Shown: positions 1-64,000 of the stretch, piece by piece | How the letters are laid out: every line of letters starts with the position of its first letter | Numbering within the stretch: the stretch's first letter is position 1 | From: an uncultured Methylococcaceae bacterium | GTDB taxonomy: Bacteria; Pseudomonadota; Gammaproteobacteria; Methylococcales; Methylomonadaceae | Length of the DNA stretch: 64,000 nt | NCBI GenBank assembly: GCA_903917345.1 | Contig: CAIXAE010000008.1 | Coordinates: 124,001 to 188,000, forward strand | Direction of reading: 5' to 3' | Notes under the pieces: model-generated | The model's input: the letters and a program-made list of their open reading frames with translations, nothing else | Database searches by the model: none | What the model was told of the DNA's origin: nothing | Translations under genes and position numbers: made by a program

Positions 1-208
1 ATTAAATCCACCCCAATGTGCCATCCTGGGTATGCATGCCATTAAAGAACGTGCCGTCGTTGAAAATGGGCAAATTGTTATCAGACCCATTATGTATTTA
101 GCATTGTCATACGATCATCGTTTAGTGGATGGTCGTGAAGCGGTGCAGTTTTTAGTTACGATTAAAGAATGTTTAGAATCTCCCGCTCATTTATTACTCA
201 ACATCTAA
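1..208 (+). CDS. sucB: Dihydrolipoyl succinyltransferase (E2 of 2-oxoglutarate dehydrogenase), C-terminal fragment
   Basis: This is the last ~68 codons of an acyltransferase catalytic domain; the gene begins before the window. The readable end contains the family signature [10 protein letters not shown], with the catalytic His and the conserved DG, followed by the usual short tail ending LLLNI. The segment [13 protein letters not shown] at the left edge also matches SucB-type E2 proteins rather than AceF. E2 transfers the succinyl group from lipoamide to CoA in the TCA cycle. The stop codon lies three bases before the ATG of the next gene, an E3-like protein, so the two are almost certainly one operon. 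Only the C-terminus can be judged; the lipoyl domain is outside the window. Confidence 0.9.
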
Positions 209-211
209 AAT

Positions 212-1645
212 ATGCCCAATATTACGAACGATTATTATGATGTCATTGTTATAGGTACCGGCCCAGCTGGTTTTGCCAGCGCGGTTCGGTCTGCTCAATT
301 AGGCTTAAAAACGGCTTGTATTAATACGCGCCATGATGCGAACAATAAAGATACGCATCTTAATACCGGCGACATCGCCACCATGGCGCTCTTAGATTCT
401 GCTAAGAAATATCACAGCTTGATATACGACTGTGCTCAACATGGTATTTTCGCAAACGAAATTAAGCTAGACATGTCCATCATGCTGCAACGAAAAGATA
501 ACATTCTTGCAGAAATCGGTGACAAGATGGTCGAGTTATTTAACACCCATAAAATTGGTCACATTCACGCAAAAGCCCGCTTATTAAACCCACAACAAGT
601 CGAAATTACCGAAGACGACACCCAAATCAAAACCGTCATTAATGCTAAATACATCATTTTAGCGACCGGATCAGAAGCCATTACACTCCCCAACATAGAG
701 ATTGATAACGAATATATTTTCGATGCCAAAGCCGCATTAAATATCGATAAAGTCCCCAATAAGCTCGCTATTATTGGGGCGGGGGTCATGGGATTAGAAT
801 TGGCCAATATATGGAGTCGCTTAGGTGCATCAACTATATTATTAGAAGCTCAAGAAAACTTTTTATCGGTGCTAGATCAGCAGATTTCCGGCGCCGCTTT
901 CAGTCTTTTTCAGAATCAAGGTCTTGATTTACGCTTAGGTGCGCGGGTAATTTCAGCAAAAAAATCTAATAAAAGCATAGTGATAGAATACCAAGACCAA
1001 GAAGGAAACCATACATTAAAGGTCGATACCGTCATCGTAGCTTGTGGTAGTCGTCCGAATACAGCGAATTTAGCGGCACCTGAAGCTAATTTATTATTAG
1101 ATCAAGATGGTTACGTCTATGTGGATGATAACTGCCGTACCAATTTACCAGGCGTTTATGCAGTAGGTGATCTAACGTTACTAGGGCCTATGTTGGCTCA
1201 TAAAGGCATAGAAGAGGGTATCTTTGTCGCAGATTACATTGCCGGTATCAATAATCCTATTAATTATGAGATTGTACCTAGCGTTATTTATACCGAACCT
1301 GAAATCGCGTGGGTTGGCCAAACAGAACAAGCTTTAAGAGCCAGTGGTGAAGAGATTAAAATCGCTATTCATCCCATTCAGAAAAATATTCGCGCATTAG
1401 CCATGGATAAACAAGAAGGGCTCGTTAAGATTATCGCCCATGCTCACTCAGATAAAATATTAGGTGTGCATATTATTGGCACACAAGCGTCAGAATTAAT
1501 TGCAGAGGCTGTATTAGCATTAGAGTTTTCTGCCAGTAGCGAAGATTTAGCCAGAACCATTCACGCACGTCCCACACTCTCAGAAGCGGTTCATGATGCT
1601 GCTTTAATTCTGAAAGACAGGGTGTTACATCAATCTGAGTATTAG
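212..1645 (+). CDS. Dihydrolipoamide dehydrogenase homologue lacking the redox disulfide and catalytic His (probable non-catalytic E3 paralogue)
   Basis: Over its full length (477 aa) this is an E3/Lpd-family flavoprotein. The FAD-binding GTGPAG is at residues 15-20, a second Rossmann motif GAGVMG near 187-192, and the FAD motif YAVGDL follows further on. The active site is gone. Where E3 has GGTCLNVGCIPSK this protein reads KDTHLNTGDIATM, so both redox Cys are replaced (H49 and D54) and the following Lys is Met. The C-terminal HAHPTLSE motif reads HARPTLSE, so the catalytic His is Arg453, while Glu458 remains. Established knowledge: E3 needs the Cys pair and this His to reoxidise dihydrolipoamide. 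It sits 3 nt after sucB, the usual place for the E3 gene. I infer a structural or regulatory paralogue, with a true Lpd elsewhere. Confidence 0.85.
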   Translation: MPNITNDYYDVIVIGTGPAGFASAVRSAQLGLKTACINTRHDANNKDTHLNTGDIATMALLDSAKKYHSLIYDCAQHGIFANEIKLDMSIMLQRKDNILAEIGDKMVELFNTHKIGHIHAKARLLNPQQVEITEDDTQIKTVINAKYIILATGSEAITLPNIEIDNEYIFDAKAALNIDKVPNKLAIIGAGVMGLELANIWSRLGASTILLEAQENFLSVLDQQISGAAFSLFQNQGLDLRLGARVISAKKSNKSIVIEYQDQEGNHTLKVDTVIVACGSRPNTANLAAPEANLLLDQDGYVYVDDNCRTNLPGVYAVGDLTLLGPMLAHKGIEEGIFVADYIAGINNPINYEIVPSVIYTEPEIAWVGQTEQALRASGEEIKIAIHPIQKNIRALAMDKQEGLVKIIAHAHSDKILGVHIIGTQASELIAEAVLALEFSASSEDLARTIHARPTLSEAVHDAALILKDRVLHQSEY

Positions 1646-1760
1646 TATCCTTATATATTAAGCTGGGCTAGTTACTAGGCGGAATGTTTAGGAATATATC
1701 CAATTTAACATAATATACATTATACGTAGTTGAATAATATGCATATATACACGGATCTGG

Positions 1761-1805
1761 CCTATGTGTACCTGCGCTCTAAAGCTATTACCCAGTACAC
1801 ATAGG
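1761..1805. terminator. Hairpin between the lpd-like gene and manB
   Basis: An 11-bp perfect inverted repeat (CCTATGTGTAC / GTACACATAGG) with a 23-nt loop lies between two convergent genes. There is no clear T tract on either side, so its role as a bidirectional terminator is inferred from position. Confidence 0.45.
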
Positions 1806-1820
1806 GATTTCAAAAGAGGA

Positions 1821-3206
1821 CTAAGCTAATAAGTTTAATAACTCAGCAGTCTTCTCTTGCATTAACGTTTCATTAGCACGCGATTCAACATTTAAACGCA
1901 CTAAAGGTTCCGTATTAGAGCATCGTAGGTTAAATCGCCATTCACCCATATCCATGCTTAAGCCATCTGTATAATCGACATCAATCGCTGCGTTATGATA
2001 GTGGGCTTTCACAATAGCGATGGCTTTGTCCGGTTCGGCTATCGTCCTATTAATTTCCCCACTGGCCGGAAACTTAAGCATCCTTTCGTCTACTAATTGA
2101 GATAAGCTTTTTCCTGATTGACTAATGAGTTCAATAACTAATAACCAAGGAATCATACCGCTATCGCAATAAGAGAAATCTCTAAAGTAATGATGCGCAC
2201 TCATCTCACCACCATACACTGCATCTTCTAAACGCATACGTTCTTTAATAAAGGCATGGCCTGTTTTACTCTGTATAGCGACACCTGACATTTCATGCAC
2301 TATATCCACCGTATTCCATGTTAAACGCGGATCATGCACTATTTTTGAGCCAGGATATTGCTTAAGAAACGCTTCCGCTAATAAACCGACGATGTAATAT
2401 CCTTCAATAAACCGGCCGTTTTCATCAAATAAGAAACAGCGATCAAAATCACCATCCCAGGCAATACCTAAGTCAGCCTTATGGGCTTGAATCGCTTTAA
2501 TAGTACTATCTCGATTTTCTGGTAATAAAGGATTAGGAATACCATTTGGAAAGTTCCCATCAGGTTCGTGATGTACTTTTATAAACTCAATGGGTTTGAC
2601 CATCAATATTTGTAATGCAGTTTCTATATGATCCAAAGCATGCCCGGCAGCACCGTTACCTGCATTGACTACTATTTTTAAAGGGGCTAACCCTTTTGGA
2701 TTAATGTAATTAATTAAATGATCTGTATATGCTTCTGATATATCGATATATTTTATTGACCCTTTATTTGCTGATACCTCACCAAACTGGTTTAATTCAG
2801 CTAACTGCTTAATATCGTTTAACCCAGTATCACCACTGACAGGCTTACTGAGTTCACGAACTAACTTCATGCCATTAAAGTCTTTGGGATTATGGCTTGC
2901 AGTAACCATAATACCGCCGTCCATGCCCTTCCCTGCATCATGATAAGCGAAGGTGGCGTAATAGACTTCTTCAGTTCCTGATAAACCAATATCGTAGACA
3001 TCGACCCCCGAATCTAACAAACCATCTATCAAAGCGGAGGCTAATTCATCACTCGATAAACGAATATCTCTACCGACAATCACAGATTTAGGCTGAATAC
3101 TTTGGGCATAGGCTCTGCCTATACGGTAAGCGATATCAGCATTCAGTTCATCTGGCAGGCGGCCGCGGATATCGTAGGCTTTAAAGCAGCTAAGCGTTTG
3201 AATCAT
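1821..3206 (-). CDS. manB: Phosphomannomutase (ManB/CpsG type)
   Basis: This enzyme interconverts mannose-6-phosphate and mannose-1-phosphate for GDP-mannose and surface polysaccharide synthesis, in the cytoplasm. The N-terminus ([16 protein letters not shown]) and the phosphoserine loop [13 protein letters not shown] are those of the alpha-D-phosphohexomutase family, closest to E. coli CpsG. The metal-binding loop DGDFDRC and the sugar-binding GGEMSAHHY are also present, and the C-terminal phosphate-binding loop reads [16 protein letters not shown] place the start at the ATG giving [12 protein letters not shown] (461 aa), because the upstream in-frame codons add 16 unrelated residues. It is convergent with the E3-like gene and divergent from the channel gene. 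Use on glucose phosphates as well is possible. Confidence 0.9.
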
Positions 3207-3380
3207 AATGTATAGAACCTTATTGGATGTGGAGTATGCGAAAATAATAAACAATTATACCTTATTAGAAAATTAGCCTCCTAGTGACTGATACGCCATA
3301 AGCCTTGTAGAAACTCATTAAATCGGTTAATAATTACGGCCATTAGTAAATGACACTCTCTATCTCCCCTACCCTTATTC

Positions 3381-6300
3381 ATGCACTCTATGAAAACGAC
3401 AAACGTTTCTTCTTTAAAACCGAGTTTATTCCTTCTAATAGCGTTTCTTAGTTTAATAAGTGCCCTATCAGTGCAAGCCAGTTCATCTTCTGGCCATAAA
3501 TTACGCGAAACGAGCATGGTCATCAGTAAAGAAAGCCTGCAAAGTAAAATTGACGCGCTGAATGACCGTAAAGGCCTCGACGAAGCCCTGAAAACTAAAT
3601 TACTCTCGCTCTATCAAGCCTCTCAAGATAACTTAAGCACTGTAGATAACGCAAAAGCACGCATCATTACATTTAATCAATCCATTAAACAAGCGCCAAG
3701 CGACATGATTGCTTTGCAAAAAGAAATTGACCAAACCCAAGCACGCGTATCTAAACAGAAAATCGATGACTACAGTCAATATTCAACCCAAGAACTTGAA
3801 CAAAAGATTATCAACGACAAAGGTAGAATCAGTAGCCTTGATGAGCAACTTAAAAAAACAGAAACCGAACTAGCTTTGCAACAATCACGACCGGTCCATA
3901 TTAGAGAAGAAATTGTTACAGCCAAACAAGACATTGAAACCACTCAAAATAAAATTCAACTACCCGCTACTAAAAACAACTCTAAAATAGAAACTGAAGC
4001 CAATGCGATCTTATTAAAATCGATCATTGATGCACGGTCAGCCGAATTAAAAATGCTAGAGATAGAGGCGATCAGTAACCCAAGTCGAGTCGATGTCTTA
4101 AAAGCACAAACTAAATTACTTGAACTCCAAAAAACGGAAATCACTCCCGTTGTTACGTCCATAGAAACCTTATTAAGCAACCGTAGAGAACAAGACGCCC
4201 AGTCTATGCAAGAGGCGCTTGATGAAGCAGAAAAAGCCTTAGCCGGCAAACACCCTCTTATTCAACGTGTTACTCGAGAAAATATTCAATACAGCCGAGA
4301 CTTGCAATCCGTCAATACCCATATTGAAAGCTATACCAACCAAAAGACAAAAGTCGATGCGGATGCAGCAGAAATCGGAACTGAATTTAAAGGCGCTGAT
4401 AAAAAGATACGATTAGCCGCAATAAGTCCAGAACTAGGAAAAATGTTACGCGAAGAACGTCGTCAACTTGACATACAGGCACAAGCAGAACTCGACATTG
4501 AAAATAGCCAATCAGAAACCGCTTTTGCCAGCTTAGAAGCGTATAAAGTGGATGATAAGATAAAAAAAATCAGCGATATAGACGCTTATACTAAACAACT
4601 ATTACTGTCAGACACTGACAATAAACTGTCACCAGAAGACGCCGCGCAAATACAAGTTGAATTAAAAGAATTACTGAGCAACCAAAAAGAGCTTTTAAAT
4701 AAACTAGCGATAGACTACAGCAGTTATATTAGAGTATTGGGTGACTATGACTTTGCAAAGCAACAAATGACAGAGCAAGCCCTTAAATTTGCACACTATC
4801 TGGATGAAAACTTACTCTGGGTAAAAAGTTCTGACCCCATTAACTTTGACACACCCATCAATTTATTTTACGCATTAATTTGGTTTTTATCGCCTCTGCA
4901 TTGGTTTTGTTTTATAAAAGATATTGGTCATTCATTCCTAGAAAGCACTTTATTATTTTTACTGGGGCTTGGCTCAATAATCGGTTGCCGAACCGCTAAA
5001 CAATGGTCACACACACAATTAGAACACCTTAAAACCGCTAGTAAGAAAAACCAACCCCTCCATTTTAGCGCTACCCTACAAACCCTGGCTTACAAACTCT
5101 TACAGAATTTACCCCTGCCCTTAATTGTTGGTTATTTCGGCTGGTTACTGAATAAAGACGTGCATTTGGATGATTTTACGCGTGCCTTAGGTGCTGGTTT
5201 TAAAACCGCCGCTATACCGTACTTATTGATTAATTATTTCTATATGCTGTTCGCAGATAACGGCGTAGTGCGTCAACATTTCAATTGGCAGAAACATCAT
5301 TGCAAACTCCTGCATAAAGAACTTAACTGGCTACGTTATGTCGCTGTTATCACGACATTTATCATTAGTAGCACCGGGGCTTCTAATAACCCACTGTACA
5401 GTGATAACTTTGGACGATTGGCTTTTATAGTTAGTATGGTAGCCATAGCGGTGTTCTGGGGACGCATTTTTAACCCTAAATCTGGGCTCATCCAAAAACA
5501 TATTAAAAATGCAGAATTTACCTGGGTCAACAGACTGCAATATGTTTGGTACCCAGCTATTTATTTAATACCGCTCATTATTATCGGCTTTTCAATTGCG
5601 GGTTATTATCTTAGCGCTCTAGAATTACAAGGTCAGTTGATTGAATCAATGCGTTTACTGTTCGCTGCGCTGATTATTCATCAAGTGGTGGTACGTTGGT
5701 TAACGTTAGTGAATGAACAACTGGCACTACGTAATGCAGAAGAAGAACGTAAAGCTGCGCTAGCTGATAAACAAAATACCGCAACCAATGAAGATCCCGT
5801 AGTGCCTAACACCGAATCCATCATTGATATACCTAAAATCAATGCGCAAACCACACGTTTATTAAATGTCTTTATTGGATTAGGCTTAGTCATAGGTTTA
5901 TGGATTATCTGGCGTAACTTACTCCCGGCGTTTTCCTTTTTAGATAACATCGTACTGTGGCAACATCTAGTAGAACAAGACGATCAAAAAGTCTATGCAC
6001 CCGTGACTCTTACCCACTTATTTATAGCGGGACTCTACCTATTTATAGCCGTTGTTTCGGTTAGAAACATATCAGGGGTGCTGGAGCTCTTTATATTCAG
6101 GCGCTTAAACAGTGAGGCCGGTACGCGTTATGCCATTAAACAACTCGCCAATTACAGCATCATAACCTTAGCCTTTATCAGTATCACCAATGAACTAGGT
6201 GGCAGTTGGTCAGATGTGCAATGGTTAGTGGCTGCACTAAGTGTGGGGTTAGGTTTTGGCTTACAAGAAATTTTTGCTAATTTAGTATCGGGTATTATTT

Positions 6301-6827
6301 TGTTATTTGAGCGCCCTATTCGCGTCAATGATACGGTCACTATTGGCTCAATTACAGGTAAGGTCAGTCGGATTCAAATGCGCGCAACGACCTTAATTGA
6401 TTGGGATCAAAAAGAACATATTGTGCCTAATAAAAACTTTATCACTAATCAATTGGTCAATTGGACACTCAGTGACACCATCACCCGCTTAGAGATACTG
6501 ATTAATATCGCCTATGGTTCAGATTTAGAATTAGCTCACAAAGTCATGTCTGATTGTGTAGCAAATACACCCGAAATAATTCATGAACCCGCCCCTAACG
6601 TTATTATTGTGGGCTTTGGTGATAATGCGGTGGTTTTTTCTATTCGCATCTTTGTGGATGAGATGAGTAACCGTATCCCAGTCACGCATAACCTCTTTAT
6701 TCGTATTGAAAAAGCCTTGCGTGAACATAATATAAACATGCCCTACCCGCAACGCGATATTCATATTCGGTCACTACCTAAAGAATATAAATTGAATGAT
6801 TTAAACTTGAATAGTGCAAAATCTTAG
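3381..6827 (+). CDS. Large mechanosensitive channel, MscK/KefA-like
   Basis: The product is 1148 aa and multi-domain. A signal peptide (about residues 1-34) is followed by a periplasmic region to about residue 470 rich in Glu, Lys and Gln that is predicted coiled coil, then about ten transmembrane segments, then a C-terminal MscS domain. The pore helix and following beta domain are recognisable in GLGFGLQEIFANLVSGIILL and the downstream PNKNFITNQLVNW. This architecture and length match MscK/MscM-type channels that release solutes on hypo-osmotic shock in the inner membrane. Two ATGs (3381 and 3390) are possible starts. It stands alone, divergent from manB and convergent with a flavin reductase. 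Confidence 0.88.
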   Translation: MHSMKTTNVSSLKPSLFLLIAFLSLISALSVQASSSSGHKLRETSMVISKESLQSKIDALNDRKGLDEALKTKLLSLYQASQDNLSTVDNAKARIITFNQSIKQAPSDMIALQKEIDQTQARVSKQKIDDYSQYSTQELEQKIINDKGRISSLDEQLKKTETELALQQSRPVHIREEIVTAKQDIETTQNKIQLPATKNNSKIETEANAILLKSIIDARSAELKMLEIEAISNPSRVDVLKAQTKLLELQKTEITPVVTSIETLLSNRREQDAQSMQEALDEAEKALAGKHPLIQRVTRENIQYSRDLQSVNTHIESYTNQKTKVDADAAEIGTEFKGADKKIRLAAISPELGKMLREERRQLDIQAQAELDIENSQSETAFASLEAYKVDDKIKKISDIDAYTKQLLLSDTDNKLSPEDAAQIQVELKELLSNQKELLNKLAIDYSSYIRVLGDYDFAKQQMTEQALKFAHYLDENLLWVKSSDPINFDTPINLFYALIWFLSPLHWFCFIKDIGHSFLESTLLFLLGLGSIIGCRTAKQWSHTQLEHLKTASKKNQPLHFSATLQTLAYKLLQNLPLPLIVGYFGWLLNKDVHLDDFTRALGAGFKTAAIPYLLINYFYMLFADNGVVRQHFNWQKHHCKLLHKELNWLRYVAVITTFIISSTGASNNPLYSDNFGRLAFIVSMVAIAVFWGRIFNPKSGLIQKHIKNAEFTWVNRLQYVWYPAIYLIPLIIIGFSIAGYYLSALELQGQLIESMRLLFAALIIHQVVVRWLTLVNEQLALRNAEEERKAALADKQNTATNEDPVVPNTESIIDIPKINAQTTRLLNVFIGLGLVIGLWIIWRNLLPAFSFLDNIVLWQHLVEQDDQKVYAPVTLTHLFIAGLYLFIAVVSVRNISGVLELFIFRRLNSEAGTRYAIKQLANYSIITLAFISITNELGGSWSDVQWLVAALSVGLGFGLQEIFANLVSGIILLFERPIRVNDTVTIGSITGKVSRIQMRATTLIDWDQKEHIVPNKNFITNQLVNWTLSDTITRLEILINIAYGSDLELAHKVMSDCVANTPEIIHEPAPNVIIVGFGDNAVVFSIRIFVDEMSNRIPVTHNLFIRIEKALREHNINMPYPQRDIHIRSLPKEYKLNDLNLNSAKS

Positions 6828-6842
6828 TTAAATATTCGAGTT

Positions 6843-6865
6843 GGGTAGTGCAGATAACACTACCC
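6843..6865. terminator. Bidirectional hairpin between mscK-like and flavin reductase genes
   Basis: A perfect 8-bp stem GGGTAGTG / CACTACCC with a 7-nt loop sits between the stop codons of two convergent genes. A T tract is weak on both sides, so the call rests on stem and position. Confidence 0.6.
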
Positions 6866-6894
6866 CAGAACTCATTAAAAATAACACTCGACAG

Positions 6895-7383
6895 TTATTG
6901 AGCAGACAATTCGCGATATGCACCAGAGAAGTACAACAATGGCTCACCTGTTCGGCAAGCCACTTCTTGTATCTCACCGATCACTATCCAATGCGAGCCA
7001 GCCGATATTTTTTCGATGACTTTACAATCTAAAGAGACAATACTGTCATCTAATAGAGGAGTGCCACTGGCACTGGCTGTCCAGGCTGTATTAGCGAATC
7101 GTTCCGCTTGTGACGCACCACCAGCAAATTGATTAGAGACCGCTTGTTGATCAGCGCGCAACACATTCACGGCAAAGTGTTGACTGGCCTCTATGCCATT
7201 AACGGTATCTGCATTTTGATTAAGACACACTAAAATTTGCGGAGGATTAGCAGAAACACTTGAGAAGGCCGTCACTGTCATCCCTTGAGGACCTAACTGC
7301 TCTGAAGTGGTCGTAACGACTGAAACACCACTTGCCCAAAGTTGCAGGGCTTTTTTAAAATCATCAACATTGACTGCCATCAT
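6895..7383 (-). CDS. Flavin reductase-like FMN-binding protein
   Basis: A 162-aa protein of the flavin reductase (HpaC/RutF-like) split-barrel family. The visible family features are the N-terminal FKKALQLWASGVSVVTT, the flavin-binding GMTVTAFSSVSANPPQILVC, FAVNVLRADQQAVSNQFAGG, and the C-terminal GEPLLYFSGAYREL. Such proteins use NAD(P)H to reduce free flavin for a partner monooxygenase or for other reductions. No monooxygenase is adjacent: it lies downstream of recQ on the same strand with ~84 nt between, and convergent with the channel gene. The partner and true substrate therefore cannot be told. Start is the first ATG of an MM pair. Confidence 0.82.
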   Translation of the reverse strand: MMAVNVDDFKKALQLWASGVSVVTTTSEQLGPQGMTVTAFSSVSANPPQILVCLNQNADTVNGIEASQHFAVNVLRADQQAVSNQFAGGASQAERFANTAWTASASGTPLLDDSIVSLDCKVIEKISAGSHWIVIGEIQEVACRTGEPLLYFSGAYRELSAQ

Positions 7384-7467
7384 TATTCCTATTTATTGAG
7401 TTTGTTATATATATAAGTGTATCTGTACTTAATAGTACAACACCTGTGCGTTTAATAAAATTGTTGC

Positions 7468-9606
7468 CTACAATTCATAATGTAAAGCTGCCCGTACACA
7501 ACGCAAGACCCCATAACTGTATTGCCCGTCTAATTGCTCGTAAACGGGCTTTAACGCATTTTGCTGGGCTTCGGGTAATTCTAATATCAACGACTGAATC
7601 AGTCTAAGTTCTGTGTCGGGTATATCTAAGACATCAGATAAATTTAATTGACCTTGTTCAAGTCCATGGGATAAATGATTATAGATAGTATCGTCTTTAA
7701 GCTCACGTTTTTGAGCCACTTGTTGTACATTAAAGCCAAGTCTAAATAACTCAATAGACTCGTTAACTGTATCAGGTGTCTTTGTTTCACCGACATTATC
7801 AAGTATCACGCCTAAAAACTGTGCGCCATAGAGCTCTAATTTACGCACACCCACACCCGACAATAAAGCCATTTGTGCAAGATTAGTGGGCTTTTCTTCT
7901 ACCATCGCCATTAAGGTGGCATCATTAAAGATAATATAAGGCGGCACATCTTGTTCATCTGCAATACTACGACGCTTAGCCCGTAAGGCATCCCATAACT
8001 CTGAATTCATTTGAGATTTTGATACTGGCTTATTATTACCCTTACGACTGGCTTTAGTTTTTTCTGGCTTGATATCTTTACGTAAGATGAGGGGTTGTTC
8101 CCCTCTTAAAATAGGTCTGCAAGCATCTGTTAATTGCAAAACACCAAAGTGATCAAAGTTGACCGTCACCAAATTGCGCGCCACTAATTGTCTAAACACT
8201 GATGACCATTGCTGTTCATCTAAGTCTTTTCCAATACCAAAGGTCGATAGCTTGTCGTGCGCGGCGCTGATAATACGATCTGTCGCCTTACCCAATAATA
8301 CTTCTATTAAATACCCTACCCCGTAACGTTGGCCGGTTCTATAGATACACGATAACGCTTGTTGGGCGACTAACGTACCATCCCTGGTTTCTACCGTCTC
8401 TAAACAGGTATCGCAGTTATGACAGCCTTGCTCTAAGACATCACCAAAGTAACTTAATAGACCTTGGCGACGACAATGAACTTGCTCACATAAGGCTAAC
8501 ATGGCATCTAATTTATGTAACTCTAAGCGTTTATGTGCCTCATCCGCAGGCGAATCAGCTAACATACGTCTGAGTGTAATCACATCTTGTAATCCATAGG
8601 CCATCCAAGCATTAGCCGCTAAACCATCACGCCCTGCTCTACCGGTTTCTTGATAATAAGCTTCGATACTTTTAGGTAAATCTAAATGCGCAACAAATCG
8701 GACATTAGGCTTATCAATCCCCATACCAAAAGCAATCGTAGCGACAATCACCACCGATTCTTCCATTAAGAACCGATGTTGATGCTGAGATCTAAGTTCA
8801 TTAGACATACCCGCATGATAAGGTAAAGCGTTAATCCCTTTACCCACTAGATACTCGGCCGTCTCATCGACTTTCTTACGCGATAAACAATACACAATGC
8901 CGGCATCACCTGCATGCTCAGTGGTCATGAATTCCAATAACTGTAATCGCGCATTTTGTTTTTGGACAATGCGATATCGAATATTAGGGCGATCGAAACT
9001 ACTGATATACAGGGGCGCATGATGCAGGTTTAAGCGCAGGATAATCTCTTCACGCGTTTTCTCATCCGCGGTAGCGGTTAAAGCAATACGAGGAATACGA
9101 GGAAATTGTTCATGCAGCAAAGACAGTTGTAAATAATCTGCCCTAAAATCATGCCCCCATTGAGAAACGCAATGCGCTTCATCAATAGCAAATAAGGCAA
9201 TATTAAGGCGTTTAAATAAACTTAAAGTACGCTCAGAGGCTAAACGTTCTGGCGCGATATACAATAATTCTATTTCTTGATTCAGTAATTGACGCTCTAT
9301 GGATCGAACTTCATCTTGAGACAGCGTGGAGTTTAAAAAAGCGGCTTTAATGCCTAACTGTAATAAGGCATTCACTTGATCTTGCATTAAAGCAATTAAA
9401 GGCGAGATAACAATCCCGACGCCGGGCCTAATTAACGCTGGAATTTGATAACAGAGTGATTTGCCCCCACCCGTCGGCATTAAAACTAAGGCATCCTCTC
9501 CTGAAATAACAGATTCTATAACGGCTTGTTGCTGACCTCTGAAATGATCATAACCAAAAAGCCTTTTTAAGACTTCTTCAGCTTGCTTCGTTATAGTGCA
9601 ATTCAT
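7468..9606 (-). CDS. recQ: ATP-dependent DNA helicase RecQ
   Basis: A 712-aa superfamily 2 helicase that unwinds DNA 3'-5' in recombination repair and fork restart. In order it shows motif 0/I ([12 protein letters not shown] and [10 protein letters not shown]), the DEAH box with aromatic loop ([14 protein letters not shown]), motif [12 protein letters not shown], and the RecQ-C-terminal Zn-binding cysteines ([11 protein letters not shown] and CHNCDTC). A winged-helix domain and a C-terminal HRDC domain (about residues 530-610) follow. Length is somewhat greater than E. coli RecQ (609 aa) because of a ~100-residue tail after HRDC rich in helical segments. The gene diverges from gshA, with 82 nt between starts. 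Confidence 0.95.
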
Positions 9607-9688
9607 ACGACGATATTATTTCTTCAAATTACTAAACCCATTATAATAGTCTGATTATACAGGACAGCAGTGAATACACGCGGACTCA

Positions 9689-11275
9689 ATGACCTATTTT
9701 ACCCATTCACTTCCAACGCGACTCCATCGATTACTTAAGAATGACCAGCAGCAACACTTGTGCGGCGGGCTTAAAGGTATTGAAAAAGAGAGTCTACGAT
9801 TAGGAAAAAACGGCTTAATTGCTCAAACGACTCACCCCATCGCTTTAGGATCCGCTTTAACGCATCCTAGTATTACCACAGACTACTCTGAAGCGTTAAT
9901 TGAACTGATAACCCCTGCGTTTTCTGATATCAACGAGTCGCTCAATTATCTGCGCAATATACATCAAGTCGTATATGCCCATCTTGATGAAGAAATACTC
10001 CTAGGCGCCAGCATGCCTTGTGGCATAGATGGGGATCTAAGTATTCCGATTGCCACCTATGGCACTTCTAATATCGGTCGTATGAAGCATGTGTATCGAC
10101 ATGGCCTTTGGCATCGTTATGGTAGAACCATGCAAGCTATCGCCGGTATTCACTTTAACTATTCGGTACCCGAAGCGCTTTGGCCCCAATTACATGCTTT
10201 AGAAGAAAGCGCCTTATCTTTAGATGAATACAGAGCCGCGGCCTATTTTGGTTTAACCCGTAATTTCCAACGTATCGGTTGGCTCATTTTGTATTTATTT
10301 GGCGCCTCCCCTGCTATTTGTAAAAACTTCTTTAAAAGCCGTCCAGAATTGATGGCACAATTTGAAGAGTTTGATGCAGGTACACTCTATCACCCTTATG
10401 CGACCTCATTACGCATGAGCGACATTGGTTACAAAAGTAAAAACCAAGCCAACTTACGCATCGATTACAACTCTTTAACCGGCTATGTTGATAGCTTAAC
10501 GCAAGCTATCAGCACGCCTTATCCTGATTATGAAAAGATCGGGGTTAATGTAGATGGCGTATATCAGCAGCTCAATGCGAATATCCTACAGATAGAAAAT
10601 GAATTCTATAGCACGATGCGTCCTAAACAGATCATCAACTCAGGTGAGAAACCGACAATAGCGCTTAAAAAGCGGGGTGTTCGTTATGTTGAAATGCGCT
10701 CACTTGATTTAGATATCTTTGATCCAATAGGTATTGATGTTGATAAATCTCGTTTTATAGAAGCCTTATTATTAACGTGCTTGCTTAACGATAGCCCTAA
10801 ACAGTCGGATTTAGACCATAAAATCAATAACACCAATCAATTAGCAGTTGCTAATCAAGGTAGAAAGCCCGGCCTAATGCTGAATAAAGGTGAGCAGAAT
10901 ATTCTATTAACAGACTGGGCTACCGAGATACTCAACTCGATGCAAATCGTCTGTGAGATTTTAGATAATACGGATGAAACTAAGCCCTATAGCGTTGCTT
11001 TAGATAAACAAAGAGCCGTGGTTAATAACCCTGATTTAACACCGGCTGCTAGAATATTAGCCGAGATGACTGAATCTAAAATACCTTATGCGCGCTTTGC
11101 TTTAAACAAGTCTCGTGAACATGCAGAACACTTTAAAGCATCAACGTTAGCGTCAAACCTTCAGCAAACCTTTACGGACATGGCCAAACAATCGATTGCT
11201 AAGCAACACGACATTGAACGAATGCCCCAAGTACCGTTTGAACAATTCTTATCCGACTATTTCTCTCAGACTTAA
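9689..11275 (+). CDS. gshA: Glutamate-cysteine ligase (gammaproteobacterial type)
   Basis: This enzyme catalyses the first, ATP-dependent step of glutathione synthesis, joining Glu and Cys in the cytoplasm. The N-terminal GGLKGIEKESLR, then the ALGSALTHPSITTDYSEAL block, the YGTSNIGRMKHVYRHGL segment and RYVEMRSLDLDIFDP are those of the E. coli GshA family. At 528 aa it is close to the E. coli enzyme (518 aa). It runs in the same direction as cysH, 12 nt apart, so cysteine supply (sulfate reduction) and its conversion to glutathione may be co-transcribed. The plant/alpha-type GshA is excluded by the sequence blocks. Confidence 0.95.
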   Translation: MTYFTHSLPTRLHRLLKNDQQQHLCGGLKGIEKESLRLGKNGLIAQTTHPIALGSALTHPSITTDYSEALIELITPAFSDINESLNYLRNIHQVVYAHLDEEILLGASMPCGIDGDLSIPIATYGTSNIGRMKHVYRHGLWHRYGRTMQAIAGIHFNYSVPEALWPQLHALEESALSLDEYRAAAYFGLTRNFQRIGWLILYLFGASPAICKNFFKSRPELMAQFEEFDAGTLYHPYATSLRMSDIGYKSKNQANLRIDYNSLTGYVDSLTQAISTPYPDYEKIGVNVDGVYQQLNANILQIENEFYSTMRPKQIINSGEKPTIALKKRGVRYVEMRSLDLDIFDPIGIDVDKSRFIEALLLTCLLNDSPKQSDLDHKINNTNQLAVANQGRKPGLMLNKGEQNILLTDWATEILNSMQIVCEILDNTDETKPYSVALDKQRAVVNNPDLTPAARILAEMTESKIPYARFALNKSREHAEHFKASTLASNLQQTFTDMAKQSIAKQHDIERMPQVPFEQFLSDYFSQT

Positions 11276-11287
11276 ACCCACAGCACT

Positions 11288-12010
11288 ATGAAATCATTCG
11301 ACATCGCCGCTTTACAAGCAGAATTAGCGCAGAAAAACCCTAGAACTATTCTTAAGAGTGCTTTGGAACATGCTGATAATATAGCTATTTCATTTAGTGG
11401 CGCAGAAGATGTCGTCTTGATTGATATGGCCACCAAGATACGCAGTGACATTAAAGTATTCTCTTTAGATACCGGACGCTTACATCCAGAAACCTATCGG
11501 TTTATAGAAACCGTCAGAAAGCATTATCACATAGACATTGAATTACTGAGTCCAGACAGAGATGCGCTGGATAACTTTGTGACGCGTAAAGGCTTGTTTA
11601 GTTTTTATGAAGACGGCCATCAAGAATGTTGTGGCATCCGCAAAGTGGAGCCTTTAAAACGTAAACTAGCGACGCTAGATGCGTGGATTACAGGCCAACG
11701 TAAAGACCAAAGTTTAGATACGCGCCAAGAGATCCCAGAAGTACAAGTGGATACCGCTTTTTCTACTGCTGACAAAGCCTTAATTAAATATAATCCCTTG
11801 ATCAATTGGTCCTCTAGCCAAGTATGGGATTATATTGAAGCCCATCAAGTGCCCTTTAACCCCCTGCACCAACAAGGCTTTATCAGCATTGGTTGTGAAC
11901 CGTGTACACGTGCTGTATTACCTAATCAACATGAGCGCGTTGGCCGTTGGTGGTGGGAAGCCGGTGGCAAAAAAGAATGTGGCTTACATGCAGGCAATAT
12001 AAAGAAATAA
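11288..12010 (+). CDS. cysH: Adenylyl-sulfate (APS) reductase, assimilatory, 4Fe-4S type
   Basis: The enzyme reduces activated sulfate to sulfite for cysteine synthesis. The P-loop-like [14 protein letters not shown] and the [11 protein letters not shown] block identify the family. Both iron-sulfur cysteine pairs are present (ECCGIRK and GCEPCTR), which marks the APS-reducing, 4Fe-4S-containing group rather than the cluster-free PAPS reductases of enterics. The catalytic Cys lies in the C-terminal KKECGLH. At 240 aa it is of usual length. It follows gshA by 12 nt; the sulfite reductase that would take its product (cysI) is at the far right of the window. The APS preference is a family-based inference. 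Confidence 0.93.
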
Positions 12011-12070
12011 TCTATAATCACTTGAATTTAAACCCTTAGCACTCTTCTCTTTACGACTTAATAAAAGACT

Positions 12071-13735
12071 ATGGCTCAATATATCTATTCAATGAATCGG
12101 GTCGGCAAAATTGTCCCCCCTAAAAAATACATTCTGAAGAACATCTCTCTTTCCTTTTTCCCGGGCGCCAAAATCGGTGTACTCGGCCTTAACGGCTCGG
12201 GTAAATCTACGTTGCTTAGAATTATGGCAGGGATTGATAAAGAGATTGAAGGCGAAGCGATTCCCCTTAAAGGCATCAACATTGGCTATTTAGCCCAAGA
12301 GCCGCATCTAGATCCAGAGAAAACAGTGCGTGGCAATATTGAAGAAGCGGTAGCAGAAGTCAAAAATGCTTTAAATGCCTTAGATGCTGTGTATGCTGCT
12401 TATGCAGATCCTGATGCTGACTTTGATAAATTGGCTGCAGAACAAGCTAAGTTAGAAGACATTATTAATGCCGCAGACGGTCATAACTTAGACCGCAAAT
12501 TAGAAGTGGCTGCAGATGCCTTACGCTTGCCAGATTGGGATGCTGATGTGACTAAATTATCAGGGGGTGAAAAACGTCGTGTCGCTTTATGTCGTTTATT
12601 ACTATCAAACCCTGATATGTTGTTACTAGACGAACCAACCAACCATTTAGATGCAGAATCGGTTGCTTGGTTAGAACGTTTCTTACATGATTATACGGGT
12701 ACTGTAGTCGCGGTAACCCATGATCGTTACTTCTTAGATAATGTAGCCGGTTGGATCTTAGAGCTTGATAGAGGATCTGGCATTCCTTGGGAAGGCAATT
12801 ACTCAAGCTGGTTAGAACAAAAGAGCAATCGCTTGTTGCAAGAAGAGAAACAAGAATCTTCTCGCCAAAAGGCCATGAAAGAAGAGCTAGAATGGGTGCG
12901 TACCAACCCTAAAGGCCGTCACGCCAAGAGTAAAGCGCGTTTGGCTCGTTTTGAAGAATTGTCATCTTCTGATGTCCAAAAACGTAATGAAACTCAAGAG
13001 ATCTATATTCCACCAGGACCTCGTTTAGGTGATGTGGTCATAGAAGCTGAAAACATCAGCAAAGCCTTTGGCGACAAATTACTATTCAATGATCTTAACT
13101 TTAGATTACCGCCCGGTGGCATAGTTGGGATTATCGGCCCGAATGGCGCCGGTAAAACTACCTTGTTTAGAATGATGGCGGGGATTGAGAAACCGGATTC
13201 AGGGACTTTAAACATTGGCCAAACGGTTCAAATGGCGTATGTCGATCAGTTACGTGATGATTTAGATGCTAAGAAAACCGTATTCGAAGAAATTTCAGAT
13301 GGTTTAGATATTATCACTGTCGGTAAATACGAAACACCTTCCCGTTCTTATGTAGGTCGTTTTAACTTTAAAGGCGCGGACCAAGGCAAATACATTGGTG
13401 ATTTATCGGGTGGTGAACGTAACCGTGTACATTTAGCTAAACTACTCAAAACCGGCGGCAATGTATTGCTGTTAGACGAACCGACCAACGATCTAGACGT
13501 TGAAACCTTGCGTGCCTTAGAAGAAGCCCTACTGGCCTTCCCGGGTTGTGCCGTAGTTATCTCGCATGATAGATGGTTCTTAGATAGAATCGCGACCCAT
13601 ATCTTAGCGTTTGAAGGCGATAGTAATGTGGTTTGGTTTGAAGGTAACTATGAAGATTATGAAGTGGATAGGCATCGCCGTTTAGGGACTGATGCAAACA
13701 ACCCTAAACGCATTAAGTACAAGAAAATCTCTTAA
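12071..13735 (+). CDS. ettA: Energy-dependent translational throttle protein EttA (ABC-F)
   Basis: A 554-aa ABC-F protein with two ATP-binding cassettes and no membrane segments. The first Walker A is [12 protein letters not shown] with signature [13 protein letters not shown] and Walker [12 protein letters not shown]. The second set is [25 protein letters not shown] and [11 protein letters not shown]. The linker carries the arm region and the conserved [17 protein letters not shown]. EttA binds the ribosomal E site and gates the first peptide bond according to the ADP/ATP ratio. Length matches E. coli EttA (555 aa). It begins 60 nt after cysH and is followed by a hairpin. Confidence 0.95.
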
Positions 13736-13761
13736 TACATCCGAAATATCACTCACAAATA

Positions 13762-13792
13762 CCAGCCTTCTGATCAATAATCATAAGGCTGG
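13762..13792 (+). terminator. Hairpin downstream of ettA
   Basis: An 8-bp stem CCAGCCTT / AAGGCTGG with a 15-nt loop begins 26 nt after the ettA stop codon. No T tract follows, so it may be an mRNA-stabilising hairpin rather than an intrinsic terminator. Confidence 0.5.
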
Positions 13793-13800
13793 ACAACGCA

Positions 13801-13899
13801 TTACAACATCCCTTGATCCAGAAACTCCATCAGAATTACGACTACAATAAAGACAATAAGGGAAAATTGCACAGAAGACATGCTTTTTAAACTCATCAT
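13801..13899 (-). CDS. Small membrane protein candidate, 32 aa
   Basis: A 32-codon ORF starting with tandem ATGs (MMSLKSMSSVQ) and then one hydrophobic stretch FSLIVFIVVVILMEFL long enough to cross the membrane once, ending DQGML. A purine-rich GAGAG lies about eight bases before the start, at suitable ribosome-binding distance. It begins directly downstream of the terminator hairpin of the PhoB-like gene on the same strand, so it would be reached by read-through or from its own promoter. I do not recognise a family. The single-helix composition and ribosome-binding site make it a real-gene candidate, but such short ORFs also arise by chance. Confidence 0.4.
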   Translation of the reverse strand: MMSLKSMSSVQFSLIVFIVVVILMEFLDQGML

Positions 13900-13909
13900 T
13901 TAGATTAAC

Positions 13910-13961
13910 TCTCAAAAATTAAAAAGAGGGTAAGAATGTACAGAGGCTTGATTTCTTACCC
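13910..13961 (-). terminator. Intrinsic terminator of the PhoB-like gene
   Basis: Read on the minus strand, a perfect 9-bp stem GGGTAAGAA / TTCTTACCC with a 16-nt loop is followed by a T-rich run (CTCTTTTTAATTTTT). It lies about 100 nt after the stop codon of the PhoB-like regulator. Confidence 0.7.
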
Positions 13962-14058
13962 TAAGGGGGGGCATAGAATTTTATCGATCATTTATAAGAT
14001 TTACATTTATAGTGACCAATACATATCTATAGGGGGGGACAAAACAACTTTTAAATCT

Positions 14059-14751
14059 TTAAGCGGCTAACGATAATCTATAGCCCCTACCACGCACCGT
14101 TTGTAATAAATCACCACAGCCATACTCATTCAACGTTTGTCTAATACGTACGATATGGACGTCAACAGTGCGTTCTTCAATATATACCTTGTGACCCCAA
14201 ATATGATCCAGTAATTGCTCACGGGAGAATACTTTATCTGGGTGTGTCATAAAAAACTGCATCATACGAAAACAAGTGGGGCCAACGGTTAAACTCTTCT
14301 CACCAATAATAAAGCGGCGTTGTTCGGTATCTAACGTTAGATGCCCATATTTAATTTTGATAGGCGCGTGTTTTTTACCTTGGCGATAGAGTACTAAACG
14401 GATTCTAGCTAATACTTCTTTCGGTAAAAAGGGCTTAGTCACATAATCATCTGAGCCTATACTCAAACTATTAATGATAAAGTCTTCTTCACCCCGCGCT
14501 ATTAAAAATACAATAGGAACACTTTTATAAATAGAATGTTTTTTGAGAGTCATTGCCCATTCTATTCCAGCGCCATTCTGCAAACGCCAATCTAATAAAA
14601 TAAGATCATAATCGTCTTTATAAAAAGCAGCTTCTGCCTCTTTAACAGTCTCTACGGTTGTAGCAGTAAACTCGACCGTCATAAGAACTGATTTAAGCAA
14701 CTCGCACATCGCTTCGTCACTTTCTACAATTAAAACATTACATTTCGTCAT
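14059..14751 (-). CDS. PhoB-like OmpR-family response regulator with altered receiver pocket
   Basis: A 230-aa protein with a receiver domain (about 1-120) and an OmpR/PhoB winged helix (about 130-230; FSREQLLDHIWG, RTVDVHIVRIRQ, QTVRGRGYRL) that closely resembles E. coli PhoB. The phosphoacceptor Asp54 (LLDW) and Lys106 (TKPF) are kept. However, the second acidic Mg ligand is Ser11 (ESDE instead of EDE), and the conserved switch Thr/Ser is Ile84 (FLIARG instead of MLTARG). Both positions matter for phosphorylation and its conformational readout in this family. No PhoR kinase, pst or pho gene is nearby. A sigma-54 promoter lies upstream, unusual for phoB. I infer an orphan regulator that may not depend on ordinary phosphorylation, recruited to the neighbouring uptake regulon. 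A true phosphate PhoB cannot be ruled out. Confidence 0.8.
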   Translation of the reverse strand: MTKCNVLIVESDEAMCELLKSVLMTVEFTATTVETVKEAEAAFYKDDYDLILLDWRLQNGAGIEWAMTLKKHSIYKSVPIVFLIARGEEDFIINSLSIGSDDYVTKPFLPKEVLARIRLVLYRQGKKHAPIKIKYGHLTLDTEQRRFIIGEKSLTVGPTCFRMMQFFMTHPDKVFSREQLLDHIWGHKVYIEERTVDVHIVRIRQTLNEYGCGDLLQTVRGRGYRLSLAA

Positions 14752-14825
14752 AAGGTATAACCTAAGTTAGTTAATCAACACATGCTTACCGTAAGTATGT
14801 GTCATGTTTAGAATAACTATACTAA

Positions 14826-14841
14826 AGCAGAGACCGTGCCA
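14826..14841 (-). promoter_or_regulatory. Sigma-54 promoter of the PhoB-like gene
   Basis: Minus-strand sequence TGGCACGGTCTCTGCT has the -24 element TGGCACG and, four bases later, CTGCT as the -12 element (one mismatch to TTGC). It is about 75 nt before the ATG, leaving a leader of ~64 nt. Confidence 0.6.
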
Positions 14842-14975
14842 ACTATAAAATCAGATTAATGTATAACATTAATTTTATATCTTAAGATAATGACTTATAG
14901 AATAATTTATTTTATAGTGATAAAGAAATACCCTGTCATAAATGTGCTATAAAAAGAGTAATCATTATTTATAAC

Positions 14976-15021
14976 TATGGCATATCACTTATAAAACAAA
15001 CTGAGTGTGTGATATGACGCA
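14976..15021 (-). promoter_or_regulatory. Paired enhancer-like palindromes upstream of the PhoB-like gene
   Basis: Two imperfect copies of the 16-bp palindrome seen elsewhere in this block, TATGGCATATCACTTA and TGTGTGATATGACGCA, have centres 30 bp apart. They lie 140-180 bp upstream of the sigma-54 promoter, a usual distance for an activator that loops DNA. They also fall just after the stop codon of the amidohydrolase gene. Confidence 0.5.
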
Positions 15022-15041
15022 CCGATAATTCAATCAATAGA

Positions 15042-16268
15042 TCAATGATCATTAATGCCGCTTGAATAATTATTGATGACTACATACCCGCCCGTCATTA
15101 CAAAATCTGGATACTCTAATACCTTAAAATTATCCAGAGGATTCCCTTTTACAGCGATAATATCTGCAGGTGCACCTGCGTGTAATGATCCTAATAAAGG
15201 CAACTTTAGGTATTCTCCAGACTTTGACGTCGCTAATTTCAGTATATCAACGGCCTCCATTTGTGTCGCTTGTTGAATAGAAATTAACTCTTGCGCATCA
15301 ATCCCCCAAGGAATGTCTGAATGTGCAATTTCAGCACCATACAATAGATGCGCCCCTAATTTGGATAATACATACGCGTTATGATTGGCGCCAGGGCATT
15401 TTGAAAGCGTATCTAATGTGGTGACAACAGTGACATTTTTAGAAACCGCCTCGTTCAATAGGGCATCTGATAACTTAGCACAGGGCACGTGCGCCCACTC
15501 ATCAACACCCGCAGTGAGTGCTATCTTTGCTCCTTTTGATTCACCAATATGCGCTGTTACTTTATGATCTAAGTGATGCGCTTCATCCACTATCGCTTTA
15601 ACAAGCGCCTCAGATAGCATCGGCCATGAATTATGACTGTGAACTGATTTTAAAGGGGGCTTTTCATGATGATGCTGGTGCGCATGAATCCATGGCGCCC
15701 CGATTTCTCCACCGGGTTCTAAAGCGATTTTAATGATACTGGCACCGCCTGTAATGAAGTCTTTTACAACTGCCCTCGCCTGCTGCTCAGAAGATACAGC
15801 TATCGCAATATTATCAGCACCCATTATATTAATGGGATACCCATCTGGCGCAGTAATAATGGGCCCAGACGATAAGACCCTTAAATGCCCTTCACCGACT
15901 GTAGTGCTGTTCAATGGCCCCCCTACATCACGTACTGTCGTTATGCCATGCTTTAAGACAACATATTCACTTATATGATGAAACTTAATATGCGCATGTA
16001 AATCAATAAACCCAGGTAATAAAGTAGCATCACCCAAATCAATTTCCTTAACATTACTCAAATTAAAGGCATCCCGCTTATCAATTCGCGTAACTTTTCC
16101 ATCACTAACCAATACGGATATATTTGTTCTGATAGCATCCCCGTCAAAAACACGCAATGCATGTATTAATAGAGGGGGTTGTTGATTACTTTGTACTATA
16201 TTGGTTGAAATTACCGTAAACAGAAACAACCACAACGCTCGTTTAATTGCCAAATATGATGTACGCAT
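15042..16268 (-). CDS. Exported amidohydrolase-family protein with His-rich segment
   Basis: A 408-aa member of the metal-dependent hydrolase (imidazolonepropionase/prolidase-like amidohydrolase) superfamily. It has an N-terminal signal-like hydrophobic segment (ALWLFLFTVISTNIV), the first metal motif HAHIKF after the composite N-terminal domain, a possible bridging Lys in SIIKIALEPGG, His motifs KVTAHIGES and WAHVPC, and a C-terminal LGSLHAGAPADIIAVKGNPL block typical of the family. Between the Lys and the next His is a histidine-dense stretch, HAHQHHHEKPPLKSVHSHN, unusual for the fold. The gene lies downstream of a TonB-dependent receptor on the same strand but behind a strong palindromic terminator. 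I infer a periplasmic enzyme processing an imported or surface-bound compound; the substrate is unknown. Confidence 0.78.
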   Translation of the reverse strand: MRTSYLAIKRALWLFLFTVISTNIVQSNQQPPLLIHALRVFDGDAIRTNISVLVSDGKVTRIDKRDAFNLSNVKEIDLGDATLLPGFIDLHAHIKFHHISEYVVLKHGITTVRDVGGPLNSTTVGEGHLRVLSSGPIITAPDGYPINIMGADNIAIAVSSEQQARAVVKDFITGGASIIKIALEPGGEIGAPWIHAHQHHHEKPPLKSVHSHNSWPMLSEALVKAIVDEAHHLDHKVTAHIGESKGAKIALTAGVDEWAHVPCAKLSDALLNEAVSKNVTVVTTLDTLSKCPGANHNAYVLSKLGAHLLYGAEIAHSDIPWGIDAQELISIQQATQMEAVDILKLATSKSGEYLKLPLLGSLHAGAPADIIAVKGNPLDNFKVLEYPDFVMTGGYVVINNYSSGINDH

Positions 16269-16296
16269 TATCTAATTCTTTAAATAGTGTTTAAAT

Positions 16297-16331
16297 AAAA
16301 AAAGCGGTGTCACCTAGGTGACACCGCTTTT
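16297..16331. terminator. Strong bidirectional terminator between receptor 1 and amidohydrolase
   Basis: A perfect 24-bp palindrome (arm GCGGTGTCACCT) is flanked by A7 on the left and T4 on the right, so it can terminate on both strands. It separates the receptor gene from the amidohydrolase gene and should limit read-through between them. Confidence 0.8.
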
Positions 16332-16360
16332 AGTAAAAATGTAACTCACTTAAACTAAAA

Positions 16361-18631
16361 TTAATACGTAATTTCGATACCACCAAAGAATGAAATGGGC
16401 GCACCTGCATTTAACATGGCATCATTAGCGGTTGCTGTGGGTAAAATATTGGTATTCGCCACATAGACAGTATCCAGTAAATTTCGACCTTCTAAGAATA
16501 CTTTATAGTTTTTATTAGACCAACCTGTTCGCATACCCAATAAACCAAAAGAATCCACCTTGTAAGTATTGGCGTAATCACCCCAGCGCTTACCCACAAA
16601 GTCAAATGTGGGCCCAGCAAAAAAACCACTGATGTGCTGATACATAGCCTCACCTCTTAAGAAATAATCAGGTGCCGCAGGTAGAGCATTATTCCCATAT
16701 ACGGGATCATGATCAAACTTAAAATGATTAAAGGCATAAGACAACATAGGTTTGATCGTATGGACTTCTGTACCATCTAAAGAAAAACTACCCCCAATTA
16801 AGCCTTCAATACCTGCATGGATGGTATTATTAAAGTTATTCGCTATGGGCGAACCACTCGCCGGCGTCACAGATAAAATTTCATTATTAAGCCAAGAATA
16901 ATAGAGTGCTAAATCCCAATTAACACTATTCAATTCACTAATTTTCTCAACCCCGCGTGTACCAATTTCAGCAGAGGTTCCCTCCATCGCTTTTAAATTC
17001 GTCGTTGTTGAGCTGCCGGTTATATTGTCTGCAATATTATAATTAGTTGGCGGTGCATAGATACGACTGATGTTACCGTATAAAGAAGAAGACTTTGTAA
17101 CGTTATACATCAATCCTAAACTAGGGTTAAAACCTTCGTAATCATTTGAGGCCTTACCACCATAAGAATAAAAGTTAGAGGGTCCACCCGGAAAGAATAC
17201 TGAAGCCTGAGCATCTTGCGGTATCGACAATCGCTTATTATTAACATCACGATGAGCAAAAACACCCTGAACAGCCGGTGTTAATGTCCACTTATCCGTT
17301 ATATGCCAATGATCCTGAGCAAATACCTCAATATTATCGGCTTGCTTCTTAACCTTATTGGTCATAGCACCACGAGCGCCTGCATTATTAGTGTAGTTGC
17401 CGCCATTATCTGAATTGGTACCATAATTCAAGCCCAGCAATAAATCATGGTTATCTAAGCGATAATTGTAACGAGCAGTCGTTCCCCAATCTTGCTGGGT
17501 TGAATCGACTAACAAGCTAAACATATCATTTAGACCACCATTAACATTAGGGATGATAACCTTATCAACAATCGGATGATACAGATGCTGATTTTCGAAT
17601 GAAAAGCCTATATCAAGTGAGCTTTTATCATCAATAGTCCATGTGGTTTTATTAGCCACGCGCTCTGTTTCAGTGTTGACTTGATAATTACCACCTACTG
17701 CTTGCGTACTGGCTTGATAAGGATTGGCAGCAAATTGTGCACGTGTTAATTGCCCGGGTAATTGTTGGTTATTTTTGATGTAACTCACGAACGTGCGGTT
17801 AACAACGGAATCAGATAGCTTCCAACCAAAGTTACCGTATAGTCCAACACGGTCTTGTTTGTTATGGGCACGATAACCGTCCCACTCTTTTCCTTCAACG
17901 GTCAACAAACCATCGAATTGATCATTAAACACTTTGCTGACAGTACCCCGTCCTAAAAATTGACCAAAACTACCACCACTCAGTGCAAGCCTCATATCTG
18001 GGCTATCATGTGCCGTAGGCGAAGTAAAGTCGATTGCACCGCCCATTGTGCTCGCGCCATATTTAAAAGCATTAGCACCTCTCGCTACCGTTGCAAAACT
18101 TGACGCTAAAGGATCTATCATGCGGTTATGGTTATTTCCATCCGCTGCTGTCACAGGTAAACCATCTTGTAATATCTTTACACCACTGCCTGCATAATTA
18201 TTAGCATCTAAATTTGAGCCACGACTTGAGATAAAAACCTCATCATTACCACTTTGACTTGTTGCATAAACCCCCGGCGAATATCTAAAGAAATCTGCAA
18301 CGCTCGATACGTTTCTATCATGTAAATCATTAATATTTATTACATTGACACCACCCGGAGTGACAGCAACCTCTTGCTTAGCGGCCTCTAATTTTTGATC
18401 ACTTTTACCCTTGACCTCAAGCGGCTCAAGCATAATAGTATTGGATTGAGATTTCTTAGGCTTAACCGCACTTTTCTTAGCCTTTGCCTTATCATCTTTG
18501 GATTCTGCATTCTTAGTGTTCACCGAATCTTCAGCCATCGCCTCGGGTACCGCATTTAATAAAAGCACTGATGCCATTAAAAGACCACTTGCTTTTAATA
18601 ACTTATCGGCTTGATTATTTATTGATTTCAT
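16361..18631 (-). CDS. TonB-dependent outer-membrane receptor 1
   Basis: A 756-aa receptor with a signal peptide (about residues 1-33), a Lys/Ser-rich linker, a plug domain (about 85-200: GGVNVININDLHD, SSRGSNLDANNYAGSG, GASTMGGAIDFTSP) and a 22-strand barrel ending in the aromatic FFGGIEITY. Such proteins import metal chelates, vitamins or other scarce substrates across the outer membrane using TonB energy. An AraC-family gene diverges from it, a classic pairing for siderophore receptors, and no sigma-54 promoter is visible directly in front of it. The mRNA leader could form a 7-bp hairpin (CTAAAGC / GCTTTAG near 18679-18706). Plug and barrel differ clearly from receptors 2 and 3. The ligand cannot be read from sequence. 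Confidence 0.9.
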   Translation of the reverse strand: MKSINNQADKLLKASGLLMASVLLLNAVPEAMAEDSVNTKNAESKDDKAKAKKSAVKPKKSQSNTIMLEPLEVKGKSDQKLEAAKQEVAVTPGGVNVININDLHDRNVSSVADFFRYSPGVYATSQSGNDEVFISSRGSNLDANNYAGSGVKILQDGLPVTAADGNNHNRMIDPLASSFATVARGANAFKYGASTMGGAIDFTSPTAHDSPDMRLALSGGSFGQFLGRGTVSKVFNDQFDGLLTVEGKEWDGYRAHNKQDRVGLYGNFGWKLSDSVVNRTFVSYIKNNQQLPGQLTRAQFAANPYQASTQAVGGNYQVNTETERVANKTTWTIDDKSSLDIGFSFENQHLYHPIVDKVIIPNVNGGLNDMFSLLVDSTQQDWGTTARYNYRLDNHDLLLGLNYGTNSDNGGNYTNNAGARGAMTNKVKKQADNIEVFAQDHWHITDKWTLTPAVQGVFAHRDVNNKRLSIPQDAQASVFFPGGPSNFYSYGGKASNDYEGFNPSLGLMYNVTKSSSLYGNISRIYAPPTNYNIADNITGSSTTTNLKAMEGTSAEIGTRGVEKISELNSVNWDLALYYSWLNNEILSVTPASGSPIANNFNNTIHAGIEGLIGGSFSLDGTEVHTIKPMLSYAFNHFKFDHDPVYGNNALPAAPDYFLRGEAMYQHISGFFAGPTFDFVGKRWGDYANTYKVDSFGLLGMRTGWSNKNYKVFLEGRNLLDTVYVANTNILPTATANDAMLNAGAPISFFGGIEITY

Positions 18632-18799
18632 AATAAATCCATCATAGTAAGTAAATATAATTAGTAATAACTATTGGACTAAAGCATCGGAAGACGGGGG
18701 CTTTAGCGCAAAATACCGGGCGATGTTACTCAATATTATTTACAGAGATACGGATCATTTATATGTTAAACATAGTTTTTTATATGCTTAAAGTAGGAA

Positions 18800-18846
18800 T
18801 AAGTCATATGACACAATCCATCAATAGATGTGTGTCATATCACTTA
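18800..18846 (+). promoter_or_regulatory. Paired enhancer-like palindromes upstream of the araC-like gene
   Basis: Two copies of the 16-bp element, TAAGTCATATGACACA and TGTGTCATATCACTTA, have centres 31 bp apart (about three helical turns) and lie 55-100 bp before the sigma-54 promoter of the araC-like gene. They also lie in the shared divergent region with receptor 1, so they could serve both directions. Confidence 0.6.
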
Positions 18847-18900
18847 TAGCAACTAATGGTGACTATAGATAAATAGACACAAATCTAGGCCTATAAGGAG

Positions 18901-18916
18901 TGGCATCAAATTTGCA
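18901..18916 (+). promoter_or_regulatory. Sigma-54 promoter of the araC-like gene
   Basis: TGGCATCAAATTTGCA is an excellent -24/-12 match (TGGCAT-N5-TTGCA with canonical spacing). It predicts transcription from about 18927, so translation must start downstream, supporting the ATG at 18954 over a GTG that overlaps this promoter. Confidence 0.75.
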
Positions 18917-18953
18917 TTTACTTAGATACCACGACTTGAGGTTATCAACATTA

Positions 18954-19934
18954 ATGAAAATAGAACCCGCATCAGTAAGCCATCGCTTTAACATTAATAC
19001 TTCTGACCTCTCTTTAGCGACCAATCAACACTCGCAACAACATTTAACCCAATTACTACCTAAAGAGATAGGCTTAGGTCAGTCAAACATATATCAACTA
19101 GATACAGATTTAACTTACATTGAATCTCAGTATGTATTATCAAAAGACGTATCAATATCCAGCCAATTAGAATTCGAAACACCTAGACTCATCGTCACAG
19201 TCAGCTTAGACGGAAGCTCACGCTTCTGCAGTCAACAAGGCGAAGATTTTTTATTCACTTCGGGATATACCACCATAACCAAAGTTAATTCGAGTATGGG
19301 TAAACGTGAATACCCTGGGCAACAAACTGTTTCTCAACTTAGATTTTCAATTGGGAAGGGTTGGTTAGATAAATATTTTGGAGAGAATAGCTTTGCACAC
19401 ATATTTACTAAGAACACGATGGAGCTCATAAGTTACAAAAGCACCACCCACTCAGGACTGTTTGCTGCTAGACAATTAGTAGCTTCAAAAAACAAAATAA
19501 ACGTGAGTACGCCTTTTTTACATGGACAAGCGCTGTTACTCTTGTCTTCTGAATTAGATCATTTGATCAATGATTTACCTGATAATGCAATCGACATTCA
19601 TTCTTGCGAAAAAGACAAAAAGATTATCAAACTAGCAGAAGCTATTTTATATGAAGAGTATAAACAACCACCCTCAGTAGAAGAACTAGCAAGACGAGTG
19701 GGCACCAATCAATTCAAATTAAAAAAACTATTTCACCATTACTTAAACACAACACCTTATGGCTTGTTACTTGAAATAAGAATGAACATAGCCTATCAGT
19801 TATTACAAAACACGCACTGTCACGTTAATGAAGCCTCAGAAAAGGTGGGCTATCAATATGCTAATAACTTTAGCAACGCATTTACTAAATATTTCGGTGT
19901 TTCACCCAAGTATATTGCTAAACATCAACCTTAA
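18954..19934 (+). CDS. AraC-family transcriptional regulator (PchR-like)
   Basis: A 326-aa protein with an N-terminal sensing domain and a C-terminal AraC double helix-turn-helix (about residues 230-325). The first HTH is PSVEELARRVGTNQFKLKKL, and the second includes VNEASEKVGYQYANNFSNAF followed by TKYFGVSPKYI. The general arrangement resembles PchR-type regulators that sense iron-chelator complexes and switch on a receptor gene. I chose ATG 18954 because an in-frame GTG at 18900 lies inside a sigma-54 promoter. The gene diverges from TonB-dependent receptor 1 and overlaps the stop of the peptidase gene by four bases. I infer that it activates receptor 1 and is itself made under sigma-54 control. 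Confidence 0.85.
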   Translation: MKIEPASVSHRFNINTSDLSLATNQHSQQHLTQLLPKEIGLGQSNIYQLDTDLTYIESQYVLSKDVSISSQLEFETPRLIVTVSLDGSSRFCSQQGEDFLFTSGYTTITKVNSSMGKREYPGQQTVSQLRFSIGKGWLDKYFGENSFAHIFTKNTMELISYKSTTHSGLFAARQLVASKNKINVSTPFLHGQALLLLSSELDHLINDLPDNAIDIHSCEKDKKIIKLAEAILYEEYKQPPSVEELARRVGTNQFKLKKLFHHYLNTTPYGLLLEIRMNIAYQLLQNTHCHVNEASEKVGYQYANNFSNAFTKYFGVSPKYIAKHQP

Positions 19935-20596
19935 CGAAGCAAACTCACTTTATCTAGCACGGTAATGGCGTCTTCACAACGAATGGTATTAGCTATATTG
20001 GCTTTTATAAAAGCCGCCAAACGCTCAATCGCTCGCCAGTAATGTGGTGACTCAATAAATTGATAGGCTTGTTTTAATAGATCATTAAGCAGTTGTGCTT
20101 GTAGATCAGTATCGGCTACAAAACTTTCTAAATATTCATAGACCTTCTCAATGTCTGATGAACCGCCATAGTTATGCAAGGATTCGAGGTTAATCAGGTT
20201 TTTATTAAACGATTCACCATCACGCAGTGCGACATATTTAGCTTCAGCTAATGGCCCCACCAACAAATTAATCATGTCGGCTTCATAGGCTATGCGTAAA
20301 GCATCTTGATTATTTAGAACACCTTCTATTAAAGCAATAGGTAGACTGTGAATCAAACGCCCACCCTCAACCATGGCGACAAAGTGATCACGACGTAAAT
20401 CACTATCAACAGCATACCTAACATTATTATGCTCAATGTGCTGAATAGTAATTTCAAAATAGACGGGGGGGAGTTGTTTTTGTTTATTATATAAATGAAT
20501 AGCAGCGGCATGACCCGCCTCATGGTAGACAACTTGGTTTATGAGGTCTGTACCCAGAATAGTATTAAAAGAATAAGTTGGATAATTTCTTTTCAT
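19931..20596 (-). CDS. M41-like zinc metallopeptidase domain protein
   Basis: A 221-aa protein whose N-terminal quarter contains the zincin motif HEAGHAAAIH. A downstream VGPLAEAKY supplies a plausible third metal ligand, as in FtsH-type M41 peptidases, but there is no AAA+ ATPase domain and no membrane helix. The longer reading of the ORF starts inside a terminator (its first residues AAFFL are the T tract), so I take the ATG at 20596 giving MKRNYPTYSF. It is convergent with the araC-like gene. Function and substrate are unknown; it may be a stand-alone cytoplasmic peptidase, or the HExxH could be a remnant of the fold. Confidence 0.6.
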   Translation of the reverse strand: MKRNYPTYSFNTILGTDLINQVVYHEAGHAAAIHLYNKQKQLPPVYFEITIQHIEHNNVRYAVDSDLRRDHFVAMVEGGRLIHSLPIALIEGVLNNQDALRIAYEADMINLLVGPLAEAKYVALRDGESFNKNLINLESLHNYGGSSDIEKVYEYLESFVADTDLQAQLLNDLLKQAYQFIESPHYWRAIERLAAFIKANIANTIRCEDAITVLDKVSLLR

Positions 20597-20612
20597 GTTT
20601 TCATCCACACAT

Positions 20613-20642
20613 AAAAAAAAAGCGGCCACTATCAGACCGCTT
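20613..20642 (-). terminator. Intrinsic terminator just before the peptidase start codon
   Basis: Minus strand: stem AAGCGG / CCGCTT followed by T8, ending about 17 nt before the ATG of the peptidase gene. A terminator this close to a start codon suggests transcription attenuation in the leader, or the 3' end of a small RNA made from the preceding 400 bases. Confidence 0.65.
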
Positions 20643-20644
20643 GA

Positions 20645-21031
20645 AGAGAAGGATTTTAGCTCTTACACCTTTAGGAGAGGAGACGACTCAAGAGTTGGAC
20701 ATAGTCTAATGACAAGAATGGGTCTTGAAAATGTGGCAAATTGACGCGCGACAATTAGTCGCGAAAATTGGCATACTAACTGCTATTAATGATAGTTTGC
20801 GCGCTTGTAAACGCAGTAATAATAAGCGTTTAAAGCTATTTTACAGCCCATAATCAGGCATATGACCGGGTTATGTAAGTCATATGCCTCAATAGCAAGA
20901 GTGCGGCGTTTGATTATGATAGATTTCATGCGATGTTTGGATTAACAAGCCAGAGAAAATCAGCCTACTCCACTAACGGAGTCTGCAATCTTCGCCTCTG
21001 GCTTAATTAAACCGCTAGTGTTTAGCGATAG
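20645..21031. other. Structured intergenic region, possible leader or small RNA
   Basis: This 387-base gap between two minus-strand genes has no convincing ORF but many inverted repeats: CGCGAC / GTCGCG (around 20746-20763), AAACGC / GCGTTT (around 20812-20832), the 11-bp AGGCATATGAC / GTCATATGCCT (20856-20889), and a nested hairpin with outer stem AAGCCAGAG / CTCTGGCTT (20947-21004) and inner ACTCC / GGAGT. A sigma-54-like promoter points into it on the plus strand and a terminator closes it on the minus strand. I recognise no known riboswitch or small RNA family in it. Confidence 0.4.
20769..20784 (+). promoter_or_regulatory. Sigma-54-like promoter reading into the structured intergenic region
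   Basis: TGGCATACTAACTGCT has a good -24 element and a CTGC -12 element with correct spacing. No coding gene follows on this strand within 1 kb, so if real it would drive a non-coding or antisense transcript starting near 20796. Confidence 0.35.
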
Positions 21032-21676
21032 TTACACGACAATAATACTTATAGGATGGGTCCACACGCCGTAACCATTGGTTCCAATACCTCTTACGCG
21101 GATCCAATAGGTTTGCTTTGGGGTTAACTGGGTAAGTTGCATGTGGGTTGCGGTATTTGATGACAGTACATGCTCCCAATTATCCTCAATTAACGGATCC
21201 AGCGTTGTTAGTTCTAGCTCATAACTGGCCGCACCTTTTAAACGGGTCACACTAATATCCAGTGTACCGGTCAACATCCCTCTAGTAACTTGGCAGTTTT
21301 CGGGAGCGGGTAAAGGATCTACACCGATATTACGCGTTGTATTGTGACGTAAACCATAACCCGTTGTTTCCAACTTCATAACATCGCCTTGAGCCAGTAA
21401 TTCAAAATAAGGCGCCAATTGCTTCAATATATCCGTTAATGCGATACGAAGACTATTTCTTAACGTTACCTTATTAATATCCTTGCTTAAGGCCCCGTGA
21501 TAAGCCGCTTCATACGCTAAGTTTGCAGCGGTTAAATCCGCCAAACTGGGTATTTGCGGCAGCCACGGCGCCGTATAATAAATATTAAACGTTAGAGCCG
21601 CCACAATAGTGCCGGCCTTAGCCATAAACACAGACTCGCTCAATTGATCAAATGCTATCAGCAGTTTTGCTTGCAT
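21032..21676 (-). CDS. Fibronectin type III domain protein of unknown role
   Basis: A 214-aa protein. The C-terminal ~90 residues form a recognisable fibronectin-III fold (YELELTTLD, MQLTQLTPKQTYWIRVRGIG, GYGVWTHPISI). The N-terminal half is helical, with alanine- and leucine-rich segments and no signal peptide or membrane helix that I can support. Proteins of this layout are often found as hypotheticals in proteobacteria, sometimes near phage or surface genes, but no such neighbours exist here. It lies alone, flanked by two long non-coding stretches, upstream of the peptidase on the same strand. I cannot assign a function. Confidence 0.6.
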   Translation of the reverse strand: MQAKLLIAFDQLSESVFMAKAGTIVAALTFNIYYTAPWLPQIPSLADLTAANLAYEAAYHGALSKDINKVTLRNSLRIALTDILKQLAPYFELLAQGDVMKLETTGYGLRHNTTRNIGVDPLPAPENCQVTRGMLTGTLDISVTRLKGAASYELELTTLDPLIEDNWEHVLSSNTATHMQLTQLTPKQTYWIRVRGIGTNGYGVWTHPISIIVV

Positions 21677-22140
21677 GGTAATTTCCTAACTTTAAAAAAA
21701 ATTTAAAACCTGCCTATAACTTATTGATCAGTTATGAATATCTCAGCATCAACCGTGAGTCTAGTAAGTTTTAGAAATTTTTCATTTTTATTTTCGTTAT
21801 TGATTAATACAGGGGCAAATTTGCGCTTAAGATGGGGAAATGCATTATCGAGTAAAATAAAACTAAACATGTACTCGCGTGTCACTAAGGGGTGGGTATC
21901 AATAAACTACACGTGTAGTAGTCCACCTGTACATACGTAGCGGGTCGATACAAAGGGGTAATAATCAAACAACCACATAAGTAAATGAAGGCAACTACCT
22001 CTATAGCAATAAGACACTACACCTGTAAGTTTTATAAACAACAGCTGTAATGTGATACATCTACTTAAAAAGTTGTAGGGGATAACAGCTGTAAGCATGC
22101 GACAGTACAGATGTACTTTAATCAGTAACACAGGCCAAAA
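21677..22140. other. AT-rich intergenic region with four CAGCTG/CACCTG-type elements
   Basis: There is no supported gene in this 464-base gap. Four short related elements occur in its right half: CACCTGTA at 21924 and 22020, ACAGCTGTA at 22041 and 22085, with further TACAGATGTAC near 22104. They are not the sigma-54 enhancer palindromes seen elsewhere. Possible regulator sites, but with no promoter that I can attach them to. Confidence 0.3.
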
Positions 22141-23094
22141 CTAGTCATTAATCCCATGTTTACGCATACGGTATAACAAAGTATCGCGGGTTAAGCCTAG
22201 TAACTTAGCTGCTTTGCTACGATTACCATGGGCTCGTTGTAGCGCTTGTTGAATAAGGTCTACTTCTAACGCCTCTAAGCTCAGTCCTGCATCAGGCAAG
22301 GTAAACGCTTCACCTGACGTGATAATCTTAGCCCCAAAAAACTCTCTAGGGAGATGCTCTACATCAATAGAATTGCCCTCAACGAGGATACTCAGGCGCT
22401 CACATAAGTTTTTTAATTCTCTTACATTCCCCGGCCACGGATAATTCTTAAGCACAGTCAAAGCCGATTTATTAAATAGCAGTGGCTCTTTTCCATGTGT
22501 ATCAGCCACCATGCCCATAAAATGATTGATCAGATGCTCAAGATCTTCAATACGTCTAGCGAGTGGTGGTAATTCTAAGGGCACCACATCCAAGCGATAA
22601 TACAAATCGCGTCTAAACTGCCCTGCTTTCACTTGCTGGTTTAAGTCGACATTCGTGGCGGAAATAATGCGTACATCCACATGATAAACTTTAGTATCGC
22701 CCACCGCCAAGCAGTCCCCTGACTCTAAAAAGCGCAGTAACTTTGCCTGCACAGTCAGTGGCAGTGAATTAATTTCATCTAGGAATACGGTCCCCCCATC
22801 AGCGGACTCAAATAAACCCAATTTATGACTGGCCGCACCCGTAAATGCGCCTTTCTTATGCCCAAATAGCTCTGACTCTATGAGGCTTTCTGATAGTGCA
22901 GCACAATTTAGCGTAATAAACGGTTTATCCGCACGCTGACTTTCTCTTTGAATCGCATTAGCAAATAATTCTTTACCCGTGCCTGTTTCACCCTTGATCA
23001 AAACCGTGACATCAGTCGCAGCGACCATTTTGGCATTACGCACAATCGCTTCTAAGGAAGGTGAATGTCCAATGATTGTTTTAAAGTGTCCCAT
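22141..23094 (-). CDS. Sigma-54 enhancer-binding protein without N-terminal regulatory domain (PspF-like layout), intact
   Basis: A 317-aa protein that starts directly with the AAA+ domain and ends in a Fis-type helix-turn-helix. Walker A is GETGTGK at residues 35-41, the sigma-54-contacting loop GAFTGA at 82-87, Walker B VFLDEI around 103-108, and the putative arginine finger is Arg167 (FRRDLYYRL). The DNA-binding helix is NRSKAAKLLGLTRDTLLYR near the C-terminus. All parts needed to remodel sigma-54 polymerase are present. With no receiver or GAF domain its activity must be set by its level or by a partner. Its close neighbour is a degenerate paralogue with a very similar HTH. I infer it activates the sigma-54 promoters in this block. 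Confidence 0.92.
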   Translation of the reverse strand: MGHFKTIIGHSPSLEAIVRNAKMVAATDVTVLIKGETGTGKELFANAIQRESQRADKPFITLNCAALSESLIESELFGHKKGAFTGAASHKLGLFESADGGTVFLDEINSLPLTVQAKLLRFLESGDCLAVGDTKVYHVDVRIISATNVDLNQQVKAGQFRRDLYYRLDVVPLELPPLARRIEDLEHLINHFMGMVADTHGKEPLLFNKSALTVLKNYPWPGNVRELKNLCERLSILVEGNSIDVEHLPREFFGAKIITSGEAFTLPDAGLSLEALEVDLIQQALQRAHGNRSKAAKLLGLTRDTLLYRMRKHGIND

Positions 23095-23194
23095 ACGCTT
23101 TCTTAATGCCCCATCATAATGGCAACACCATAAGCGGTGGTAAATTGAGGATCAAATATCATCGTTTGTTAGTATATAGGGGGTTACGCAACAA

Positions 23195-24175
23195 TTATTC
23201 ATTGAGGTGTTGATAATTAAGCCTAGCAGGCTCCGATAAGGCTTTGTAAAGATCAGGGCCACACTTTTTAATACGATAATATAAAGTGTGACGTGTTAAA
23301 CCTAATAATGTAGCTGCCTTATTAATATTGCCTTCTGCACGCTCTAAGGCTTGGCATAAAAGAGAAAATTCAACCTTCAGCCAATCACAGCCAAATTCTG
23401 GAAGCTCATAATAGTAAGGTGCCACCTGTTTAAATGAGTATTTTTTGTATTTACTCGGCATCAGTGTCAAATCAATAACCGTTTTACGGCGCAGAATCGT
23501 TAAGTTTTCAGCCAGATTACGTAATTCCCTTATATTGCCTGGCCAAGGGTAGTGTTCTAAGGCGATAAATACTTCATCCTTTACGTCTAGGCAGCGCAAT
23601 TGATACTGGGCTGCGAAGTACTTTAGATAATAGATAAAGAGTAAGCGTATATCGGCCAAGCGCTCTCTTAACGGAGGTAAATCAAAGCTAAAAGCGCTTA
23701 ATTGTTTGTATAAATCTGTCCTGAAGGCACCTAGCTTAATCGCATCTGGGAGTGAACTATCCGTAGCAGCAATAATTCGTACATTAGTGTTGCACAGTGA
23801 ATCCGCTCCAACAGACTGATAGGCTCCATTCCTCATCACTATTAATAACTTTGTTTGCGTTGCTAAGGGTAATGCCTGTATCTCATCTAAAAACAAGGTA
23901 CCGTTATTGACACTCTCTAGAATACCTTGTGTGTTAATCGTGCCAAACAAAAGGGAATCAATTTGGTCAGGTGAAATAGCGGCACAGTTAAGCACCTTGT
24001 AAGGCTGTTCTGCACGTTGACTTTGTCGGTAGATGACTTTAGCTAACAAGGCTTTACCAGTACCCGTCTCGCCTGTGATTAATACGTTAGCGTCAGTCGG
24101 GGCTACTGTTTTAACCTTGCGTAGTATTTGCGCAAAGTTAGCATCTCGCGTAAAGATCTCTTTTAATACGACCAT
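23195..24175 (-). CDS. Degenerate sigma-54 enhancer-binding protein lacking GAFTGA and arginine finger
   Basis: This 326-aa paralogue of the neighbouring activator has the same length up to Walker A (GETGTGK at 35-41 in both), which supports the ATG at 24175 over a GTG at 24190. It keeps Walker B (LFLDEI near 94-99) and a Fis-type HTH (NINKAATLLGLTRHTLYYR). Between LFG at 76-78 and Walker B it is nine residues shorter, and the whole GAFTGA loop is missing. The putative arginine finger is Gln158 (FRTDLYKQL). Established knowledge: GAFTGA is required to engage sigma-54, and family members without it (TyrR, R. capsulatus NtrC, HupR) act otherwise. I infer a DNA-binding or heteromeric modulator, perhaps an antagonist, of the intact protein. 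Confidence 0.88.
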   Translation of the reverse strand: MVVLKEIFTRDANFAQILRKVKTVAPTDANVLITGETGTGKALLAKVIYRQSQRAEQPYKVLNCAAISPDQIDSLLFGTINTQGILESVNNGTLFLDEIQALPLATQTKLLIVMRNGAYQSVGADSLCNTNVRIIAATDSSLPDAIKLGAFRTDLYKQLSAFSFDLPPLRERLADIRLLFIYYLKYFAAQYQLRCLDVKDEVFIALEHYPWPGNIRELRNLAENLTILRRKTVIDLTLMPSKYKKYSFKQVAPYYYELPEFGCDWLKVEFSLLCQALERAEGNINKAATLLGLTRHTLYYRIKKCGPDLYKALSEPARLNYQHLNE

Positions 24176-24215
24176 TAAAAACTGCAGCACTTGTTTATAG
24201 GAATCTTAAACAGTA

Positions 24216-24231
24216 AACAAGTATCATGCCA
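24216..24231 (-). promoter_or_regulatory. Sigma-54-like promoter of the degenerate EBP gene
   Basis: Minus-strand TGGCATGATACTTGTT matches the -24 element well; the -12 element is TTGT rather than TTGC. It lies about 40 bases before the ATG at 24175 and has paired palindromes upstream. Confidence 0.45.
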
Positions 24232-24373
24232 GTTAGGCCTAATACTGTATAAATAAAGTCAATCTAAATAAATAATATATTTATATACAGTGAGTTAAAA
24301 CTTTTACTTAACGCGAAAATTTAATATTATTCAGGCCGCTTAACTGCTCATCAATATTTCTATGACGGATAGC

Positions 24374-24421
24374 TGTGTCATTTAACACAGTCGCAACGGT
24401 ATTAGCGTGTCATTTCACGTA
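24374..24421 (-). promoter_or_regulatory. Paired enhancer-like palindromes upstream of the degenerate EBP gene
   Basis: TGTGTCATTTAACACA and CGTGTCATTTCACGTA have centres 32 bp apart and lie about 145-205 bp upstream of the sigma-54-like promoter. They match the 16-bp element found at the other sigma-54 promoters of this block. Confidence 0.5.
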
Positions 24422-24440
24422 ATTATTAGTAGCCTGACGT

Positions 24441-24470
24441 AAAAAAGCCCTATTCTTTCGAATAGAGCTT
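24441..24470 (-). terminator. Terminator of the Cys/His-rich lipoprotein gene
   Basis: Minus strand: stem pairing AAGCTCTATTC with GAATAGGGCTT (one mismatch) around TTTC/GAAA, then T6. It starts 24 nt after the stop codon of the lipoprotein gene. Confidence 0.75.
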
Positions 24471-24493
24471 CTCTTTAGTCAACCAAAAACACT

Positions 24494-24958
24494 TTATTTT
24501 TGAGTGGGCGCTTCACATTTATTGCCTTTATGCTCGGCACAATGCTCAGGACCACAGGCGTGTGGTTTAGCATTAAGATCGCTTGCGCAATGTTGCGCAC
24601 ATACTTTATCTTTTACATCATGATTAGCATCGCAATGCTTTGTACAATCATGTTCTGCAACGGCTTTGCTATCGCAATGCACTTTACACACTTTATCTTT
24701 TTTAGGTTTTTTTGTTTCTTTACAATGCTTAGCACAATCATGCGCGCCAACACCTTGATGATGTGCACAATGCTGAGCAGATGATTCAGCTGCAGGGGTT
24801 GTTGGTAAAACCGCCACTTCTGGTGTAGCAACAGGTGCTGCCGCTTCAGTGGCTACAACAGGCTCTGCCGTTGCTTCAGTAATAGGTTTTTGTGCTTCAC
24901 AGCCTGTTAACACTAAAGCCATTAAGCTGGTAGCGATAAATAAGTGTCCAATTTTCAT
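24494..24958 (-). CDS. Cys/His-rich lipoprotein with repeated CxxHC motifs
   Basis: A 154-aa protein with a lipoprotein signal peptide ending in the lipobox LTGC (Cys20), an Ala/Pro/Glu/Thr-rich spacer (about 21-60), and a C-terminal half holding twelve cysteines and about as many histidines. Four motifs are C-x2-H-C (CAKHC, CKVHC, CTKHC, CAQHC), with related QHCAHH and CGPEHC. This is not the haem motif CxxCH. The pattern suggests binding of soft metal ions such as Cu, Zn or Ni at the outer or inner membrane surface. It is transcribed from a sigma-70 promoter, divergent from TonB-dependent receptor 2 and just downstream of the EBP region. I know no family with this repeat; a metal buffer or delivery protein for the uptake system is inference. 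Confidence 0.75.
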   Translation of the reverse strand: MKIGHLFIATSLMALVLTGCEAQKPITEATAEPVVATEAAAPVATPEVAVLPTTPAAESSAQHCAHHQGVGAHDCAKHCKETKKPKKDKVCKVHCDSKAVAEHDCTKHCDANHDVKDKVCAQHCASDLNAKPHACGPEHCAEHKGNKCEAPTQK

Positions 24959-24990
24959 GATCTTGCCCCTTTTGTATTAATTGAACTATG

Positions 24991-25019
24991 AGTATAACGG
25001 TGAGTATGGCATTGGACAA
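24991..25019 (-). promoter_or_regulatory. Sigma-70 promoter of the Cys/His-rich lipoprotein gene
   Basis: Minus strand: -35 TTGTCC (25014-25019) and -10 TATACT (24991-24996) with an ideal 17-bp spacer; the predicted transcription start is about 26 nt before the ATG. The gene thus appears to use ordinary sigma, unlike its divergent neighbour. Confidence 0.6.
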
Positions 25020-25056
25020 TAAATAAGCGATAAGAATTAACTTTGTAAGTCAAAAA

Positions 25057-25095
25057 TAGGTCATATGACACACTTTTAGTGTGTCAAAAAACACA
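25057..25095 (+). promoter_or_regulatory. Enhancer-like palindromes upstream of receptor 2
   Basis: TAGGTCATATGACACA and TGTGTCAAAAAACACA have centres 23 bp apart; together they also form the inverted repeat TGACACAC / GTGTGTCA. They lie 65-105 bp before the sigma-54 promoter of receptor 2. Confidence 0.5.
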
Positions 25096-25160
25096 GTTTC
25101 ACTGTATTTACACAGCTCACATCCAATAAAAATCTAGACATATCAGCGTATACAGCCTGT

Positions 25161-25176
25161 TGGCACACCCTTTGCA
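25161..25176 (+). promoter_or_regulatory. Sigma-54 promoter of TonB-dependent receptor 2
   Basis: TGGCACACCCTTTGCA matches the -24 (TGGCAC) and -12 (TTGCA) elements with exact spacing and is preceded by the usual T. It predicts a start near 25187 and a leader of about 62 nt before the receptor ATG. Confidence 0.8.
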
Positions 25177-25248
25177 ATAATAATACTGACATTACTCAAT
25201 GATAACTAAAACAAGAGTAACTTTCTTTAATACAACAACAAGTAGACT

Positions 25249-27768
25249 ATGAATAAAAACAAACCACCTTTTGCACTTAATCCTTTAAATGCCTTGGTTG
25301 TCATGCTTATGATGGCTTCTCCTATTACTATGGCTGCTGATACTGATCAAAAAAATGGCTCAGCAGACCAAGAATCAACCACTAAGAAAGCAACTGACGC
25401 TAAAAGTTCAAAAGCTAGTGCGGATAAAAAAGTATTACCGGAATTGACTGTTACCACCAAAGTGGCTAAACGTGAACAAACAGAAAGCGAAAAATATAAA
25501 CTGCCTAACACGACTGCAACTGTAACAGCTGAAGACATTAAAGAAAGTGTCAATATGACCACTGCAGAAGATGCGGTTAAGTATTTACCCAGCTTAGTGG
25601 TCCGTAGACGTTATATCGGTGATACCAACGCCCCCTTAGCTACAAGAACAACAGGCACCAGTTCTAGTGCGCGTACTTTGATTTACGCAGATGGCATTTT
25701 ACTATCAAGCTTATTAGCCAATAATAATGGTAATACGGGCTCTCCGTTATGGAAAACTATTTCACCGGGTGAAATTGAACGCATGGATATGTTATATGGC
25801 CCCTATTCTGCAGCTTATGCGGGTAACTCTATGGGCGGTGTACTGAACATTACCACTAAAATGCCTACAAAGTTTGAAGCCGGTGCAGATACCCAAGGTA
25901 GTTATTCAAATTACAACCTCTACAACCACCAGGGTAGTGCTTACAACGAGAACTATTCAGCACACATTGGCGATAAATACAAAGACGCCGCCTTTAGGTT
26001 CGATTTCAATCATCTCGATAGTGTCAGTCAACCCATTACATTTCAGACTGGCACAATCCCTGGTAACACCACATCATTAACAGGTGCAACTCCCGTCAAT
26101 GGTGCCATTCTTAGCAAAAACCCAACAAACGCAGCAATTGATGTAATGGGCGCGGGCGCAATAAACCATACACTTCAAGATAATTTCAAATGGAAATTAG
26201 CATATGACATTACCCCTACTATTAAAGCGAGTTACACCTTAGGTATGTGGCAAAATAGTGCCACATCAGGGGTTAATAGCTGGTTGACTAATGCATCTAC
26301 TGGTAGCCCTGTTAATAGTGGCTTGGTAAATATCAATGGAAAAGCTTTTAACTTAAACGGAACAGCAAGCCCTACAAACCTTAATGGCTCAGCCGCCACG
26401 TTCTCACCCTCGCTCATCGATCAAACCACTTGGTCACACGGCATGAGTGTTAAGTCCAATACTGGTGGAAAATTTGACTGGGAATTGGATGGTAGTTTAG
26501 TTGACTTAGGTACAGATACCTCTCGCGCCGCCACTCAAAGCCCACTAGCCACTGCTCAATCACCAACGGGTGGAACAGGTAGAACGACCTATTTAACGGG
26601 CTCAAACTGGAATACCGCCGATGCTAAAGGAATTTGGAGACCGGGCAACTTCTATGGTAACCATGAAGTTAGCTTTGGCTTCCATAACGATTTTTATCAA
26701 CTCGTAAACCCTGTCTATAACACCCTTAACTGGCAAACAGGCGGCAACGCTAACATGTATTCTGACTCAGAAGGCAAAACCGAAACACAAGGTTATTGGG
26801 CTCAAGATGCTTGGGATTTTGCAAAAGATTGGAACTTTACTGCGGGTGCTCGCGTTGAACACTGGAGTGCCTTTGATGGATTAAATTCGGCAATCGTAGG
26901 TACTTCACTTGCCACTGTTAATCAATCCAATCGCAGTGCAGCCAATATCTCACCAAAAGGAAAGTTAACTTGGACCCCCAGAGATGATTTGAAATTAGGT
27001 GCATCGATGGGACAAGCATTTCGTTACCCAACCGCGGCAGAATTGTTTCAAACAACTTCACAAACCACAGGCGGCGTAACTACCTTAGTCAACGGCAATC
27101 CAAACTTAAGACCTGAAAATGTTCTATCATCAGAGCTATCAAGCGAATACTTTCTAAATAAGGGCTCTGTACGTTTAAGTGCCTTTCAAGAAAGGGTCAA
27201 TGACGCTATCTATTCAACGGCCTCACTGTTACCAAATAACACAGTTGCTTCTTATACTACTAATATTGGCCAAACAGATACTTTCGGTCTTGAATTAGCG
27301 GGTAACTTTAAAGATGTATTTATACAAAATTTAAATATGTCCTTCAGTGGCACATGGGCAGATTCAGCTATTACAGAAAATGGTGCAGCTGATGCCGCCC
27401 TCGCTAAGCAAGGTGCAACAGCAGCTAATCCACAGAATGGGACTGCCACTACTGGCAAAATGCAACCTAGAATACCTGCTTACCGATCAACTTTTACGGT
27501 GAGCTATAAACCCATGGACAAACTTACTACCTCAGTCAGCGGACGTTATAGCAGTAAGATGTACAGCAACTTAAATAACAGTGATACCTATGGTAATACC
27601 TACACAGGTAACACAGAGTATTTTGTTGTGGATACTAAAGTCAATTACGAAATCACTAAACAATGGTCCGTTAATGCGGGTATCGATAATATTAATAACC
27701 AAACTTACTGGATCTACCATCCGTTCCCACAAAGAACTTATATGGCGCAGTTAAAGTTTAACTACTAA
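25249..27768 (+). CDS. TonB-dependent outer-membrane receptor 2
   Basis: An 839-aa receptor with a signal peptide (about 1-29, cut after MAA), a Lys/Ser/Asp-rich linker, a plug domain (AEDAVKYLPSLVVRRRYIGD, YGPYSAAYAGNSMGGVLNIT) and a beta barrel ending in YMAQLKFNY. It is a paralogue of receptor 3: both share the plug segment RYIGD(T/P)NAP, SPxW near a GPGEI-type loop, and the C-terminal YWIYHPFPQRT / FYNHPLPLRT block. It is expressed from a sigma-54 promoter and followed after a terminator by a PepSY membrane protein, which in other bacteria accompanies metal-chelate receptors. I infer uptake of a metal chelate or similar compound, ligand unknown. Confidence 0.92.
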   Translation: MNKNKPPFALNPLNALVVMLMMASPITMAADTDQKNGSADQESTTKKATDAKSSKASADKKVLPELTVTTKVAKREQTESEKYKLPNTTATVTAEDIKESVNMTTAEDAVKYLPSLVVRRRYIGDTNAPLATRTTGTSSSARTLIYADGILLSSLLANNNGNTGSPLWKTISPGEIERMDMLYGPYSAAYAGNSMGGVLNITTKMPTKFEAGADTQGSYSNYNLYNHQGSAYNENYSAHIGDKYKDAAFRFDFNHLDSVSQPITFQTGTIPGNTTSLTGATPVNGAILSKNPTNAAIDVMGAGAINHTLQDNFKWKLAYDITPTIKASYTLGMWQNSATSGVNSWLTNASTGSPVNSGLVNINGKAFNLNGTASPTNLNGSAATFSPSLIDQTTWSHGMSVKSNTGGKFDWELDGSLVDLGTDTSRAATQSPLATAQSPTGGTGRTTYLTGSNWNTADAKGIWRPGNFYGNHEVSFGFHNDFYQLVNPVYNTLNWQTGGNANMYSDSEGKTETQGYWAQDAWDFAKDWNFTAGARVEHWSAFDGLNSAIVGTSLATVNQSNRSAANISPKGKLTWTPRDDLKLGASMGQAFRYPTAAELFQTTSQTTGGVTTLVNGNPNLRPENVLSSELSSEYFLNKGSVRLSAFQERVNDAIYSTASLLPNNTVASYTTNIGQTDTFGLELAGNFKDVFIQNLNMSFSGTWADSAITENGAADAALAKQGATAANPQNGTATTGKMQPRIPAYRSTFTVSYKPMDKLTTSVSGRYSSKMYSNLNNSDTYGNTYTGNTEYFVVDTKVNYEITKQWSVNAGIDNINNQTYWIYHPFPQRTYMAQLKFNY

Positions 27769-27790
27769 CAAACCTAAGCTTCGTTACCAA

Positions 27791-27826
27791 GGGTGAACAA
27801 ACTTTAAGTTTGCTCACCCTTTTTTC
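27791..27826 (+). terminator. Terminator between receptor 2 and the PepSY gene
   Basis: Stem GGGTGA-ACA-AAC / GTTT-GC-TCACCC followed by T7, 22 nt after the receptor stop codon. Since the PepSY gene begins only ~60 nt later without a clear promoter, partial read-through may set its lower expression. Confidence 0.8.
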
Positions 27827-27884
27827 GTTTTATAATTATTCATACACAACCATGTACAGCACTAACAACCAAAAGAAAATTGAT

Positions 27885-29252
27885 ATGATTAAAAAAAGAC
27901 AACTCAGTTATAACACCGTCTGGCGTTGGCATTTTTATGCCGGACTTTTTTGCATACCCTTTGCACTATGGCTATCTGTTACCGGCTCTATCTATTTATT
28001 TAAACCCCAGATCGAAGCTTTTATCGATCAGCCCTATTCAAATTTAATACTCACTGGCCCTGCGGCTTCTGCAAAAGACCAAGTAAATGCCGCTTTAGCG
28101 ACGGTACCCGGCTCCGTATTAAATGCGTACGAACTACCTCAAACACCCACTTCGGCTGTACAAATCTTAGTAGGCAAAGACAAACAATTAGAACGCGTTT
28201 ATGTACACCCACAAACCTTAGAAATCTTGCGTAGCGTTCCTGAAGATGAGCGTTTAATGAAAATCATATTTCATCTACACGGTGACTTATTAGCCGGTGA
28301 TACAGGGTCTTATATCGTTGAACTAGCCGCTTCTTGGATGGTGGTATTAATCATTACAGGCCTCTTTTTATGGTGGCCGCGTAACAGTACAGGCTTAGCC
28401 GGCATTGTGTATCCGCGTTTATCATCAGGTGGTAGAACCTTTTGGCGTGACATACATTCTGTGACCGGTTTATGGATCGCCTTCTTTGTATTATTCCTCA
28501 TCATCAGTGGATTGCCTTGGGCTAAATCATGGGGAAGCATGCTTAAGGAGGTTCGTAAATTTAACCAAACCACTGAAGTTAAACAAGATTGGACCACCGG
28601 CAGATCTTCTGAATTAGCGGAGCGTCAGGCGAATAACACCCCTGCCCCTTCGATGCCTAAGGCCGAACATAATGGCCACGAAGGTCATCACATGTCTAAT
28701 CCTACTGTATTGATAGATTACAGACTATTAGACCAAATCGTGGCGTTGGTTGACGTTCAAAAATTAGAATATCCTGTATTAATATCACCCCCCAATAAAG
28801 CTGGCGCTAATTGGTCAGCAAAATCAGACACACCTAACAGACCCTTGCGCGTTAACCTTAAACTGGACCCCAATACAGCGGACATTGTTGAACGTAAAGA
28901 ATTCTCACAACGTCCTTTACTAGACCGCATCATTGGTGTGGGCGTGGCTGCACATGAAGGCCAGTTGTTTGGTTGGTTTAATCAATTTCTTGGGGTATTT
29001 ACCGCATTAGGTGTGTTTTTACTGGGCGTAAGTTCTGTAGTCATGTGGTGGGGTCGTCGCCCTGCTGGCACTTTAGGCGCGCCACGCACTATTAACAAGC
29101 CTAAACTACCGCTTTATATGGGCATTATTATTTGCGCACTCGGTGTCTTCTTACCCTTACTCGGTGCTTCTTTAATTATGATATTGATACTTGAATTTAC
29201 GCTGCTAAGCAGAGTATCGAGCATTAGTAAGTTTTTGGGTATTAAAGAGTGA
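27885..29252 (+). CDS. PepSY-associated transmembrane protein (putative chelate reductase)
   Basis: About 455 aa, an inner-membrane protein of the PepSY_TM family. The first helix follows NTVWRWHFYAGLFCIPFALW, further helices lie near residues 160-215, and two or three more at the C-terminus, with periplasmic PepSY-type segments between. A His-containing loop (HNGHEGHHMSN) sits in the large soluble part. Members coded next to TonB-dependent siderophore receptors are thought to help release metal by reduction in the periplasm. I use the ATG at 27885; an ATG at 27852 is also possible, while the longest reading begins inside the upstream terminator. It follows receptor 2 and is convergent with receptor 3. 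Confidence 0.82.
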   Translation: MIKKRQLSYNTVWRWHFYAGLFCIPFALWLSVTGSIYLFKPQIEAFIDQPYSNLILTGPAASAKDQVNAALATVPGSVLNAYELPQTPTSAVQILVGKDKQLERVYVHPQTLEILRSVPEDERLMKIIFHLHGDLLAGDTGSYIVELAASWMVVLIITGLFLWWPRNSTGLAGIVYPRLSSGGRTFWRDIHSVTGLWIAFFVLFLIISGLPWAKSWGSMLKEVRKFNQTTEVKQDWTTGRSSELAERQANNTPAPSMPKAEHNGHEGHHMSNPTVLIDYRLLDQIVALVDVQKLEYPVLISPPNKAGANWSAKSDTPNRPLRVNLKLDPNTADIVERKEFSQRPLLDRIIGVGVAAHEGQLFGWFNQFLGVFTALGVFLLGVSSVVMWWGRRPAGTLGAPRTINKPKLPLYMGIIICALGVFLPLLGASLIMILILEFTLLSRVSSISKFLGIKE

Positions 29253-29300
29253 AGGTTTTATTCATGACGTTACTGTGATTTGATTATAAACTTCACATCA

Positions 29301-29332
29301 AAAAAAGGGCCTGCATTGCAGGCCCTTTTTTT
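29301..29332. terminator. Bidirectional terminator between PepSY and receptor 3 genes
   Basis: Stem GGGCCTGC / GCAGGCCC with a 3-nt loop, flanked by A6 and T7, lies between two convergent genes. A second 10-bp repeat, GGTTTCCATG / CATGGAAACC (29377-29411), stands between it and the receptor stop codon. Confidence 0.85.
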
Positions 29333-29426
29333 ATGTATCATAGATCGAATGTCATGAGGTTGAAAAGTACAGAAGCGGTTTCCATGATGCAGATAACCAC
29401 ACCATGGAAACCATTTTAGACAGGGA

Positions 29427-31904
29427 TTAGAACTTATATCCCACTTGTGCGAAGAAAGTACGCAAGGGTAATGGATGATTATAGAAAGCCACATTGCCAT
29501 TAATATTATCAATACCCGCAGAAATATGACCTTTCTTATCATTGAAATGATAAGTGCTTTTTAAATCAACATAGACTGATTCATTAAAGGCACCGTAATA
29601 AGCCGCTTGGTTGTCTTTATTATCTGGCTGAGAATACATAGTACTTTGATAACGTGTGCCTACCGATAAATCAATATCTTTACCAACATGATAGGTCGTT
29701 AATTGATTAACCCTATAATTAGGCATTAGAGGCATTTGATTACCCACTAAAGCTTTATTTAATGGATTTGAGATGATTTCTGATCTTAAGATGGTCGCAT
29801 TTAACTTAAAGTCGAAATTTGATTTCATGACGCGATCAAAGTTAGTTGAAAAATCAATACCGTTTGTTTCTACTTCACCGATAGACGACATCACTGAACT
29901 TAAAGTATTACTGCCTGGCACATAGATATACTGGGTATAAATAGCGTCACGAATATTTTCGTGGAATAAATTCAAGCGGACATAGCCATTATCAAAGTCA
30001 TATTCACCCAATAAGTTATGATGTGTACCATCCTCAGGCTTTAAAGTTGAATTAGCAGCAGTACCGCTACCATTTAAAGAACTAGAATTGCCAAACAACT
30101 CATCTGCGACCGCATAACGATAGGCCTTAGCTACAGAGTATCTAAACTTCCAGTTACCCGGTTGATACCCCAAAGAAAACTTCGGCGCCCAATTAGAAAC
30201 TTCTCGGTCTTGTGGATTAAGACTTCCTGTCATATTAGTTGAGGTTAAATAACGGCCGTCTTCCATATTCCAACGTTCAAAACGAATACCGGGTGTTGCA
30301 TCCCAATCTTTCAAGAAACGCCAGCTCACTTGGTTAAACCATGCATAAGAATTGGTTGTACCGCCACTTTGTGAAGCAACAGGTTTTAAGGCATTAGCAC
30401 CACCGCCCACGCCTGTAGAGACAGTATTAGCGCCATAATTACTCAAGTTTTCTTGGGCTATCATTAAGTGTGCACGTTGATATTCGAAGCCCGTTGAATA
30501 CGACAAATCTTTGTTACCAAAGAATTCATCATTGGTAAATGCAGACTTCATGCCTACCCAACCCGTACCTGTATAATGTGACCTTAAGCCCACTTGGCCT
30601 GCGGCTGTTTTATAGATTGGATCTTGTGGGTTGTAACTAGAGGAAAGCGTAGTGTCATTGAGGACATCGAAATAACTGATATTCGTATTGTTGTACCAGT
30701 TACCAAATACGCGACCGTCTAGACCCCAGCCTAAAGTGACGGTTTGACGATTTTGTTGACTGTTACCCCAAGACGTATTGTTGGCTAATTTATAGCCACC
30801 TGCGTTATAACCTGATAATTGTGAACCCCAAACAGTTTGCCCTGCAGCATTGGTTAGAAATGACTGCCCTACGTGCGTCACATCTAAGTCTTCAAAAGCT
30901 GCAACAATCGATGTTTTAAGTTCAGGGTTGATCTCGTACTGACCTTTCCATTTGTATAAATCATCTACCGAATGGTAAATACCATCACTACCCGTTTGTA
31001 ACATAGGCGCACCTGACGCACCACCTGTACCATTACCTTTTGGATTGGTCTCATTTAAAGCACCAAAAGATGGGGTTGCTGCAGCACCCACGGTGGTTAT
31101 ACCTGTAACCACCGTGGGTGTCATAGGTTGACCTTCATTTTCTAAATGATTATAAGAAAAATAGGTACTAAATTTACCAAACTTGTCACCGTAAGAACCA
31201 AATGTTTTGAAGCCTTGTAAGTCTTTATTGGTGCCCATGGAATTATAAGGTTGTAGCATATACGTGGCTTCTGTATACACTTCACGCTTTTGCGGCATTA
31301 AGGTAGTGTAGTTAATAACACCCCCCATAGCATTACCACTGTATTCAGCAGAGAAAGGCCCGCCAATCACTTCAACCGATTTAATCTCGCCAGGACCGAT
31401 TAAGCCCCATCGTGGTGAACCGTTATAACTTGACTGTAATGGATTCCAAATGGGCATTCCATCCATAAATACCATGACTCGTCCCGCTTGATAGGGGCTA
31501 GAACCACGCATACCTACGGGTGCATTAGGATCACCTATATAACGTTGACGTGCGAAAACTCCTGATTCATATTTAACAGAGTCAGCTGTCGTTACAGCGT
31601 TAGTTTTGTCGATATCTGTTTTTCTGACCTTAGTACTGGGCGCAGAAATATTTGTTTTTGAAGGTGTGGCTAGAGGTGATTCTTTAACATCTGTTTTTTT
31701 AACAACCATCTCATCTAATGTTAATTTTGAATCAGAGGCTTTAGTTGCTTGATCCTTCTTACTCGCAACCTGTTTTTTACCTGCATCTTTTGCTGAAGCA
31801 TCAGTTTGTGCAGTGTCCGCAATGGCAAAAGGTGAACTTACCATTAATAAACAGATTAACGCATACCGCTTATTCAGCGGAAAAGGTACTTTATGATCAA
31901 TCAT
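29427..31904 (-). CDS. TonB-dependent outer-membrane receptor 3
   Basis: An 825-aa receptor paralogous to receptor 2, with a signal peptide (about 1-29), a linker with many Lys and Asp, a plug (TADSVKYESGVFARQRYIGD, SAEYSGNAMGGVINYTTLMP) and a barrel ending FFAQVGYKF. It is divergent from tonB-exbB-exbD, and the shared 350-bp region carries two back-to-back sigma-54 promoters around two near-identical enhancer palindromes. Receptor and energy-transducing genes are therefore expected to be switched on together by the same activator. The ligand is unknown; co-expression with a second related receptor suggests two related substrates or strain-specific versions of one. Confidence 0.92.
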   Translation of the reverse strand: MIDHKVPFPLNKRYALICLLMVSSPFAIADTAQTDASAKDAGKKQVASKKDQATKASDSKLTLDEMVVKKTDVKESPLATPSKTNISAPSTKVRKTDIDKTNAVTTADSVKYESGVFARQRYIGDPNAPVGMRGSSPYQAGRVMVFMDGMPIWNPLQSSYNGSPRWGLIGPGEIKSVEVIGGPFSAEYSGNAMGGVINYTTLMPQKREVYTEATYMLQPYNSMGTNKDLQGFKTFGSYGDKFGKFSTYFSYNHLENEGQPMTPTVVTGITTVGAAATPSFGALNETNPKGNGTGGASGAPMLQTGSDGIYHSVDDLYKWKGQYEINPELKTSIVAAFEDLDVTHVGQSFLTNAAGQTVWGSQLSGYNAGGYKLANNTSWGNSQQNRQTVTLGWGLDGRVFGNWYNNTNISYFDVLNDTTLSSSYNPQDPIYKTAAGQVGLRSHYTGTGWVGMKSAFTNDEFFGNKDLSYSTGFEYQRAHLMIAQENLSNYGANTVSTGVGGGANALKPVASQSGGTTNSYAWFNQVSWRFLKDWDATPGIRFERWNMEDGRYLTSTNMTGSLNPQDREVSNWAPKFSLGYQPGNWKFRYSVAKAYRYAVADELFGNSSSLNGSGTAANSTLKPEDGTHHNLLGEYDFDNGYVRLNLFHENIRDAIYTQYIYVPGSNTLSSVMSSIGEVETNGIDFSTNFDRVMKSNFDFKLNATILRSEIISNPLNKALVGNQMPLMPNYRVNQLTTYHVGKDIDLSVGTRYQSTMYSQPDNKDNQAAYYGAFNESVYVDLKSTYHFNDKKGHISAGIDNINGNVAFYNHPLPLRTFFAQVGYKF

Positions 31905-31981
31905 TATTAGTTGTCTCTACTTATAATTATTAGGAAACACGACTACTTCATACAATGAGATAGTCGCAACCTTAGTATTTA

Positions 31982-31997
31982 AGCAAAGTATATGCCA
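31982..31997 (-). promoter_or_regulatory. Sigma-54 promoter of TonB-dependent receptor 3
   Basis: Minus-strand TGGCATATACTTTGCT fits the -24/-12 consensus (TGGCA and TTGC with exact spacing). It lies about 80 nt before the receptor ATG. Confidence 0.75.
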
Positions 31998-32071
31998 ATA
32001 ATATACCTGGCTACAATTTCAATAGGTTAGCATCAATGAGTGAGGATACATTATGCGTGAAAGAAGCAAAC

Positions 32072-32117
32072 TGTGTGATATCACATAGTTTTTTTGCCTA
32101 CTGTGTGATATCACACA
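32072..32117. promoter_or_regulatory. Twin enhancer palindromes between receptor 3 and tonB
   Basis: Two nearly identical sites, TGTGTGATATCACATA and the perfect palindrome TGTGTGATATCACACA, start exactly 30 bp apart. They lie centrally between two divergent sigma-54 promoters, about 75 bp from each. This is the clearest example of the element found at five places in the block. Confidence 0.75.
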
Positions 32118-32181
32118 CCTTATAAACCCTATAATTATTCACAGATAGCCTAATCTATTGATAATAGTGTTTTAAAATTTT

Positions 32182-32197
32182 TGGCATCGAATTTGCT
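32182..32197 (+). promoter_or_regulatory. Sigma-54 promoter of tonB-exbB-exbD
   Basis: TGGCATCGAATTTGCT fits the -24/-12 consensus with exact spacing, about 62 nt before the first candidate start of tonB. Predicted transcription start is near 32208. Confidence 0.75.
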
Positions 32198-32258
32198 TTA
32201 CAATACGTTTTGATCATATTTAAACATAGCTTTCGCAACACCCTTATATATAAGTGAT

Positions 32259-33065
32259 ATGCGTTATCTTTTTTTAATGTCTGTTGAACTATCGATACAC
32301 ATAATAAAAACGATGAAAATATTTAATTTTTCACTGGTTGACAGCAAACCAACACCCGTACATTTCATGTCCAACACCTCTTTACACTATACAGAACCAG
32401 CTCTCTTTAATCCTTTTGATAACCAGAAAAAATCAACTACTGCTGTTTCTGGACTTTTAATGAGTGCCATTGGCATGCATTTAGGTGTAGCTGCTTATCT
32501 ATTGTCCCCTGCCCCAGAACAAACTAAAACGGAGGCAGTGATTATGGAAGTGGCTTTGATGCCAGCAGCTAAACCGGCTGCACCTCCACCACAAGTCAAA
32601 AAAGAACCCGAAAAGCCTAAACCGGTTGTTAAACCAAAACCTATAAAGAAGCAGGAAATCATTAAAAAACCTGATCCTGCTCCGGTCATTAAGGAGGCGG
32701 TACCCACACCTACCTATACACCTCCTGTTACCGCTCAGGCGCCTACTACTGCACCTAAAGCAATCGGACCTACGAGTGATAAACCCACGGTAAGCTCTTC
32801 GGTGGTTGCGTTGTTTAGAGTACCCCCTGAATATCCGGGTCGCGCTGCTAATCGCCACATCCAAGGCTGGGTAACCGTTGAGTTTACGGTGGAAAGAGAT
32901 GGCTCTGTAGAAGATGCCGTCGTGGTTGAAGCAGAACCCGCGGATATATTTGATGATGCGGCTTTAACAGCCATCAGAAAATGGCGCTTTAAAGAAAAAA
33001 TTGTGGATGGCGTTCCTGTAACACAACGTGCTGTACAAAAACTAACTTTTAAACTCGAACAATAA
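32259..33065 (+). CDS. tonB: TonB energy-transducing protein
   Basis: 268 aa or slightly less. A hydrophobic anchor (VSGLLMSAIGMHLGVAAYLL) is followed by a Pro/Lys-rich periplasmic spacer with many KP and PP repeats, and a TonB C-terminal domain (PPEYPGRAANRHIQGWVTVEF, AVRKWRF-like AIRKWRF). TonB couples the proton motive force, through ExbBD, to outer-membrane receptors. Its N-terminal part before the anchor is unusually long (~65 residues from the first ATG); ATGs at 32313 and 32367 are alternative starts, and no strong ribosome-binding site decides. It begins a three-gene run with exbB (33 nt) and exbD (3 nt) under a sigma-54 promoter, divergent from receptor 3. Confidence 0.92.
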   Translation: MRYLFLMSVELSIHIIKTMKIFNFSLVDSKPTPVHFMSNTSLHYTEPALFNPFDNQKKSTTAVSGLLMSAIGMHLGVAAYLLSPAPEQTKTEAVIMEVALMPAAKPAAPPPQVKKEPEKPKPVVKPKPIKKQEIIKKPDPAPVIKEAVPTPTYTPPVTAQAPTTAPKAIGPTSDKPTVSSSVVALFRVPPEYPGRAANRHIQGWVTVEFTVERDGSVEDAVVVEAEPADIFDDAALTAIRKWRFKEKIVDGVPVTQRAVQKLTFKLEQ

Positions 33066-33098
33066 CTTATTTTTAACACCTAAGGAAACTGATTAAAC

Positions 33099-33758
33099 AT
33101 GCAACACATTCATCCACAAATCATTATCGATTTTACCCTTTACACTTTATTGGCATTTTCTATCATCACGTGGACAGTGATCTTTTTTAAGGTGTGGCAA
33201 TTTGTTAGAAACGCCAGCGCTAACAACCGTTTTGGCGCTGCTTATTGGCAACTAACTAACGTAAGACAATTAAAAACACTGGCACCTGAACTTGCTAAAG
33301 GCCCTGACGCAAGATTAGCTTTTGTAGGCACTACCTGGTTAGAAGAACATAAAGCCGGCAACAATAATCCTTTAAAACACAACGGCAATGCGGCAGATTT
33401 GTTAGAACAAACCATGTGTGAGCAATTACAAACAGAACAACACAGCATGGAGATAGGCTTAACGATATTAGCCAGTATTGGTAGTACGGCGCCCTTCGTT
33501 GGTTTATTCGGTACGGTATTAGGCATTATGCATGCGATGCATGAAATTACAGCCAGTGGCTCAACTAGCTTAGATGTGGTGGCTGGCCCTATCGGTGATG
33601 CTTTAATTGCTACCGCGATTGGTATTGCCGTGGCGGTACCCGCTGTATTGGCATACAACTTTGCTTTAGGTCGTGTAAAGATTGAGCGTACTAAACTGGA
33701 TAACTTTGTGGCTAACTTTTTATTAGTCGCTGATAACGCGTCTAACGAGCAGGTTTAA
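33099..33758 (+). CDS. exbB: ExbB, TonB-system proton channel subunit
   Basis: A 219-aa MotA/TolQ/ExbB-family inner-membrane protein with three transmembrane segments. The first is LYTLLAFSIITWTVIFFKVW; the later two helices are in TILASIGSTAPFVGLFGTVLGIMHAM and GDALIATAIGIAVAVPAVLAYNF, the hallmark of the family. Together with ExbD it forms the ion channel that energises TonB. It lies between tonB and exbD in the same operon. TolQ is excluded by context and by the absence of tol-pal genes. Confidence 0.93.
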   Translation: MQHIHPQIIIDFTLYTLLAFSIITWTVIFFKVWQFVRNASANNRFGAAYWQLTNVRQLKTLAPELAKGPDARLAFVGTTWLEEHKAGNNNPLKHNGNAADLLEQTMCEQLQTEQHSMEIGLTILASIGSTAPFVGLFGTVLGIMHAMHEITASGSTSLDVVAGPIGDALIATAIGIAVAVPAVLAYNFALGRVKIERTKLDNFVANFLLVADNASNEQV

Positions 33759-33761
33759 GTT

Positions 33762-34172
33762 ATGGCCTTTAAACCTCAATCTGAATCAGAGAGTGCGCTC
33801 AGCGAAATTAACGTAACGCCACTTGTGGATGTGATGTTGGTGTTGGTGATCATTTTATTAGTGACCGCCCCACTCTTAACACAATCTGTACATGTTACCT
33901 TACCTAAAACGGCACAAACTACACCGGATGTAAAAGAACAACCCTTACAATTAGGTATTGATGCGCAGGGGGTTATTACTGTTAATAAAATCCCTATGGC
34001 GGATTTGCCCGCCTTGGAATTTGCTTTGCAAACTGAACTACAAAAGAACCCAGAGATCGGTGTACATTTGTATGCGGATAAAGCGGTGGTTTATGAAAAG
34101 CTGGCTGCGGTGATGGCGACTGTGCAACATACCGGCATTACTAAATTGGCTTTTGTAACACTGGAAAACTAA
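33762..34172 (+). CDS. exbD: ExbD, TonB-system subunit
   Basis: A 136-aa ExbD/TolR-family protein. A short cytoplasmic N-terminus (SEINVTPLVDVMLVLVIILL) contains the conserved Asp of the transmembrane helix that takes part in proton flow, followed by a periplasmic domain ending LAFVTLEN. It starts 3 nt after exbB and completes the tonB-exbB-exbD unit. A hairpin follows directly. Confidence 0.93.
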   Translation: MAFKPQSESESALSEINVTPLVDVMLVLVIILLVTAPLLTQSVHVTLPKTAQTTPDVKEQPLQLGIDAQGVITVNKIPMADLPALEFALQTELQKNPEIGVHLYADKAVVYEKLAAVMATVQHTGITKLAFVTLEN

Positions 34173-34180
34173 GTGTTAAC

Positions 34181-34212
34181 CCACCCCAAGTTGCTTAAAT
34201 AGCTTGGGGTGG
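34181..34212. terminator. Bidirectional terminator after exbD
   Basis: A 10-bp perfect stem CCACCCCAAG / CTTGGGGTGG with a 12-nt loop lies between the convergent exbD and DUF3047 genes. T tracts are weak. Confidence 0.65.
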
Positions 34213-34220
34213 TGTAGGTG

Positions 34221-34898
34221 TTAATCTTTACTAAAGTAGATATCGCCATAATAGGCGATGACTTGACTCTTTGAATCGTCACTGTCTGACATGACAGCTA
34301 CCCCATCTATATATGGGATTTCTTCCCCAAAATGCTGTTTTAAATCTTCTAAGATATTACGTTTTTCAGAATACCACGTACCTGTCTTATGTGATGAGTC
34401 TTTAACAGAGATCATGGTCATGTGACCGTTAGCACCACCAAAGGTGTATGCATTCGGCCAAACCTTACCTACGGGTGATGAGCTAGACCACACATAATTT
34501 AACGCTTTGTTTTGCCAGAAAGCTGCGCCTCCACTTACCAGTACATAAACTCTCGCCGCATAATCATCACCGGACGTGTCTTGCTCGTTTAAAGGGCCTA
34601 GCTTGTTTTCTATATGCCAACTCCAATGCATCACTGGGGTTTTATGCAGATCAATGCGTTGTTCATTAAATAATCCTGAGGCCCCATTATGGCTATGAGC
34701 CTTGAGTACTTTAACCCCATCTACATCGACTAATTCATACTTTGTTTTACCTTTAAAATCTTTGACCTCCCAGTTATCCAGCACGCCTGAAGAAAAGGAG
34801 CCTACGACTAATGTGTCCTCTTTATGTTCTGCAGCTAATACGGCTGTGCTAAATATAAAGGGTAGTAATAGGGTCAAGTACTGCTTATTTATGCACAT
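34221..34898 (-). CDS. Exported DUF3047-family protein
   Basis: A 225-aa protein with a signal peptide (about 1-22, LLLPFIFSTAVLAAE) and a DUF3047-type beta-rich domain: DNWEVKDFKGKTKYELVD near the start, WSWHIENKLGP, DDYAARVYVLVSGGAAFW, and the C-terminal DSDDSKSQVIAYYGDIYF. The family is widespread in proteobacteria and has no assigned function; the fold recalls carbohydrate-binding sandwich domains. It is convergent with exbD and divergent from nagZ, and its position next to the TonB block may be coincidental. Confidence 0.75.
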   Translation of the reverse strand: MCINKQYLTLLLPFIFSTAVLAAEHKEDTLVVGSFSSGVLDNWEVKDFKGKTKYELVDVDGVKVLKAHSHNGASGLFNEQRIDLHKTPVMHWSWHIENKLGPLNEQDTSGDDYAARVYVLVSGGAAFWQNKALNYVWSSSSPVGKVWPNAYTFGGANGHMTMISVKDSSHKTGTWYSEKRNILEDLKQHFGEEIPYIDGVAVMSDSDDSKSQVIAYYGDIYFSKD

Positions 34899-35018
34899 TA
34901 AAACTAAATCTCCATGAATGAACTATCGGGGGGTTAATAATTATTCTGCCAACAACACGGAATCAATTATAAAATATTACGCATGAATCATCTTACTTAA
35001 CGACAAATTAAATTACCC

Positions 35019-36035
35019 ATGTCTGATAAACGCCCTTTTGGCCCAGTGATGCTCGATGTTGAAGGTTTAACCTTAGCGCCCCACGAACACGAATTACTTG
35101 ATCATCCTAATACCGGTGCGGTGATATTATTTTCTCGTAATTATGAAAGCCCAGAACAATTAGTACTGCTGATTAATGACATTAGAAAGGCTCGTAATGG
35201 CGACATTTTAATGGCTGTCGATCAAGAAGGTGGCCGAGTTCAACGCTTTAGATCTGGATTTACCCGCTTACCGCCTGCGGCTTATTATGCACAAGAACCA
35301 TCGCTGGCTGAAGCTGCAGGTTGGCTAATGGCTACTGAATTACTCGCCGTGGGCGTTGATTTTAGTTTTGCACCCGTTTTAGATATTGACTGTGGCGTAA
35401 GTCAGATTATTGGTGATCGTTCTTTTTCTACTGACACTGAGTTGGCAACACGATTAGCTAGTCAGTTCAGAAAAGGCATGCACAGTGCTGGTATGGCTGC
35501 CACAGGGAAACACTTTCCGGGTCATGGAGCGGTCGCACTGGATTCACATTTAACCTTACCCGTTGATGAGCGGGATCTGGATACACTACGTAACAAAGAT
35601 TTTGTACCGTTTAAGCAGTTGATTGCTGAAGGTTTAGAAGGCATTATGCCTGCGCATGTGTTGTATCCGAATATCGATGCTCAACAAGCGGGCTTTTCTA
35701 GCTTCTGGATACAAAAGATTTTACGTACAGAATTAAACTTTAACGGCACTGTGTTTAGTGATGATTTGAGTATGGCCGGTGCGGCTACGGCAGGTGGATT
35801 TGCAGAGCGTGCGATTCAAGCACAATTAGCGGGTTGTGATATGCTACTGGTCTGCAATAACCCTAATGCCGCATCGGAAGTATTAGACGCATTACCCGTT
35901 ATACAAGACCCTTTAAGAGAACAACGGTTAAGACGCATGGTGGGCAACCCTAAAGACGTTTTAAACTATCGCGCCTCTAGCAAATGGCAACAAACGGTCA
36001 CTCAACTTAATCAACTGATAGAACAGCATGCTTAA
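35019..36035 (+). CDS. nagZ: Beta-N-acetylhexosaminidase NagZ
   Basis: A 338-aa cytoplasmic glycoside hydrolase family 3 enzyme that removes GlcNAc from anhydro-muropeptides during cell-wall recycling. The substrate loop motif KHFPGHGAVALDSHLTLP and the catalytic aspartate in FSDDLSM are intact. The N-terminal GPVMLDVEGLTL and AVDQEGGRVQRF blocks are typical. Length matches E. coli NagZ (341 aa). Its last eight bases overlap the start of the hypoxanthine phosphoribosyltransferase gene, and the order nagZ-HPRT-MTI phosphorylase recalls that in Pseudomonas. Confidence 0.95.
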   Translation: MSDKRPFGPVMLDVEGLTLAPHEHELLDHPNTGAVILFSRNYESPEQLVLLINDIRKARNGDILMAVDQEGGRVQRFRSGFTRLPPAAYYAQEPSLAEAAGWLMATELLAVGVDFSFAPVLDIDCGVSQIIGDRSFSTDTELATRLASQFRKGMHSAGMAATGKHFPGHGAVALDSHLTLPVDERDLDTLRNKDFVPFKQLIAEGLEGIMPAHVLYPNIDAQQAGFSSFWIQKILRTELNFNGTVFSDDLSMAGAATAGGFAERAIQAQLAGCDMLLVCNNPNAASEVLDALPVIQDPLREQRLRRMVGNPKDVLNYRASSKWQQTVTQLNQLIEQHA

Positions 36036-36570
36036 CGAAATTAAAACAGTACAAGATACAGCTGATGAGCTTTATAGCGCGAATCAACTAGAGACCGCCT
36101 TAGATGCCATGGCATATAGCATCAATAAGGATTTATCAGCGAGTGATTTATTAGTGCTGTGTGTGTTAAATGGCGGCATTATAACGGCAGGTAAACTGTT
36201 ACCTAGGTTAATATTTCCACTGACACTTGACTCGATTAATGCCAGTCGATACCAGAATAAAACATCAGGCGGCAGCATAGAATGGTTGTTGGAACCTAAA
36301 ACACCGTTAACGGGCAGAACCATCCTCTTAATCGATGATATTCTAGATGAAGGTATCACTTTAGCTGCTATTAAAGCGTACTGTTTAGACCACGGTGCGG
36401 CTCAAGTCTATACAGCGGTCTTACTCGATAAATCCATTGGTAAAGTAAAACCTATCACCGCTGATTACGTCGGTTTACCCGTTGAAAATCGTTACATCTT
36501 TGGTTATGGCTTAGATTATAAAGGCTATTTACGTAACGCACCTGGCATTTACGCTTGTAAAGATCTCTAA
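36028..36570 (+). CDS. Hypoxanthine-guanine phosphoribosyltransferase
   Basis: A 180-aa type I phosphoribosyltransferase. The PRPP-binding motif TILLIDDILDEGITLAAI is clear, and the PPi loop VLCVLNGGIITAGKLLPRL precedes it. The C-terminal YVGLPVENRYIFGYGLDYKGY is the purine-binding hood seen in Hpt proteins. It salvages hypoxanthine or guanine to IMP or GMP. It overlaps nagZ by 8 bases and is followed 18 bases later by the MTI phosphorylase gene, whose reaction releases hypoxanthine. The pair thus makes a direct route from methylthioinosine to IMP. Confidence 0.9.
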   Translation: MLNEIKTVQDTADELYSANQLETALDAMAYSINKDLSASDLLVLCVLNGGIITAGKLLPRLIFPLTLDSINASRYQNKTSGGSIEWLLEPKTPLTGRTILLIDDILDEGITLAAIKAYCLDHGAAQVYTAVLLDKSIGKVKPITADYVGLPVENRYIFGYGLDYKGYLRNAPGIYACKDL

Positions 36571-36588
36571 AAATAATAAGGACAACAC

Positions 36589-37329
36589 ATGACTACACTT
36601 GCAATTATTGGCGGCACTGGCTTAACGCAACTCAGTGACCTCGTTGTCATTAAACGTGAAAAAATCGACACACCTTATGGTGCGCCTTCTGCTGAATTTG
36701 TAACGGGTGAACTCAATGGCAAAGCCGTTGTATTTTTAGCTCGACATGGCAATCCACATACGATTGCACCGCATAAGATTAATTATCGAGCGAATATCTG
36801 GGGGCTTAAGCAATTAGGTGTAGAAAAGATTATCGCTGTGGCCGCTGTAGGCGGTATTTCTCATCAAATGCCACCCGCGCATATCGCTATTCCAGATCAA
36901 ATCATTGATTACAGCTACGACCGTAAACATACCTTTTTTGATGATGAGAAGCACCCATTAACTCACATTGATTTTAGTTATCCTTATAACCAAGCACTAC
37001 GCGTGGGTTTAATAACTGCCGCTGCTGAGGTAAATATTAATGTTTGCCCTATTGGCACGTACGGCTGTACACAAGGGCCTCGGTTAGAAACGGCTGCAGA
37101 AATTAAACGTATGGAGCAAGATGGCTGTGATCTTGTGGGCATGACAGGCATGCCAGAAGCCGCTTTAGCGAAAGAATTAGGCATCGATTACGCTGCATTG
37201 TCTGTAATTGCGAATTGGGGTGCAGGTAAAAGTGAAGGCGAAATATCTATGGCAGAAATTGAAGAGAATCTTCATGTCGGTATGGCTAATGTCGCTAAAA
37301 TATTAAAAGCTTTTATTAAAGCACACTAG
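36589..37329 (+). CDS. S-methyl-5'-thioinosine phosphorylase (MTAP/PNP family)
   Basis: A 246-aa purine nucleoside phosphorylase-family protein with N-terminal LAIIGGTGLTQL, the phosphate-binding RHGNPHTIAPHKINYRANIW, and the family block GPRLETAAEIKRM followed by LVGMTGMPEAALAKEL. In the Pseudomonas equivalent next to nagZ, the enzyme splits methylthioinosine to hypoxanthine and methylthioribose-1-phosphate. The adjoining HPRT gene supports that role over MTA phosphorylase. A residual ambiguity between the two substrates remains, since it depends on a few purine-site residues. Confidence 0.85.
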   Translation: MTTLAIIGGTGLTQLSDLVVIKREKIDTPYGAPSAEFVTGELNGKAVVFLARHGNPHTIAPHKINYRANIWGLKQLGVEKIIAVAAVGGISHQMPPAHIAIPDQIIDYSYDRKHTFFDDEKHPLTHIDFSYPYNQALRVGLITAAAEVNINVCPIGTYGCTQGPRLETAAEIKRMEQDGCDLVGMTGMPEAALAKELGIDYAALSVIANWGAGKSEGEISMAEIEENLHVGMANVAKILKAFIKAH

Positions 37330-37352
37330 ATCTGCGTATTTAATTGCGTGCT

Positions 37353-37420
37353 GTCTGATACTTGTCATCATAATTCCACATATTTATAGTAGTATTACGT
37401 ATGTTTTATAAGTATCAGAC
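37353..37420 (+). promoter_or_regulatory. hox promoter with flanking operator-like inverted repeat
   Basis: A sigma-70 promoter, -35 TTGTCA (37362-37367) and -10 TATAGT (37385-37390) with a 17-bp spacer, lies upstream of hoxF. Two exact arms of an 11-bp inverted repeat, GTCTGATACTT (37353-37363) and AAGTATCAGAC (37410-37420), bracket it: one touches the -35 box, the other lies about 15-25 bases after the expected start. This suggests a regulator binding both arms, or a long leader stem. Confidence 0.6.
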
Positions 37421-37432
37421 CCAGGTAATTAA

Positions 37433-39214
37433 ATGCAGACGTTTATCGAAGATCTTATAACCAAAAATAACTATCAAGCGACCCATCTATTAGCGGTTCT
37501 TAGAGCCGTTCAGACGCAGTATCACCATATTCCTAAAGCGGCTATCGAACAGATTGCCACGTTATTCCTTATACCTCGCACCCAAATCATCGGTGTGATT
37601 GAGTTTTATAGTTTCTTTCATTTAACGCCACGCGGTCAGTATGAATTATTAATCAGTGATTCGATTACTGATCATATGCTGGGCAAGCATGAAATGACTG
37701 CCTATATAGAACAGAAATTAAACGTGAAGTTAGGTGAAGTGAGAACCGATGGCTTAGTGAGTTTTGATAACACTTCTTGCACTGGCCTTTGTGACCAAGG
37801 CCCTGCCGCTTTAATCAATGGTTATGCCCTACCCCATTTAACACACGCAAAGATTGATCAGATGGCTGATTTGATTAATCAACAGTTACCTGTTTCCGAT
37901 TGGCCCAAAGTACTATTTGACGTTAAGGATAATGTAATAAAATCATCTTTATTACTCGCACACCCTATTCAACCCGGTGAAGCATTACACACTGCATTTA
38001 AGCGGGGTCTTAAAGAGACATTAAAAGAGATCGACATGTCTGGTTTACGCGGACGCGGTGGCGCTGGTTTTAAGACGGCGACTAAATGGCAATATTGTTC
38101 TGAAGAAAAAACAGATGAACACATCGTGGTTTGCAATGCAGACGAAGGCGAACCAGGCACCTTTAAAGACCGCGTATTATTGAATGCTTATGCCCATCAC
38201 GTTTTTGAAGGCATGACACTCTGTGCGGCCATCATTGGCGCTAAAAAAGGATTCTTATATTTGCGCGGTGAATATTTGCATCTGTACGATCAATTGAATG
38301 CGATATTAGCAGATCGCCTTAAATTAGGCTTATTAGGCCAGCATATTCTCGGGGCTGACGTTGATTTTGATATTGAGATTTGTCTTGGTGCTGGGGCTTA
38401 TATCTGTGGCGAAGAATCTGCCTTAATAGAATCATTAGAAGGCAAAATGGGCATACCCCGTAACCGCCCACCTTATCCTGTAACGCAGGGTTATTTAGGA
38501 AAGCCCACCGTGGTTAATAATGTCGAAACATTTATGGCCGCTGCTAAGATTGCTGTTAATGGCGGTGAGTGGTTTGCGGCTATGGGCACTGAGAAGTCCA
38601 AAGGCACCAAGATTCTGAGTATTTGTGGAGACTGTGATAACCCCGGTATTTATGAAGTCGCTTTTGGTGCGTCAATTCAAAGTATCTTAGATGATTGTGG
38701 CGCTAAGGATGTATTAGGTATTCAGATAGGTGGGCCGTCAGGTACTTTTATCTCTAATACTGAGCTTGCAAGAAAGATCGCCTTTGAAGACTTAGCTACG
38801 GGCGGTTCATTTATTATCTTTAATAACACGCGCAATATCTTAGACATCGTAAATAACTTTACTCACTTTTTTGCCCATGAGAGTTGCGGCTTCTGCACGC
38901 CTTGTCGTGTTGGCACTTCTTTATTAAAGAACCAGCTAGATAAAATTGTTAATGGGCATGGCTCTGCGGGTGATGTCGTTGCACTTGAAGAGCTCTGTCA
39001 GCTTGTTAAGACGCAAAGCCATTGTGGTTTGGGGCAAACGGCTGCTAATCCCATATTAACTACCTTAGAGCGCTATCCTGAACTGTATCAAGCAAAATTG
39101 AAAAAGATTAGTTATGAACCGGGGTTTGATTTAGATGCCGCCTTAGAAACGGCCAGACGTATGGCAAATAGAGACGATGCCGCAACTCACTTAACGCAAG
39201 TGGAGGAAGGATAA
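37433..39214 (+). CDS. hoxF: NAD-reducing hydrogenase diaphorase subunit HoxF
   Basis: A 593-aa fusion of an N-terminal NuoE-like domain (about 1-150) and a NuoF-like domain. The latter has the FMN/NAD-binding GRGGAGFKTATKW, NADEGEPGTFKDR and GAGAYICGEE, and the 4Fe-4S ligands ESCGFCTPCRVG with a distal HCGLG Cys. It oxidises or reduces NAD(H) for the group 3d [NiFe] hydrogenase in the cytoplasm. In the NuoE-like part only one Cys pair remains (NTSCTGLCDQGPA); the first pair is replaced by Ser and Asp in ISDSITDHMLG, so the usual 2Fe-2S cluster is doubtful there, as in several HoxF proteins. It heads the operon and its stop overlaps the hoxU ATG by one base. Confidence 0.95.
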   Translation: MQTFIEDLITKNNYQATHLLAVLRAVQTQYHHIPKAAIEQIATLFLIPRTQIIGVIEFYSFFHLTPRGQYELLISDSITDHMLGKHEMTAYIEQKLNVKLGEVRTDGLVSFDNTSCTGLCDQGPAALINGYALPHLTHAKIDQMADLINQQLPVSDWPKVLFDVKDNVIKSSLLLAHPIQPGEALHTAFKRGLKETLKEIDMSGLRGRGGAGFKTATKWQYCSEEKTDEHIVVCNADEGEPGTFKDRVLLNAYAHHVFEGMTLCAAIIGAKKGFLYLRGEYLHLYDQLNAILADRLKLGLLGQHILGADVDFDIEICLGAGAYICGEESALIESLEGKMGIPRNRPPYPVTQGYLGKPTVVNNVETFMAAAKIAVNGGEWFAAMGTEKSKGTKILSICGDCDNPGIYEVAFGASIQSILDDCGAKDVLGIQIGGPSGTFISNTELARKIAFEDLATGGSFIIFNNTRNILDIVNNFTHFFAHESCGFCTPCRVGTSLLKNQLDKIVNGHGSAGDVVALEELCQLVKTQSHCGLGQTAANPILTTLERYPELYQAKLKKISYEPGFDLDAALETARRMANRDDAATHLTQVEEG

Positions 39215-39933
39215 TGGCTAAGACGATTATGATTGATGGTTTAAGCATCCCATTTGAAGAGGGCCAAACTATTATGCAAGCCGCAACTGATGCAGGCGTA
39301 TATATTCCTCACTTATGTCATCACCCTGAGTTTAGTCCACATGGTAGTTGCAAACTTTGTACCGTTAAAGTCAATGGCCGAAATTGTTCTGCGTGTACTT
39401 TTCCGGCAATGGAAGGTCAAGAAGTCATCAATAACGCTAAAGATTTAAATGCTGATCGCCAAAAGATTACGCAAATGCTTTTTGTAGAAGGTAATCACTT
39501 TTGCCCCTCTTGTGAAAAGACCGGTAATTGCCAACTACAAGCGGTGGCTTATCATTTAAATATGTTGGATGATCATTTTCCACTCTTCTATCAGCACCGT
39601 GAGATGGATGCATCACACGCAGACCTTTTAATTGATCATAATCGCTGTATTTTTTGCACCTTATGCGTAAGAGCCAGTCATGAACATGATGGGAAAGAAG
39701 TATTTGCTATTAGCGGTAGAGGCATCAATAAACACCTGATCGTTAATTCAGAAAGCGGCTTACTTAAAGACACTAATATCAGTGCAATGGATAAAGCCGC
39801 GCATATTTGCCCAACGGGCGCTATTTTAATTAAACACACCGCTTATCAAGTACCGATTGGCGAACGGATATATGATCATCAGCAAATCGATCAAGTTAGC
39901 CTTAACTCGGAGCAAGTAGACCATGACAAATAA
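39214..39933 (+). CDS. hoxU: NAD-reducing hydrogenase electron-transfer subunit HoxU
   Basis: A 239-aa iron-sulfur protein related to the N-terminus of NuoG. It has a plant-type 2Fe-2S domain (CHHPEFSPHGSCKLC and a fourth Cys in RNCSAC), a His/Cys3 4Fe-4S site (HFCPSCEKTGNC), and a ferredoxin-like 4Fe-4S site (CIFCTLCVRA, later CPTGAI). It carries electrons between HoxF and the HoxYH hydrogenase module. It overlaps hoxF by one base and hoxY by eleven, indicating tight translational coupling. Confidence 0.94.
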   Translation: MAKTIMIDGLSIPFEEGQTIMQAATDAGVYIPHLCHHPEFSPHGSCKLCTVKVNGRNCSACTFPAMEGQEVINNAKDLNADRQKITQMLFVEGNHFCPSCEKTGNCQLQAVAYHLNMLDDHFPLFYQHREMDASHADLLIDHNRCIFCTLCVRASHEHDGKEVFAISGRGINKHLIVNSESGLLKDTNISAMDKAAHICPTGAILIKHTAYQVPIGERIYDHQQIDQVSLNSEQVDHDK

Positions 39934-40465
39934 AATTAGAGTCGCTACGACTTCTTTAGCCGGCTGTTTTGGTTGTCATATGTCATTTCTAGATATTGAT
40001 GAGCGCATCTTAGAACTGGCTGAAGTGGTGGTATTTGATCGATCACCGATTACGGATATAGAACACTGTAGTACTGACTGCGATATCGGTTTAATAGAGG
40101 GGGGGGTGTGTAACTCTGAGAATGTTCATACGCTAAGAGAATTTAGGAAGAGTTGTAAGATATTAGTTGCAGTAGGCGCTTGTGCCATTAATGGTGGCCT
40201 GCCTGCTATGCGTAACTTTATTCCTTTAGAAGAGTGTTTAAATGAAGCGTATATCAATGGGATAGGGGTGGAGAATGCGCAAATCCCCAATGATCCAGAG
40301 CTGCCCTTACTGCTCGATAAAGTAAGACCTATCCATGAAGTGGTTAAAGTTGATTATTTCTTACCCGGATGCCCACCCTCTGCGGATGTATTCTGGAAGT
40401 TTTTAACGGATTTAATAGCTGGCCGAGAACCCTCACTCCCCTATGAGTTGGTACATTATGACTGA
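39923..40465 (+). CDS. hoxY: NAD-reducing hydrogenase small subunit HoxY
   Basis: A 180-aa [NiFe]-hydrogenase small subunit. The proximal 4Fe-4S ligands are in GCFGCHMSFLDID, GVCNSEN, AVGACAINGG and LPGCPPSAD. There is no Tat signal, in keeping with a cytoplasmic enzyme, and no C-terminal membrane or medial/distal cluster domain, as in group 3d enzymes. It pairs with HoxH, whose gene starts 33 nt later. Confidence 0.94.
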   Translation: MTNKIRVATTSLAGCFGCHMSFLDIDERILELAEVVVFDRSPITDIEHCSTDCDIGLIEGGVCNSENVHTLREFRKSCKILVAVGACAINGGLPAMRNFIPLEECLNEAYINGIGVENAQIPNDPELPLLLDKVRPIHEVVKVDYFLPGCPPSADVFWKFLTDLIAGREPSLPYELVHYD

Positions 40466-40498
40466 TACTGCGCTAGTTAATCCTATTAGAGAAAACTT

Positions 40499-42001
40499 AT
40501 GTACGAACATTTAGAAACTGCGGATAACAAAGAAAACCTTAAACGTGTCATAGTTGAGCCTGTTTCTCGAGTAGAAGGCCACGGCAAAGTGACTCTGCTC
40601 TTAGATGAAGATAATAAAGTTAAACAAGCCCGTCTACATATTGTTGAATTTAGAGGTTTTGAACGTTTTATTCAAGGGAGACCCTATTGGGAACTGCCTG
40701 TTTTAGTGCAACGCTTATGTGGTATATGCCCTGTGAGCCATCACCTTGCTGCCGCAAAAGCGATTGATCAATTAGTAGGAATAGATCCTGTTAACCTGCC
40801 CGTTGCGGCTGATAAATTACGTCGCCTATTACATTTTGGGCAAGTGTTGCAATCACATGCTCTCCATTTCTTTCACTTATCAAGCCCTGATCTATTGTTC
40901 GGTTTTGAAAGTGAAATCAGTAAACGATCGATCATTGCAGTAATAGAAGCCTATCCTGATTTAGCCGTGCAAGGCGTAATGCTGCGTAAATATGGTCAAG
41001 AAGTAATTCGCATGGTATCCGGTAAACGAGTACATGGCACCGGTGCTATTCCCGGCGGTATGAATAAATCACTCACTAAAGATGAGCGTGATTATCTTTT
41101 GAAAGATATCGATCAAATAATCAATTGGTCTGTTGCCTCTGTAGCTTTAATCAAAAAAGTACATGGTGCTAACCTCCCTTATTACGACGACTTTGCAACC
41201 ATACGCAGTAATTATCTTGGTTTAACTAAACCTGACGGGGCATTAGAGCTTTATCATGGTGGCATCCGAGCAAAAAATGCAGATGGCGATACGATTATTG
41301 ACCATGTCGATTATTGTAAATACAACGACTACATCCATGAAGAAGTCCGTTCTTGGACTTACATGAAGTTTCCTTACCTATTATCAATGGGGCAAGAAAA
41401 TGGCTGGTATCGGGTGGGACCTTTAGCACGCGTTAATAATTGCGATTATATTGATACGCCCTTAGCCGAAATCGAACGCATTGCATTTAAAGCCCATAGC
41501 AATGAAGCCATGGTCCATAGCACCTTAGCATTCCATTGGGCGCGTTTAATTGAACTATTACATTGTGCGGAAAGTATTAAAACCCTCCTTAATGATCCTG
41601 ATATTCTTAGCCAAGATCTCGTTGCGAAAGGCGAAAAGCGTTATGAAGGCGTTGGGGTTATTGAAGCGCCTAGAGGCACGTTATTTCATCATTATCAAGT
41701 GGATGAAAATGACATTGTCACCAAAGCTAATTTAATTGTTTCAACCACCAGTAATAATATGGCTATGAACGAATCAGTCAGGCAAGTGGCGGCTGAATAT
41801 CTTTCGGGGCAAGAACTAACTGAACCTTTATTAAACAACCTAGAAGTGGCTATACGCGCTTATGATCCTTGCTTATCTTGTGCAACGCATGCGATCGGGA
41901 AAATGCCTTTGCAATTAGAACTCATCAATGCAAAGGGAGAATTGATTGATAAATTGGTTAAAGGTAGTGACGGACACATAGATCGAAATCTATATGCCTA
42001 A
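40499..42001 (+). CDS. hoxH: NAD-reducing hydrogenase large subunit HoxH
   Basis: A 500-aa catalytic subunit. The Ni-Fe site Cys pairs are in RLCGICPVSHHLA and DPCLSCATHAI. After the His of the latter there is a ~30-residue tail, which the endopeptidase removes in this family to close the active site; here the tail ends GHIDRNLYA. N-terminal RVEGHGKVTLLLDED is the L0 motif. The enzyme interconverts H2 and protons with NAD+/NADH through HoxFU. No hyp maturation gene is in the window, so those must lie elsewhere. It overlaps hoxW by eight bases. Confidence 0.95.
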   Translation: MYEHLETADNKENLKRVIVEPVSRVEGHGKVTLLLDEDNKVKQARLHIVEFRGFERFIQGRPYWELPVLVQRLCGICPVSHHLAAAKAIDQLVGIDPVNLPVAADKLRRLLHFGQVLQSHALHFFHLSSPDLLFGFESEISKRSIIAVIEAYPDLAVQGVMLRKYGQEVIRMVSGKRVHGTGAIPGGMNKSLTKDERDYLLKDIDQIINWSVASVALIKKVHGANLPYYDDFATIRSNYLGLTKPDGALELYHGGIRAKNADGDTIIDHVDYCKYNDYIHEEVRSWTYMKFPYLLSMGQENGWYRVGPLARVNNCDYIDTPLAEIERIAFKAHSNEAMVHSTLAFHWARLIELLHCAESIKTLLNDPDILSQDLVAKGEKRYEGVGVIEAPRGTLFHHYQVDENDIVTKANLIVSTTSNNMAMNESVRQVAAEYLSGQELTEPLLNNLEVAIRAYDPCLSCATHAIGKMPLQLELINAKGELIDKLVKGSDGHIDRNLYA

Positions 42002-42467
42002 ACCTATTCTGATATTTGGTTACGGTAACCTAAGCCGCGGCGATGATGCTTTAGGACCGTTATTACTTGAATATGTTGAAGAGCACAGCAATTTGAATCA
42101 GATTGATCTTTTGTGTGACTTTCAATTACAAATTGAACATGCTTTAGATATTGAGCACAGAGAATTAGTCTTATTTGTTGATGCGTCAGTGGCTTGTCAG
42201 CAGGCATTTAGTTTTACGCAACTAAAGGCCAATAAAGATAAAAGTTACACAACACACGCCATGAGTCCATCGGCTGTATTAGATGTTTATCAATCTATAA
42301 AACACCAAGCCCCTCCTCCTTGTTTTCTATTGAGCATAAAAGCAGAAAAGCTAGAGTTAGGTGAAGGGCTTAGTAATGCAGCTCAACAGCATTTACACGC
42401 AACGTGTCGGTTTATAACTCAACTATTAAAAATGCCTAGTTATGAGTTTTGGTTAACTCAAGTATAG
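41994..42467 (+). CDS. hoxW: HoxW, hydrogenase maturation endopeptidase
   Basis: A 157-aa member of the HycI/HoxW protease family, which cuts the C-terminal tail from the Ni-loaded large subunit. The N-terminal GYGNLSRGDDALGPLL contains the conserved Asp/Glu region that senses Ni, and VLFVDASVACQQAF holds the second conserved Asp. Located at the end of the hox operon, overlapping hoxH, it is most likely specific for HoxH. No accessory hox or hyp genes follow. Confidence 0.9.
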   Translation: MPKPILIFGYGNLSRGDDALGPLLLEYVEEHSNLNQIDLLCDFQLQIEHALDIEHRELVLFVDASVACQQAFSFTQLKANKDKSYTTHAMSPSAVLDVYQSIKHQAPPPCFLLSIKAEKLELGEGLSNAAQQHLHATCRFITQLLKMPSYEFWLTQV

Positions 42468-42470
42468 ACG

Positions 42471-42809
42471 TTATCTTATAAAATCAATGGTCATTGGATA
42501 GCGGTAATATTCACCATTACTTGATCGTATGGCTGCTACTAAACAAAATACTAAATTGAGCACGACGATCAACCAAGGTAAAAAGAAGCCTATTAACACA
42601 ATGACCAACACCCAACTAATTGCGTAGTAGACTAAGGTTGTTAATTGCCAATTAAGGGCATTACGCGCGTTTTCTTTAACCCAACCTTCATTCTTAACTA
42701 AATAAACCACTAATGCCGGTGCAAATCCAAAAAAGATGCCCCCTAGATGGGTCAAGACAATAATGAGTTTATCTGTTTCTGAGTATCTATTAATATGTCT
42801 ATTAATCAT
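42471..42809 (-). CDS. DUF4870-family small membrane protein
   Basis: A 112-aa integral membrane protein with about three hydrophobic segments (LGGIFFGFAPALVVYLV, VYYAISWVLVIVLIGFF, LIVVLNLVFCLVAA) and the signature VKENARNALNWQLT, typical of DUF4870/Tic20-like proteins. Function is not known. Its stop lies 4 bases from the hoxW stop (convergent), and it is 2 nt downstream of the DUF1993 gene, so those two form a pair. Confidence 0.75.
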   Translation of the reverse strand: MINRHINRYSETDKLIIVLTHLGGIFFGFAPALVVYLVKNEGWVKENARNALNWQLTTLVYYAISWVLVIVLIGFFLPWLIVVLNLVFCLVAAIRSSNGEYYRYPMTIDFIR

Positions 42810-42811
42810 GA

Positions 42812-43318
42812 TTAATAACTTCCGATGTAATCCATTTTACCGATATCAACACCGTTATGACGCAGAATGGCGTAGGTACATGTTAAATGAAAGTGAAAGT
42901 TAGGGATCACAAAGTCAAGTAAGTATGTTTGACCCAAAAAGTTAAAAGAACGACTACCAAATTTAACAGTGATATCACGTGCTTCACTGCCATCAATTTG
43001 TTCTGCGGTAAGCGTTTGTAAAAACGCTTTTGTTTTAGCAATCCGAGCATTTAACTCTGCGAAAGTGGCTTCATTATCTTCATAACTAGGAACATCAATC
43101 TCGGCTAAACGAGCCCCACAGCCTTTGACCATGTCCGTAGCAATTTGTATTTGTTTACTGAGTGGAAACATATCCGGCGCCAAACGAGCATTTACAAAAA
43201 TAGATTCATTAATATTTTTAGCTTCAGCATGCGCCTGTGCTTTATCAAGAATGACCAACAAATTATCTAGCATACGAACAAATGTTGGGACTGACGCTTG
43301 ATACATGGTAATTGACAT
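42812..43318 (-). CDS. DUF1993 (DinB-like four-helix) protein
   Basis: A 168-aa cytoplasmic protein matching the DUF1993 family: the start MYQASVPTFVRMLDNLLVILDKA, the middle LAPDMFPLSKQIQIATDMVKG, and the end FHFHLTCTYAILRHNGVDIGKMDYIG. The family adopts a DinB-like fold and its His residues may bind a metal; no reaction is established. It is transcribed with the DUF4870 gene and divergent from the Sel1 gene. Confidence 0.82.
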   Translation of the reverse strand: MSITMYQASVPTFVRMLDNLLVILDKAQAHAEAKNINESIFVNARLAPDMFPLSKQIQIATDMVKGCGARLAEIDVPSYEDNEATFAELNARIAKTKAFLQTLTAEQIDGSEARDITVKFGSRSFNFLGQTYLLDFVIPNFHFHLTCTYAILRHNGVDIGKMDYIGSY

Positions 43319-43428
43319 ACAACGACTCCAAAGATGTGATACGTGGTGAATTTAGTACAGATAGCTTATTATAAATCAGTTTGCGCAATGCCTACGGGTA
43401 CATTAATTAAATAACCTACAGAACACCT

Positions 43429-44124
43429 ATGAAAAGAATATTAGTTAGCCTCTTGTTAGCATTAATGACTGCTAATGCTTTTAGTGATGATTTTGAGGAC
43501 GGTTTACATGCCGCCAAAAAGGATGACTATAAAACAGCTATTCCTCTCCTGAATAATGCGGCCAAACAAGATAACTCGATGGCACATGTGATGCTGGGCC
43601 TGATGTATAAAAATGGTAAGGGCATTAAACAAAGTCAAAAAATAGCGTTTAAACATTTCTTAACTGCCGCAAAGCTCAATGATGCCGATGGGCAATTTAA
43701 CGTCGCTCAGATGTATGAATATGGAAAAGGGACAACAAAAGATGATACGGAAGCCGTCAAATGGTATCAACTAGCTGCTGAACAAGGTGTTACAGATGCG
43801 CAAATACGTTTAGGTCTAATCTATCAACTGGGTCAGAATGGAAAACCACAAGATGTTAAATCAGCGCAAAAGTGGTTTCGTTTGGCGGCACAACAAGGCG
43901 ACCCCGACGCACAATTAATGCTGGGTAGAGCGTATGCCGACGACCAAAACGAAACCAAAGATCTAATTAGAGCCTATGCGTGGACTTTGCTAGCCATTTC
44001 CAATGGCAGTCAAGACGCTATAAAAGACCGTGAAGCACTCGATAAAAAATTATCTGTTAAACAACGTGAAGAAGCACAAGCATTAAGCGCTCAATGTTCT
44101 ACTTCGGCCTATAATAATTGTTAA
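43429..44124 (+). CDS. Exported Sel1-repeat protein
   Basis: A 231-aa protein with a signal peptide (MKRILVSLLLALMTANAFS) and about four to five Sel1-type TPR-like repeats of ~36 residues, seen as AHVMLGLMYKNGKGIKQ, GQFNVAQMYEYGKGTTKDD, AQIRLGLIYQLG and AQLMLGRAYADDQ. Such repeats mediate protein contacts in the periplasm. The C-terminus has Cys in AQCSTSAYNNC. It ends one base before the stop of the convergent LprI-like gene. No partner can be named. Confidence 0.82.
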   Translation: MKRILVSLLLALMTANAFSDDFEDGLHAAKKDDYKTAIPLLNNAAKQDNSMAHVMLGLMYKNGKGIKQSQKIAFKHFLTAAKLNDADGQFNVAQMYEYGKGTTKDDTEAVKWYQLAAEQGVTDAQIRLGLIYQLGQNGKPQDVKSAQKWFRLAAQQGDPDAQLMLGRAYADDQNETKDLIRAYAWTLLAISNGSQDAIKDREALDKKLSVKQREEAQALSAQCSTSAYNNC

Positions 44125-45093
44125 TTAAAACGCTATTTGATTCTGACAAGCAGCATTTTTAATGACACATCCGTATAACTTGATCGTTTTTTCATAAATC
44201 TTAGTGATGCAATCCACTTCTGTACCACAAGCATATTTATATTTGATAGATTCTCGCCAGATAGCTTGAGTTTTATCTGGATTTATAACTTTGGCCTTTT
44301 TATAAACCGTCATATTATCAACATCTAATGTTGATAAATGAGGATCTAAGCAAATTGCCTTATCCGTTTGCTTATCGGCTTTACTACAATCAAAGCTGGG
44401 GCCGCTTAATTTAGCTTGATCATTCTGTATTAAATTATCGCTAGATGTCTCAATCGGTTCAGGTGTCTTTTGTACTGTTTTAGCGGTAACTGTCTCATTT
44501 TGAAGGCTTTGAATAACTGGCTTCATTGCAGCAGGCTTTAATTCTTTAATCAAGGGATGATCCATGTCTGCAATGACAAGTTGACTCAATAAATGCTCCC
44601 AAGCATAACTATCAAATTGAACTTTAGACGCCTCAGGAGTGTTAGCAACCATGACTATAAAATGAATGTTTTGAGTAAAGCTATTTTCTTTATTGTCCAA
44701 CCCTAATTCTTTTACATAGTCAGAGAACAATCCCTGCTTATTTTTTACACGATAGTCGTCAACTAAATCAAGCAAAGGCGGAGGAACAGAAACTTTAATT
44801 TTTGCGTTGCATTGCGCTGTACGTTTACCTGATTGTTGACTTAAGGACTGCACATCTTCAATATCAATATCAATTAATGATAAAACATTACTCACCGTAG
44901 TGCTCATTAAGGTTACTACTTTTGCATCTTGTTTGTTATCACTTGAATTCATTAAGACAATCAATTGTTCATTGAAATATTTTTGGAATAAGGCTTCTAG
45001 ATTGGGTGTATTACAGTAATCTTCAGCCGATCCGCATGAAGATAAAACAACACTCATTACCAGTATGCAAAATGCTTTGATATTCAAATTCAT
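44125..45093 (-). CDS. Lipoprotein with LprI-like C-terminal domain
   Basis: A 322-aa protein from the ATG at 45093: MNLNIKAFCILVMSVVLSSC is a lipoprotein signal with lipobox LSSC. A longer in-frame reading upstream overlaps the preceding gene and gives no sensible N-terminus, so I reject it. The C-terminal part (FDCSKADKQTDKAICLD, then LDVDNMTVYKKA, with conserved Cys) is an LprI/DUF1311-type domain known from lysozyme-inhibitor-like proteins. The middle is not recognisable. It starts 8 bases after the stop of the glycine-zipper gene, so it probably belongs to an envelope operon with it. Confidence 0.7.
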   Translation of the reverse strand: MNLNIKAFCILVMSVVLSSCGSAEDYCNTPNLEALFQKYFNEQLIVLMNSSDNKQDAKVVTLMSTTVSNVLSLIDIDIEDVQSLSQQSGKRTAQCNAKIKVSVPPPLLDLVDDYRVKNKQGLFSDYVKELGLDNKENSFTQNIHFIVMVANTPEASKVQFDSYAWEHLLSQLVIADMDHPLIKELKPAAMKPVIQSLQNETVTAKTVQKTPEPIETSSDNLIQNDQAKLSGPSFDCSKADKQTDKAICLDPHLSTLDVDNMTVYKKAKVINPDKTQAIWRESIKYKYACGTEVDCITKIYEKTIKLYGCVIKNAACQNQIAF

Positions 45094-45100
45094 TAATAGA

Positions 45101-45646
45101 CTATCGGCTGGGCGGAGGTGGAGGTGTTCCGGGAGGGGGCGGAGGTATTGATCCAACAGCTGGAACAACAGGTGTTTGTGTTGGATAAGATTGAGGTTGT
45201 AATGCCCCACTAAATTGGCCTGATACTGGTACCTGGTGACCTTTTGCATACATGCATTGAACGAATGCAGAATCGTAGCGTTGTTGATCAGCATAGTAAC
45301 TTCCGTAATCAACTGAATTTGCTCCGATCAAACCTCCTGCAACTAATCCACTGCCTGCGCCGATTGCTGCACCTGATCCACCCCCTATTGCCGCACCTGT
45401 AACCGCTCCTACCGCTGTTCCCACTGCCGCTCCGGCAATGGTATTATTTGATGGAAATTGTGGCGCATTTACACCGCCCACTTGTAAATACGCATACTGT
45501 CTGCACAATGCATCATCATTACGAAACTGATCAAATGACATACCAGTACCCGGTAATACCATCACTGAGGGTGAATTAGGCAAACTTGCACATGACGTTA
45601 TTACTAGGCATACAAAAAGAAATACAGAAATACGTCGAAAAATCAT
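45101..45646 (-). CDS. Glycine-zipper lipoprotein with proline-rich tail
   Basis: A 181-aa protein with a lipoprotein signal (LFVCLVITSC), a central glycine-zipper membrane segment (repeated G-x3-G in AGAAVGTAVGAVTGAAIGGG and the following residues), and a tail of prolines (IPPPPPGTPPPPPSR). Glycine-zipper lipoproteins of the SlyB/YMGG type are common in the outer membrane. It overlaps the upstream Gly/Tyr-rich gene by four bases (ATGA), so the two are co-translated. Confidence 0.75.
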   Translation of the reverse strand: MIFRRISVFLFVCLVITSCASLPNSPSVMVLPGTGMSFDQFRNDDALCRQYAYLQVGGVNAPQFPSNNTIAGAAVGTAVGAVTGAAIGGGSGAAIGAGSGLVAGGLIGANSVDYGSYYADQQRYDSAFVQCMYAKGHQVPVSGQFSGALQPQSYPTQTPVVPAVGSIPPPPPGTPPPPPSR

Positions 45647-46092
45647 TTACGGTCCTCTTGTTTATCAGTAGGTGTAGGGGCAACTTGTTGCCAACCAGTT
45701 GAACATTCTTTAATGTAAGGATAATAGCCTGCGGGTTTAGTGCAATAGTACCAAAAACCTACTGGGTGTTCCTGTGTAACGGCAGGTGCTGCTGGTTGTT
45801 GTTGTTGAATATAGACCGGCGGTGCAGTCGGAACAGTAACAACAGCAGGCGGATAAGCATAGGGCCTATAAGGATAATAATCATACGGACCGTAACCGTA
45901 CCCATATCCATACGGACTATAGCCCATTCCAATACCGCCGATATAGATACCACTACTATAACCCCACCCATGATGAAATCCTCCATGATGCCCTCCACCA
46001 CCCCAGCCACCTCCTCCATGGGCATTGGCCGTATTAATAAAAGTAAAAACAAGTAACATCAATGTTGTACGGCAATAATCGCTTATTTTCAT
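45643..46092 (-). CDS. Exported Gly/His/Tyr-rich protein
   Basis: A 149-aa protein with a signal peptide (about 1-24, ending NAHG), a stretch of Gly, His, Trp (GGGGWGGGGHHGGFHHGWG), a Tyr/Gly/Pro-rich part, and a C-terminal block with WYYCTKPAGYYPYIKECSTGWQ that recurs in small envelope proteins of proteobacteria. The Cys pair in that block probably forms a disulfide. The His-rich region might bind metal, but no function is known. Overlaps the glycine-zipper gene downstream by four bases. Confidence 0.75.
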   Translation of the reverse strand: MKISDYCRTTLMLLVFTFINTANAHGGGGWGGGGHHGGFHHGWGYSSGIYIGGIGMGYSPYGYGYGYGPYDYYPYRPYAYPPAVVTVPTAPPVYIQQQQPAAPAVTQEHPVGFWYYCTKPAGYYPYIKECSTGWQQVAPTPTDKQEDRK

Positions 46093-46165
46093 ACCAAGCT
46101 ATCCTGTATATTATTCATATTATCGAAATGGGAGGAGAGATCCTTTGAGGATATCTTAAGCCTAA

Positions 46166-46624
46166 TTATACTTTAGGTAAATATTCGGCAATATTTGCTC
46201 CCGTACCGGATATCGCCCATGTTGTTCCTGTATCTATGCTACACGTTGCTGTATAGACGATAGTATCTGTAGCTAATATGCCGGAACCAATCGCTTTCAA
46301 TGCAATAGTAACAGTAGCAGAAGTTGCAGATAACCCTTGTGCGGTAACAGAAGTCGTATATTTCCCGTTATAAGCAGTTGCTATTGACAATCCCATATTT
46401 AAATTTGTAGACGATACACTTAATGTTCCTTCACTACATGCCAGTCCAATGGCTGTCCTGGCTGGGGTTGATAAACTGATCGCTTCGACTAATTTTGCCT
46501 TGATGGTGTAATCTTGATACGCAGGAATGGATACTGCGGCTAATATGCCAATGATTGCCACGACAATCATAAGTTCAATTAAAGTAAAACCGCGTGAATG
46601 TTTCTTAGCCATTTGATTTAACAT
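46166..46624 (-). CDS. Type IV major pilin (PilA-like)
   Basis: A 152-aa pilin. The prepilin leader ([12 protein letters not shown]) is cut before [19 protein letters not shown], with the Glu at position +5 that is needed for assembly. The globular part contains Cys in LACSEGTL and ATCSIDTGT that can form the C-terminal disulfide loop. The start codon has AAGGAA about eight bases upstream. No other pil genes are nearby, so it is an isolated pilin gene, not an operon, which is common for pilA. I see no sigma-54 promoter in front of it, although many pilA genes use one. Confidence 0.85.
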
Positions 46625-46925
46625 AGATATTTCCTTTATGGATTAGATAGGCATGACGTAATAGTGATTATTAACTGTCATGTATATATTGGATATGAGT
46701 GTAGAGAGCTAAGAAAGGCCTAAATATAGGAATCCAATAGGAAATCGAAACTGACGATTGAGTTATAACACACTAATCTCAAAACCAATCATTGTGTTTT
46801 TTGGATATGACAAATTGAAACGCTTAAATAATCGGCTTATGCAGTAATTAATAGAAAGGTCATTTATTCTAACAAACAATATATGCTGACCATATCAAGA
46901 CATTGAAGGGTGAACTCTATAAACT
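46625..46925. other. Intergenic region upstream of the pilin gene
   Basis: This 301-base AT-rich stretch has no supported gene. It carries a 6-bp inverted repeat CATGAC / GTCATG around 46652-46682 in the pilin leader. No -24/-12 element or strong sigma-70 promoter could be fixed by eye. Confidence 0.3.
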
Positions 46926-47567
46926 TTAATGTGTTAATAAGCCACGAATGGTTATAAATACATCGGTGAAAGATGCTTTAGACAACCGTTTTGTTTGTAC
47001 GTTATAACGACTCGTATGATATGAATCTACTAAGATATGTCCACTAGGCAATGGGTGATAAATATTATGAGCAAAGGGAAATAATGACATCTTAAATCCA
47101 AAGGCCTTTAATACAGCTAAATGAGCAATAGAACCTAACGCTAAAATGACAGTTCCCTCTTCTAATGAATTAAGCTCTGCTGCTAAGTACTGATTGCAAA
47201 GGTTAATTTCATCACTGTTCGGTTTGTTTTGTGGCGGTAAACATTTCACTGCATTTGTGATTCTGCAATTACTCAGCATTAAACCATCATCTACAGATTC
47301 AGAGACACTTCGATTACTAAAGCCGAACTCATAGAGCGCTTCGTAAAGTAATATACCTGCAAAGTCCTGCGTAAAAGGCCGACCTGTTCTATTTGCACCA
47401 TGTAAACCAGGTGCTAGACCAACAACTAATAATTTGGGGTTTGTATCTCCGAAAGCCGGCACAGGTCGCGCATAATAATTTGGATACTTCTGTCTAACAT
47501 CACATAAAAAATCGTCTAAACGCTCACATTTACGACAGTTGATATCAAATACTTCAGACGCATTCAT
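46926..47567 (-). CDS. Uracil-DNA glycosylase, family 5-like (UdgB)
   Basis: A 213-aa UDG-superfamily protein. Family features are the four-Cys iron-sulfur ligands (CRKCERL at the N-terminus, NCRITNAVKC in the middle), motif 1 VVGLAPGLHGANRTGRPF, and the C-terminal SYHTSRYN motif. UdgB enzymes remove uracil and some other damaged bases; motif 1 lacks the catalytic Asp of other families, as here (GLAPG). The usual SYHPSxxN reads SYHTSRYN. It lies 9 bases after regA on the same strand, an accidental or weak association. A family-4 enzyme is less likely because of motif 1. Confidence 0.82.
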   Translation of the reverse strand: MNASEVFDINCRKCERLDDFLCDVRQKYPNYYARPVPAFGDTNPKLLVVGLAPGLHGANRTGRPFTQDFAGILLYEALYEFGFSNRSVSESVDDGLMLSNCRITNAVKCLPPQNKPNSDEINLCNQYLAAELNSLEEGTVILALGSIAHLAVLKAFGFKMSLFPFAHNIYHPLPSGHILVDSYHTSRYNVQTKRLSKASFTDVFITIRGLLTH

Positions 47568-47576
47568 AGTTTGTAT

Positions 47577-48125
47577 TTATTCTCTTACAGGACGCTTATC
47601 TAGCTTTCTTTGAAGTGTCCGTCTATGCATATTTAAAGCTCTAGCTGCACTGGATATATTGCCGTCATGCTGCATCAAGACTTTTTGCAAATGTTCCCAT
47701 TCAAGACGCTTTACTGACAAAGGATTTTCGCTTATTAATACAGATGAATCCCCTTCATTTTTATGAAGTGCGCTTACAATTTCATCGGCATTGGCGGGTT
47801 TAGTTAAATAATGAACTGCCCCTAATTTAATCGCCTCTACTGCAGTAGCAATACTGGCAAACCCTGTTAACATAACAATCTGGGTGTTATCATCTAAACT
47901 AATCAACTTTTTAACTAACTCTAGGCCTGATTCATGGCCAATACGGAGATCTATGACCGCATACTCAGGAATATTTTTCTCAGCTTGGAATATGCCGTCT
48001 GTTACATTGTTGGCTACGATAACTTCGTAAGACCTTCTCTCTAAAGCTGACTTCAAAACACTACAAAAGGTTTCATCGTCATCGACTAATAATAGCCTGG
48101 GGTTATCTTCTTCAATCGATGTCAT
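47577..48125 (-). CDS. regA: Response regulator RegA/PrrA/ActR-like
   Basis: A 182-aa response regulator with a receiver domain (LLLVDDDETFCS, phosphoacceptor Asp in YAVIDLRIG, Lys in LTKPAN) and a C-terminal Fis-type HTH almost identical to that of RegA (SSAARALNMHRRTLQRKLDKRPV). RegA/PrrA is a global redox regulator that controls energy metabolism, including hydrogenase, in other proteobacteria. Its start overlaps regB by 14 bases. A link to the hox operon 6 kb away is inference. Confidence 0.92.
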   Translation of the reverse strand: MTSIEEDNPRLLLVDDDETFCSVLKSALERRSYEVIVANNVTDGIFQAEKNIPEYAVIDLRIGHESGLELVKKLISLDDNTQIVMLTGFASIATAVEAIKLGAVHYLTKPANADEIVSALHKNEGDSSVLISENPLSVKRLEWEHLQKVLMQHDGNISSAARALNMHRRTLQRKLDKRPVRE

Positions 48126-49485
48126 TAGTGATCTCTGTATTCAATAAAGGCAATGTAATCTCAACTGCGGCTCCACCCGATTCACAATTGGATATATTGA
48201 TAATACCTCCGAGTCGATTAATGGTAGAGTAGGTTAAAAATAGACCCACGCCCAATCCACGCTTCTTACTTACGACAGGCTGTTTACCAGCAGACTCTAC
48301 AATATCGGGCGGAAATCCCGCTCCGAAATCTCGAATTTTGATAGTTATACTATCCATATCCCAACTTGCATGAAACTCAATGCCTAATTCAGGGGGGGAG
48401 GCTTCAGCGGCATTATTTAAAATATTAATCAGCGAATGCGTTAAGGTGAGTTCAGCAATGATTTTTGCGTCAACTGCCACTTCAGGATCGATGAAATAAT
48501 TGAGTTTAGTATCGGGTTGATGCGCCCGCCATTGCAGAATGACATCATCAATATATTCTATGAGTTTAGTCACACTCCCTGACTCAGCCCGCATTTCACC
48601 GGCAGAGGCTGACATAACCGATAAGGCTTCTTTACAACGCACTATCTGTTGTTGAATGATGTGCATCTTCTCATAGATATCAGGGTACCGATGACTGGGA
48701 TATTCTTGTTCTAACTCATGTGAAACAATGGCAATAGTGCCTAGGGGTGTACCCATATCATGAGCAGCACTCGCAGCTAGTGTGCCTAAAGCAACTACCC
48801 TCTCATCTCGTAATGAATTCTCACGCGCTTTTGATAAACTTCTTTCTTGAGACCGCATGGTTCTAGCTAATTCAACAACAAAAAACGCCACTAACCCCGC
48901 GCTGAAAACAAAGCCAAACCACATACCAAACATATGTAAACTGAAATAACTTTTGTCATTCATTTCATGCGCATGTTGTAACATTTTATAGCTTTCAATA
49001 TTGTTCATCATCAACATAGGATCTGGAATATGAGGCTCTATTGAAGGCAAAGGAACATTAAAAGCAATAAGCATGGTGTACATAGATGTCGTTAGAATCA
49101 CCATATACCAAGCATAAGCTTGTGGCAGCATAATCGCCGTAATAATTAACGGCAACAAGAACACCCAGGTTATGGGATTTGAAGCGCCACCTGTTAAATA
49201 CAGCAAGGCAGCAATGGAAAATACATCAATACATATCTGTGTAAAAATTTCCAATTCAGTTACAACTTCTTCCGATTGCATACGCATCGAAGTATACACA
49301 TTGACCGCACTCGCTGATAACACTACCAACCATAACTGCTGTTCAGGAAGCCTGATGCCTAAACCATGTATAGTTAAAAGAATCAGTATGACTTCACAGA
49401 AAATCATCAAGTTTCTAAGAATGAATAACCATTTTAGATTTTGACGAATAGAAACCTGAGAATTTGGGTTTATATGAGAAAGCAT
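48112..49485 (-). CDS. regB: Redox sensor histidine kinase RegB/PrrB-like
   Basis: A 457-aa membrane kinase with about six N-terminal transmembrane helices. The quinone-linked motif is GGASNP followed by Ile, where RegB usually has GGxxNPF. The H box is ASAAHDMGTPLGTIAI with the phosphorylated His, and a downstream Cys in QQIVRCKEAL matches the position of the redox-active Cys of RegB. The ATPase domain follows (NILNNAAEASP, DFGAGFPPD, GLGVGLFLTYS). It phosphorylates RegA under reducing conditions in known systems. Co-transcribed with regA, the usual arrangement. Confidence 0.92.
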   Translation of the reverse strand: MLSHINPNSQVSIRQNLKWLFILRNLMIFCEVILILLTIHGLGIRLPEQQLWLVVLSASAVNVYTSMRMQSEEVVTELEIFTQICIDVFSIAALLYLTGGASNPITWVFLLPLIITAIMLPQAYAWYMVILTTSMYTMLIAFNVPLPSIEPHIPDPMLMMNNIESYKMLQHAHEMNDKSYFSLHMFGMWFGFVFSAGLVAFFVVELARTMRSQERSLSKARENSLRDERVVALGTLAASAAHDMGTPLGTIAIVSHELEQEYPSHRYPDIYEKMHIIQQQIVRCKEALSVMSASAGEMRAESGSVTKLIEYIDDVILQWRAHQPDTKLNYFIDPEVAVDAKIIAELTLTHSLINILNNAAEASPPELGIEFHASWDMDSITIKIRDFGAGFPPDIVESAGKQPVVSKKRGLGVGLFLTYSTINRLGGIINISNCESGGAAVEITLPLLNTEITNDID

Positions 49486-49518
49486 ATTGAATACTGAATG
49501 GAATAATGATGTTACAGA

Positions 49519-50904
49519 CTAGTTAACGACAACGGAGATAGAATTTAGATTAATCGATTTCCTTAATTTATTTGCATAAGACTCCGCATTATCACGCGTT
49601 TTAAATCCATCCACTTTAAGTTGATACCAAATGCCATTAGTCGTATGAAATGAAGAAATTTTAACGGGAATCCCCTGCGAAATTAACTTTGAAGATCGTT
49701 TCTTTGCTTCAGTTTCATTCTTAAATGCAACAAGATTAACTGCCCATGGGACAAAGACATATTCTTTTTTAGCGGCAGATTTAGATGTCGCTAGAGTGAC
49801 CTTAGTTGCTATTGCTTTGGGTAGCGTTTTTTTAGTGGCTTCTTTTATAACAGGGCGATTCTCAATTTTTTCTGATAATTTAGGTTTCTTTACAACAGTT
49901 TCAACTGATTTATTTGCATTTACAGTTGCAGCAGCCTTATCTACCGCAGTAATAATAGGAGGTGTAATAACAACAGGAGCAGTGACATGCTCTGTTGGCT
50001 GTGGATTTTGCACTACCAGTTGATTACTAGATGGAGCGGAGTCGGGGGGTACTTGATTAACCGTAGGCGTATTCGTTTGCTTTTTCTCCTGTAAAAGAGT
50101 CACATCTTCTTCAAGTATTGATGTTAGAGATTGTAATTTTGAAACATCTGTAGAAAGCATCAATACCTTTACAGATAACCCAAGGACTATTAACCCTAAT
50201 GTAACCAGTACTATAGTATTTATACTGCTAGAACGCTTAGTTGTTGGCGTAGGTGGAATATAAGGTTTAAATGCTTGTTCATCTTTAGTTAAAGTAGAAA
50301 TAAAACGCGTATCATTTAATAAGGCTTGTTTAATAAACTCTAAAGCGGCAGCATTATCCACATTATGATCTTGACTCTTTTCTACAGAAACAGGCTCTAT
50401 AGGATCGACATAATCCATATCATCTAACGCGGCATAATCAAACTCGGGATATTCATCAGACTCAACGATGGGTTTATTTAGGAAGACTTGGTCATCCAAG
50501 ACCTGTTTATCGCCATTTTCTACATCGTTTTCTTCAAGGTCAGATGTATCAATCAGTTCGTCTTCAAGGAAGTCAAAATCTGCAAGATCATTTGTATCTG
50601 GTTGATCCACAGGCTCAACTGAGAATTGAGTTGAGTTATCTTCATCAACGTCTAATTCGACATCTTCAATTTGTTTCTCATCTTCACTTTCTTGAGGCTC
50701 AGTCTCTTCCTCTTTACTATTCGCTTCAGAATCAACCAATATAAGATCTAATAACGCCTCATCTTCCAAATAGTTTTCAATAGGGACTGGCGCGATATCA
50801 GCATCATCCTCATTGATATCTAAATTTACTAATTCAACTTCATCATCAGCCGGCTTATTTTCTGTATAACGGGCATTGGGTGAATATTTTTGTTTTTTAG
50901 TCAT
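49519..50904 (-). CDS. SPOR-domain membrane protein with long acidic N-terminus
   Basis: A 461-aa protein. Residues ~1-185 are extremely acidic (runs of Asp and Glu, predicted disordered, cytoplasmic). A single transmembrane helix (TIVLVTLGLIVLGLSVKVLM) follows, then a short coiled coil, a Pro/Thr/Val/Lys-rich periplasmic linker, and a C-terminal SPOR domain (about 380-461; WAVNLVAFKNETEAKKRSS, YQLKVDGFKTRDNAESYANK). SPOR domains bind denuded peptidoglycan at the division site. The layout resembles DedD/FtsN-like proteins but the long acidic tail is unusual. It lies upstream of regB on the same strand. Confidence 0.8.
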   Translation of the reverse strand: MTKKQKYSPNARYTENKPADDEVELVNLDINEDDADIAPVPIENYLEDEALLDLILVDSEANSKEEETEPQESEDEKQIEDVELDVDEDNSTQFSVEPVDQPDTNDLADFDFLEDELIDTSDLEENDVENGDKQVLDDQVFLNKPIVESDEYPEFDYAALDDMDYVDPIEPVSVEKSQDHNVDNAAALEFIKQALLNDTRFISTLTKDEQAFKPYIPPTPTTKRSSSINTIVLVTLGLIVLGLSVKVLMLSTDVSKLQSLTSILEEDVTLLQEKKQTNTPTVNQVPPDSAPSSNQLVVQNPQPTEHVTAPVVITPPIITAVDKAAATVNANKSVETVVKKPKLSEKIENRPVIKEATKKTLPKAIATKVTLATSKSAAKKEYVFVPWAVNLVAFKNETEAKKRSSKLISQGIPVKISSFHTTNGIWYQLKVDGFKTRDNAESYANKLRKSINLNSISVVVN

Positions 50905-51065
50905 GTGTTAACTTATAAGGGATAGATAAATAGTGTATGAAAATAACTTGATAATAAAACGGTATATAATAAATTAAACCTATTTTAATCAGATAACCAC
51001 TAATGTTCATAGTTTTTAGTAGTTATGATGATAAAATCACCCAAAAACAACTTTAAAGATTCTTT

Positions 51066-51596
51066 ATGCAACTAGTAATATCTGTTTTAAGTTCCAATCA
51101 AACTGATTTAATCGCAGAAATATTACCGGTGATACGTGATTGCAATTGCAATATCGTAGAAATTAGATCTTCTCAATTATCACATGCAGCAGCAGCCTAT
51201 TTACTGGTTCAAGGTAATTGGAATCAAATTGCTAAAGTAGAAGCCACTTTAGAGCATATAGAAAAACGCTTAAATATTAAAATTCAAACGCTCAGACCCG
51301 AGAGTAAAGATAAAGAAAAGACGTCTGATTGTATTCCTTATTCACTTGAAACCATTTCACTTGATAAAAATAGTGTCGTTGAGTCAATTACCACCTTTTT
51401 AATCGATAGAAACATACTTATTGAAGAGATAACAGGCAGCTCTTATCAAGCTCCCTACATACAATCTTCCGTATTTTCGACAAAGTTCGTCATCTTGGCG
51501 CCACCAGAATTAGCCCTATTGTCGCTACGAGAAGAGTTTTTAGATTTTTGTGATCAATTAAACATCGATGCCATTCTTGAACCCATCAAACGATAA
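51066..51596 (+). CDS. ACT-domain protein, GcvR-like
   Basis: A 176-aa cytoplasmic protein with two ACT-like halves. The first (LVISVLSSNQTDLIAEILPVIRDCNCNIVEIRSSQL) is typical of the glycine cleavage repressor family GcvR. It begins 7 bases before bcp; the gcvR-bcp order is common in gammaproteobacteria. In E. coli GcvR antagonises GcvA; no gcvA or gcv operon is in the window, so that role is only by analogy. Confidence 0.8.
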   Translation: MQLVISVLSSNQTDLIAEILPVIRDCNCNIVEIRSSQLSHAAAAYLLVQGNWNQIAKVEATLEHIEKRLNIKIQTLRPESKDKEKTSDCIPYSLETISLDKNSVVESITTFLIDRNILIEEITGSSYQAPYIQSSVFSTKFVILAPPELALLSLREEFLDFCDQLNIDAILEPIKR

Positions 51597-51602
51597 AACA
51601 CT

Positions 51603-52076
51603 ATGACTTCAATTACTATTGGCCAAGCCGTTACTGATTTTGAAATATCCGCCACTGGCGATAAAACCATTCACCTAAGTGACTATGTCGGCAAAACTGT
51701 CGTTCTATATTTTTACCCTAAGGATAGTACGCCCGGATGCACACTTGAAGGCCAAGCATTTAGAGATGCTAACGAGGAGTTTACTTCGCTAAACACGGTT
51801 ATATTCGGCGTCTCAAGAGATTCATTGCGTAGCCATGAAAACTTTAAAACTAAACAATGCTTCAATTTCGATTTGTTGTCCGATACAGAAGAAAAACTGT
51901 GTACCTTATTTGATGTCATTAAAATGAAAAACATGTATGGCAAAGAAGTTAGAGGCATTGAGCGCAGTACCTTTGTTATTGATACACACGGCGTACTCAT
52001 TAAAGAATGGCGCAAAGTTAAAGTCAAAGACCATGTAGCTGAAGTGCTAGGATTTATAAAAAACAAACTAGCCTAA
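51603..52076 (+). CDS. bcp: Thiol peroxidase, Bcp-type peroxiredoxin
   Basis: A 157-aa 1-Cys/atypical 2-Cys peroxiredoxin of the BCP group. The peroxidatic site is FYPKDSTPGCTLEGQAFRD. The second Cys found in some members four residues later is absent here; a further Cys occurs later (KTKQCFNFD). It reduces organic peroxides and H2O2 with thioredoxin. It follows the GcvR-like gene by 6 bases. Confidence 0.93.
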   Translation: MTSITIGQAVTDFEISATGDKTIHLSDYVGKTVVLYFYPKDSTPGCTLEGQAFRDANEEFTSLNTVIFGVSRDSLRSHENFKTKQCFNFDLLSDTEEKLCTLFDVIKMKNMYGKEVRGIERSTFVIDTHGVLIKEWRKVKVKDHVAEVLGFIKNKLA

Positions 52077-52139
52077 TTCGTTACCCTTCATAAAACACCC
52101 CATAGTATTATGTTATTGCTGTGGGGTATAGTTCAAGCT

Positions 52140-53240
52140 TTAAACCTGAATTGCCAACATATTATCCAACGCTAATTTAGCCAACTTGGCTTGCGTTTCA
52201 GGTACTGTTATCCGATTAATCACATGGCCAGCCGCTAAATTTTCTAATACCCACGCGAGGTGCTGGGGATCTGTTCTAAACATAGTCGAGCACATGCATA
52301 ATGTGGGTGACATGAAATGCACATTCTTGCCCTGCCCTTTGCATTCATCATGTAAACGATTAACCATATTCAACTCTGTCGCCACCAACCAACGAGTATT
52401 AGGCTCAGCTGCGCGTACGGTCTTTAAGATATATTCAGTTGAGCCCACAAACTCCGCTTTCTCACAAACCTCAAAGCACGCCTCAGGATGAGAGATCACT
52501 TTAGTTTCTGGATAACGCGCTAAGAAATTATCAATTTGCTCAGGTTTAAACACTTGGTGCACAGAACAATAACCATTCCAAAGTATCAACTTTGCATTGC
52601 GTATTTGCTCTACCGTTAAACCACCTTGCGGTTTATTAAAATCCCAAGTGACCATTTCCTCTAAAGGAATACCCATTCGATAACCAGTATTACGACCTAA
52701 ATGTTGATCAGGAAAAAATAATATCTTGGAGCGTCGAGCAAAACTCCACTCCAAGATCTTCTTAGCATTAGATGATGTGCAGACGATACCGTCATGCTCA
52801 CCGCAAAACGCTTTTAAATCCGCGGCAGAATTGATATAAGTAACAGGGGTCACTTCATTCTCTACGTCGATGATTTCAGAGAGCTCTTGCCAGCACTTTT
52901 GTACCTTTACCAGATTAGCCATATCCGCCATTGAACAGCCTGCCGCCAAATCTGGCAAGATCGAAACTTGTTCTGGACGTGAAAGAATATCAGCTACCTC
53001 AGCCATAAAATGCACGCCACAGAAGACGATATATTCAGCTTCAGATTCAGCTGCATCACGAGATAACTTTAATGAGTCGCCCGAGTAATCCGCATGCTTA
53101 AATACTTCATCTCTCTGATAGTGATGGCCTAAAACGACACAACGTTTACCTAACTTTGCCTTAGCCGCAACTATACGCGCATCGCATTCTTCATCATCAA
53201 GTAACGCATAATCTTGAATGGGAAAAGGTGATGATGTCAT
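52140..53240 (-). CDS. nadA: Quinolinate synthase A
   Basis: A 366-aa enzyme that condenses iminoaspartate with dihydroxyacetone phosphate in NAD biosynthesis, using a 4Fe-4S cluster. The N-terminal LGHHYQRDEVFKHADYSGDS is the family signature. The cluster cysteines are likely those in YIVFCGVHFMAEVAD, WNGYCSVHQ and PTLCMCSTM. The gene starts directly at the stop of aspS (no gap), so both are in one transcript with the FmdB gene. Confidence 0.94.
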   Translation of the reverse strand: MTSSPFPIQDYALLDDEECDARIVAAKAKLGKRCVVLGHHYQRDEVFKHADYSGDSLKLSRDAAESEAEYIVFCGVHFMAEVADILSRPEQVSILPDLAAGCSMADMANLVKVQKCWQELSEIIDVENEVTPVTYINSAADLKAFCGEHDGIVCTSSNAKKILEWSFARRSKILFFPDQHLGRNTGYRMGIPLEEMVTWDFNKPQGGLTVEQIRNAKLILWNGYCSVHQVFKPEQIDNFLARYPETKVISHPEACFEVCEKAEFVGSTEYILKTVRAAEPNTRWLVATELNMVNRLHDECKGQGKNVHFMSPTLCMCSTMFRTDPQHLAWVLENLAAGHVINRITVPETQAKLAKLALDNMLAIQV

Positions 53241-55028
53241 TTAGTTAGCTTTCTCTTTGCCAGCAGGCTTAATTAAACGGATGCCTAATTCTTTAAGTTG
53301 CTCATCAGTAACGACTGCAGGTGCACTGACTAATGGACACGCCGCTGATTGAGTTTTAGGGAACGCAATCACATCACGAATAGACGTTGATCCTGTCATC
53401 AACATGACTAAACGATCTAAACCAAATGCTAAACCACCGTGTGGAGGTGCACCGTATTTTAAAGCGTCTAACAAGAAACCGAATTTTTCTCTGGCTTCAT
53501 CTTCACCGATACCTAAAATCTCAAATACAGTTTGCTGCATAGAAGTACGGTTGATACGTATTGATCCACCGCCCACTTCAGTCCCGTTTAATACTAAGTC
53601 GTAAGCACGTGATAAGGCAGCACTAGGGTTAGCTACCAATTCTTCCACAGAACAGCTAGGCGCTGTAAATGGATGATGTATCGCATTAAAACGACCGGCT
53701 TTATCATCCCAATCAAACATTGGGAAGTCAACTACCCAAACGGGTTTCCATTCACCTTGCAACATATTCAAATCATGGCCCAATTTAACGCGTAACGCGC
53801 CCATTGCTTCATTCACAATGCTCGCTTTATCCGCACCAAAGAAGATTAAATCGCCATTTTGAGCGCCTGTTTTAGCTAATACACTATCCCACACTTCTTT
53901 AGGCGCAAACTTTACAATCGGAGATTGCAAACCATCAAGGCCAGCAGCCAAATCATTAACCTTAATGTAAGCTAATCCTTTAGCACCATAAATACTCACA
54001 TATTTAGTTAACTCATCAATATCTTTACGACTTAAATCACCAGCATTAGGTACTCTCATCGCCACGACACGACCTTTTGGATCATTAGCAGGTGCCGAGA
54101 AAACTTTAAAGTCAACATCCTTCATATCTTCAGCAATATCGACTAACTCTAGAGGTATTCGTAGATCAGGACGATCAATACCATAACGAGAAATCGATTC
54201 TTGGTAAGTCATGCGAGGAAAATGACCATCTAATTCAACATTAATCACTTTAGCGAATAACTGACGGATCATTTCTTCCATCACATTCATGATTTCATGC
54301 TCATCCATAAAAGATGTCTCGATATCAAGCTGCGTAAATTCAGGCTGTCTATCGGCACGTAAATCTTCGTCACGGAAACAACGTACTACTTGATAATAAC
54401 GATCGAAACCAGCAATCATCAACATTTGTTTATATAACTGAGGTGATTGTGGCAAAGCAAAGAATGAGTTTTCGTGTGTACGACTTGGTACGATGTAATC
54501 ACGCGCACCTTCTGGTGTTGCTTTAGTCAAATAAGGTGTTTCAATTTCAAAAAACTCATTATCATCAAGATAGTTTCTTAAAACGCGAGTCACGTCACGA
54601 CGCACTTTCATTTTTTCTTGCATAGCGACACGACGTAAATCAACGTATCTATAACGCAAACGTAATTCTTCGTTAACTTCTATTTCGCTTTCAATGGGGA
54701 ACGGAGGTGTTTCTGACTCATTTAAGACTTCTATTTCTTTAGCCAAAATCTCAATCGCACCAGACACCATATTTTTGTTAACAGTGCCTTCGGGACGGTC
54801 ACGCACAATGCCGGTAATTCTTAACACATACTCACTACGCACATGTTCAGCAGTAGCAAATGTATCTTCAACATCTGGATCAACAACCACTTGAACCAAA
54901 CCTGCACGGTCTCTTAGATCAATAAAAATGACGCCACCATGATCACGACGCCTATGAACCCAACCGCAAATTGATACTGTTTCGCCTAACTGTTGTGTAT
55001 TTAATTCTCCGCACTTGTGAGTACGCAT
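53241..55028 (-). CDS. aspS: Aspartyl-tRNA synthetase
   Basis: A 595-aa class II synthetase of bacterial type. In order: the OB-fold anticodon-binding domain ([20 protein letters not shown]), motif 2 ([20 protein letters not shown]), the inserted GAD domain (about 290-410), and motif 3 ([16 protein letters not shown]). It charges tRNA-Asp. It is followed directly by nadA and preceded by a FmdB-type zinc-ribbon gene, an arrangement usual in gammaproteobacteria. Whether it also charges tRNA-Asn cannot be told without gatCAB information. Confidence 0.95.
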
Positions 55029-55081
55029 AGATATTCCCTATTAATTTATAATTTGTTTAATTGAAGCACATTGCACTTAGA

Positions 55082-55351
55082 TTAGTGACTTTTACATCCA
55101 CCTGAAGATGGACAGCTATGTGCTTTAGAAGGACTTGCAGCCGAATCACCCGCAACATTCTTCTTGGTACCACTTTTGAAATCTGTTTCATACCAGCCAT
55201 TACCTTTTAATCTAAAGCCCGCCGCTGATATTTTTTTAATTAATTCCGGCTTAGCGCAAGCAGGACAAATAACGATAGGCTCAGCGCCTAATTTCTGTAA
55301 GGCCTCATGTTCATGCCCACAAGATTGACATTGATATTCGTAAATTGGCAT
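55082..55351 (-). CDS. FmdB-family zinc-ribbon protein
   Basis: An 89-aa protein with the FmdB zinc ribbon (PIYEYQCQSCGHEHEALQ, ICPACAKPEL), then the family block SAAGFRLKGNGWYETDFK and a Ser/Cys-rich end (SCPSSGGCKSH). The family is of unknown function and often lies before aspS, as here (53 nt upstream of it). Confidence 0.9.
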   Translation of the reverse strand: MPIYEYQCQSCGHEHEALQKLGAEPIVICPACAKPELIKKISAAGFRLKGNGWYETDFKSGTKKNVAGDSAASPSKAHSCPSSGGCKSH

Positions 55352-55457
55352 TTACCACTCCAAAAACTAAAAATAATGACTACTATAAGGACTGTATTTA
55401 ATTTTTCCAAGTACTTACTATAGAATACCTGTCTATTTTACAGATTCAGCGCCAACA

Positions 55458-56489
55458 ATGAAAACATTAACCCTAATAAAACCGGATGATTGGCATATTC
55501 ACGTCCGAAACGGAGCTATTTTAAAGACCGTATTGCCTCACACAGCCAAGCAATTTGGCCGTGCTATCATCATGCCCAACCTTAAGCCACCTGTCACCAC
55601 GGTGGATCAAGCCCAAGCGTATAAAACTGAAATTATGGCTGCTATACCTGTAGACTCAGAATTTACTCCGTTAATGACACTCTATTTAACGACACAAACA
55701 GAGCTATCAGAAATTAAAAAGGCCGCCGAATCCAGTTTTGTTCACGCCTTCAAACTGTATCCAGCAGGTGCAACAACGAACTCTGACTCCGGCGTGGCTG
55801 ATATCAGTGCCATTTACCCTTTATTAGCCGAGTTAGAAAAGTACGACTTGCCTCTATTAATACATGGGGAAGTCACAGATCCAACTTGCGACATTTTTGA
55901 TAGAGAACAACGCTTTGTCGAAAGCTCACTCACTGAAATCGTAAACAAATTTCCAAACTTACGCATTGTGCTAGAGCACGTTACCACCACTGACGCAGTC
56001 GACTTTGTCCTAAAGGCAGGACCGCAAGTCGCGGCCACTATCACACCCCAACATCTTTTATTCAATCGCAATGCTTTATTAGCGGGTGGTATACGCCCTC
56101 ATTACTATTGCTTACCCATTATTAAAAGAGAAAGTCATAGACAGTCATTGGTAAATGCAGCGACTAGCGGTAATCCAAAATTCTTTTTAGGGACCGATAG
56201 CGCACCTCACTTAACTCATACAAAAGAAAACGCCTGTGGTTGCGCAGGATGCTTTAGTGCGCATGCCGCCATAGAACTTTATGCAGAAGCATTTGAGCAA
56301 GCTGATGCTCTAGATAAGTTAGAAGCCTTCGCTAGCTTTTATGGCTCTGACTTTTATCGATTACCCCGAAATACCGCTACAATTACATTACAACAATCAA
56401 CGTGGACAGTTCCCGCTTCATACGGAACAGATGAAGTTAAGATCACCCCCTTAAAAGCAGGCGAAGAAATTCATTGGAAAATAATCTAG
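55458..56489 (+). CDS. pyrC: Dihydroorotase (class II)
   Basis: A 343-aa metal-dependent enzyme that closes carbamoyl-aspartate to dihydroorotate in pyrimidine synthesis. The HxH metal motif is in DDWHIHVRNG; the lysine that carries the bridging carboxylate is in VHAFKLYPAGATTNSD; further ligands are in LLIHGEV and LEHVTT, and the catalytic Asp in FLGTDSAPH. Length matches E. coli PyrC (348 aa). The stop lies 11 bases before the rnt ATG. Confidence 0.95.
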   Translation: MKTLTLIKPDDWHIHVRNGAILKTVLPHTAKQFGRAIIMPNLKPPVTTVDQAQAYKTEIMAAIPVDSEFTPLMTLYLTTQTELSEIKKAAESSFVHAFKLYPAGATTNSDSGVADISAIYPLLAELEKYDLPLLIHGEVTDPTCDIFDREQRFVESSLTEIVNKFPNLRIVLEHVTTTDAVDFVLKAGPQVAATITPQHLLFNRNALLAGGIRPHYYCLPIIKRESHRQSLVNAATSGNPKFFLGTDSAPHLTHTKENACGCAGCFSAHAAIELYAEAFEQADALDKLEAFASFYGSDFYRLPRNTATITLQQSTWTVPASYGTDEVKITPLKAGEEIHWKII

Positions 56490-56500
56490 ACACACCACAT

Positions 56501-57121
56501 ATGGATGCACTTGCTGCTGCACTTAACCAACGCTTTAGAGGCTACCTCCCCGTTATTGTAGATATTGAAACGGCGGGGTTTAGTGCAAAAAAGAATGCAC
56601 TCTTGGAGATTGCGGCCGTTATTGTTGAATATGACGAACACAATGATCTACAGATTAAAGAACGCTACACCACCCACGTTGTTCCATTTAAGAATGCTGA
56701 ACTCGATCCATCTGCACTTAAATTTAATGGGATAGATCCACACCATCCTTTTAGAATGGCGATAGAAGAAAAGGAAGCCCTAGAATTAATCTTTAAACCT
56801 ATTCGTAATGCCATTAAACGTAATAACTGCACTCGCGCTATCTTAGTCGGCCACAACCCCGCCTTTGATATCGCTTTCTTGAATGCGGCTATACACCGCA
56901 CACAAATAAAGCGGAGTCCATTTCATCCCTTTAGTACTTTTGATACGGCGACCTTAGGTGGTTTAGCCTATCAACAAACCGTATTAGCAAAAATTGCACA
57001 AGCTGCTGATTTAGAATGGGATAACGAAAAAGCACACTCCGCACTTTACGATGCAGAGATGACCGCAGAGATATTTTGTAAGATCGTTAACCGCTGGAAG
57101 CAATTATCTGAGTTCGAATAA
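56501..57121 (+). CDS. rnt: Ribonuclease T
   Basis: A 206-aa DEDDh exonuclease that trims the 3' ends of tRNA and other stable RNAs. The ExoI motif is VIVDIETAGF with Asp and Glu, ExoII is LVGHNPAFDIAFLN, and ExoIII is KAHSALYDAEMTAEIF with the catalytic His and Asp. I use the ATG at 56501 (MDALAAALNQRFRGYLP); an upstream TTG would overlap pyrC. Length fits the E. coli enzyme (215 aa). Confidence 0.93.
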   Translation: MDALAAALNQRFRGYLPVIVDIETAGFSAKKNALLEIAAVIVEYDEHNDLQIKERYTTHVVPFKNAELDPSALKFNGIDPHHPFRMAIEEKEALELIFKPIRNAIKRNNCTRAILVGHNPAFDIAFLNAAIHRTQIKRSPFHPFSTFDTATLGGLAYQQTVLAKIAQAADLEWDNEKAHSALYDAEMTAEIFCKIVNRWKQLSEFE

Positions 57122-57189
57122 CTTAACAAGATCAAAATTACTTCATTAGTTGTCACTTTGTTTGCGCCCATCATAGGTCTGATCAGTCG

Positions 57190-57695
57190 ATCAATACCGT
57201 AACGCTAAACTTTGGGTTGGTACAGCTTACATCTCAAGGGTATTTGCTGCCAATATGCGCGTTAACCCTCAGGGCAACAGCACTAACCCCAGAACATTCA
57301 ATGATGACGCTCGCACTGTTAAGCGTTCTTGCCGGCACTGCCGATGTCATGACTGGCGTTTTGAGCCACGTCTCTGCAAGTATCAATGGTAACTCTGGCG
57401 TTGTGTGCGTTCTCGCGGGCACTGGCTTTATTCTTGCTGACAGTGTGAGCGTTATCACTCATACTACCAGATGGTTTTCGCCTCCCAAGGGAAGCCTTTT
57501 CTCCCAGTCATAACTTTCCCTAGCAAAGCCAATGACAGGATCAACACCACTCTCTTTTACACAGATATGCTCAGCGACATTGCTCCCAATCTTAGCATTG
57601 TCGCCCATGCTACCAGCGGTTCCGCTCACAACGCCAGCGATAACGCAGACAGTACTAGGATTAACGCTAGAGTTTGTTAATTTCTGTTATTTAGG
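57190..57695 (-). pseudogene. Decayed left-handed beta-helix (hexapeptide-repeat) gene relic
   Basis: There is no intact ORF in this ~500-base stretch, but the minus strand holds coherent fragments in different frames. In order they are AGVVSGTAGSMGDNAKIG, SGSMSDNAHTVSKNKASA with ENAHNARVTIDT and AQNASHDIGSAGKNA, then VALRVNAHIGSKYP. They resemble hexapeptide-repeat proteins with NA-x-V-x-G/D-NA periodicity. At the DNA level TGGTAGYATGRGYGAYAAYGCT occurs twice, and the CAGTGCC(G/C)GC(A/G)AGAACGC segments (near 57340 and 57424) recur about 84 bp apart. GC looks higher than in the flanks. I infer a frameshifted remnant. It fills the gap between rnt and the DUF1244 gene; the rest of the gap (to 57840) shows only a short GATG/CATC hairpin. 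Confidence 0.4.
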
Positions 57696-57840
57696 CTTAG
57701 TTATATTCGTTTATCTAATTCTTATCATTAGTACAGATTAAAGAGTGAAAAATACACAAAGTTCTTTCCCGAAAAAAGATGCCGAATGCATCATCTAGGT
57801 GTAAAAGTTTGTCCTTTGAAACACTGACTTCAAAGCTGAA

Positions 57841-58131
57841 TTAATGGCTATCTTTTGCCTTTTGTTTAGAGTCTAAAGTCGCTAATTGTTCTGGAATTGC
57901 TTCTAATTGATATTTGTCTTTCCATTCACTGTAGGGCATACCGTAGATTATCTCTCTGGCTTGCTCATAGTCCATTTCGACCCCCTGCTCTGCTGCGCCG
58001 GTCACATACCATTTGGCTAAACAGTTTCTGCAAAAATTGGCGAGTAACATGAGGTCTAAATTTTGTACGTCTGTATGTGTTTGTAAATGAGTCACTAAAC
58101 GTCTAAACGCTGCTGCTTCAATTTCTACCAT
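57841..58131 (-). CDS. DUF1244-family protein
   Basis: A 96-aa helical protein of the DUF1244 family: EAAAFRRLVTHLQTHTDVQN, LANFCRNCLAKWYV, and YEQAREIIYGMPYSEWKDKY are the conserved blocks. The two cysteines in CRNC are conserved and may bind metal or a disulfide partner. No function is established. It stands alone, divergent from yciB. Confidence 0.88.
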   Translation of the reverse strand: MVEIEAAAFRRLVTHLQTHTDVQNLDLMLLANFCRNCLAKWYVTGAAEQGVEMDYEQAREIIYGMPYSEWKDKYQLEAIPEQLATLDSKQKAKDSH

Positions 58132-58275
58132 TACCCTATTCTCCTGTTAATAAAAGCGATCATTTTGCATTTTAGCAGAATCAATTCTATGGCCATGTAC
58201 ATTAGACCTAAAAAAAATTACAATGCCACACCCATATATAGTAACGACTATTTTATCACTTACTTTTCGGCATTC

Positions 58276-58815
58276 ATGAAACAACTGCTTGAGTTTTTCC
58301 CGATCATCTTATTTTTTATCGCTTATAAAGCCTACGACATTTATATTGCGACTGGCGTTATTATCGCTGCAACCGTTTTACAGGTACTTTATGCCTGGTT
58401 TAAGTACCGCAAAGTAGAAACCATGCAATTAATCACACTGGGGTTAGTAGTGGTTTTTGGTGGCGCTACTATTTATTTACACGACGAACAATACTTAAAA
58501 TGGAAGTTCTCTATTATTGAATGGTTGTTCGGTTTAGTTTTTTTAGGCAGTCATTTCTTAGGCGAGCGAACTTTTATAGAAAGAATGATGTCCAACAATC
58601 TAACGTTACCTAAGCCTATCTGGAAACGCTTAAATTTTAGCTGGGCAAGCTTCTTTATCAGCGTCGGTTTTATTAATGTTTACGTCATGTTTAACTTTAA
58701 TACAGATGACTGGGTCACGTTTAAAACGTTTGTGGCACCCGCTTTAATGGTGCTGTTTTTGATCGTACAAATGATTTTTTTGTATAAATACATTCCAGAC
58801 GAAAAGGAAAAATAA
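58276..58815 (+). CDS. yciB: Septation-associated inner-membrane protein YciB (IspZ)
   Basis: A 179-aa integral membrane protein with five or six helices, beginning MKQLLEFFPIILFFIAYKAYD, which is the standard start of the family; the E. coli protein is also 179 aa. Upstream in-frame ATGs would add an unrelated polar segment, so I reject them. The family affects cell envelope synthesis and division. It is followed without gap by yciI and bolA, a frequent arrangement. Confidence 0.92.
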   Translation: MKQLLEFFPIILFFIAYKAYDIYIATGVIIAATVLQVLYAWFKYRKVETMQLITLGLVVVFGGATIYLHDEQYLKWKFSIIEWLFGLVFLGSHFLGERTFIERMMSNNLTLPKPIWKRLNFSWASFFISVGFINVYVMFNFNTDDWVTFKTFVAPALMVLFLIVQMIFLYKYIPDEKEK

Positions 58816-59118
58816 GTGCTATACGCCATAATCAGTGAAGATATACCGGATAGCTTATCCAACAGACTGGCAGCAAGGTCCGCTCACCTTAACCGTTTAG
58901 AAGCTTTACAAAATGCGGGTCGTTTAGTTTTAGCAGGCCCACACCCAGCCATTGATAGTGATTCGCCATCTGAAGCAGGTTTCACGGGCAGTTTAATTGT
59001 CGCTGAGTTTGATAATTTAGCGGCGGCTCAAGGATGGGCCGATGCTGATCCCTATGTTGAACATGGCGTTTATGCTAAAGTAACCATTAAACCATTTAAG
59101 CAGGTATTTCCGCAATGA
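58816..59118 (+). CDS. yciI: YciI-like protein
   Basis: A 100-aa protein of the YciI/dimeric alpha-beta barrel family (LYAIISEDIPDSLSNRLAAR, HLNRLEALQNAGRLVLAGPH, WADADPYVEHGVYAKVTIKP). The conserved His and Asp of the pocket are present. Start is GTG directly after the yciB stop (TAAGTG). Its stop overlaps the bolA ATG. Function is unclear for the family. Confidence 0.9.
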   Translation: MLYAIISEDIPDSLSNRLAARSAHLNRLEALQNAGRLVLAGPHPAIDSDSPSEAGFTGSLIVAEFDNLAAAQGWADADPYVEHGVYAKVTIKPFKQVFPQ

Positions 59119-59393
59119 CGTCTGATTACATTAAAAAACTTTTAAATGAATCATTTAACCCTGATTTATTAGAAATCATCGATAATAGCGCAGCCCATGC
59201 TGGTCACTCAGGTGCCCGAAGTGGTGGCGGTCATTATCATGTTACAATCATCGCTGCAGCGTTTGAAGGTAAGTCTTTAGTACAAAGACATCAACTTATC
59301 TATAAAGCCCTCGGCGACTTAATGAAGCAAGATATTCATGCCCTAGGCATCAATGCCCTATCACCCTCTGAAGAAACTAAAGGAAGTTTATAA
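59115..59393 (+). CDS. bolA: BolA-family protein
   Basis: A 92-aa BolA/IbaG-family protein: SGGGHYHVTIIAAAFEGKS contains the conserved His, RHQLIYKALGDLMKQDIHALGI the second helix and the conserved C-terminal region. Such proteins work with monothiol glutaredoxins in iron-sulfur and iron handling and influence cell shape. It lies between yciI (4-base overlap) and a peptidyl-prolyl isomerase whose ATG follows at once. Confidence 0.9.
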   Translation: MTSDYIKKLLNESFNPDLLEIIDNSAAHAGHSGARSGGGHYHVTIIAAAFEGKSLVQRHQLIYKALGDLMKQDIHALGINALSPSEETKGSL

Positions 59394-60407
59394 ATGAAAA
59401 ATAAGATTATTCCATTGCTTGTTGTTGGTACTGCATTAATTTCTGCATGTAATCAACAAGCCGGCACTAGCTCCACTCCTGCTGTCGCTAAAGAAGATGC
59501 AATCGCTGAAGTTAATGGCGTTTATATTGCTAAAGCCACTTTAACTGAATTAGAGAAAGAAATAGCTGAACGTTCACACGGCCAAAAATTTCCAAAAGAA
59601 AAATTAGTTGAAGAGTTAATTCAACGTGAATTATTAGTTCAAGACGCTAATAAAAAACAATTAGGGAACTCTGCTGAGATCATTGCGCAATTAGACAGCG
59701 CAAAAAAATCATTATTGACACAAGCGGATGTCCAAAACTTTATTAAATCTAATCCCGTTACTGATGCCGAAATTAAAACGGAATATGATGCAAAAGTAGC
59801 TGGCGAAAACGGAACTGAATATAAAGCCCGTCACATTTTAGTAAAAACTGAAGACGAAGCTAAAAAGATCATCACTGAGTTAGACAAAGGCGGTGACTTT
59901 GCAAAAATCGCTAATAAAGTCTCTTTAGATGGCAAAGATACGCAAAACGGTGGTGATTTAGGTTGGTTTGTTGCGAGCCAAATGGTAGCGCCCTTTTCTG
60001 ACGCAGTTATTAAGTTAGATAAAGGTCAATACACTAAATCCCCTGTACAAACACAATTCGGCTGGCACGTTATCTTAAGAGAAGATTCTCGTGCACAAAC
60101 CCCTCCTTCTTTAGACTCTGTTAAAGAGCAGTTATTACCCTATTTGCAACGTAAAAAAGTTCAAGACTTCGTTGAAGGTTTACGTAAATCTGCTAAAGTT
60201 GAAATCTTACTGCCTAAAGAAGAGCCCGCTAAAGCGTCAGAGCCTGCAACTAAAGGCGACACGGTAACTGAAGAAGTAGCCGTGGGTGAAGTTAAAGATA
60301 AAGACGGTAAAGTGGTTGCTGAAGAAGTCGTTGTTGATGAAGTAGTCAAAGACAAAGACGGTAAAACCGTTGCAGAAAAAGTAGAAGTTGAGAAAGTAGC
60401 TAAATAA
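59394..60407 (+). CDS. Parvulin-type peptidyl-prolyl isomerase lipoprotein
   Basis: A 337-aa periplasmic lipoprotein (lipobox LISAC at about residue 19). An N-terminal SurA/PrsA-like chaperone region (about 38-130) is followed by a PpiC rotamase domain (YKARHILVKTEDEAKKI, GGDLGWFVASQMV, VQTQFGWHVI). The last ~60 residues are an acidic/basic repeat tail, with KDKDGKVVAEEV and KDKDGKTVAEKV as two copies. It assists folding of exported proteins. Last gene of the yciB-yciI-bolA run, ended by a strong terminator. Confidence 0.9.
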   Translation: MKNKIIPLLVVGTALISACNQQAGTSSTPAVAKEDAIAEVNGVYIAKATLTELEKEIAERSHGQKFPKEKLVEELIQRELLVQDANKKQLGNSAEIIAQLDSAKKSLLTQADVQNFIKSNPVTDAEIKTEYDAKVAGENGTEYKARHILVKTEDEAKKIITELDKGGDFAKIANKVSLDGKDTQNGGDLGWFVASQMVAPFSDAVIKLDKGQYTKSPVQTQFGWHVILREDSRAQTPPSLDSVKEQLLPYLQRKKVQDFVEGLRKSAKVEILLPKEEPAKASEPATKGDTVTEEVAVGEVKDKDGKVVAEEVVVDEVVKDKDGKTVAEKVEVEKVAK

Positions 60408-60427
60408 GCTTATTGACTTAATAAAAA

Positions 60428-60451
60428 GGGCGGTTGATCCGCCCTTTTTTT
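60428..60451 (+). terminator. Intrinsic terminator after the PPIase gene
   Basis: Stem GGGCGG / CCGCCC with a 5-nt loop and T7. The T tract overlaps the stop codon of the convergent recJ. Confidence 0.9.
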
Positions 60452-62195
60452 ATGCCATTTTTTCGAAGTAATGCACAATGAACTGAACCGTTCTATTGCC
60501 TTTATACTCATTGATATCCAATTTATAAGCCGCCCTAATTTGCCTTAAGCCTAACCAGTGCTCGGGTTTATCCGCAAAAAAGGCGATACCATCAATAATG
60601 GTATGTTCACCTGGTCGACGCAATACAAACTTAAGGTGGCGTTGCCCCACTATCCGCACTTGAATCACATCAAATACGCCATCAAAGACCGGCTCTGGAA
60701 AATCCTGTCCCCATGTCGCGCCATTTTGCATTAAATCAGCCATTTCTAAAGTGGTTTCTGCTTCGGTTAGCTCACCGTCGCTTAAAATCTTTTGTTCCAG
60801 ATCTACACCTTCTAAACGCTTAGTGACCATTTCATCGAAGGCTAAAGCAAAGGTAGGATAGTCGTGCATGCTGATGGTTAAACCAGCCGCCATGGCGTGA
60901 CCACCAAATTTACTGAGTAACTTCGGATAGGACGCTGCAATATCACTGAGTACGTCTCGTATATGTACCCCTACAATAGAGCGCGCAGAGCCTTTTATAA
61001 TATCAGCACCCGCGGGGGCAAACGCGATAACCGGCCTATGGACTTGCTCTTTAATGCGCGACGCTAAGATACCAATTACGCCTTGATGCCACTTAGCATC
61101 ATAGATACAAACACCTGCGGGTAAATGTGCTTTATCTACCATTTTCATGTCTGTGATTAAGAGCATAGCTTCATGCTTCATGGTCGCTTCAACTTCTTTG
61201 CGATCATTATTAAAGCCATCTAGTTTTAACGCGATTTCTCGTGCTTTTATAGGGTCATCTGTCAGTAAACATTGTATGCCTAAAGACATATCATCCATAC
61301 GGCCCGCGGCATTTAATCGCGGACCAATTGAGAAACCTAAGTCAACTGCCACTAAATTTTGGAGATTTTTGCCCGCGACTTCTATTAGCGCTTTTATACC
61401 CGCATGACATTGGCCTTGGCGAATTCTTATAAGCCCTTGGTGAACTAATGCGCGATTCGTTTGCTCTAATGAAACAACGTCAGCTACAGTACCCAAGGCG
61501 ACATAATCCAATAACTGCGCGAGGTTAGGCTCTGGAATTTTCTTTAGCTCAAACCAATTAAGTTCACGCAATTTACTGCGCAAGGCCATCAAAACATAGA
61601 ACATAACCCCGACTCCCGCTAAGGATTTATTGGGGAATTTATCGCCGACGAGGTTTGGATTAACAATTGCATGCGCCTTAGGCAGATGCTCACCAGGTAA
61701 ATGGTGGTCGGTGACCAATACTTTAATGCCAGCTGCATTGGCCGCATTGACCCCTTCTATACTAGAAATACCGTTATCGACTGTTATGATTACTTGCGGC
61801 TCTTGTTGTTTAACCAGCTCAACAATTTCTGGCGTTAAACCGTAACCGTACTCAAAACGATTGGGCACGACAAATGATACCGGCCCCGCCCCAAGCAAAT
61901 TAAGTCCTTTGATGGCTAACGCACAACTAGTCGCCCCGTCCGCATCAAAATCAGCCACAATGCTGATCCGTTGTTGTTCTTTTACCGCGATAATCAAATG
62001 ATTGACCATCTCATCCATGCCAGACAGCAACCAAGGAGACGGTAGTTTTAAGAGGGATCTATCAAGATCAACTTCTGAAGTGACTCCCCTTGCTAGTAAT
62101 ATTCTTGCTAATAAGGGGTGTATCTGATTTTGTAATACGTTTTTGCTTTTGACAGGCCGACGAACAATAACTTTCTTTTCACCTTGAAAATACAT
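60450..62195 (-). CDS. recJ: Single-strand-specific exonuclease RecJ
   Basis: A 581-aa DHH-family 5'-3' exonuclease for recombination and mismatch repair. DHH motifs seen: VADFDADGATSCALA, VTVDNGISS, VLVTDHHLPGE, and the catalytic ALGTVADVV. The DHHA1 part follows (KWHQGVIGILASRIKEQ, KFGGHAMAAGLTI), then an OB fold at the C-terminus. Length matches E. coli RecJ (577 aa). The stop lies within the neighbouring terminator. Confidence 0.94.
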   Translation of the reverse strand: MYFQGEKKVIVRRPVKSKNVLQNQIHPLLARILLARGVTSEVDLDRSLLKLPSPWLLSGMDEMVNHLIIAVKEQQRISIVADFDADGATSCALAIKGLNLLGAGPVSFVVPNRFEYGYGLTPEIVELVKQQEPQVIITVDNGISSIEGVNAANAAGIKVLVTDHHLPGEHLPKAHAIVNPNLVGDKFPNKSLAGVGVMFYVLMALRSKLRELNWFELKKIPEPNLAQLLDYVALGTVADVVSLEQTNRALVHQGLIRIRQGQCHAGIKALIEVAGKNLQNLVAVDLGFSIGPRLNAAGRMDDMSLGIQCLLTDDPIKAREIALKLDGFNNDRKEVEATMKHEAMLLITDMKMVDKAHLPAGVCIYDAKWHQGVIGILASRIKEQVHRPVIAFAPAGADIIKGSARSIVGVHIRDVLSDIAASYPKLLSKFGGHAMAAGLTISMHDYPTFALAFDEMVTKRLEGVDLEQKILSDGELTEAETTLEMADLMQNGATWGQDFPEPVFDGVFDVIQVRIVGQRHLKFVLRRPGEHTIIDGIAFFADKPEHWLGLRQIRAAYKLDINEYKGNRTVQFIVHYFEKMA

Positions 62196-62231
62196 TCGGT
62201 TCCTGTGTTTTGAATTTTTACAGACTAATTG

Positions 62232-62684
62232 TTAAATAATGGATGGTTGATACTTCACTGTAAAATCATTTAAATTGTTTAGAACCGAGTCCAAAGCTGA
62301 AGTTTTATCACTGGCGTAGGCATTAACCCCAACACGAGAAAGATAAAACACTTGTTCTGGTAAATAATGACCGATGGCTCTAATTTCATCTTGATAATGA
62401 TATCGACCCCGTAATAACCATGCTTGTGAAAAAGAGCGACCATCTGCAAAATCGGCAAAGTTAAGTTCGACTAATTTAATGTGACCTAAATCTTCTGCAA
62501 AATCAGCCACGGTATCAGATGCTTTTAGGCGTAAACCCACTTTGCCAGAATGCGCTATAAGTGTTGCTTTATCTTGTAACCATCGTGCTAAAGAAACAGT
62601 AATATCACCCGCGACGAGTGATTCTTCATCCGCAATAAATTGCCACGTGTTATCAACACGTTGTTTGTCTTTAATTATTTGCAT
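62232..62684 (-). CDS. DUF934 protein associated with sulfite reductase
   Basis: A 150-aa DUF934-family protein (LVAGDITVSLARWLQDK, LVELNFADFADGRSFSQAW, RGRYHYQDEIRAIGHYL). The family nearly always lies next to cysI and is often annotated as an oxidoreductase, with no proven reaction. Here it overlaps cysI by 14 bases, so the two are co-translated and likely act together in sulfite reduction. Confidence 0.9.
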   Translation of the reverse strand: MQIIKDKQRVDNTWQFIADEESLVAGDITVSLARWLQDKATLIAHSGKVGLRLKASDTVADFAEDLGHIKLVELNFADFADGRSFSQAWLLRGRYHYQDEIRAIGHYLPEQVFYLSRVGVNAYASDKTSALDSVLNNLNDFTVKYQPSII

Positions 62685-64000
62685 AAACTTGCTCTTTGAA
62701 AGGATTGATACCTAAACGATTAACCGCTTCTAAGAATGTTTCTTCTTCTAAACGATTTTTAATGTATACGTCTAGGATAGTCGTAATGGCCGATGTAATT
62801 TCATCTTTTGCTACGGCGGGGCCTAATCGCTCCCCAATAGCTGCATTATTTTCTGAAGAACCACCTAAAGTAATTTGATACCACTCAGCCCCTTTTTTAT
62901 CCACGCCTAAAATTCCGATATGACCCACACTTTGGTGTGCACAGCCATTCATACAACCTGACATATTAATTTTTAACTCACCAATGTCATGGATGTAATC
63001 TAAATCGTCTAAAGCTTCGTTGATTTCTTTCGCAATACCAATAGAACCCGCATTGGCTAAAGAACAAAAATCTAAGCCTGGGCAACAAATCATGTCAGTC
63101 GCAGTGCCAATATTTGGCGTTGCTAATCCTAAATCTACTAATTTTTGCCAAACCGTATATAAATCGGCTTGCTTAACATCTGCTAACAATAAGTTTTGTC
63201 TGTGTGTCGCCCTCACTTCACCAAAACTGTATGCATCTGCTATATCTGCAACCGCATCTAACTGCACATCAGTAATATCACCCGGCGGCATATCAGGGGC
63301 TTTTAGAGAAATAAAGACAGCCGCATAACCAGACACTTTATGAGCCGCTGTATTATGCGCGAGCCAAGTGGCAAAGGCTTTGTCATTCGCTTTATGTTCA
63401 GCAAAAGTATGATCGCTATCCGCTTTAACATCATAAGCGGGAGAAGCAAAGTGAGCTTTGATTTCGTTAACTCGTTCTGCACTTAACTCATTGGCATCAC
63501 GAAGATGCGCCCATTCAGCATCAACCATCTCAGTAAACTTATCTAAACCAGTTTCTTTAACCAGAATTTTAATACGCGCTTTATATTTATTATCACGACG
63601 ACCAAATAAGTTATAAATACGTAAGATGGCTTCTAAATAAGACAATAAATGTTTTTGTTCTAAGAAAGGTTTAATCACTTGGCCAATGATCGGCGTACGT
63701 CCTAAGCCCCCCCCTACGAAAACTTTAAAACCCACTTCACCTGTACCATCCTTAACGAGATGCAAGCCAATATCATGAAACTGCGTTGCTGCTCTATCGT
63801 TAAGCGCACCACTGACTGCAATTTTAAATTTACGCGGTAAGTAATCGAATTCAGGATGTAACGTCGTCCACTGTCTGATAATCTCACAATAGGGACGTGG
63901 ATCATCTATCTCATCAACTGCAACACCCGCTAAATGATCAGATGTCGTATTACGCATACAGTTACCACTCGTTTGAATGGCATGCATTTGCACAGTGGCA
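62671..64000 (-). CDS. cysI: Sulfite reductase (hemoprotein beta subunit type), partial at the right edge
   Basis: About 442 C-terminal residues; the N-terminus lies beyond the window. The siroheme-4Fe-4S ligands are CCPGLDFC and SGCMNGCAH in the right order and spacing. The upstream QTSGNCMRN and the repeated FKVFVGGGLGRTPIIG block are characteristic of the nitrite/sulfite reductase family of beta- and gammaproteobacteria with DUF934. It reduces sulfite to sulfide, after APS reductase (cysH), for cysteine synthesis. A ferredoxin-nitrite reductase role is possible but the DUF934 neighbour favours sulfite. Confidence 0.92.
   Translation of the reverse strand, partial: ATVQMHAIQTSGNCMRNTTSDHLAGVAVDEIDDPRPYCEIIRQWTTLHPEFDYLPRKFKIAVSGALNDRAATQFHDIGLHLVKDGTGEVGFKVFVGGGLGRTPIIGQVIKPFLEQKHLLSYLEAILRIYNLFGRRDNKYKARIKILVKETGLDKFTEMVDAEWAHLRDANELSAERVNEIKAHFASPAYDVKADSDHTFAEHKANDKAFATWLAHNTAAHKVSGYAAVFISLKAPDMPPGDITDVQLDAVADIADAYSFGEVRATHRQNLLLADVKQADLYTVWQKLVDLGLATPNIGTATDMICCPGLDFCSLANAGSIGIAKEINEALDDLDYIHDIGELKINMSGCMNGCAHQSVGHIGILGVDKKGAEWYQITLGGSSENNAAIGERLGPAVAKDEITSAITTILDVYIKNRLEEETFLEAVNRLGINPFKEQVYANN

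Follow-up and report, generated by a model that had tools for sequence, protein, structure and literature searches.

Sigma-54-type promoters with a shared palindromic enhancer in a methanotroph gene cluster for TonB-dependent uptake

The TonB-related gene cluster presented above lies in the window, i.e., the 64,000-nucleotide stretch of DNA that was analysed, and is probably part of a sigma-54 regulon by which gammaproteobacterial methanotrophs acquire a scarce metal, most likely copper; the host is taken to be such a methanotroph. The sigma-54 activator EBP1 would bind the enhancer. It would drive uptake genes (the receptors, the PepSY protein and tonB-exbBD) as well as regulatory ones (those of the AraC- and PhoB-like proteins and of the EBPs), and the regulon would be switched on at low copper. 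Copper sets how much methane gammaproteobacterial methanotrophs oxidise, and by which enzyme. The cluster is composed as follows (window coordinates; spans are those of enhancer plus -24/-12 element):

14059..14751, minus strand, PhoB-like response regulator (62% homologue in the G045 cluster, 59% in G007)
14827..14841, minus strand, -24/-12-like element TGGCACGGTCTCTGC of the PhoB-like gene, near-match, span 195 bp
15006..15021, enhancer site TGTGTGATATGACGCA of the PhoB-like gene, palindrome match
15042..16268, minus strand, amidohydrolase (Pfam)
16361..18631, minus strand, TonB-dependent receptor 1 (Pfam)
18800..18846, enhancer pair between the divergent receptor 1 and AraC-like genes, 2 mismatches each
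18901..18915, plus strand, -24/-12 element TGGCATCAAATTTGC of the AraC-like gene, exact match, span 85 bp
18954..19934, plus strand, AraC-type regulator (Pfam), likely true start ATG 18954
22141..23094, minus strand, EBP1, sigma-54 activator (Pfam PF00158, PF02954)
23195..24190, minus strand, EBP2, EBP-like protein with HTH similar to that of EBP1 (Pfam and alignment)
24217..24231, minus strand, -24/-12 near-match TGGCATGATACTTGT of the EBP2-EBP1 pair, span 173 bp
24374..24389, enhancer site TGTGTCATTTAACACA upstream of the EBP2-EBP1 pair, palindrome match
24494..24958, minus strand, Cys/His-repeat lipoprotein, probable metal binder (no Pfam family)
25057..25095, enhancer pair between the divergent Cys/His lipoprotein and receptor 2 genes, 2 and 3 mismatches
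25161..25175, plus strand, -24/-12 element TGGCACACCCTTTGC of receptor 2, exact match, span 96 bp
25249..27768, plus strand, TonB-dependent receptor 2 (Pfam)
27810..29252, plus strand, PepSY_TM protein (PF03929), putative metal reductase by analogy only
29427..31904, minus strand, TonB-dependent receptor 3 (NCBIfam receptor models)
31983..31997, minus strand, -24/-12 element TGGCATATACTTTGC of receptor 3, exact match, span 105 bp
32072..32117, enhancer pair TGTGTGATATCACATA / TGTGTGATATCACACA between the divergent receptor 3 and tonB, palindrome match
32182..32196, plus strand, -24/-12 element TGGCATCGAATTTGC of tonB-exbB-exbD, exact match, span 95 bp
32259..33065, plus strand, tonB (model match)
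33099..33758, plus strand, exbB (identified by its sequence, its size and its place behind tonB)
33762..34172, plus strand, exbD (identified likewise)

The original prediction had placed four full -24/-12 matches at named genes, and a scan of the window for TGGCAN6TTGC found all of them, at 18901 (plus), 25161 (plus), 31983-31997 (minus) and 32182 (plus); the near-matches that it saw before the PhoB-like and EBP genes were located at 14827-14841 and 24217-24231, both on the minus strand. The -24 GG and -12 GC stand here at fixed spacing, with GT at -12 in the EBP near-match. The mean in dinucleotide shuffles of the window was 0.95, against the estimated 0.5 or so, and a count of 4 was reached in 1 of 100 shuffles. 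For the AraC-like gene the match is promoter-positioned once the in-frame ATG at 18954 is taken as the start; with the listed start, GTG 18900, ORF and promoter overlap. Judged by position, the element at 25161-25175 would also serve the PepSY gene behind receptor 2. With the 64-kb window as the unit, the Poisson p was 0.01; for 4 matches in 13.3 kb against 0.17 expected it was 3e-5, the interval being drawn round the matches themselves. Receptor 1 had no GG-N10-GC element on its own strand in the stretch scanned (18632-18800), and by eye no -24/-12 element was noticed at the Cys/His lipoprotein gene, though enhancers lie upstream of both genes.

In the whole genome (2.48 Mb) there were 32 TGGCAN6TTGC matches, compared with 10 for the reversed-pattern control and approximately 37 expected when the window shuffles are scaled up, so that across the genome the bare motif does not clearly exceed chance. 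When 30 of these matches were examined as loci, 19 lay inside ORFs other than araC, 1 was intergenic without a gene within 300 bp downstream, and 10 were promoter-positioned (araC counted with ATG 18954), 4 of the 10 in this cluster; a 31st is the nifH promoter. At C9:70445, an exact element lies 105 bp from a poor palindrome, 5′ of a 363-aa ORF with a rhodanese-like match. The genome carries rpoN (one match to PF04552, 223.9 bits).

The genome-wide scan proposed by the original prediction thus put the bare motif roughly at a random rate, and the conclusion of a sigma-54 regulon survives because the promoters are coupled to an enhancer and this coupling is conserved. A palindrome, TGTGTSATATSACACA, lies upstream of all four exact promoters and both near-matches, with 8 sites in the window against 0.76 expected, a number reached by 0 of 100 shuffles; sites are often paired, 20-31 bp apart. 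At up to two mismatches, seven of the nine sites in the genome are at these promoters, an enrichment that is partly circular since the motif was read from this cluster, and at up to three mismatches the 32 sites were not clearly above the 27 of the reversed control. At up to one mismatch, 140 sites were found against 3 in the reversed control across 61 genomes (this one and 60 relatives), and they occurred in 42 of the 61, including three sites in this genome. Composites of palindrome and -24/-12 element numbered 17 against 0 in the control for the same 61 genomes, one of them being the tonB promoter of the window; the span was 95-98 bp in 15 of the 17, and at the unconstrained -24 positions C stood in 10 of 16 and A likewise in 10 of 16. 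The working arrangement would be a span of 95-98 bp, give or take about one helical turn; two of the six window promoters exceed this main spacing, with 173 and 195 bp.

Promoters of this kind were also seen in relatives, where the original prediction had proposed to look. Aligned with G010 and G048, the promoter region between receptor 3 and tonB forms a conserved island; in G045 the AraC-like homologue has the enhancer and CGGCGTGATTTTTGC at a span of 95, and the PhoB-like gene has TGGCACGGTGTCTGC twice, at spans of 196 and 194 (195 in this window). In G051 and G024 the enhancer is followed by homologues of the amidohydrolase (39% and 44%). The same sites in several relatives precede receptor, PepSY, tonB, MauG-type and CorA-like genes, and targets there include an MtrC-like cytochrome; the regulon is thus not confined to one compact cluster, as first supposed, but recurs in other Methylococcales. 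At four other places in the genome with 2-3-mismatch palindromes (L204, L205, L206, L208), C9:70445 among them, there was no clear regulon gene, and for receptor homologues in L095, L100 and L203 no enhancer site was listed directly before the gene. Taken together, the enhancers, the fixed spacing, rpoN and the conserved receptor 3-tonB region give good in silico support to the predicted sigma-54 uptake regulon including tonB-exbBD and an activator of its own.

If the -24/-12 matches had arisen by chance in intergenic DNA rich in A and T, with Fur, sigma-70 or AraC controlling the genes, the genome count would be expected to lie near the shuffle-scaled number with many matches inside other ORFs, as was seen (19 of 30); however, the fixed enhancer spacing, the absence of composites from the control and the conserved receptor 3-tonB islands make this very improbable, and chance was rejected on the 17 composites against 0 and the 15 of 17 spans at 95-98. 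Fur control was also rejected: the best hits to a Fur box (consensus from general knowledge) in five intergenic regions had 6-7 mismatches and were reached by 47-134 of 200 shuffles. Neither STN in receptors 1 and 2 nor FecI/FecR among the neighbours was found by Pfam scan, and FecI/FecR control in the window was set aside on these grounds. It is just as improbable that NifA controls these promoters through a form of TGT-N10-ACA. The palindrome formally fits that consensus, again from general knowledge, and nifH is present in this genome with a TGGCACACCCATTGC promoter, but at nifH the enhancers have another inner half-site (TGTTGGGTATCTAACA, at 7 mismatches to the palindrome), nifH presence is not associated with the enhancer among the 61 genomes (p 0.58), and six genomes with no nifH match (G010, G013, G048, G029, G055, G058) nevertheless have enhancer and -24/-12 composites. 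NifA was rejected because a NifA-type enhancer as at nifH is absent here and there is no co-occurrence with nif genes.

The likely activator of the enhancer regulon is EBP1, which would bind TGTGTSATATSACACA. It comprises an AAA+ domain with Walker A and the GAFTGA loop and a Fis-type HTH, the sensor domain being absent; many orthologues have GSFTGA, and that of G031 has GAFSGA. Because EBP1 is AAA+ and HTH only, control must come from a partner. PspF is likewise a sigma-54 activator without an N-terminal domain. HrpR/HrpS are described in the same way in the accessible part of PMC9542535, and unlike these and PspF, EBP1 appears to have as partner the membrane protein DsbD_2, which has invariant Cys/His/Met residues, is paired with EBP1 in relatives and is fused to it in every one of the 5 family f6 genomes in the set, adjoining a TonB-type receptor with the enhancer. 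DsbD_2 may pass metal status to EBP1. Of 46 genomes with EBP1, 38 had the enhancer, compared with 4 of the 15 in which EBP1 was not matched (Fisher 1.3e-4, not descent-corrected), an association that weakens to p 0.02, likewise not descent-corrected, at completeness of at least 90%; eight of the 46 had no enhancer at up to one mismatch, and four genomes lacking an EBP1 match nevertheless carry it. No enhancer was seen in the stretch fetched for EBP1-DsbD_2 loci including L033, L034, L046, L048, L103, L104 and L192, and no DsbD_2 adjoins the EBP1 copies in L047, L184, L187 and L193.

The cluster was predicted to have its own activators, and this stands for EBP1, which keeps the sigma-54-contacting loop, while in the window copy of EBP2 the whole GAFTGA loop is missing in alignment. 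EBP2 would then be unable to activate alone and might modulate EBP1 either by joining it in mixed hexamers or by competing for its site. It is a serious possibility, somewhat short of an even chance, that EBP2 is instead a co-activator in mixed hexamers with EBP1, as HrpR is with HrpS, and not an inhibitor. Paired EBPs without N-terminal domains work as hetero-hexamers in other systems (PMC9542535, accessible part), and the second EBP of G016, G011 and G049 retains a GAFTNA variant; against this, the window copy has lost its entire loop, and only 6 of the 61 genomes carry EBP2-type genes (E 1e-75 or better), so that activation elsewhere does not need EBP2.

That the enhancer precedes receptor, PepSY and tonB genes as well as CorA-like and MauG-type ones suggests a copper-starvation regulon. 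In G045, G007 and G043, CorA-like and MauG-type genes lie behind the same enhancer and -24/-12 element or in the same cluster; a regulatory site shared with CorA/CorB-type genes is what a Methylococcales copper-starvation regulon would be expected to show. In a profile search, CorA 4bz4 (E 0.036) was the only PDB match of the CorA-like family at E 0.1 or better; it is marginal taken alone, and the link consists of this match and an invariant W-x-H that aligns to Kyn62/His64 of the CorA copper site. When two single target proteins (254 and 319 aa) were searched against PDB, nothing came up at E 0.01; only the profile reached CorA. The CorA-like relatives carry what we take to be a PEP-CTERM-like tail. 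The identity of the metal signal, read as copper from these genes, would change if the same sigma-54/EBP1 regulon answered to iron, a lanthanide, oxygen or redox state, which we consider unlikely. The PepSY and TonB families serve iron too, and receptor 2 matches receptors for haem, colicin I, siderophores and pseudopaline in PDB. A set of FecR and STN-receptor genes in G024 is preceded by the enhancer and by a -24/-12 element with one mismatch. According to the accessible part of PMC13038864, the PepSY_TM proteins characterised so far are ferri-siderophore reductases. What weighs against another signal is that copper represses the named relatives of the CorA-like and MauG-type targets in M. 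album and M. capsulatus, that DsbD_2 has its invariant Cys/His/Met residues, and that no Fur-like site in the five intergenic regions was better than shuffles.

The copper reading also brings the cluster close to a system already partly known, contrary to the original view that none matched. In M. capsulatus Bath, copper-responding clusters contain a TonB system and MauG-type and multihaem cytochromes that rise without copper, and putative sigma-54 promoters were marked there (Larsen and Karlsen 2015, PMC4831470, as far as its accessible text goes). According to that text, M. capsulatus raises such gene types when copper is absent, although one MauG protein, MCA0318, falls. TonB genes and putative sigma-54 promoters are common to both; the accessible text of PMC4831470 names no enhancer, activator or cross-species regulon, and the window has three receptors and a PepSY gene, with no multihaem cluster noticed. 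CorA/CorB of M. album BG8 and MopE/SACCP of M. capsulatus are copper-repressed, and their CorA-like W-x-H and MauG-type relatives stand behind the enhancer or in its cluster; these CorA-like proteins match CorA only marginally, and none was noticed in this window. The CrtA-CrpH operon of Bordetella pertussis, induced by copper starvation, likewise has a TonB-dependent receptor followed by a PepSY_TM gene, whereas sigma-54 control is not mentioned in the accessible part of PMC13038864 and PepSY_TM is assigned here at superfamily level. In the VnfA1 regulon of Azotobacter vinelandii, a sigma-54 activator likewise governs metal-linked TonB-dependent receptors, but with VnfZ and vanadium control, in a nitrogenase setting and without tonB-exbBD among the targets (PMC9542535, accessible part). 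Sigma-54 control of the TonB transducer itself appears to be unconfirmed in print; the accessible part of a 2025 survey predicts it in Flavobacteriia and calls it unconfirmed (PMC12316311). Within the accessible open-licence literature, including PMC3912023 and PMC3423442, we found no published description of the enhancer, activator or regulon.

More tentatively, EBP1 and DsbD_2 may together be the copper regulator of gammaproteobacterial methanotrophs, a membrane-tethered sensor with an order-wide enhancer regulon and EBP2 as brake. Copper leaving the HCxxMC site of DsbD_2 would release or activate EBP1, and one order-wide regulon would then be on, comprising CorA-like and MauG-type proteins, TonB receptors and tonB-exbBD, with the loop-less duplicate EBP2 as a built-in brake in this organism. 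If so, sensor and activator as a single protein in one family would be a new sigma-54 activator architecture, and the shared enhancer, named activator gene and membrane partner make copper sensing approachable by gene deletion in strains that can be cultured. The quoted MCA0424 promoter has an exact match in three genomes of a single genus; in the one read, Methylococcus-type G054, 31 kb separate the MCA0424-type promoter from an EBP1 copy that is accompanied by MauG-type, ExbB-like and receptor genes. The PepSY protein had no PDB relative at E 0.01. Members of the Cys/His lipoprotein family lie beside EBP2 in G010 and also in the G045 cluster.

The original prediction placed full –24/–12 matches directly before the AraC-like gene, receptor 2, receptor 3 and tonB-exbB-exbD, and these are present at all four; its near-matches at the PhoB-like gene and an EBP gene were also found, the latter ahead of the EBP2-EBP1 pair of sigma-54 activator-type genes.

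–24/–12 elements in the window (position, strand, feature)
18901, plus strand, exact match before the AraC-like gene
25161, plus strand, exact match before TonB receptor 2
31983-31997, minus strand, exact match before receptor 3
32182, plus strand, exact match before tonB-exbB-exbD
14827-14841, minus strand, near-match before the PhoB-like gene
24217-24231, minus strand, near-match before the EBP2-EBP1 pair

Shuffled windows held a mean of 0.95 exact matches, and the observed number of 4 was reached or exceeded in 1/100 shuffles. Genome-wide, 32 exact matches were found relative to 10 in the reversed control (the same search run with the reversed pattern), and the window shuffle scaled to the genome predicts ~37. 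Among the 30 matches fetched as loci, 19 fell within ORFs other than araC, one was intergenic without a gene in the 300 bp downstream, and 10 were promoter-positioned (the AraC match being counted with its likely start, ATG 18954). Of these 10, 4 belong to the cluster. Since the genome count is near the scaled-shuffle number and most matches lie in ORFs, the –24/–12 motif by itself is only suggestive of a sigma-54 regulon. A 31st match, TGGCACACCCATTGC, which stops 50 bp short of the nifH ORF, provided a positive control, and rpoN is present in a single copy.

Inspection of the regions upstream of the elements revealed a palindrome, TGTGTSATATSACACA, hereafter the enhancer. The window contains 8 copies with ≤3 mismatches, compared to 0.76 expected and with 8 reached in 0/100 shuffles, and every copy is located upstream of the elements listed above. 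In the genome, 7 of the 9 palindromes with ≤2 mismatches are sites of this cluster; at ≤3 mismatches 32 were found relative to 27 in the reversed control, so that weak sites elsewhere are mostly chance. Because the motif was derived from this window, the independent test lies in the relatives. At ≤1 mismatch, the palindrome occurs in 42 of the 61 genomes, host included, with 140 copies (3 from the host) compared to 3 in the reversed control.

A composite pattern, enhancer-N50..80-TGGN8TTGC, occurred 17 times in 12/61 genomes (one being the window tonB) and 0 times in the control. The span from enhancer to –24/–12 element was 95–98 bp in 15/17 and 86 in the remaining two (binomial against uniform, p = 5e-12, with related genomes not independent). 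At the unconstrained positions following TGG, 10/16 distinct composites have C and 10/16 have A, the preference that sigma-54 promoters should show. In the window, the spans of tonB (95), receptor 2 (96), AraC (85) and receptor 3 (105) match the main spacing or are off by about one helical turn. The PhoB-like gene and the EBP pair have longer spans, 195 and 173. The 195 span is conserved, since two promoters with TGGCACGGTGTCTGC in the relative G045 have spans of 196 and 194, the former preceding a PhoB-like homologue (62%); that of the G007 homologue (59%) is 182. An exact –24/–12 match elsewhere in the host (G000:C9:70445-70459; L204:6445) has a poor palindrome 105 bp off, and the next ORF, of 363 aa, has a rhodanese-like match.

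The original prediction suggested looking for the same promoter set in relatives. In G010 (L099), which has almost the whole gene set, PepSY, receptor 3 and tonB-exbBD are each preceded by enhancer and –24/–12 element, and EBP1, cut by the contig end, adjoins exbD convergently. Enhancer and –24/–12 element (≤1 mismatch), with varying spans, were also seen before the homologues of receptor 2 (G018 and G050), of receptor 3 (G048) and of PepSY (G048), before PepSY of G043 and before a fragment of receptor 3 (G016). Conversely, the homologues of receptor 2 at L100 and L203 and of receptor 3 at L095 had no such site listed immediately upstream. When the receptor 3-tonB region was aligned with G010 and G048, both –24/–12 elements and the inner enhancer stood out as conserved islands, with lower conservation of the outer enhancer.

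EBP1 consists of AAA+ and Fis-type HTH domains without a sensor domain, and has Walker A and GAFTGA motifs; many orthologues have GSFTGA, and G031 has GAFSGA. Its closest named relatives are Methylococcales (e.g., Methylomonas lenta, 65%; Methylomicrobium sp. wino1, 64%), followed by Thiothrix-type MAGs (51–54%). We treat the host as a methanotroph of this gammaproteobacterial order. An 82% paralogue in the host (L031) adjoins a gene for a DsbD_2 (PF13386) membrane protein, as do EBP1 copies in L033 (by Pfam) and L046, L048, L050, L103, L104 and L192 (by BLAST); the copies in L047, L184, L187 and L193 have no DsbD_2 neighbour. In all five genomes that one family, f6, has in the set (G029, G035, G040, G055 and G058), the two form a single ORF of 562–608 aa, confirmed by Pfam for G040.

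DsbD_2-EBP1 fusion ORFs of f6
L049:8963-10663
L188:6315-8141
L189:4264-5964
L190:5870-7558
L191:5214-6908

The fusion ORF is divergent from a TonB-type receptor gene, which has the enhancer (≤2 mismatches) in 5/5 and a –24/–12 element (≤1 mismatch) in 4/5. An alignment of 38 DsbD_2 sequences, several of them from near-identical loci, shows H-C-x-x-M-C and W-x-W-x-x-C as invariant; both motifs may be a general feature of PF13386.

At E 1e-100 or better, 46/61 genomes have EBP1. Of these, 38 also have the enhancer, compared to 4/15 without EBP1 (Fisher, 1.3e-4), and at ≥90% completeness in 31/38 compared to 3/8 (p = 0.02). NifA as the reader was rejected, since nifH showed no association with the enhancer (p = 0.58) and the NifA-like enhancer that precedes nifH in G000, G007 and G045 has a different half-site. 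Together these comparisons point to EBP1, rather than NifA, as the candidate reader of the palindrome.

Against copper, PepSY and TonB genes frequently serve iron, and in G024 the enhancer lies ahead of genes for FecR and an STN receptor, and also upstream of genes for secretion. The evidence for copper as the probable metal is as follows. Clusters marked by the enhancer in G045, G007 and G043 encode MauG-type di-haem proteins (Pfam CCP_MauG), proteins of sulfotransferase-TPR type and a protein family of 317–331 aa. The six-member profile of this family had one match at E 0.1 or better among 177,635 PDB sequences, Methylomicrobium album CorA (4bz4; E 0.036, domain alone 0.091), and its invariant W-x-H aligns to W62 and H64, the copper-site Kyn62 and His64. 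In the available part of the source, CorA is repressed by copper and co-transcribed with MauG-like CorB (PMC3912023). The copper-responding cluster CRC1 of M. capsulatus (MCA0421-0447) resembles the regulon in its TonB system, MauG protein and marked putative sigma-54 promoters, and also has multihaem cytochromes; another MauG protein, MCA0318, decreases without copper (available part of PMC4831470). The MCA0424 promoter quoted there has exact matches in 3/6 genomes searched, all of one genus. One of these, G054, has an EBP1 copy 31 kb away, which by inference would place EBP1 at or near an MCA0424-type cluster; beside it are a TonB receptor gene, an ExbB-like gene and a gene whose product is 53% like a MauG-type protein of G045, and the palindromes there are weak (2–3 mismatches). 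G026 has an MtrC-like multihaem cytochrome with enhancer and one-mismatch –24/–12 element, and the G010 cluster includes a PF09948 'copper chaperone' protein. The receptor and PepSY_TM layout is common to the window and a Bordetella copper-starvation operon (PMC13038864, in part). Cys/His-repeat lipoproteins (HDCTKHC type, varying repeat number) go with the regulon in G010 and G045.

Cys/His-repeat lipoproteins
window 24494-24958, minus strand, no Pfam family
L082:12402-13031, homologue
L098:1965-2522, homologue

The host has a second homologue at L206:52-345.

Beyond the existence and conservation of the sites, we infer the following mechanism. With sufficient metal, EBP1 would be kept inactive, presumably via the DsbD_2 protein, whose host gene adjoins the EBP1 paralogue, not the window EBP1. 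Once metal becomes scarce, palindrome-bound hexamers of EBP1 would touch sigma-54 polymerase at a distance of ~80 bp and open the promoters of the receptors, PepSY and tonB-exbBD. Since the AraC-like, PhoB-like and EBP genes carry the same sites, feed-forward and self-control would follow.

EBP2 (23195-24190, minus strand) is 41% identical to EBP1 with a similar recognition helix, and retains Walker A and the Fis-type HTH. It has a nine-residue gap at the position of the GAFTGA loop, and is not expected to open sigma-54 promoters on its own. Relatives of EBP2 type were found in 6/61 genomes (E 1e-75 or better), with loops GAYTDA in G010 and GAFTNA in G016, G011 and G049; that of G047 is nearer EBP1 and has GAFTGA. 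We lean slightly towards EBP2 acting as a brake, and a part in co-activation is a fair possibility.

The idea that the regulon matches no known system needs qualifying. No paper on the enhancer, EBP1 or the regulon as a whole was found in searches of open-licence literature, nor on the DsbD_2 fusion (not queried under the DsbD_2 name), but the VnfA1 regulon of Azotobacter is a precedent for TonB receptors under sigma-54 (PMC9542535), and copper-responding clusters had already been predicted to carry sigma-54 promoters (PMC4831470), as far as the available parts of both sources go.

Several regulon proteins have PEP-CTERM-like tails, and the genes that follow the uptake cluster immediately downstream (37433-40465) resemble, on visual inspection, those for subunits of an NAD-linked hydrogenase. 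The enhancer is also ahead of operons at L092:4839-11769 (cytochromes c, exosortase, DUF3485) and L216:5974-9447, the latter with a one-mismatch –24/–12 element. At L088:7752-9497, enhancer and one-mismatch –24/–12 element precede a gene set that includes FecR and a TonB receptor of STN type, as though sigma-54 governed an ECF-sigma surface-signalling system.
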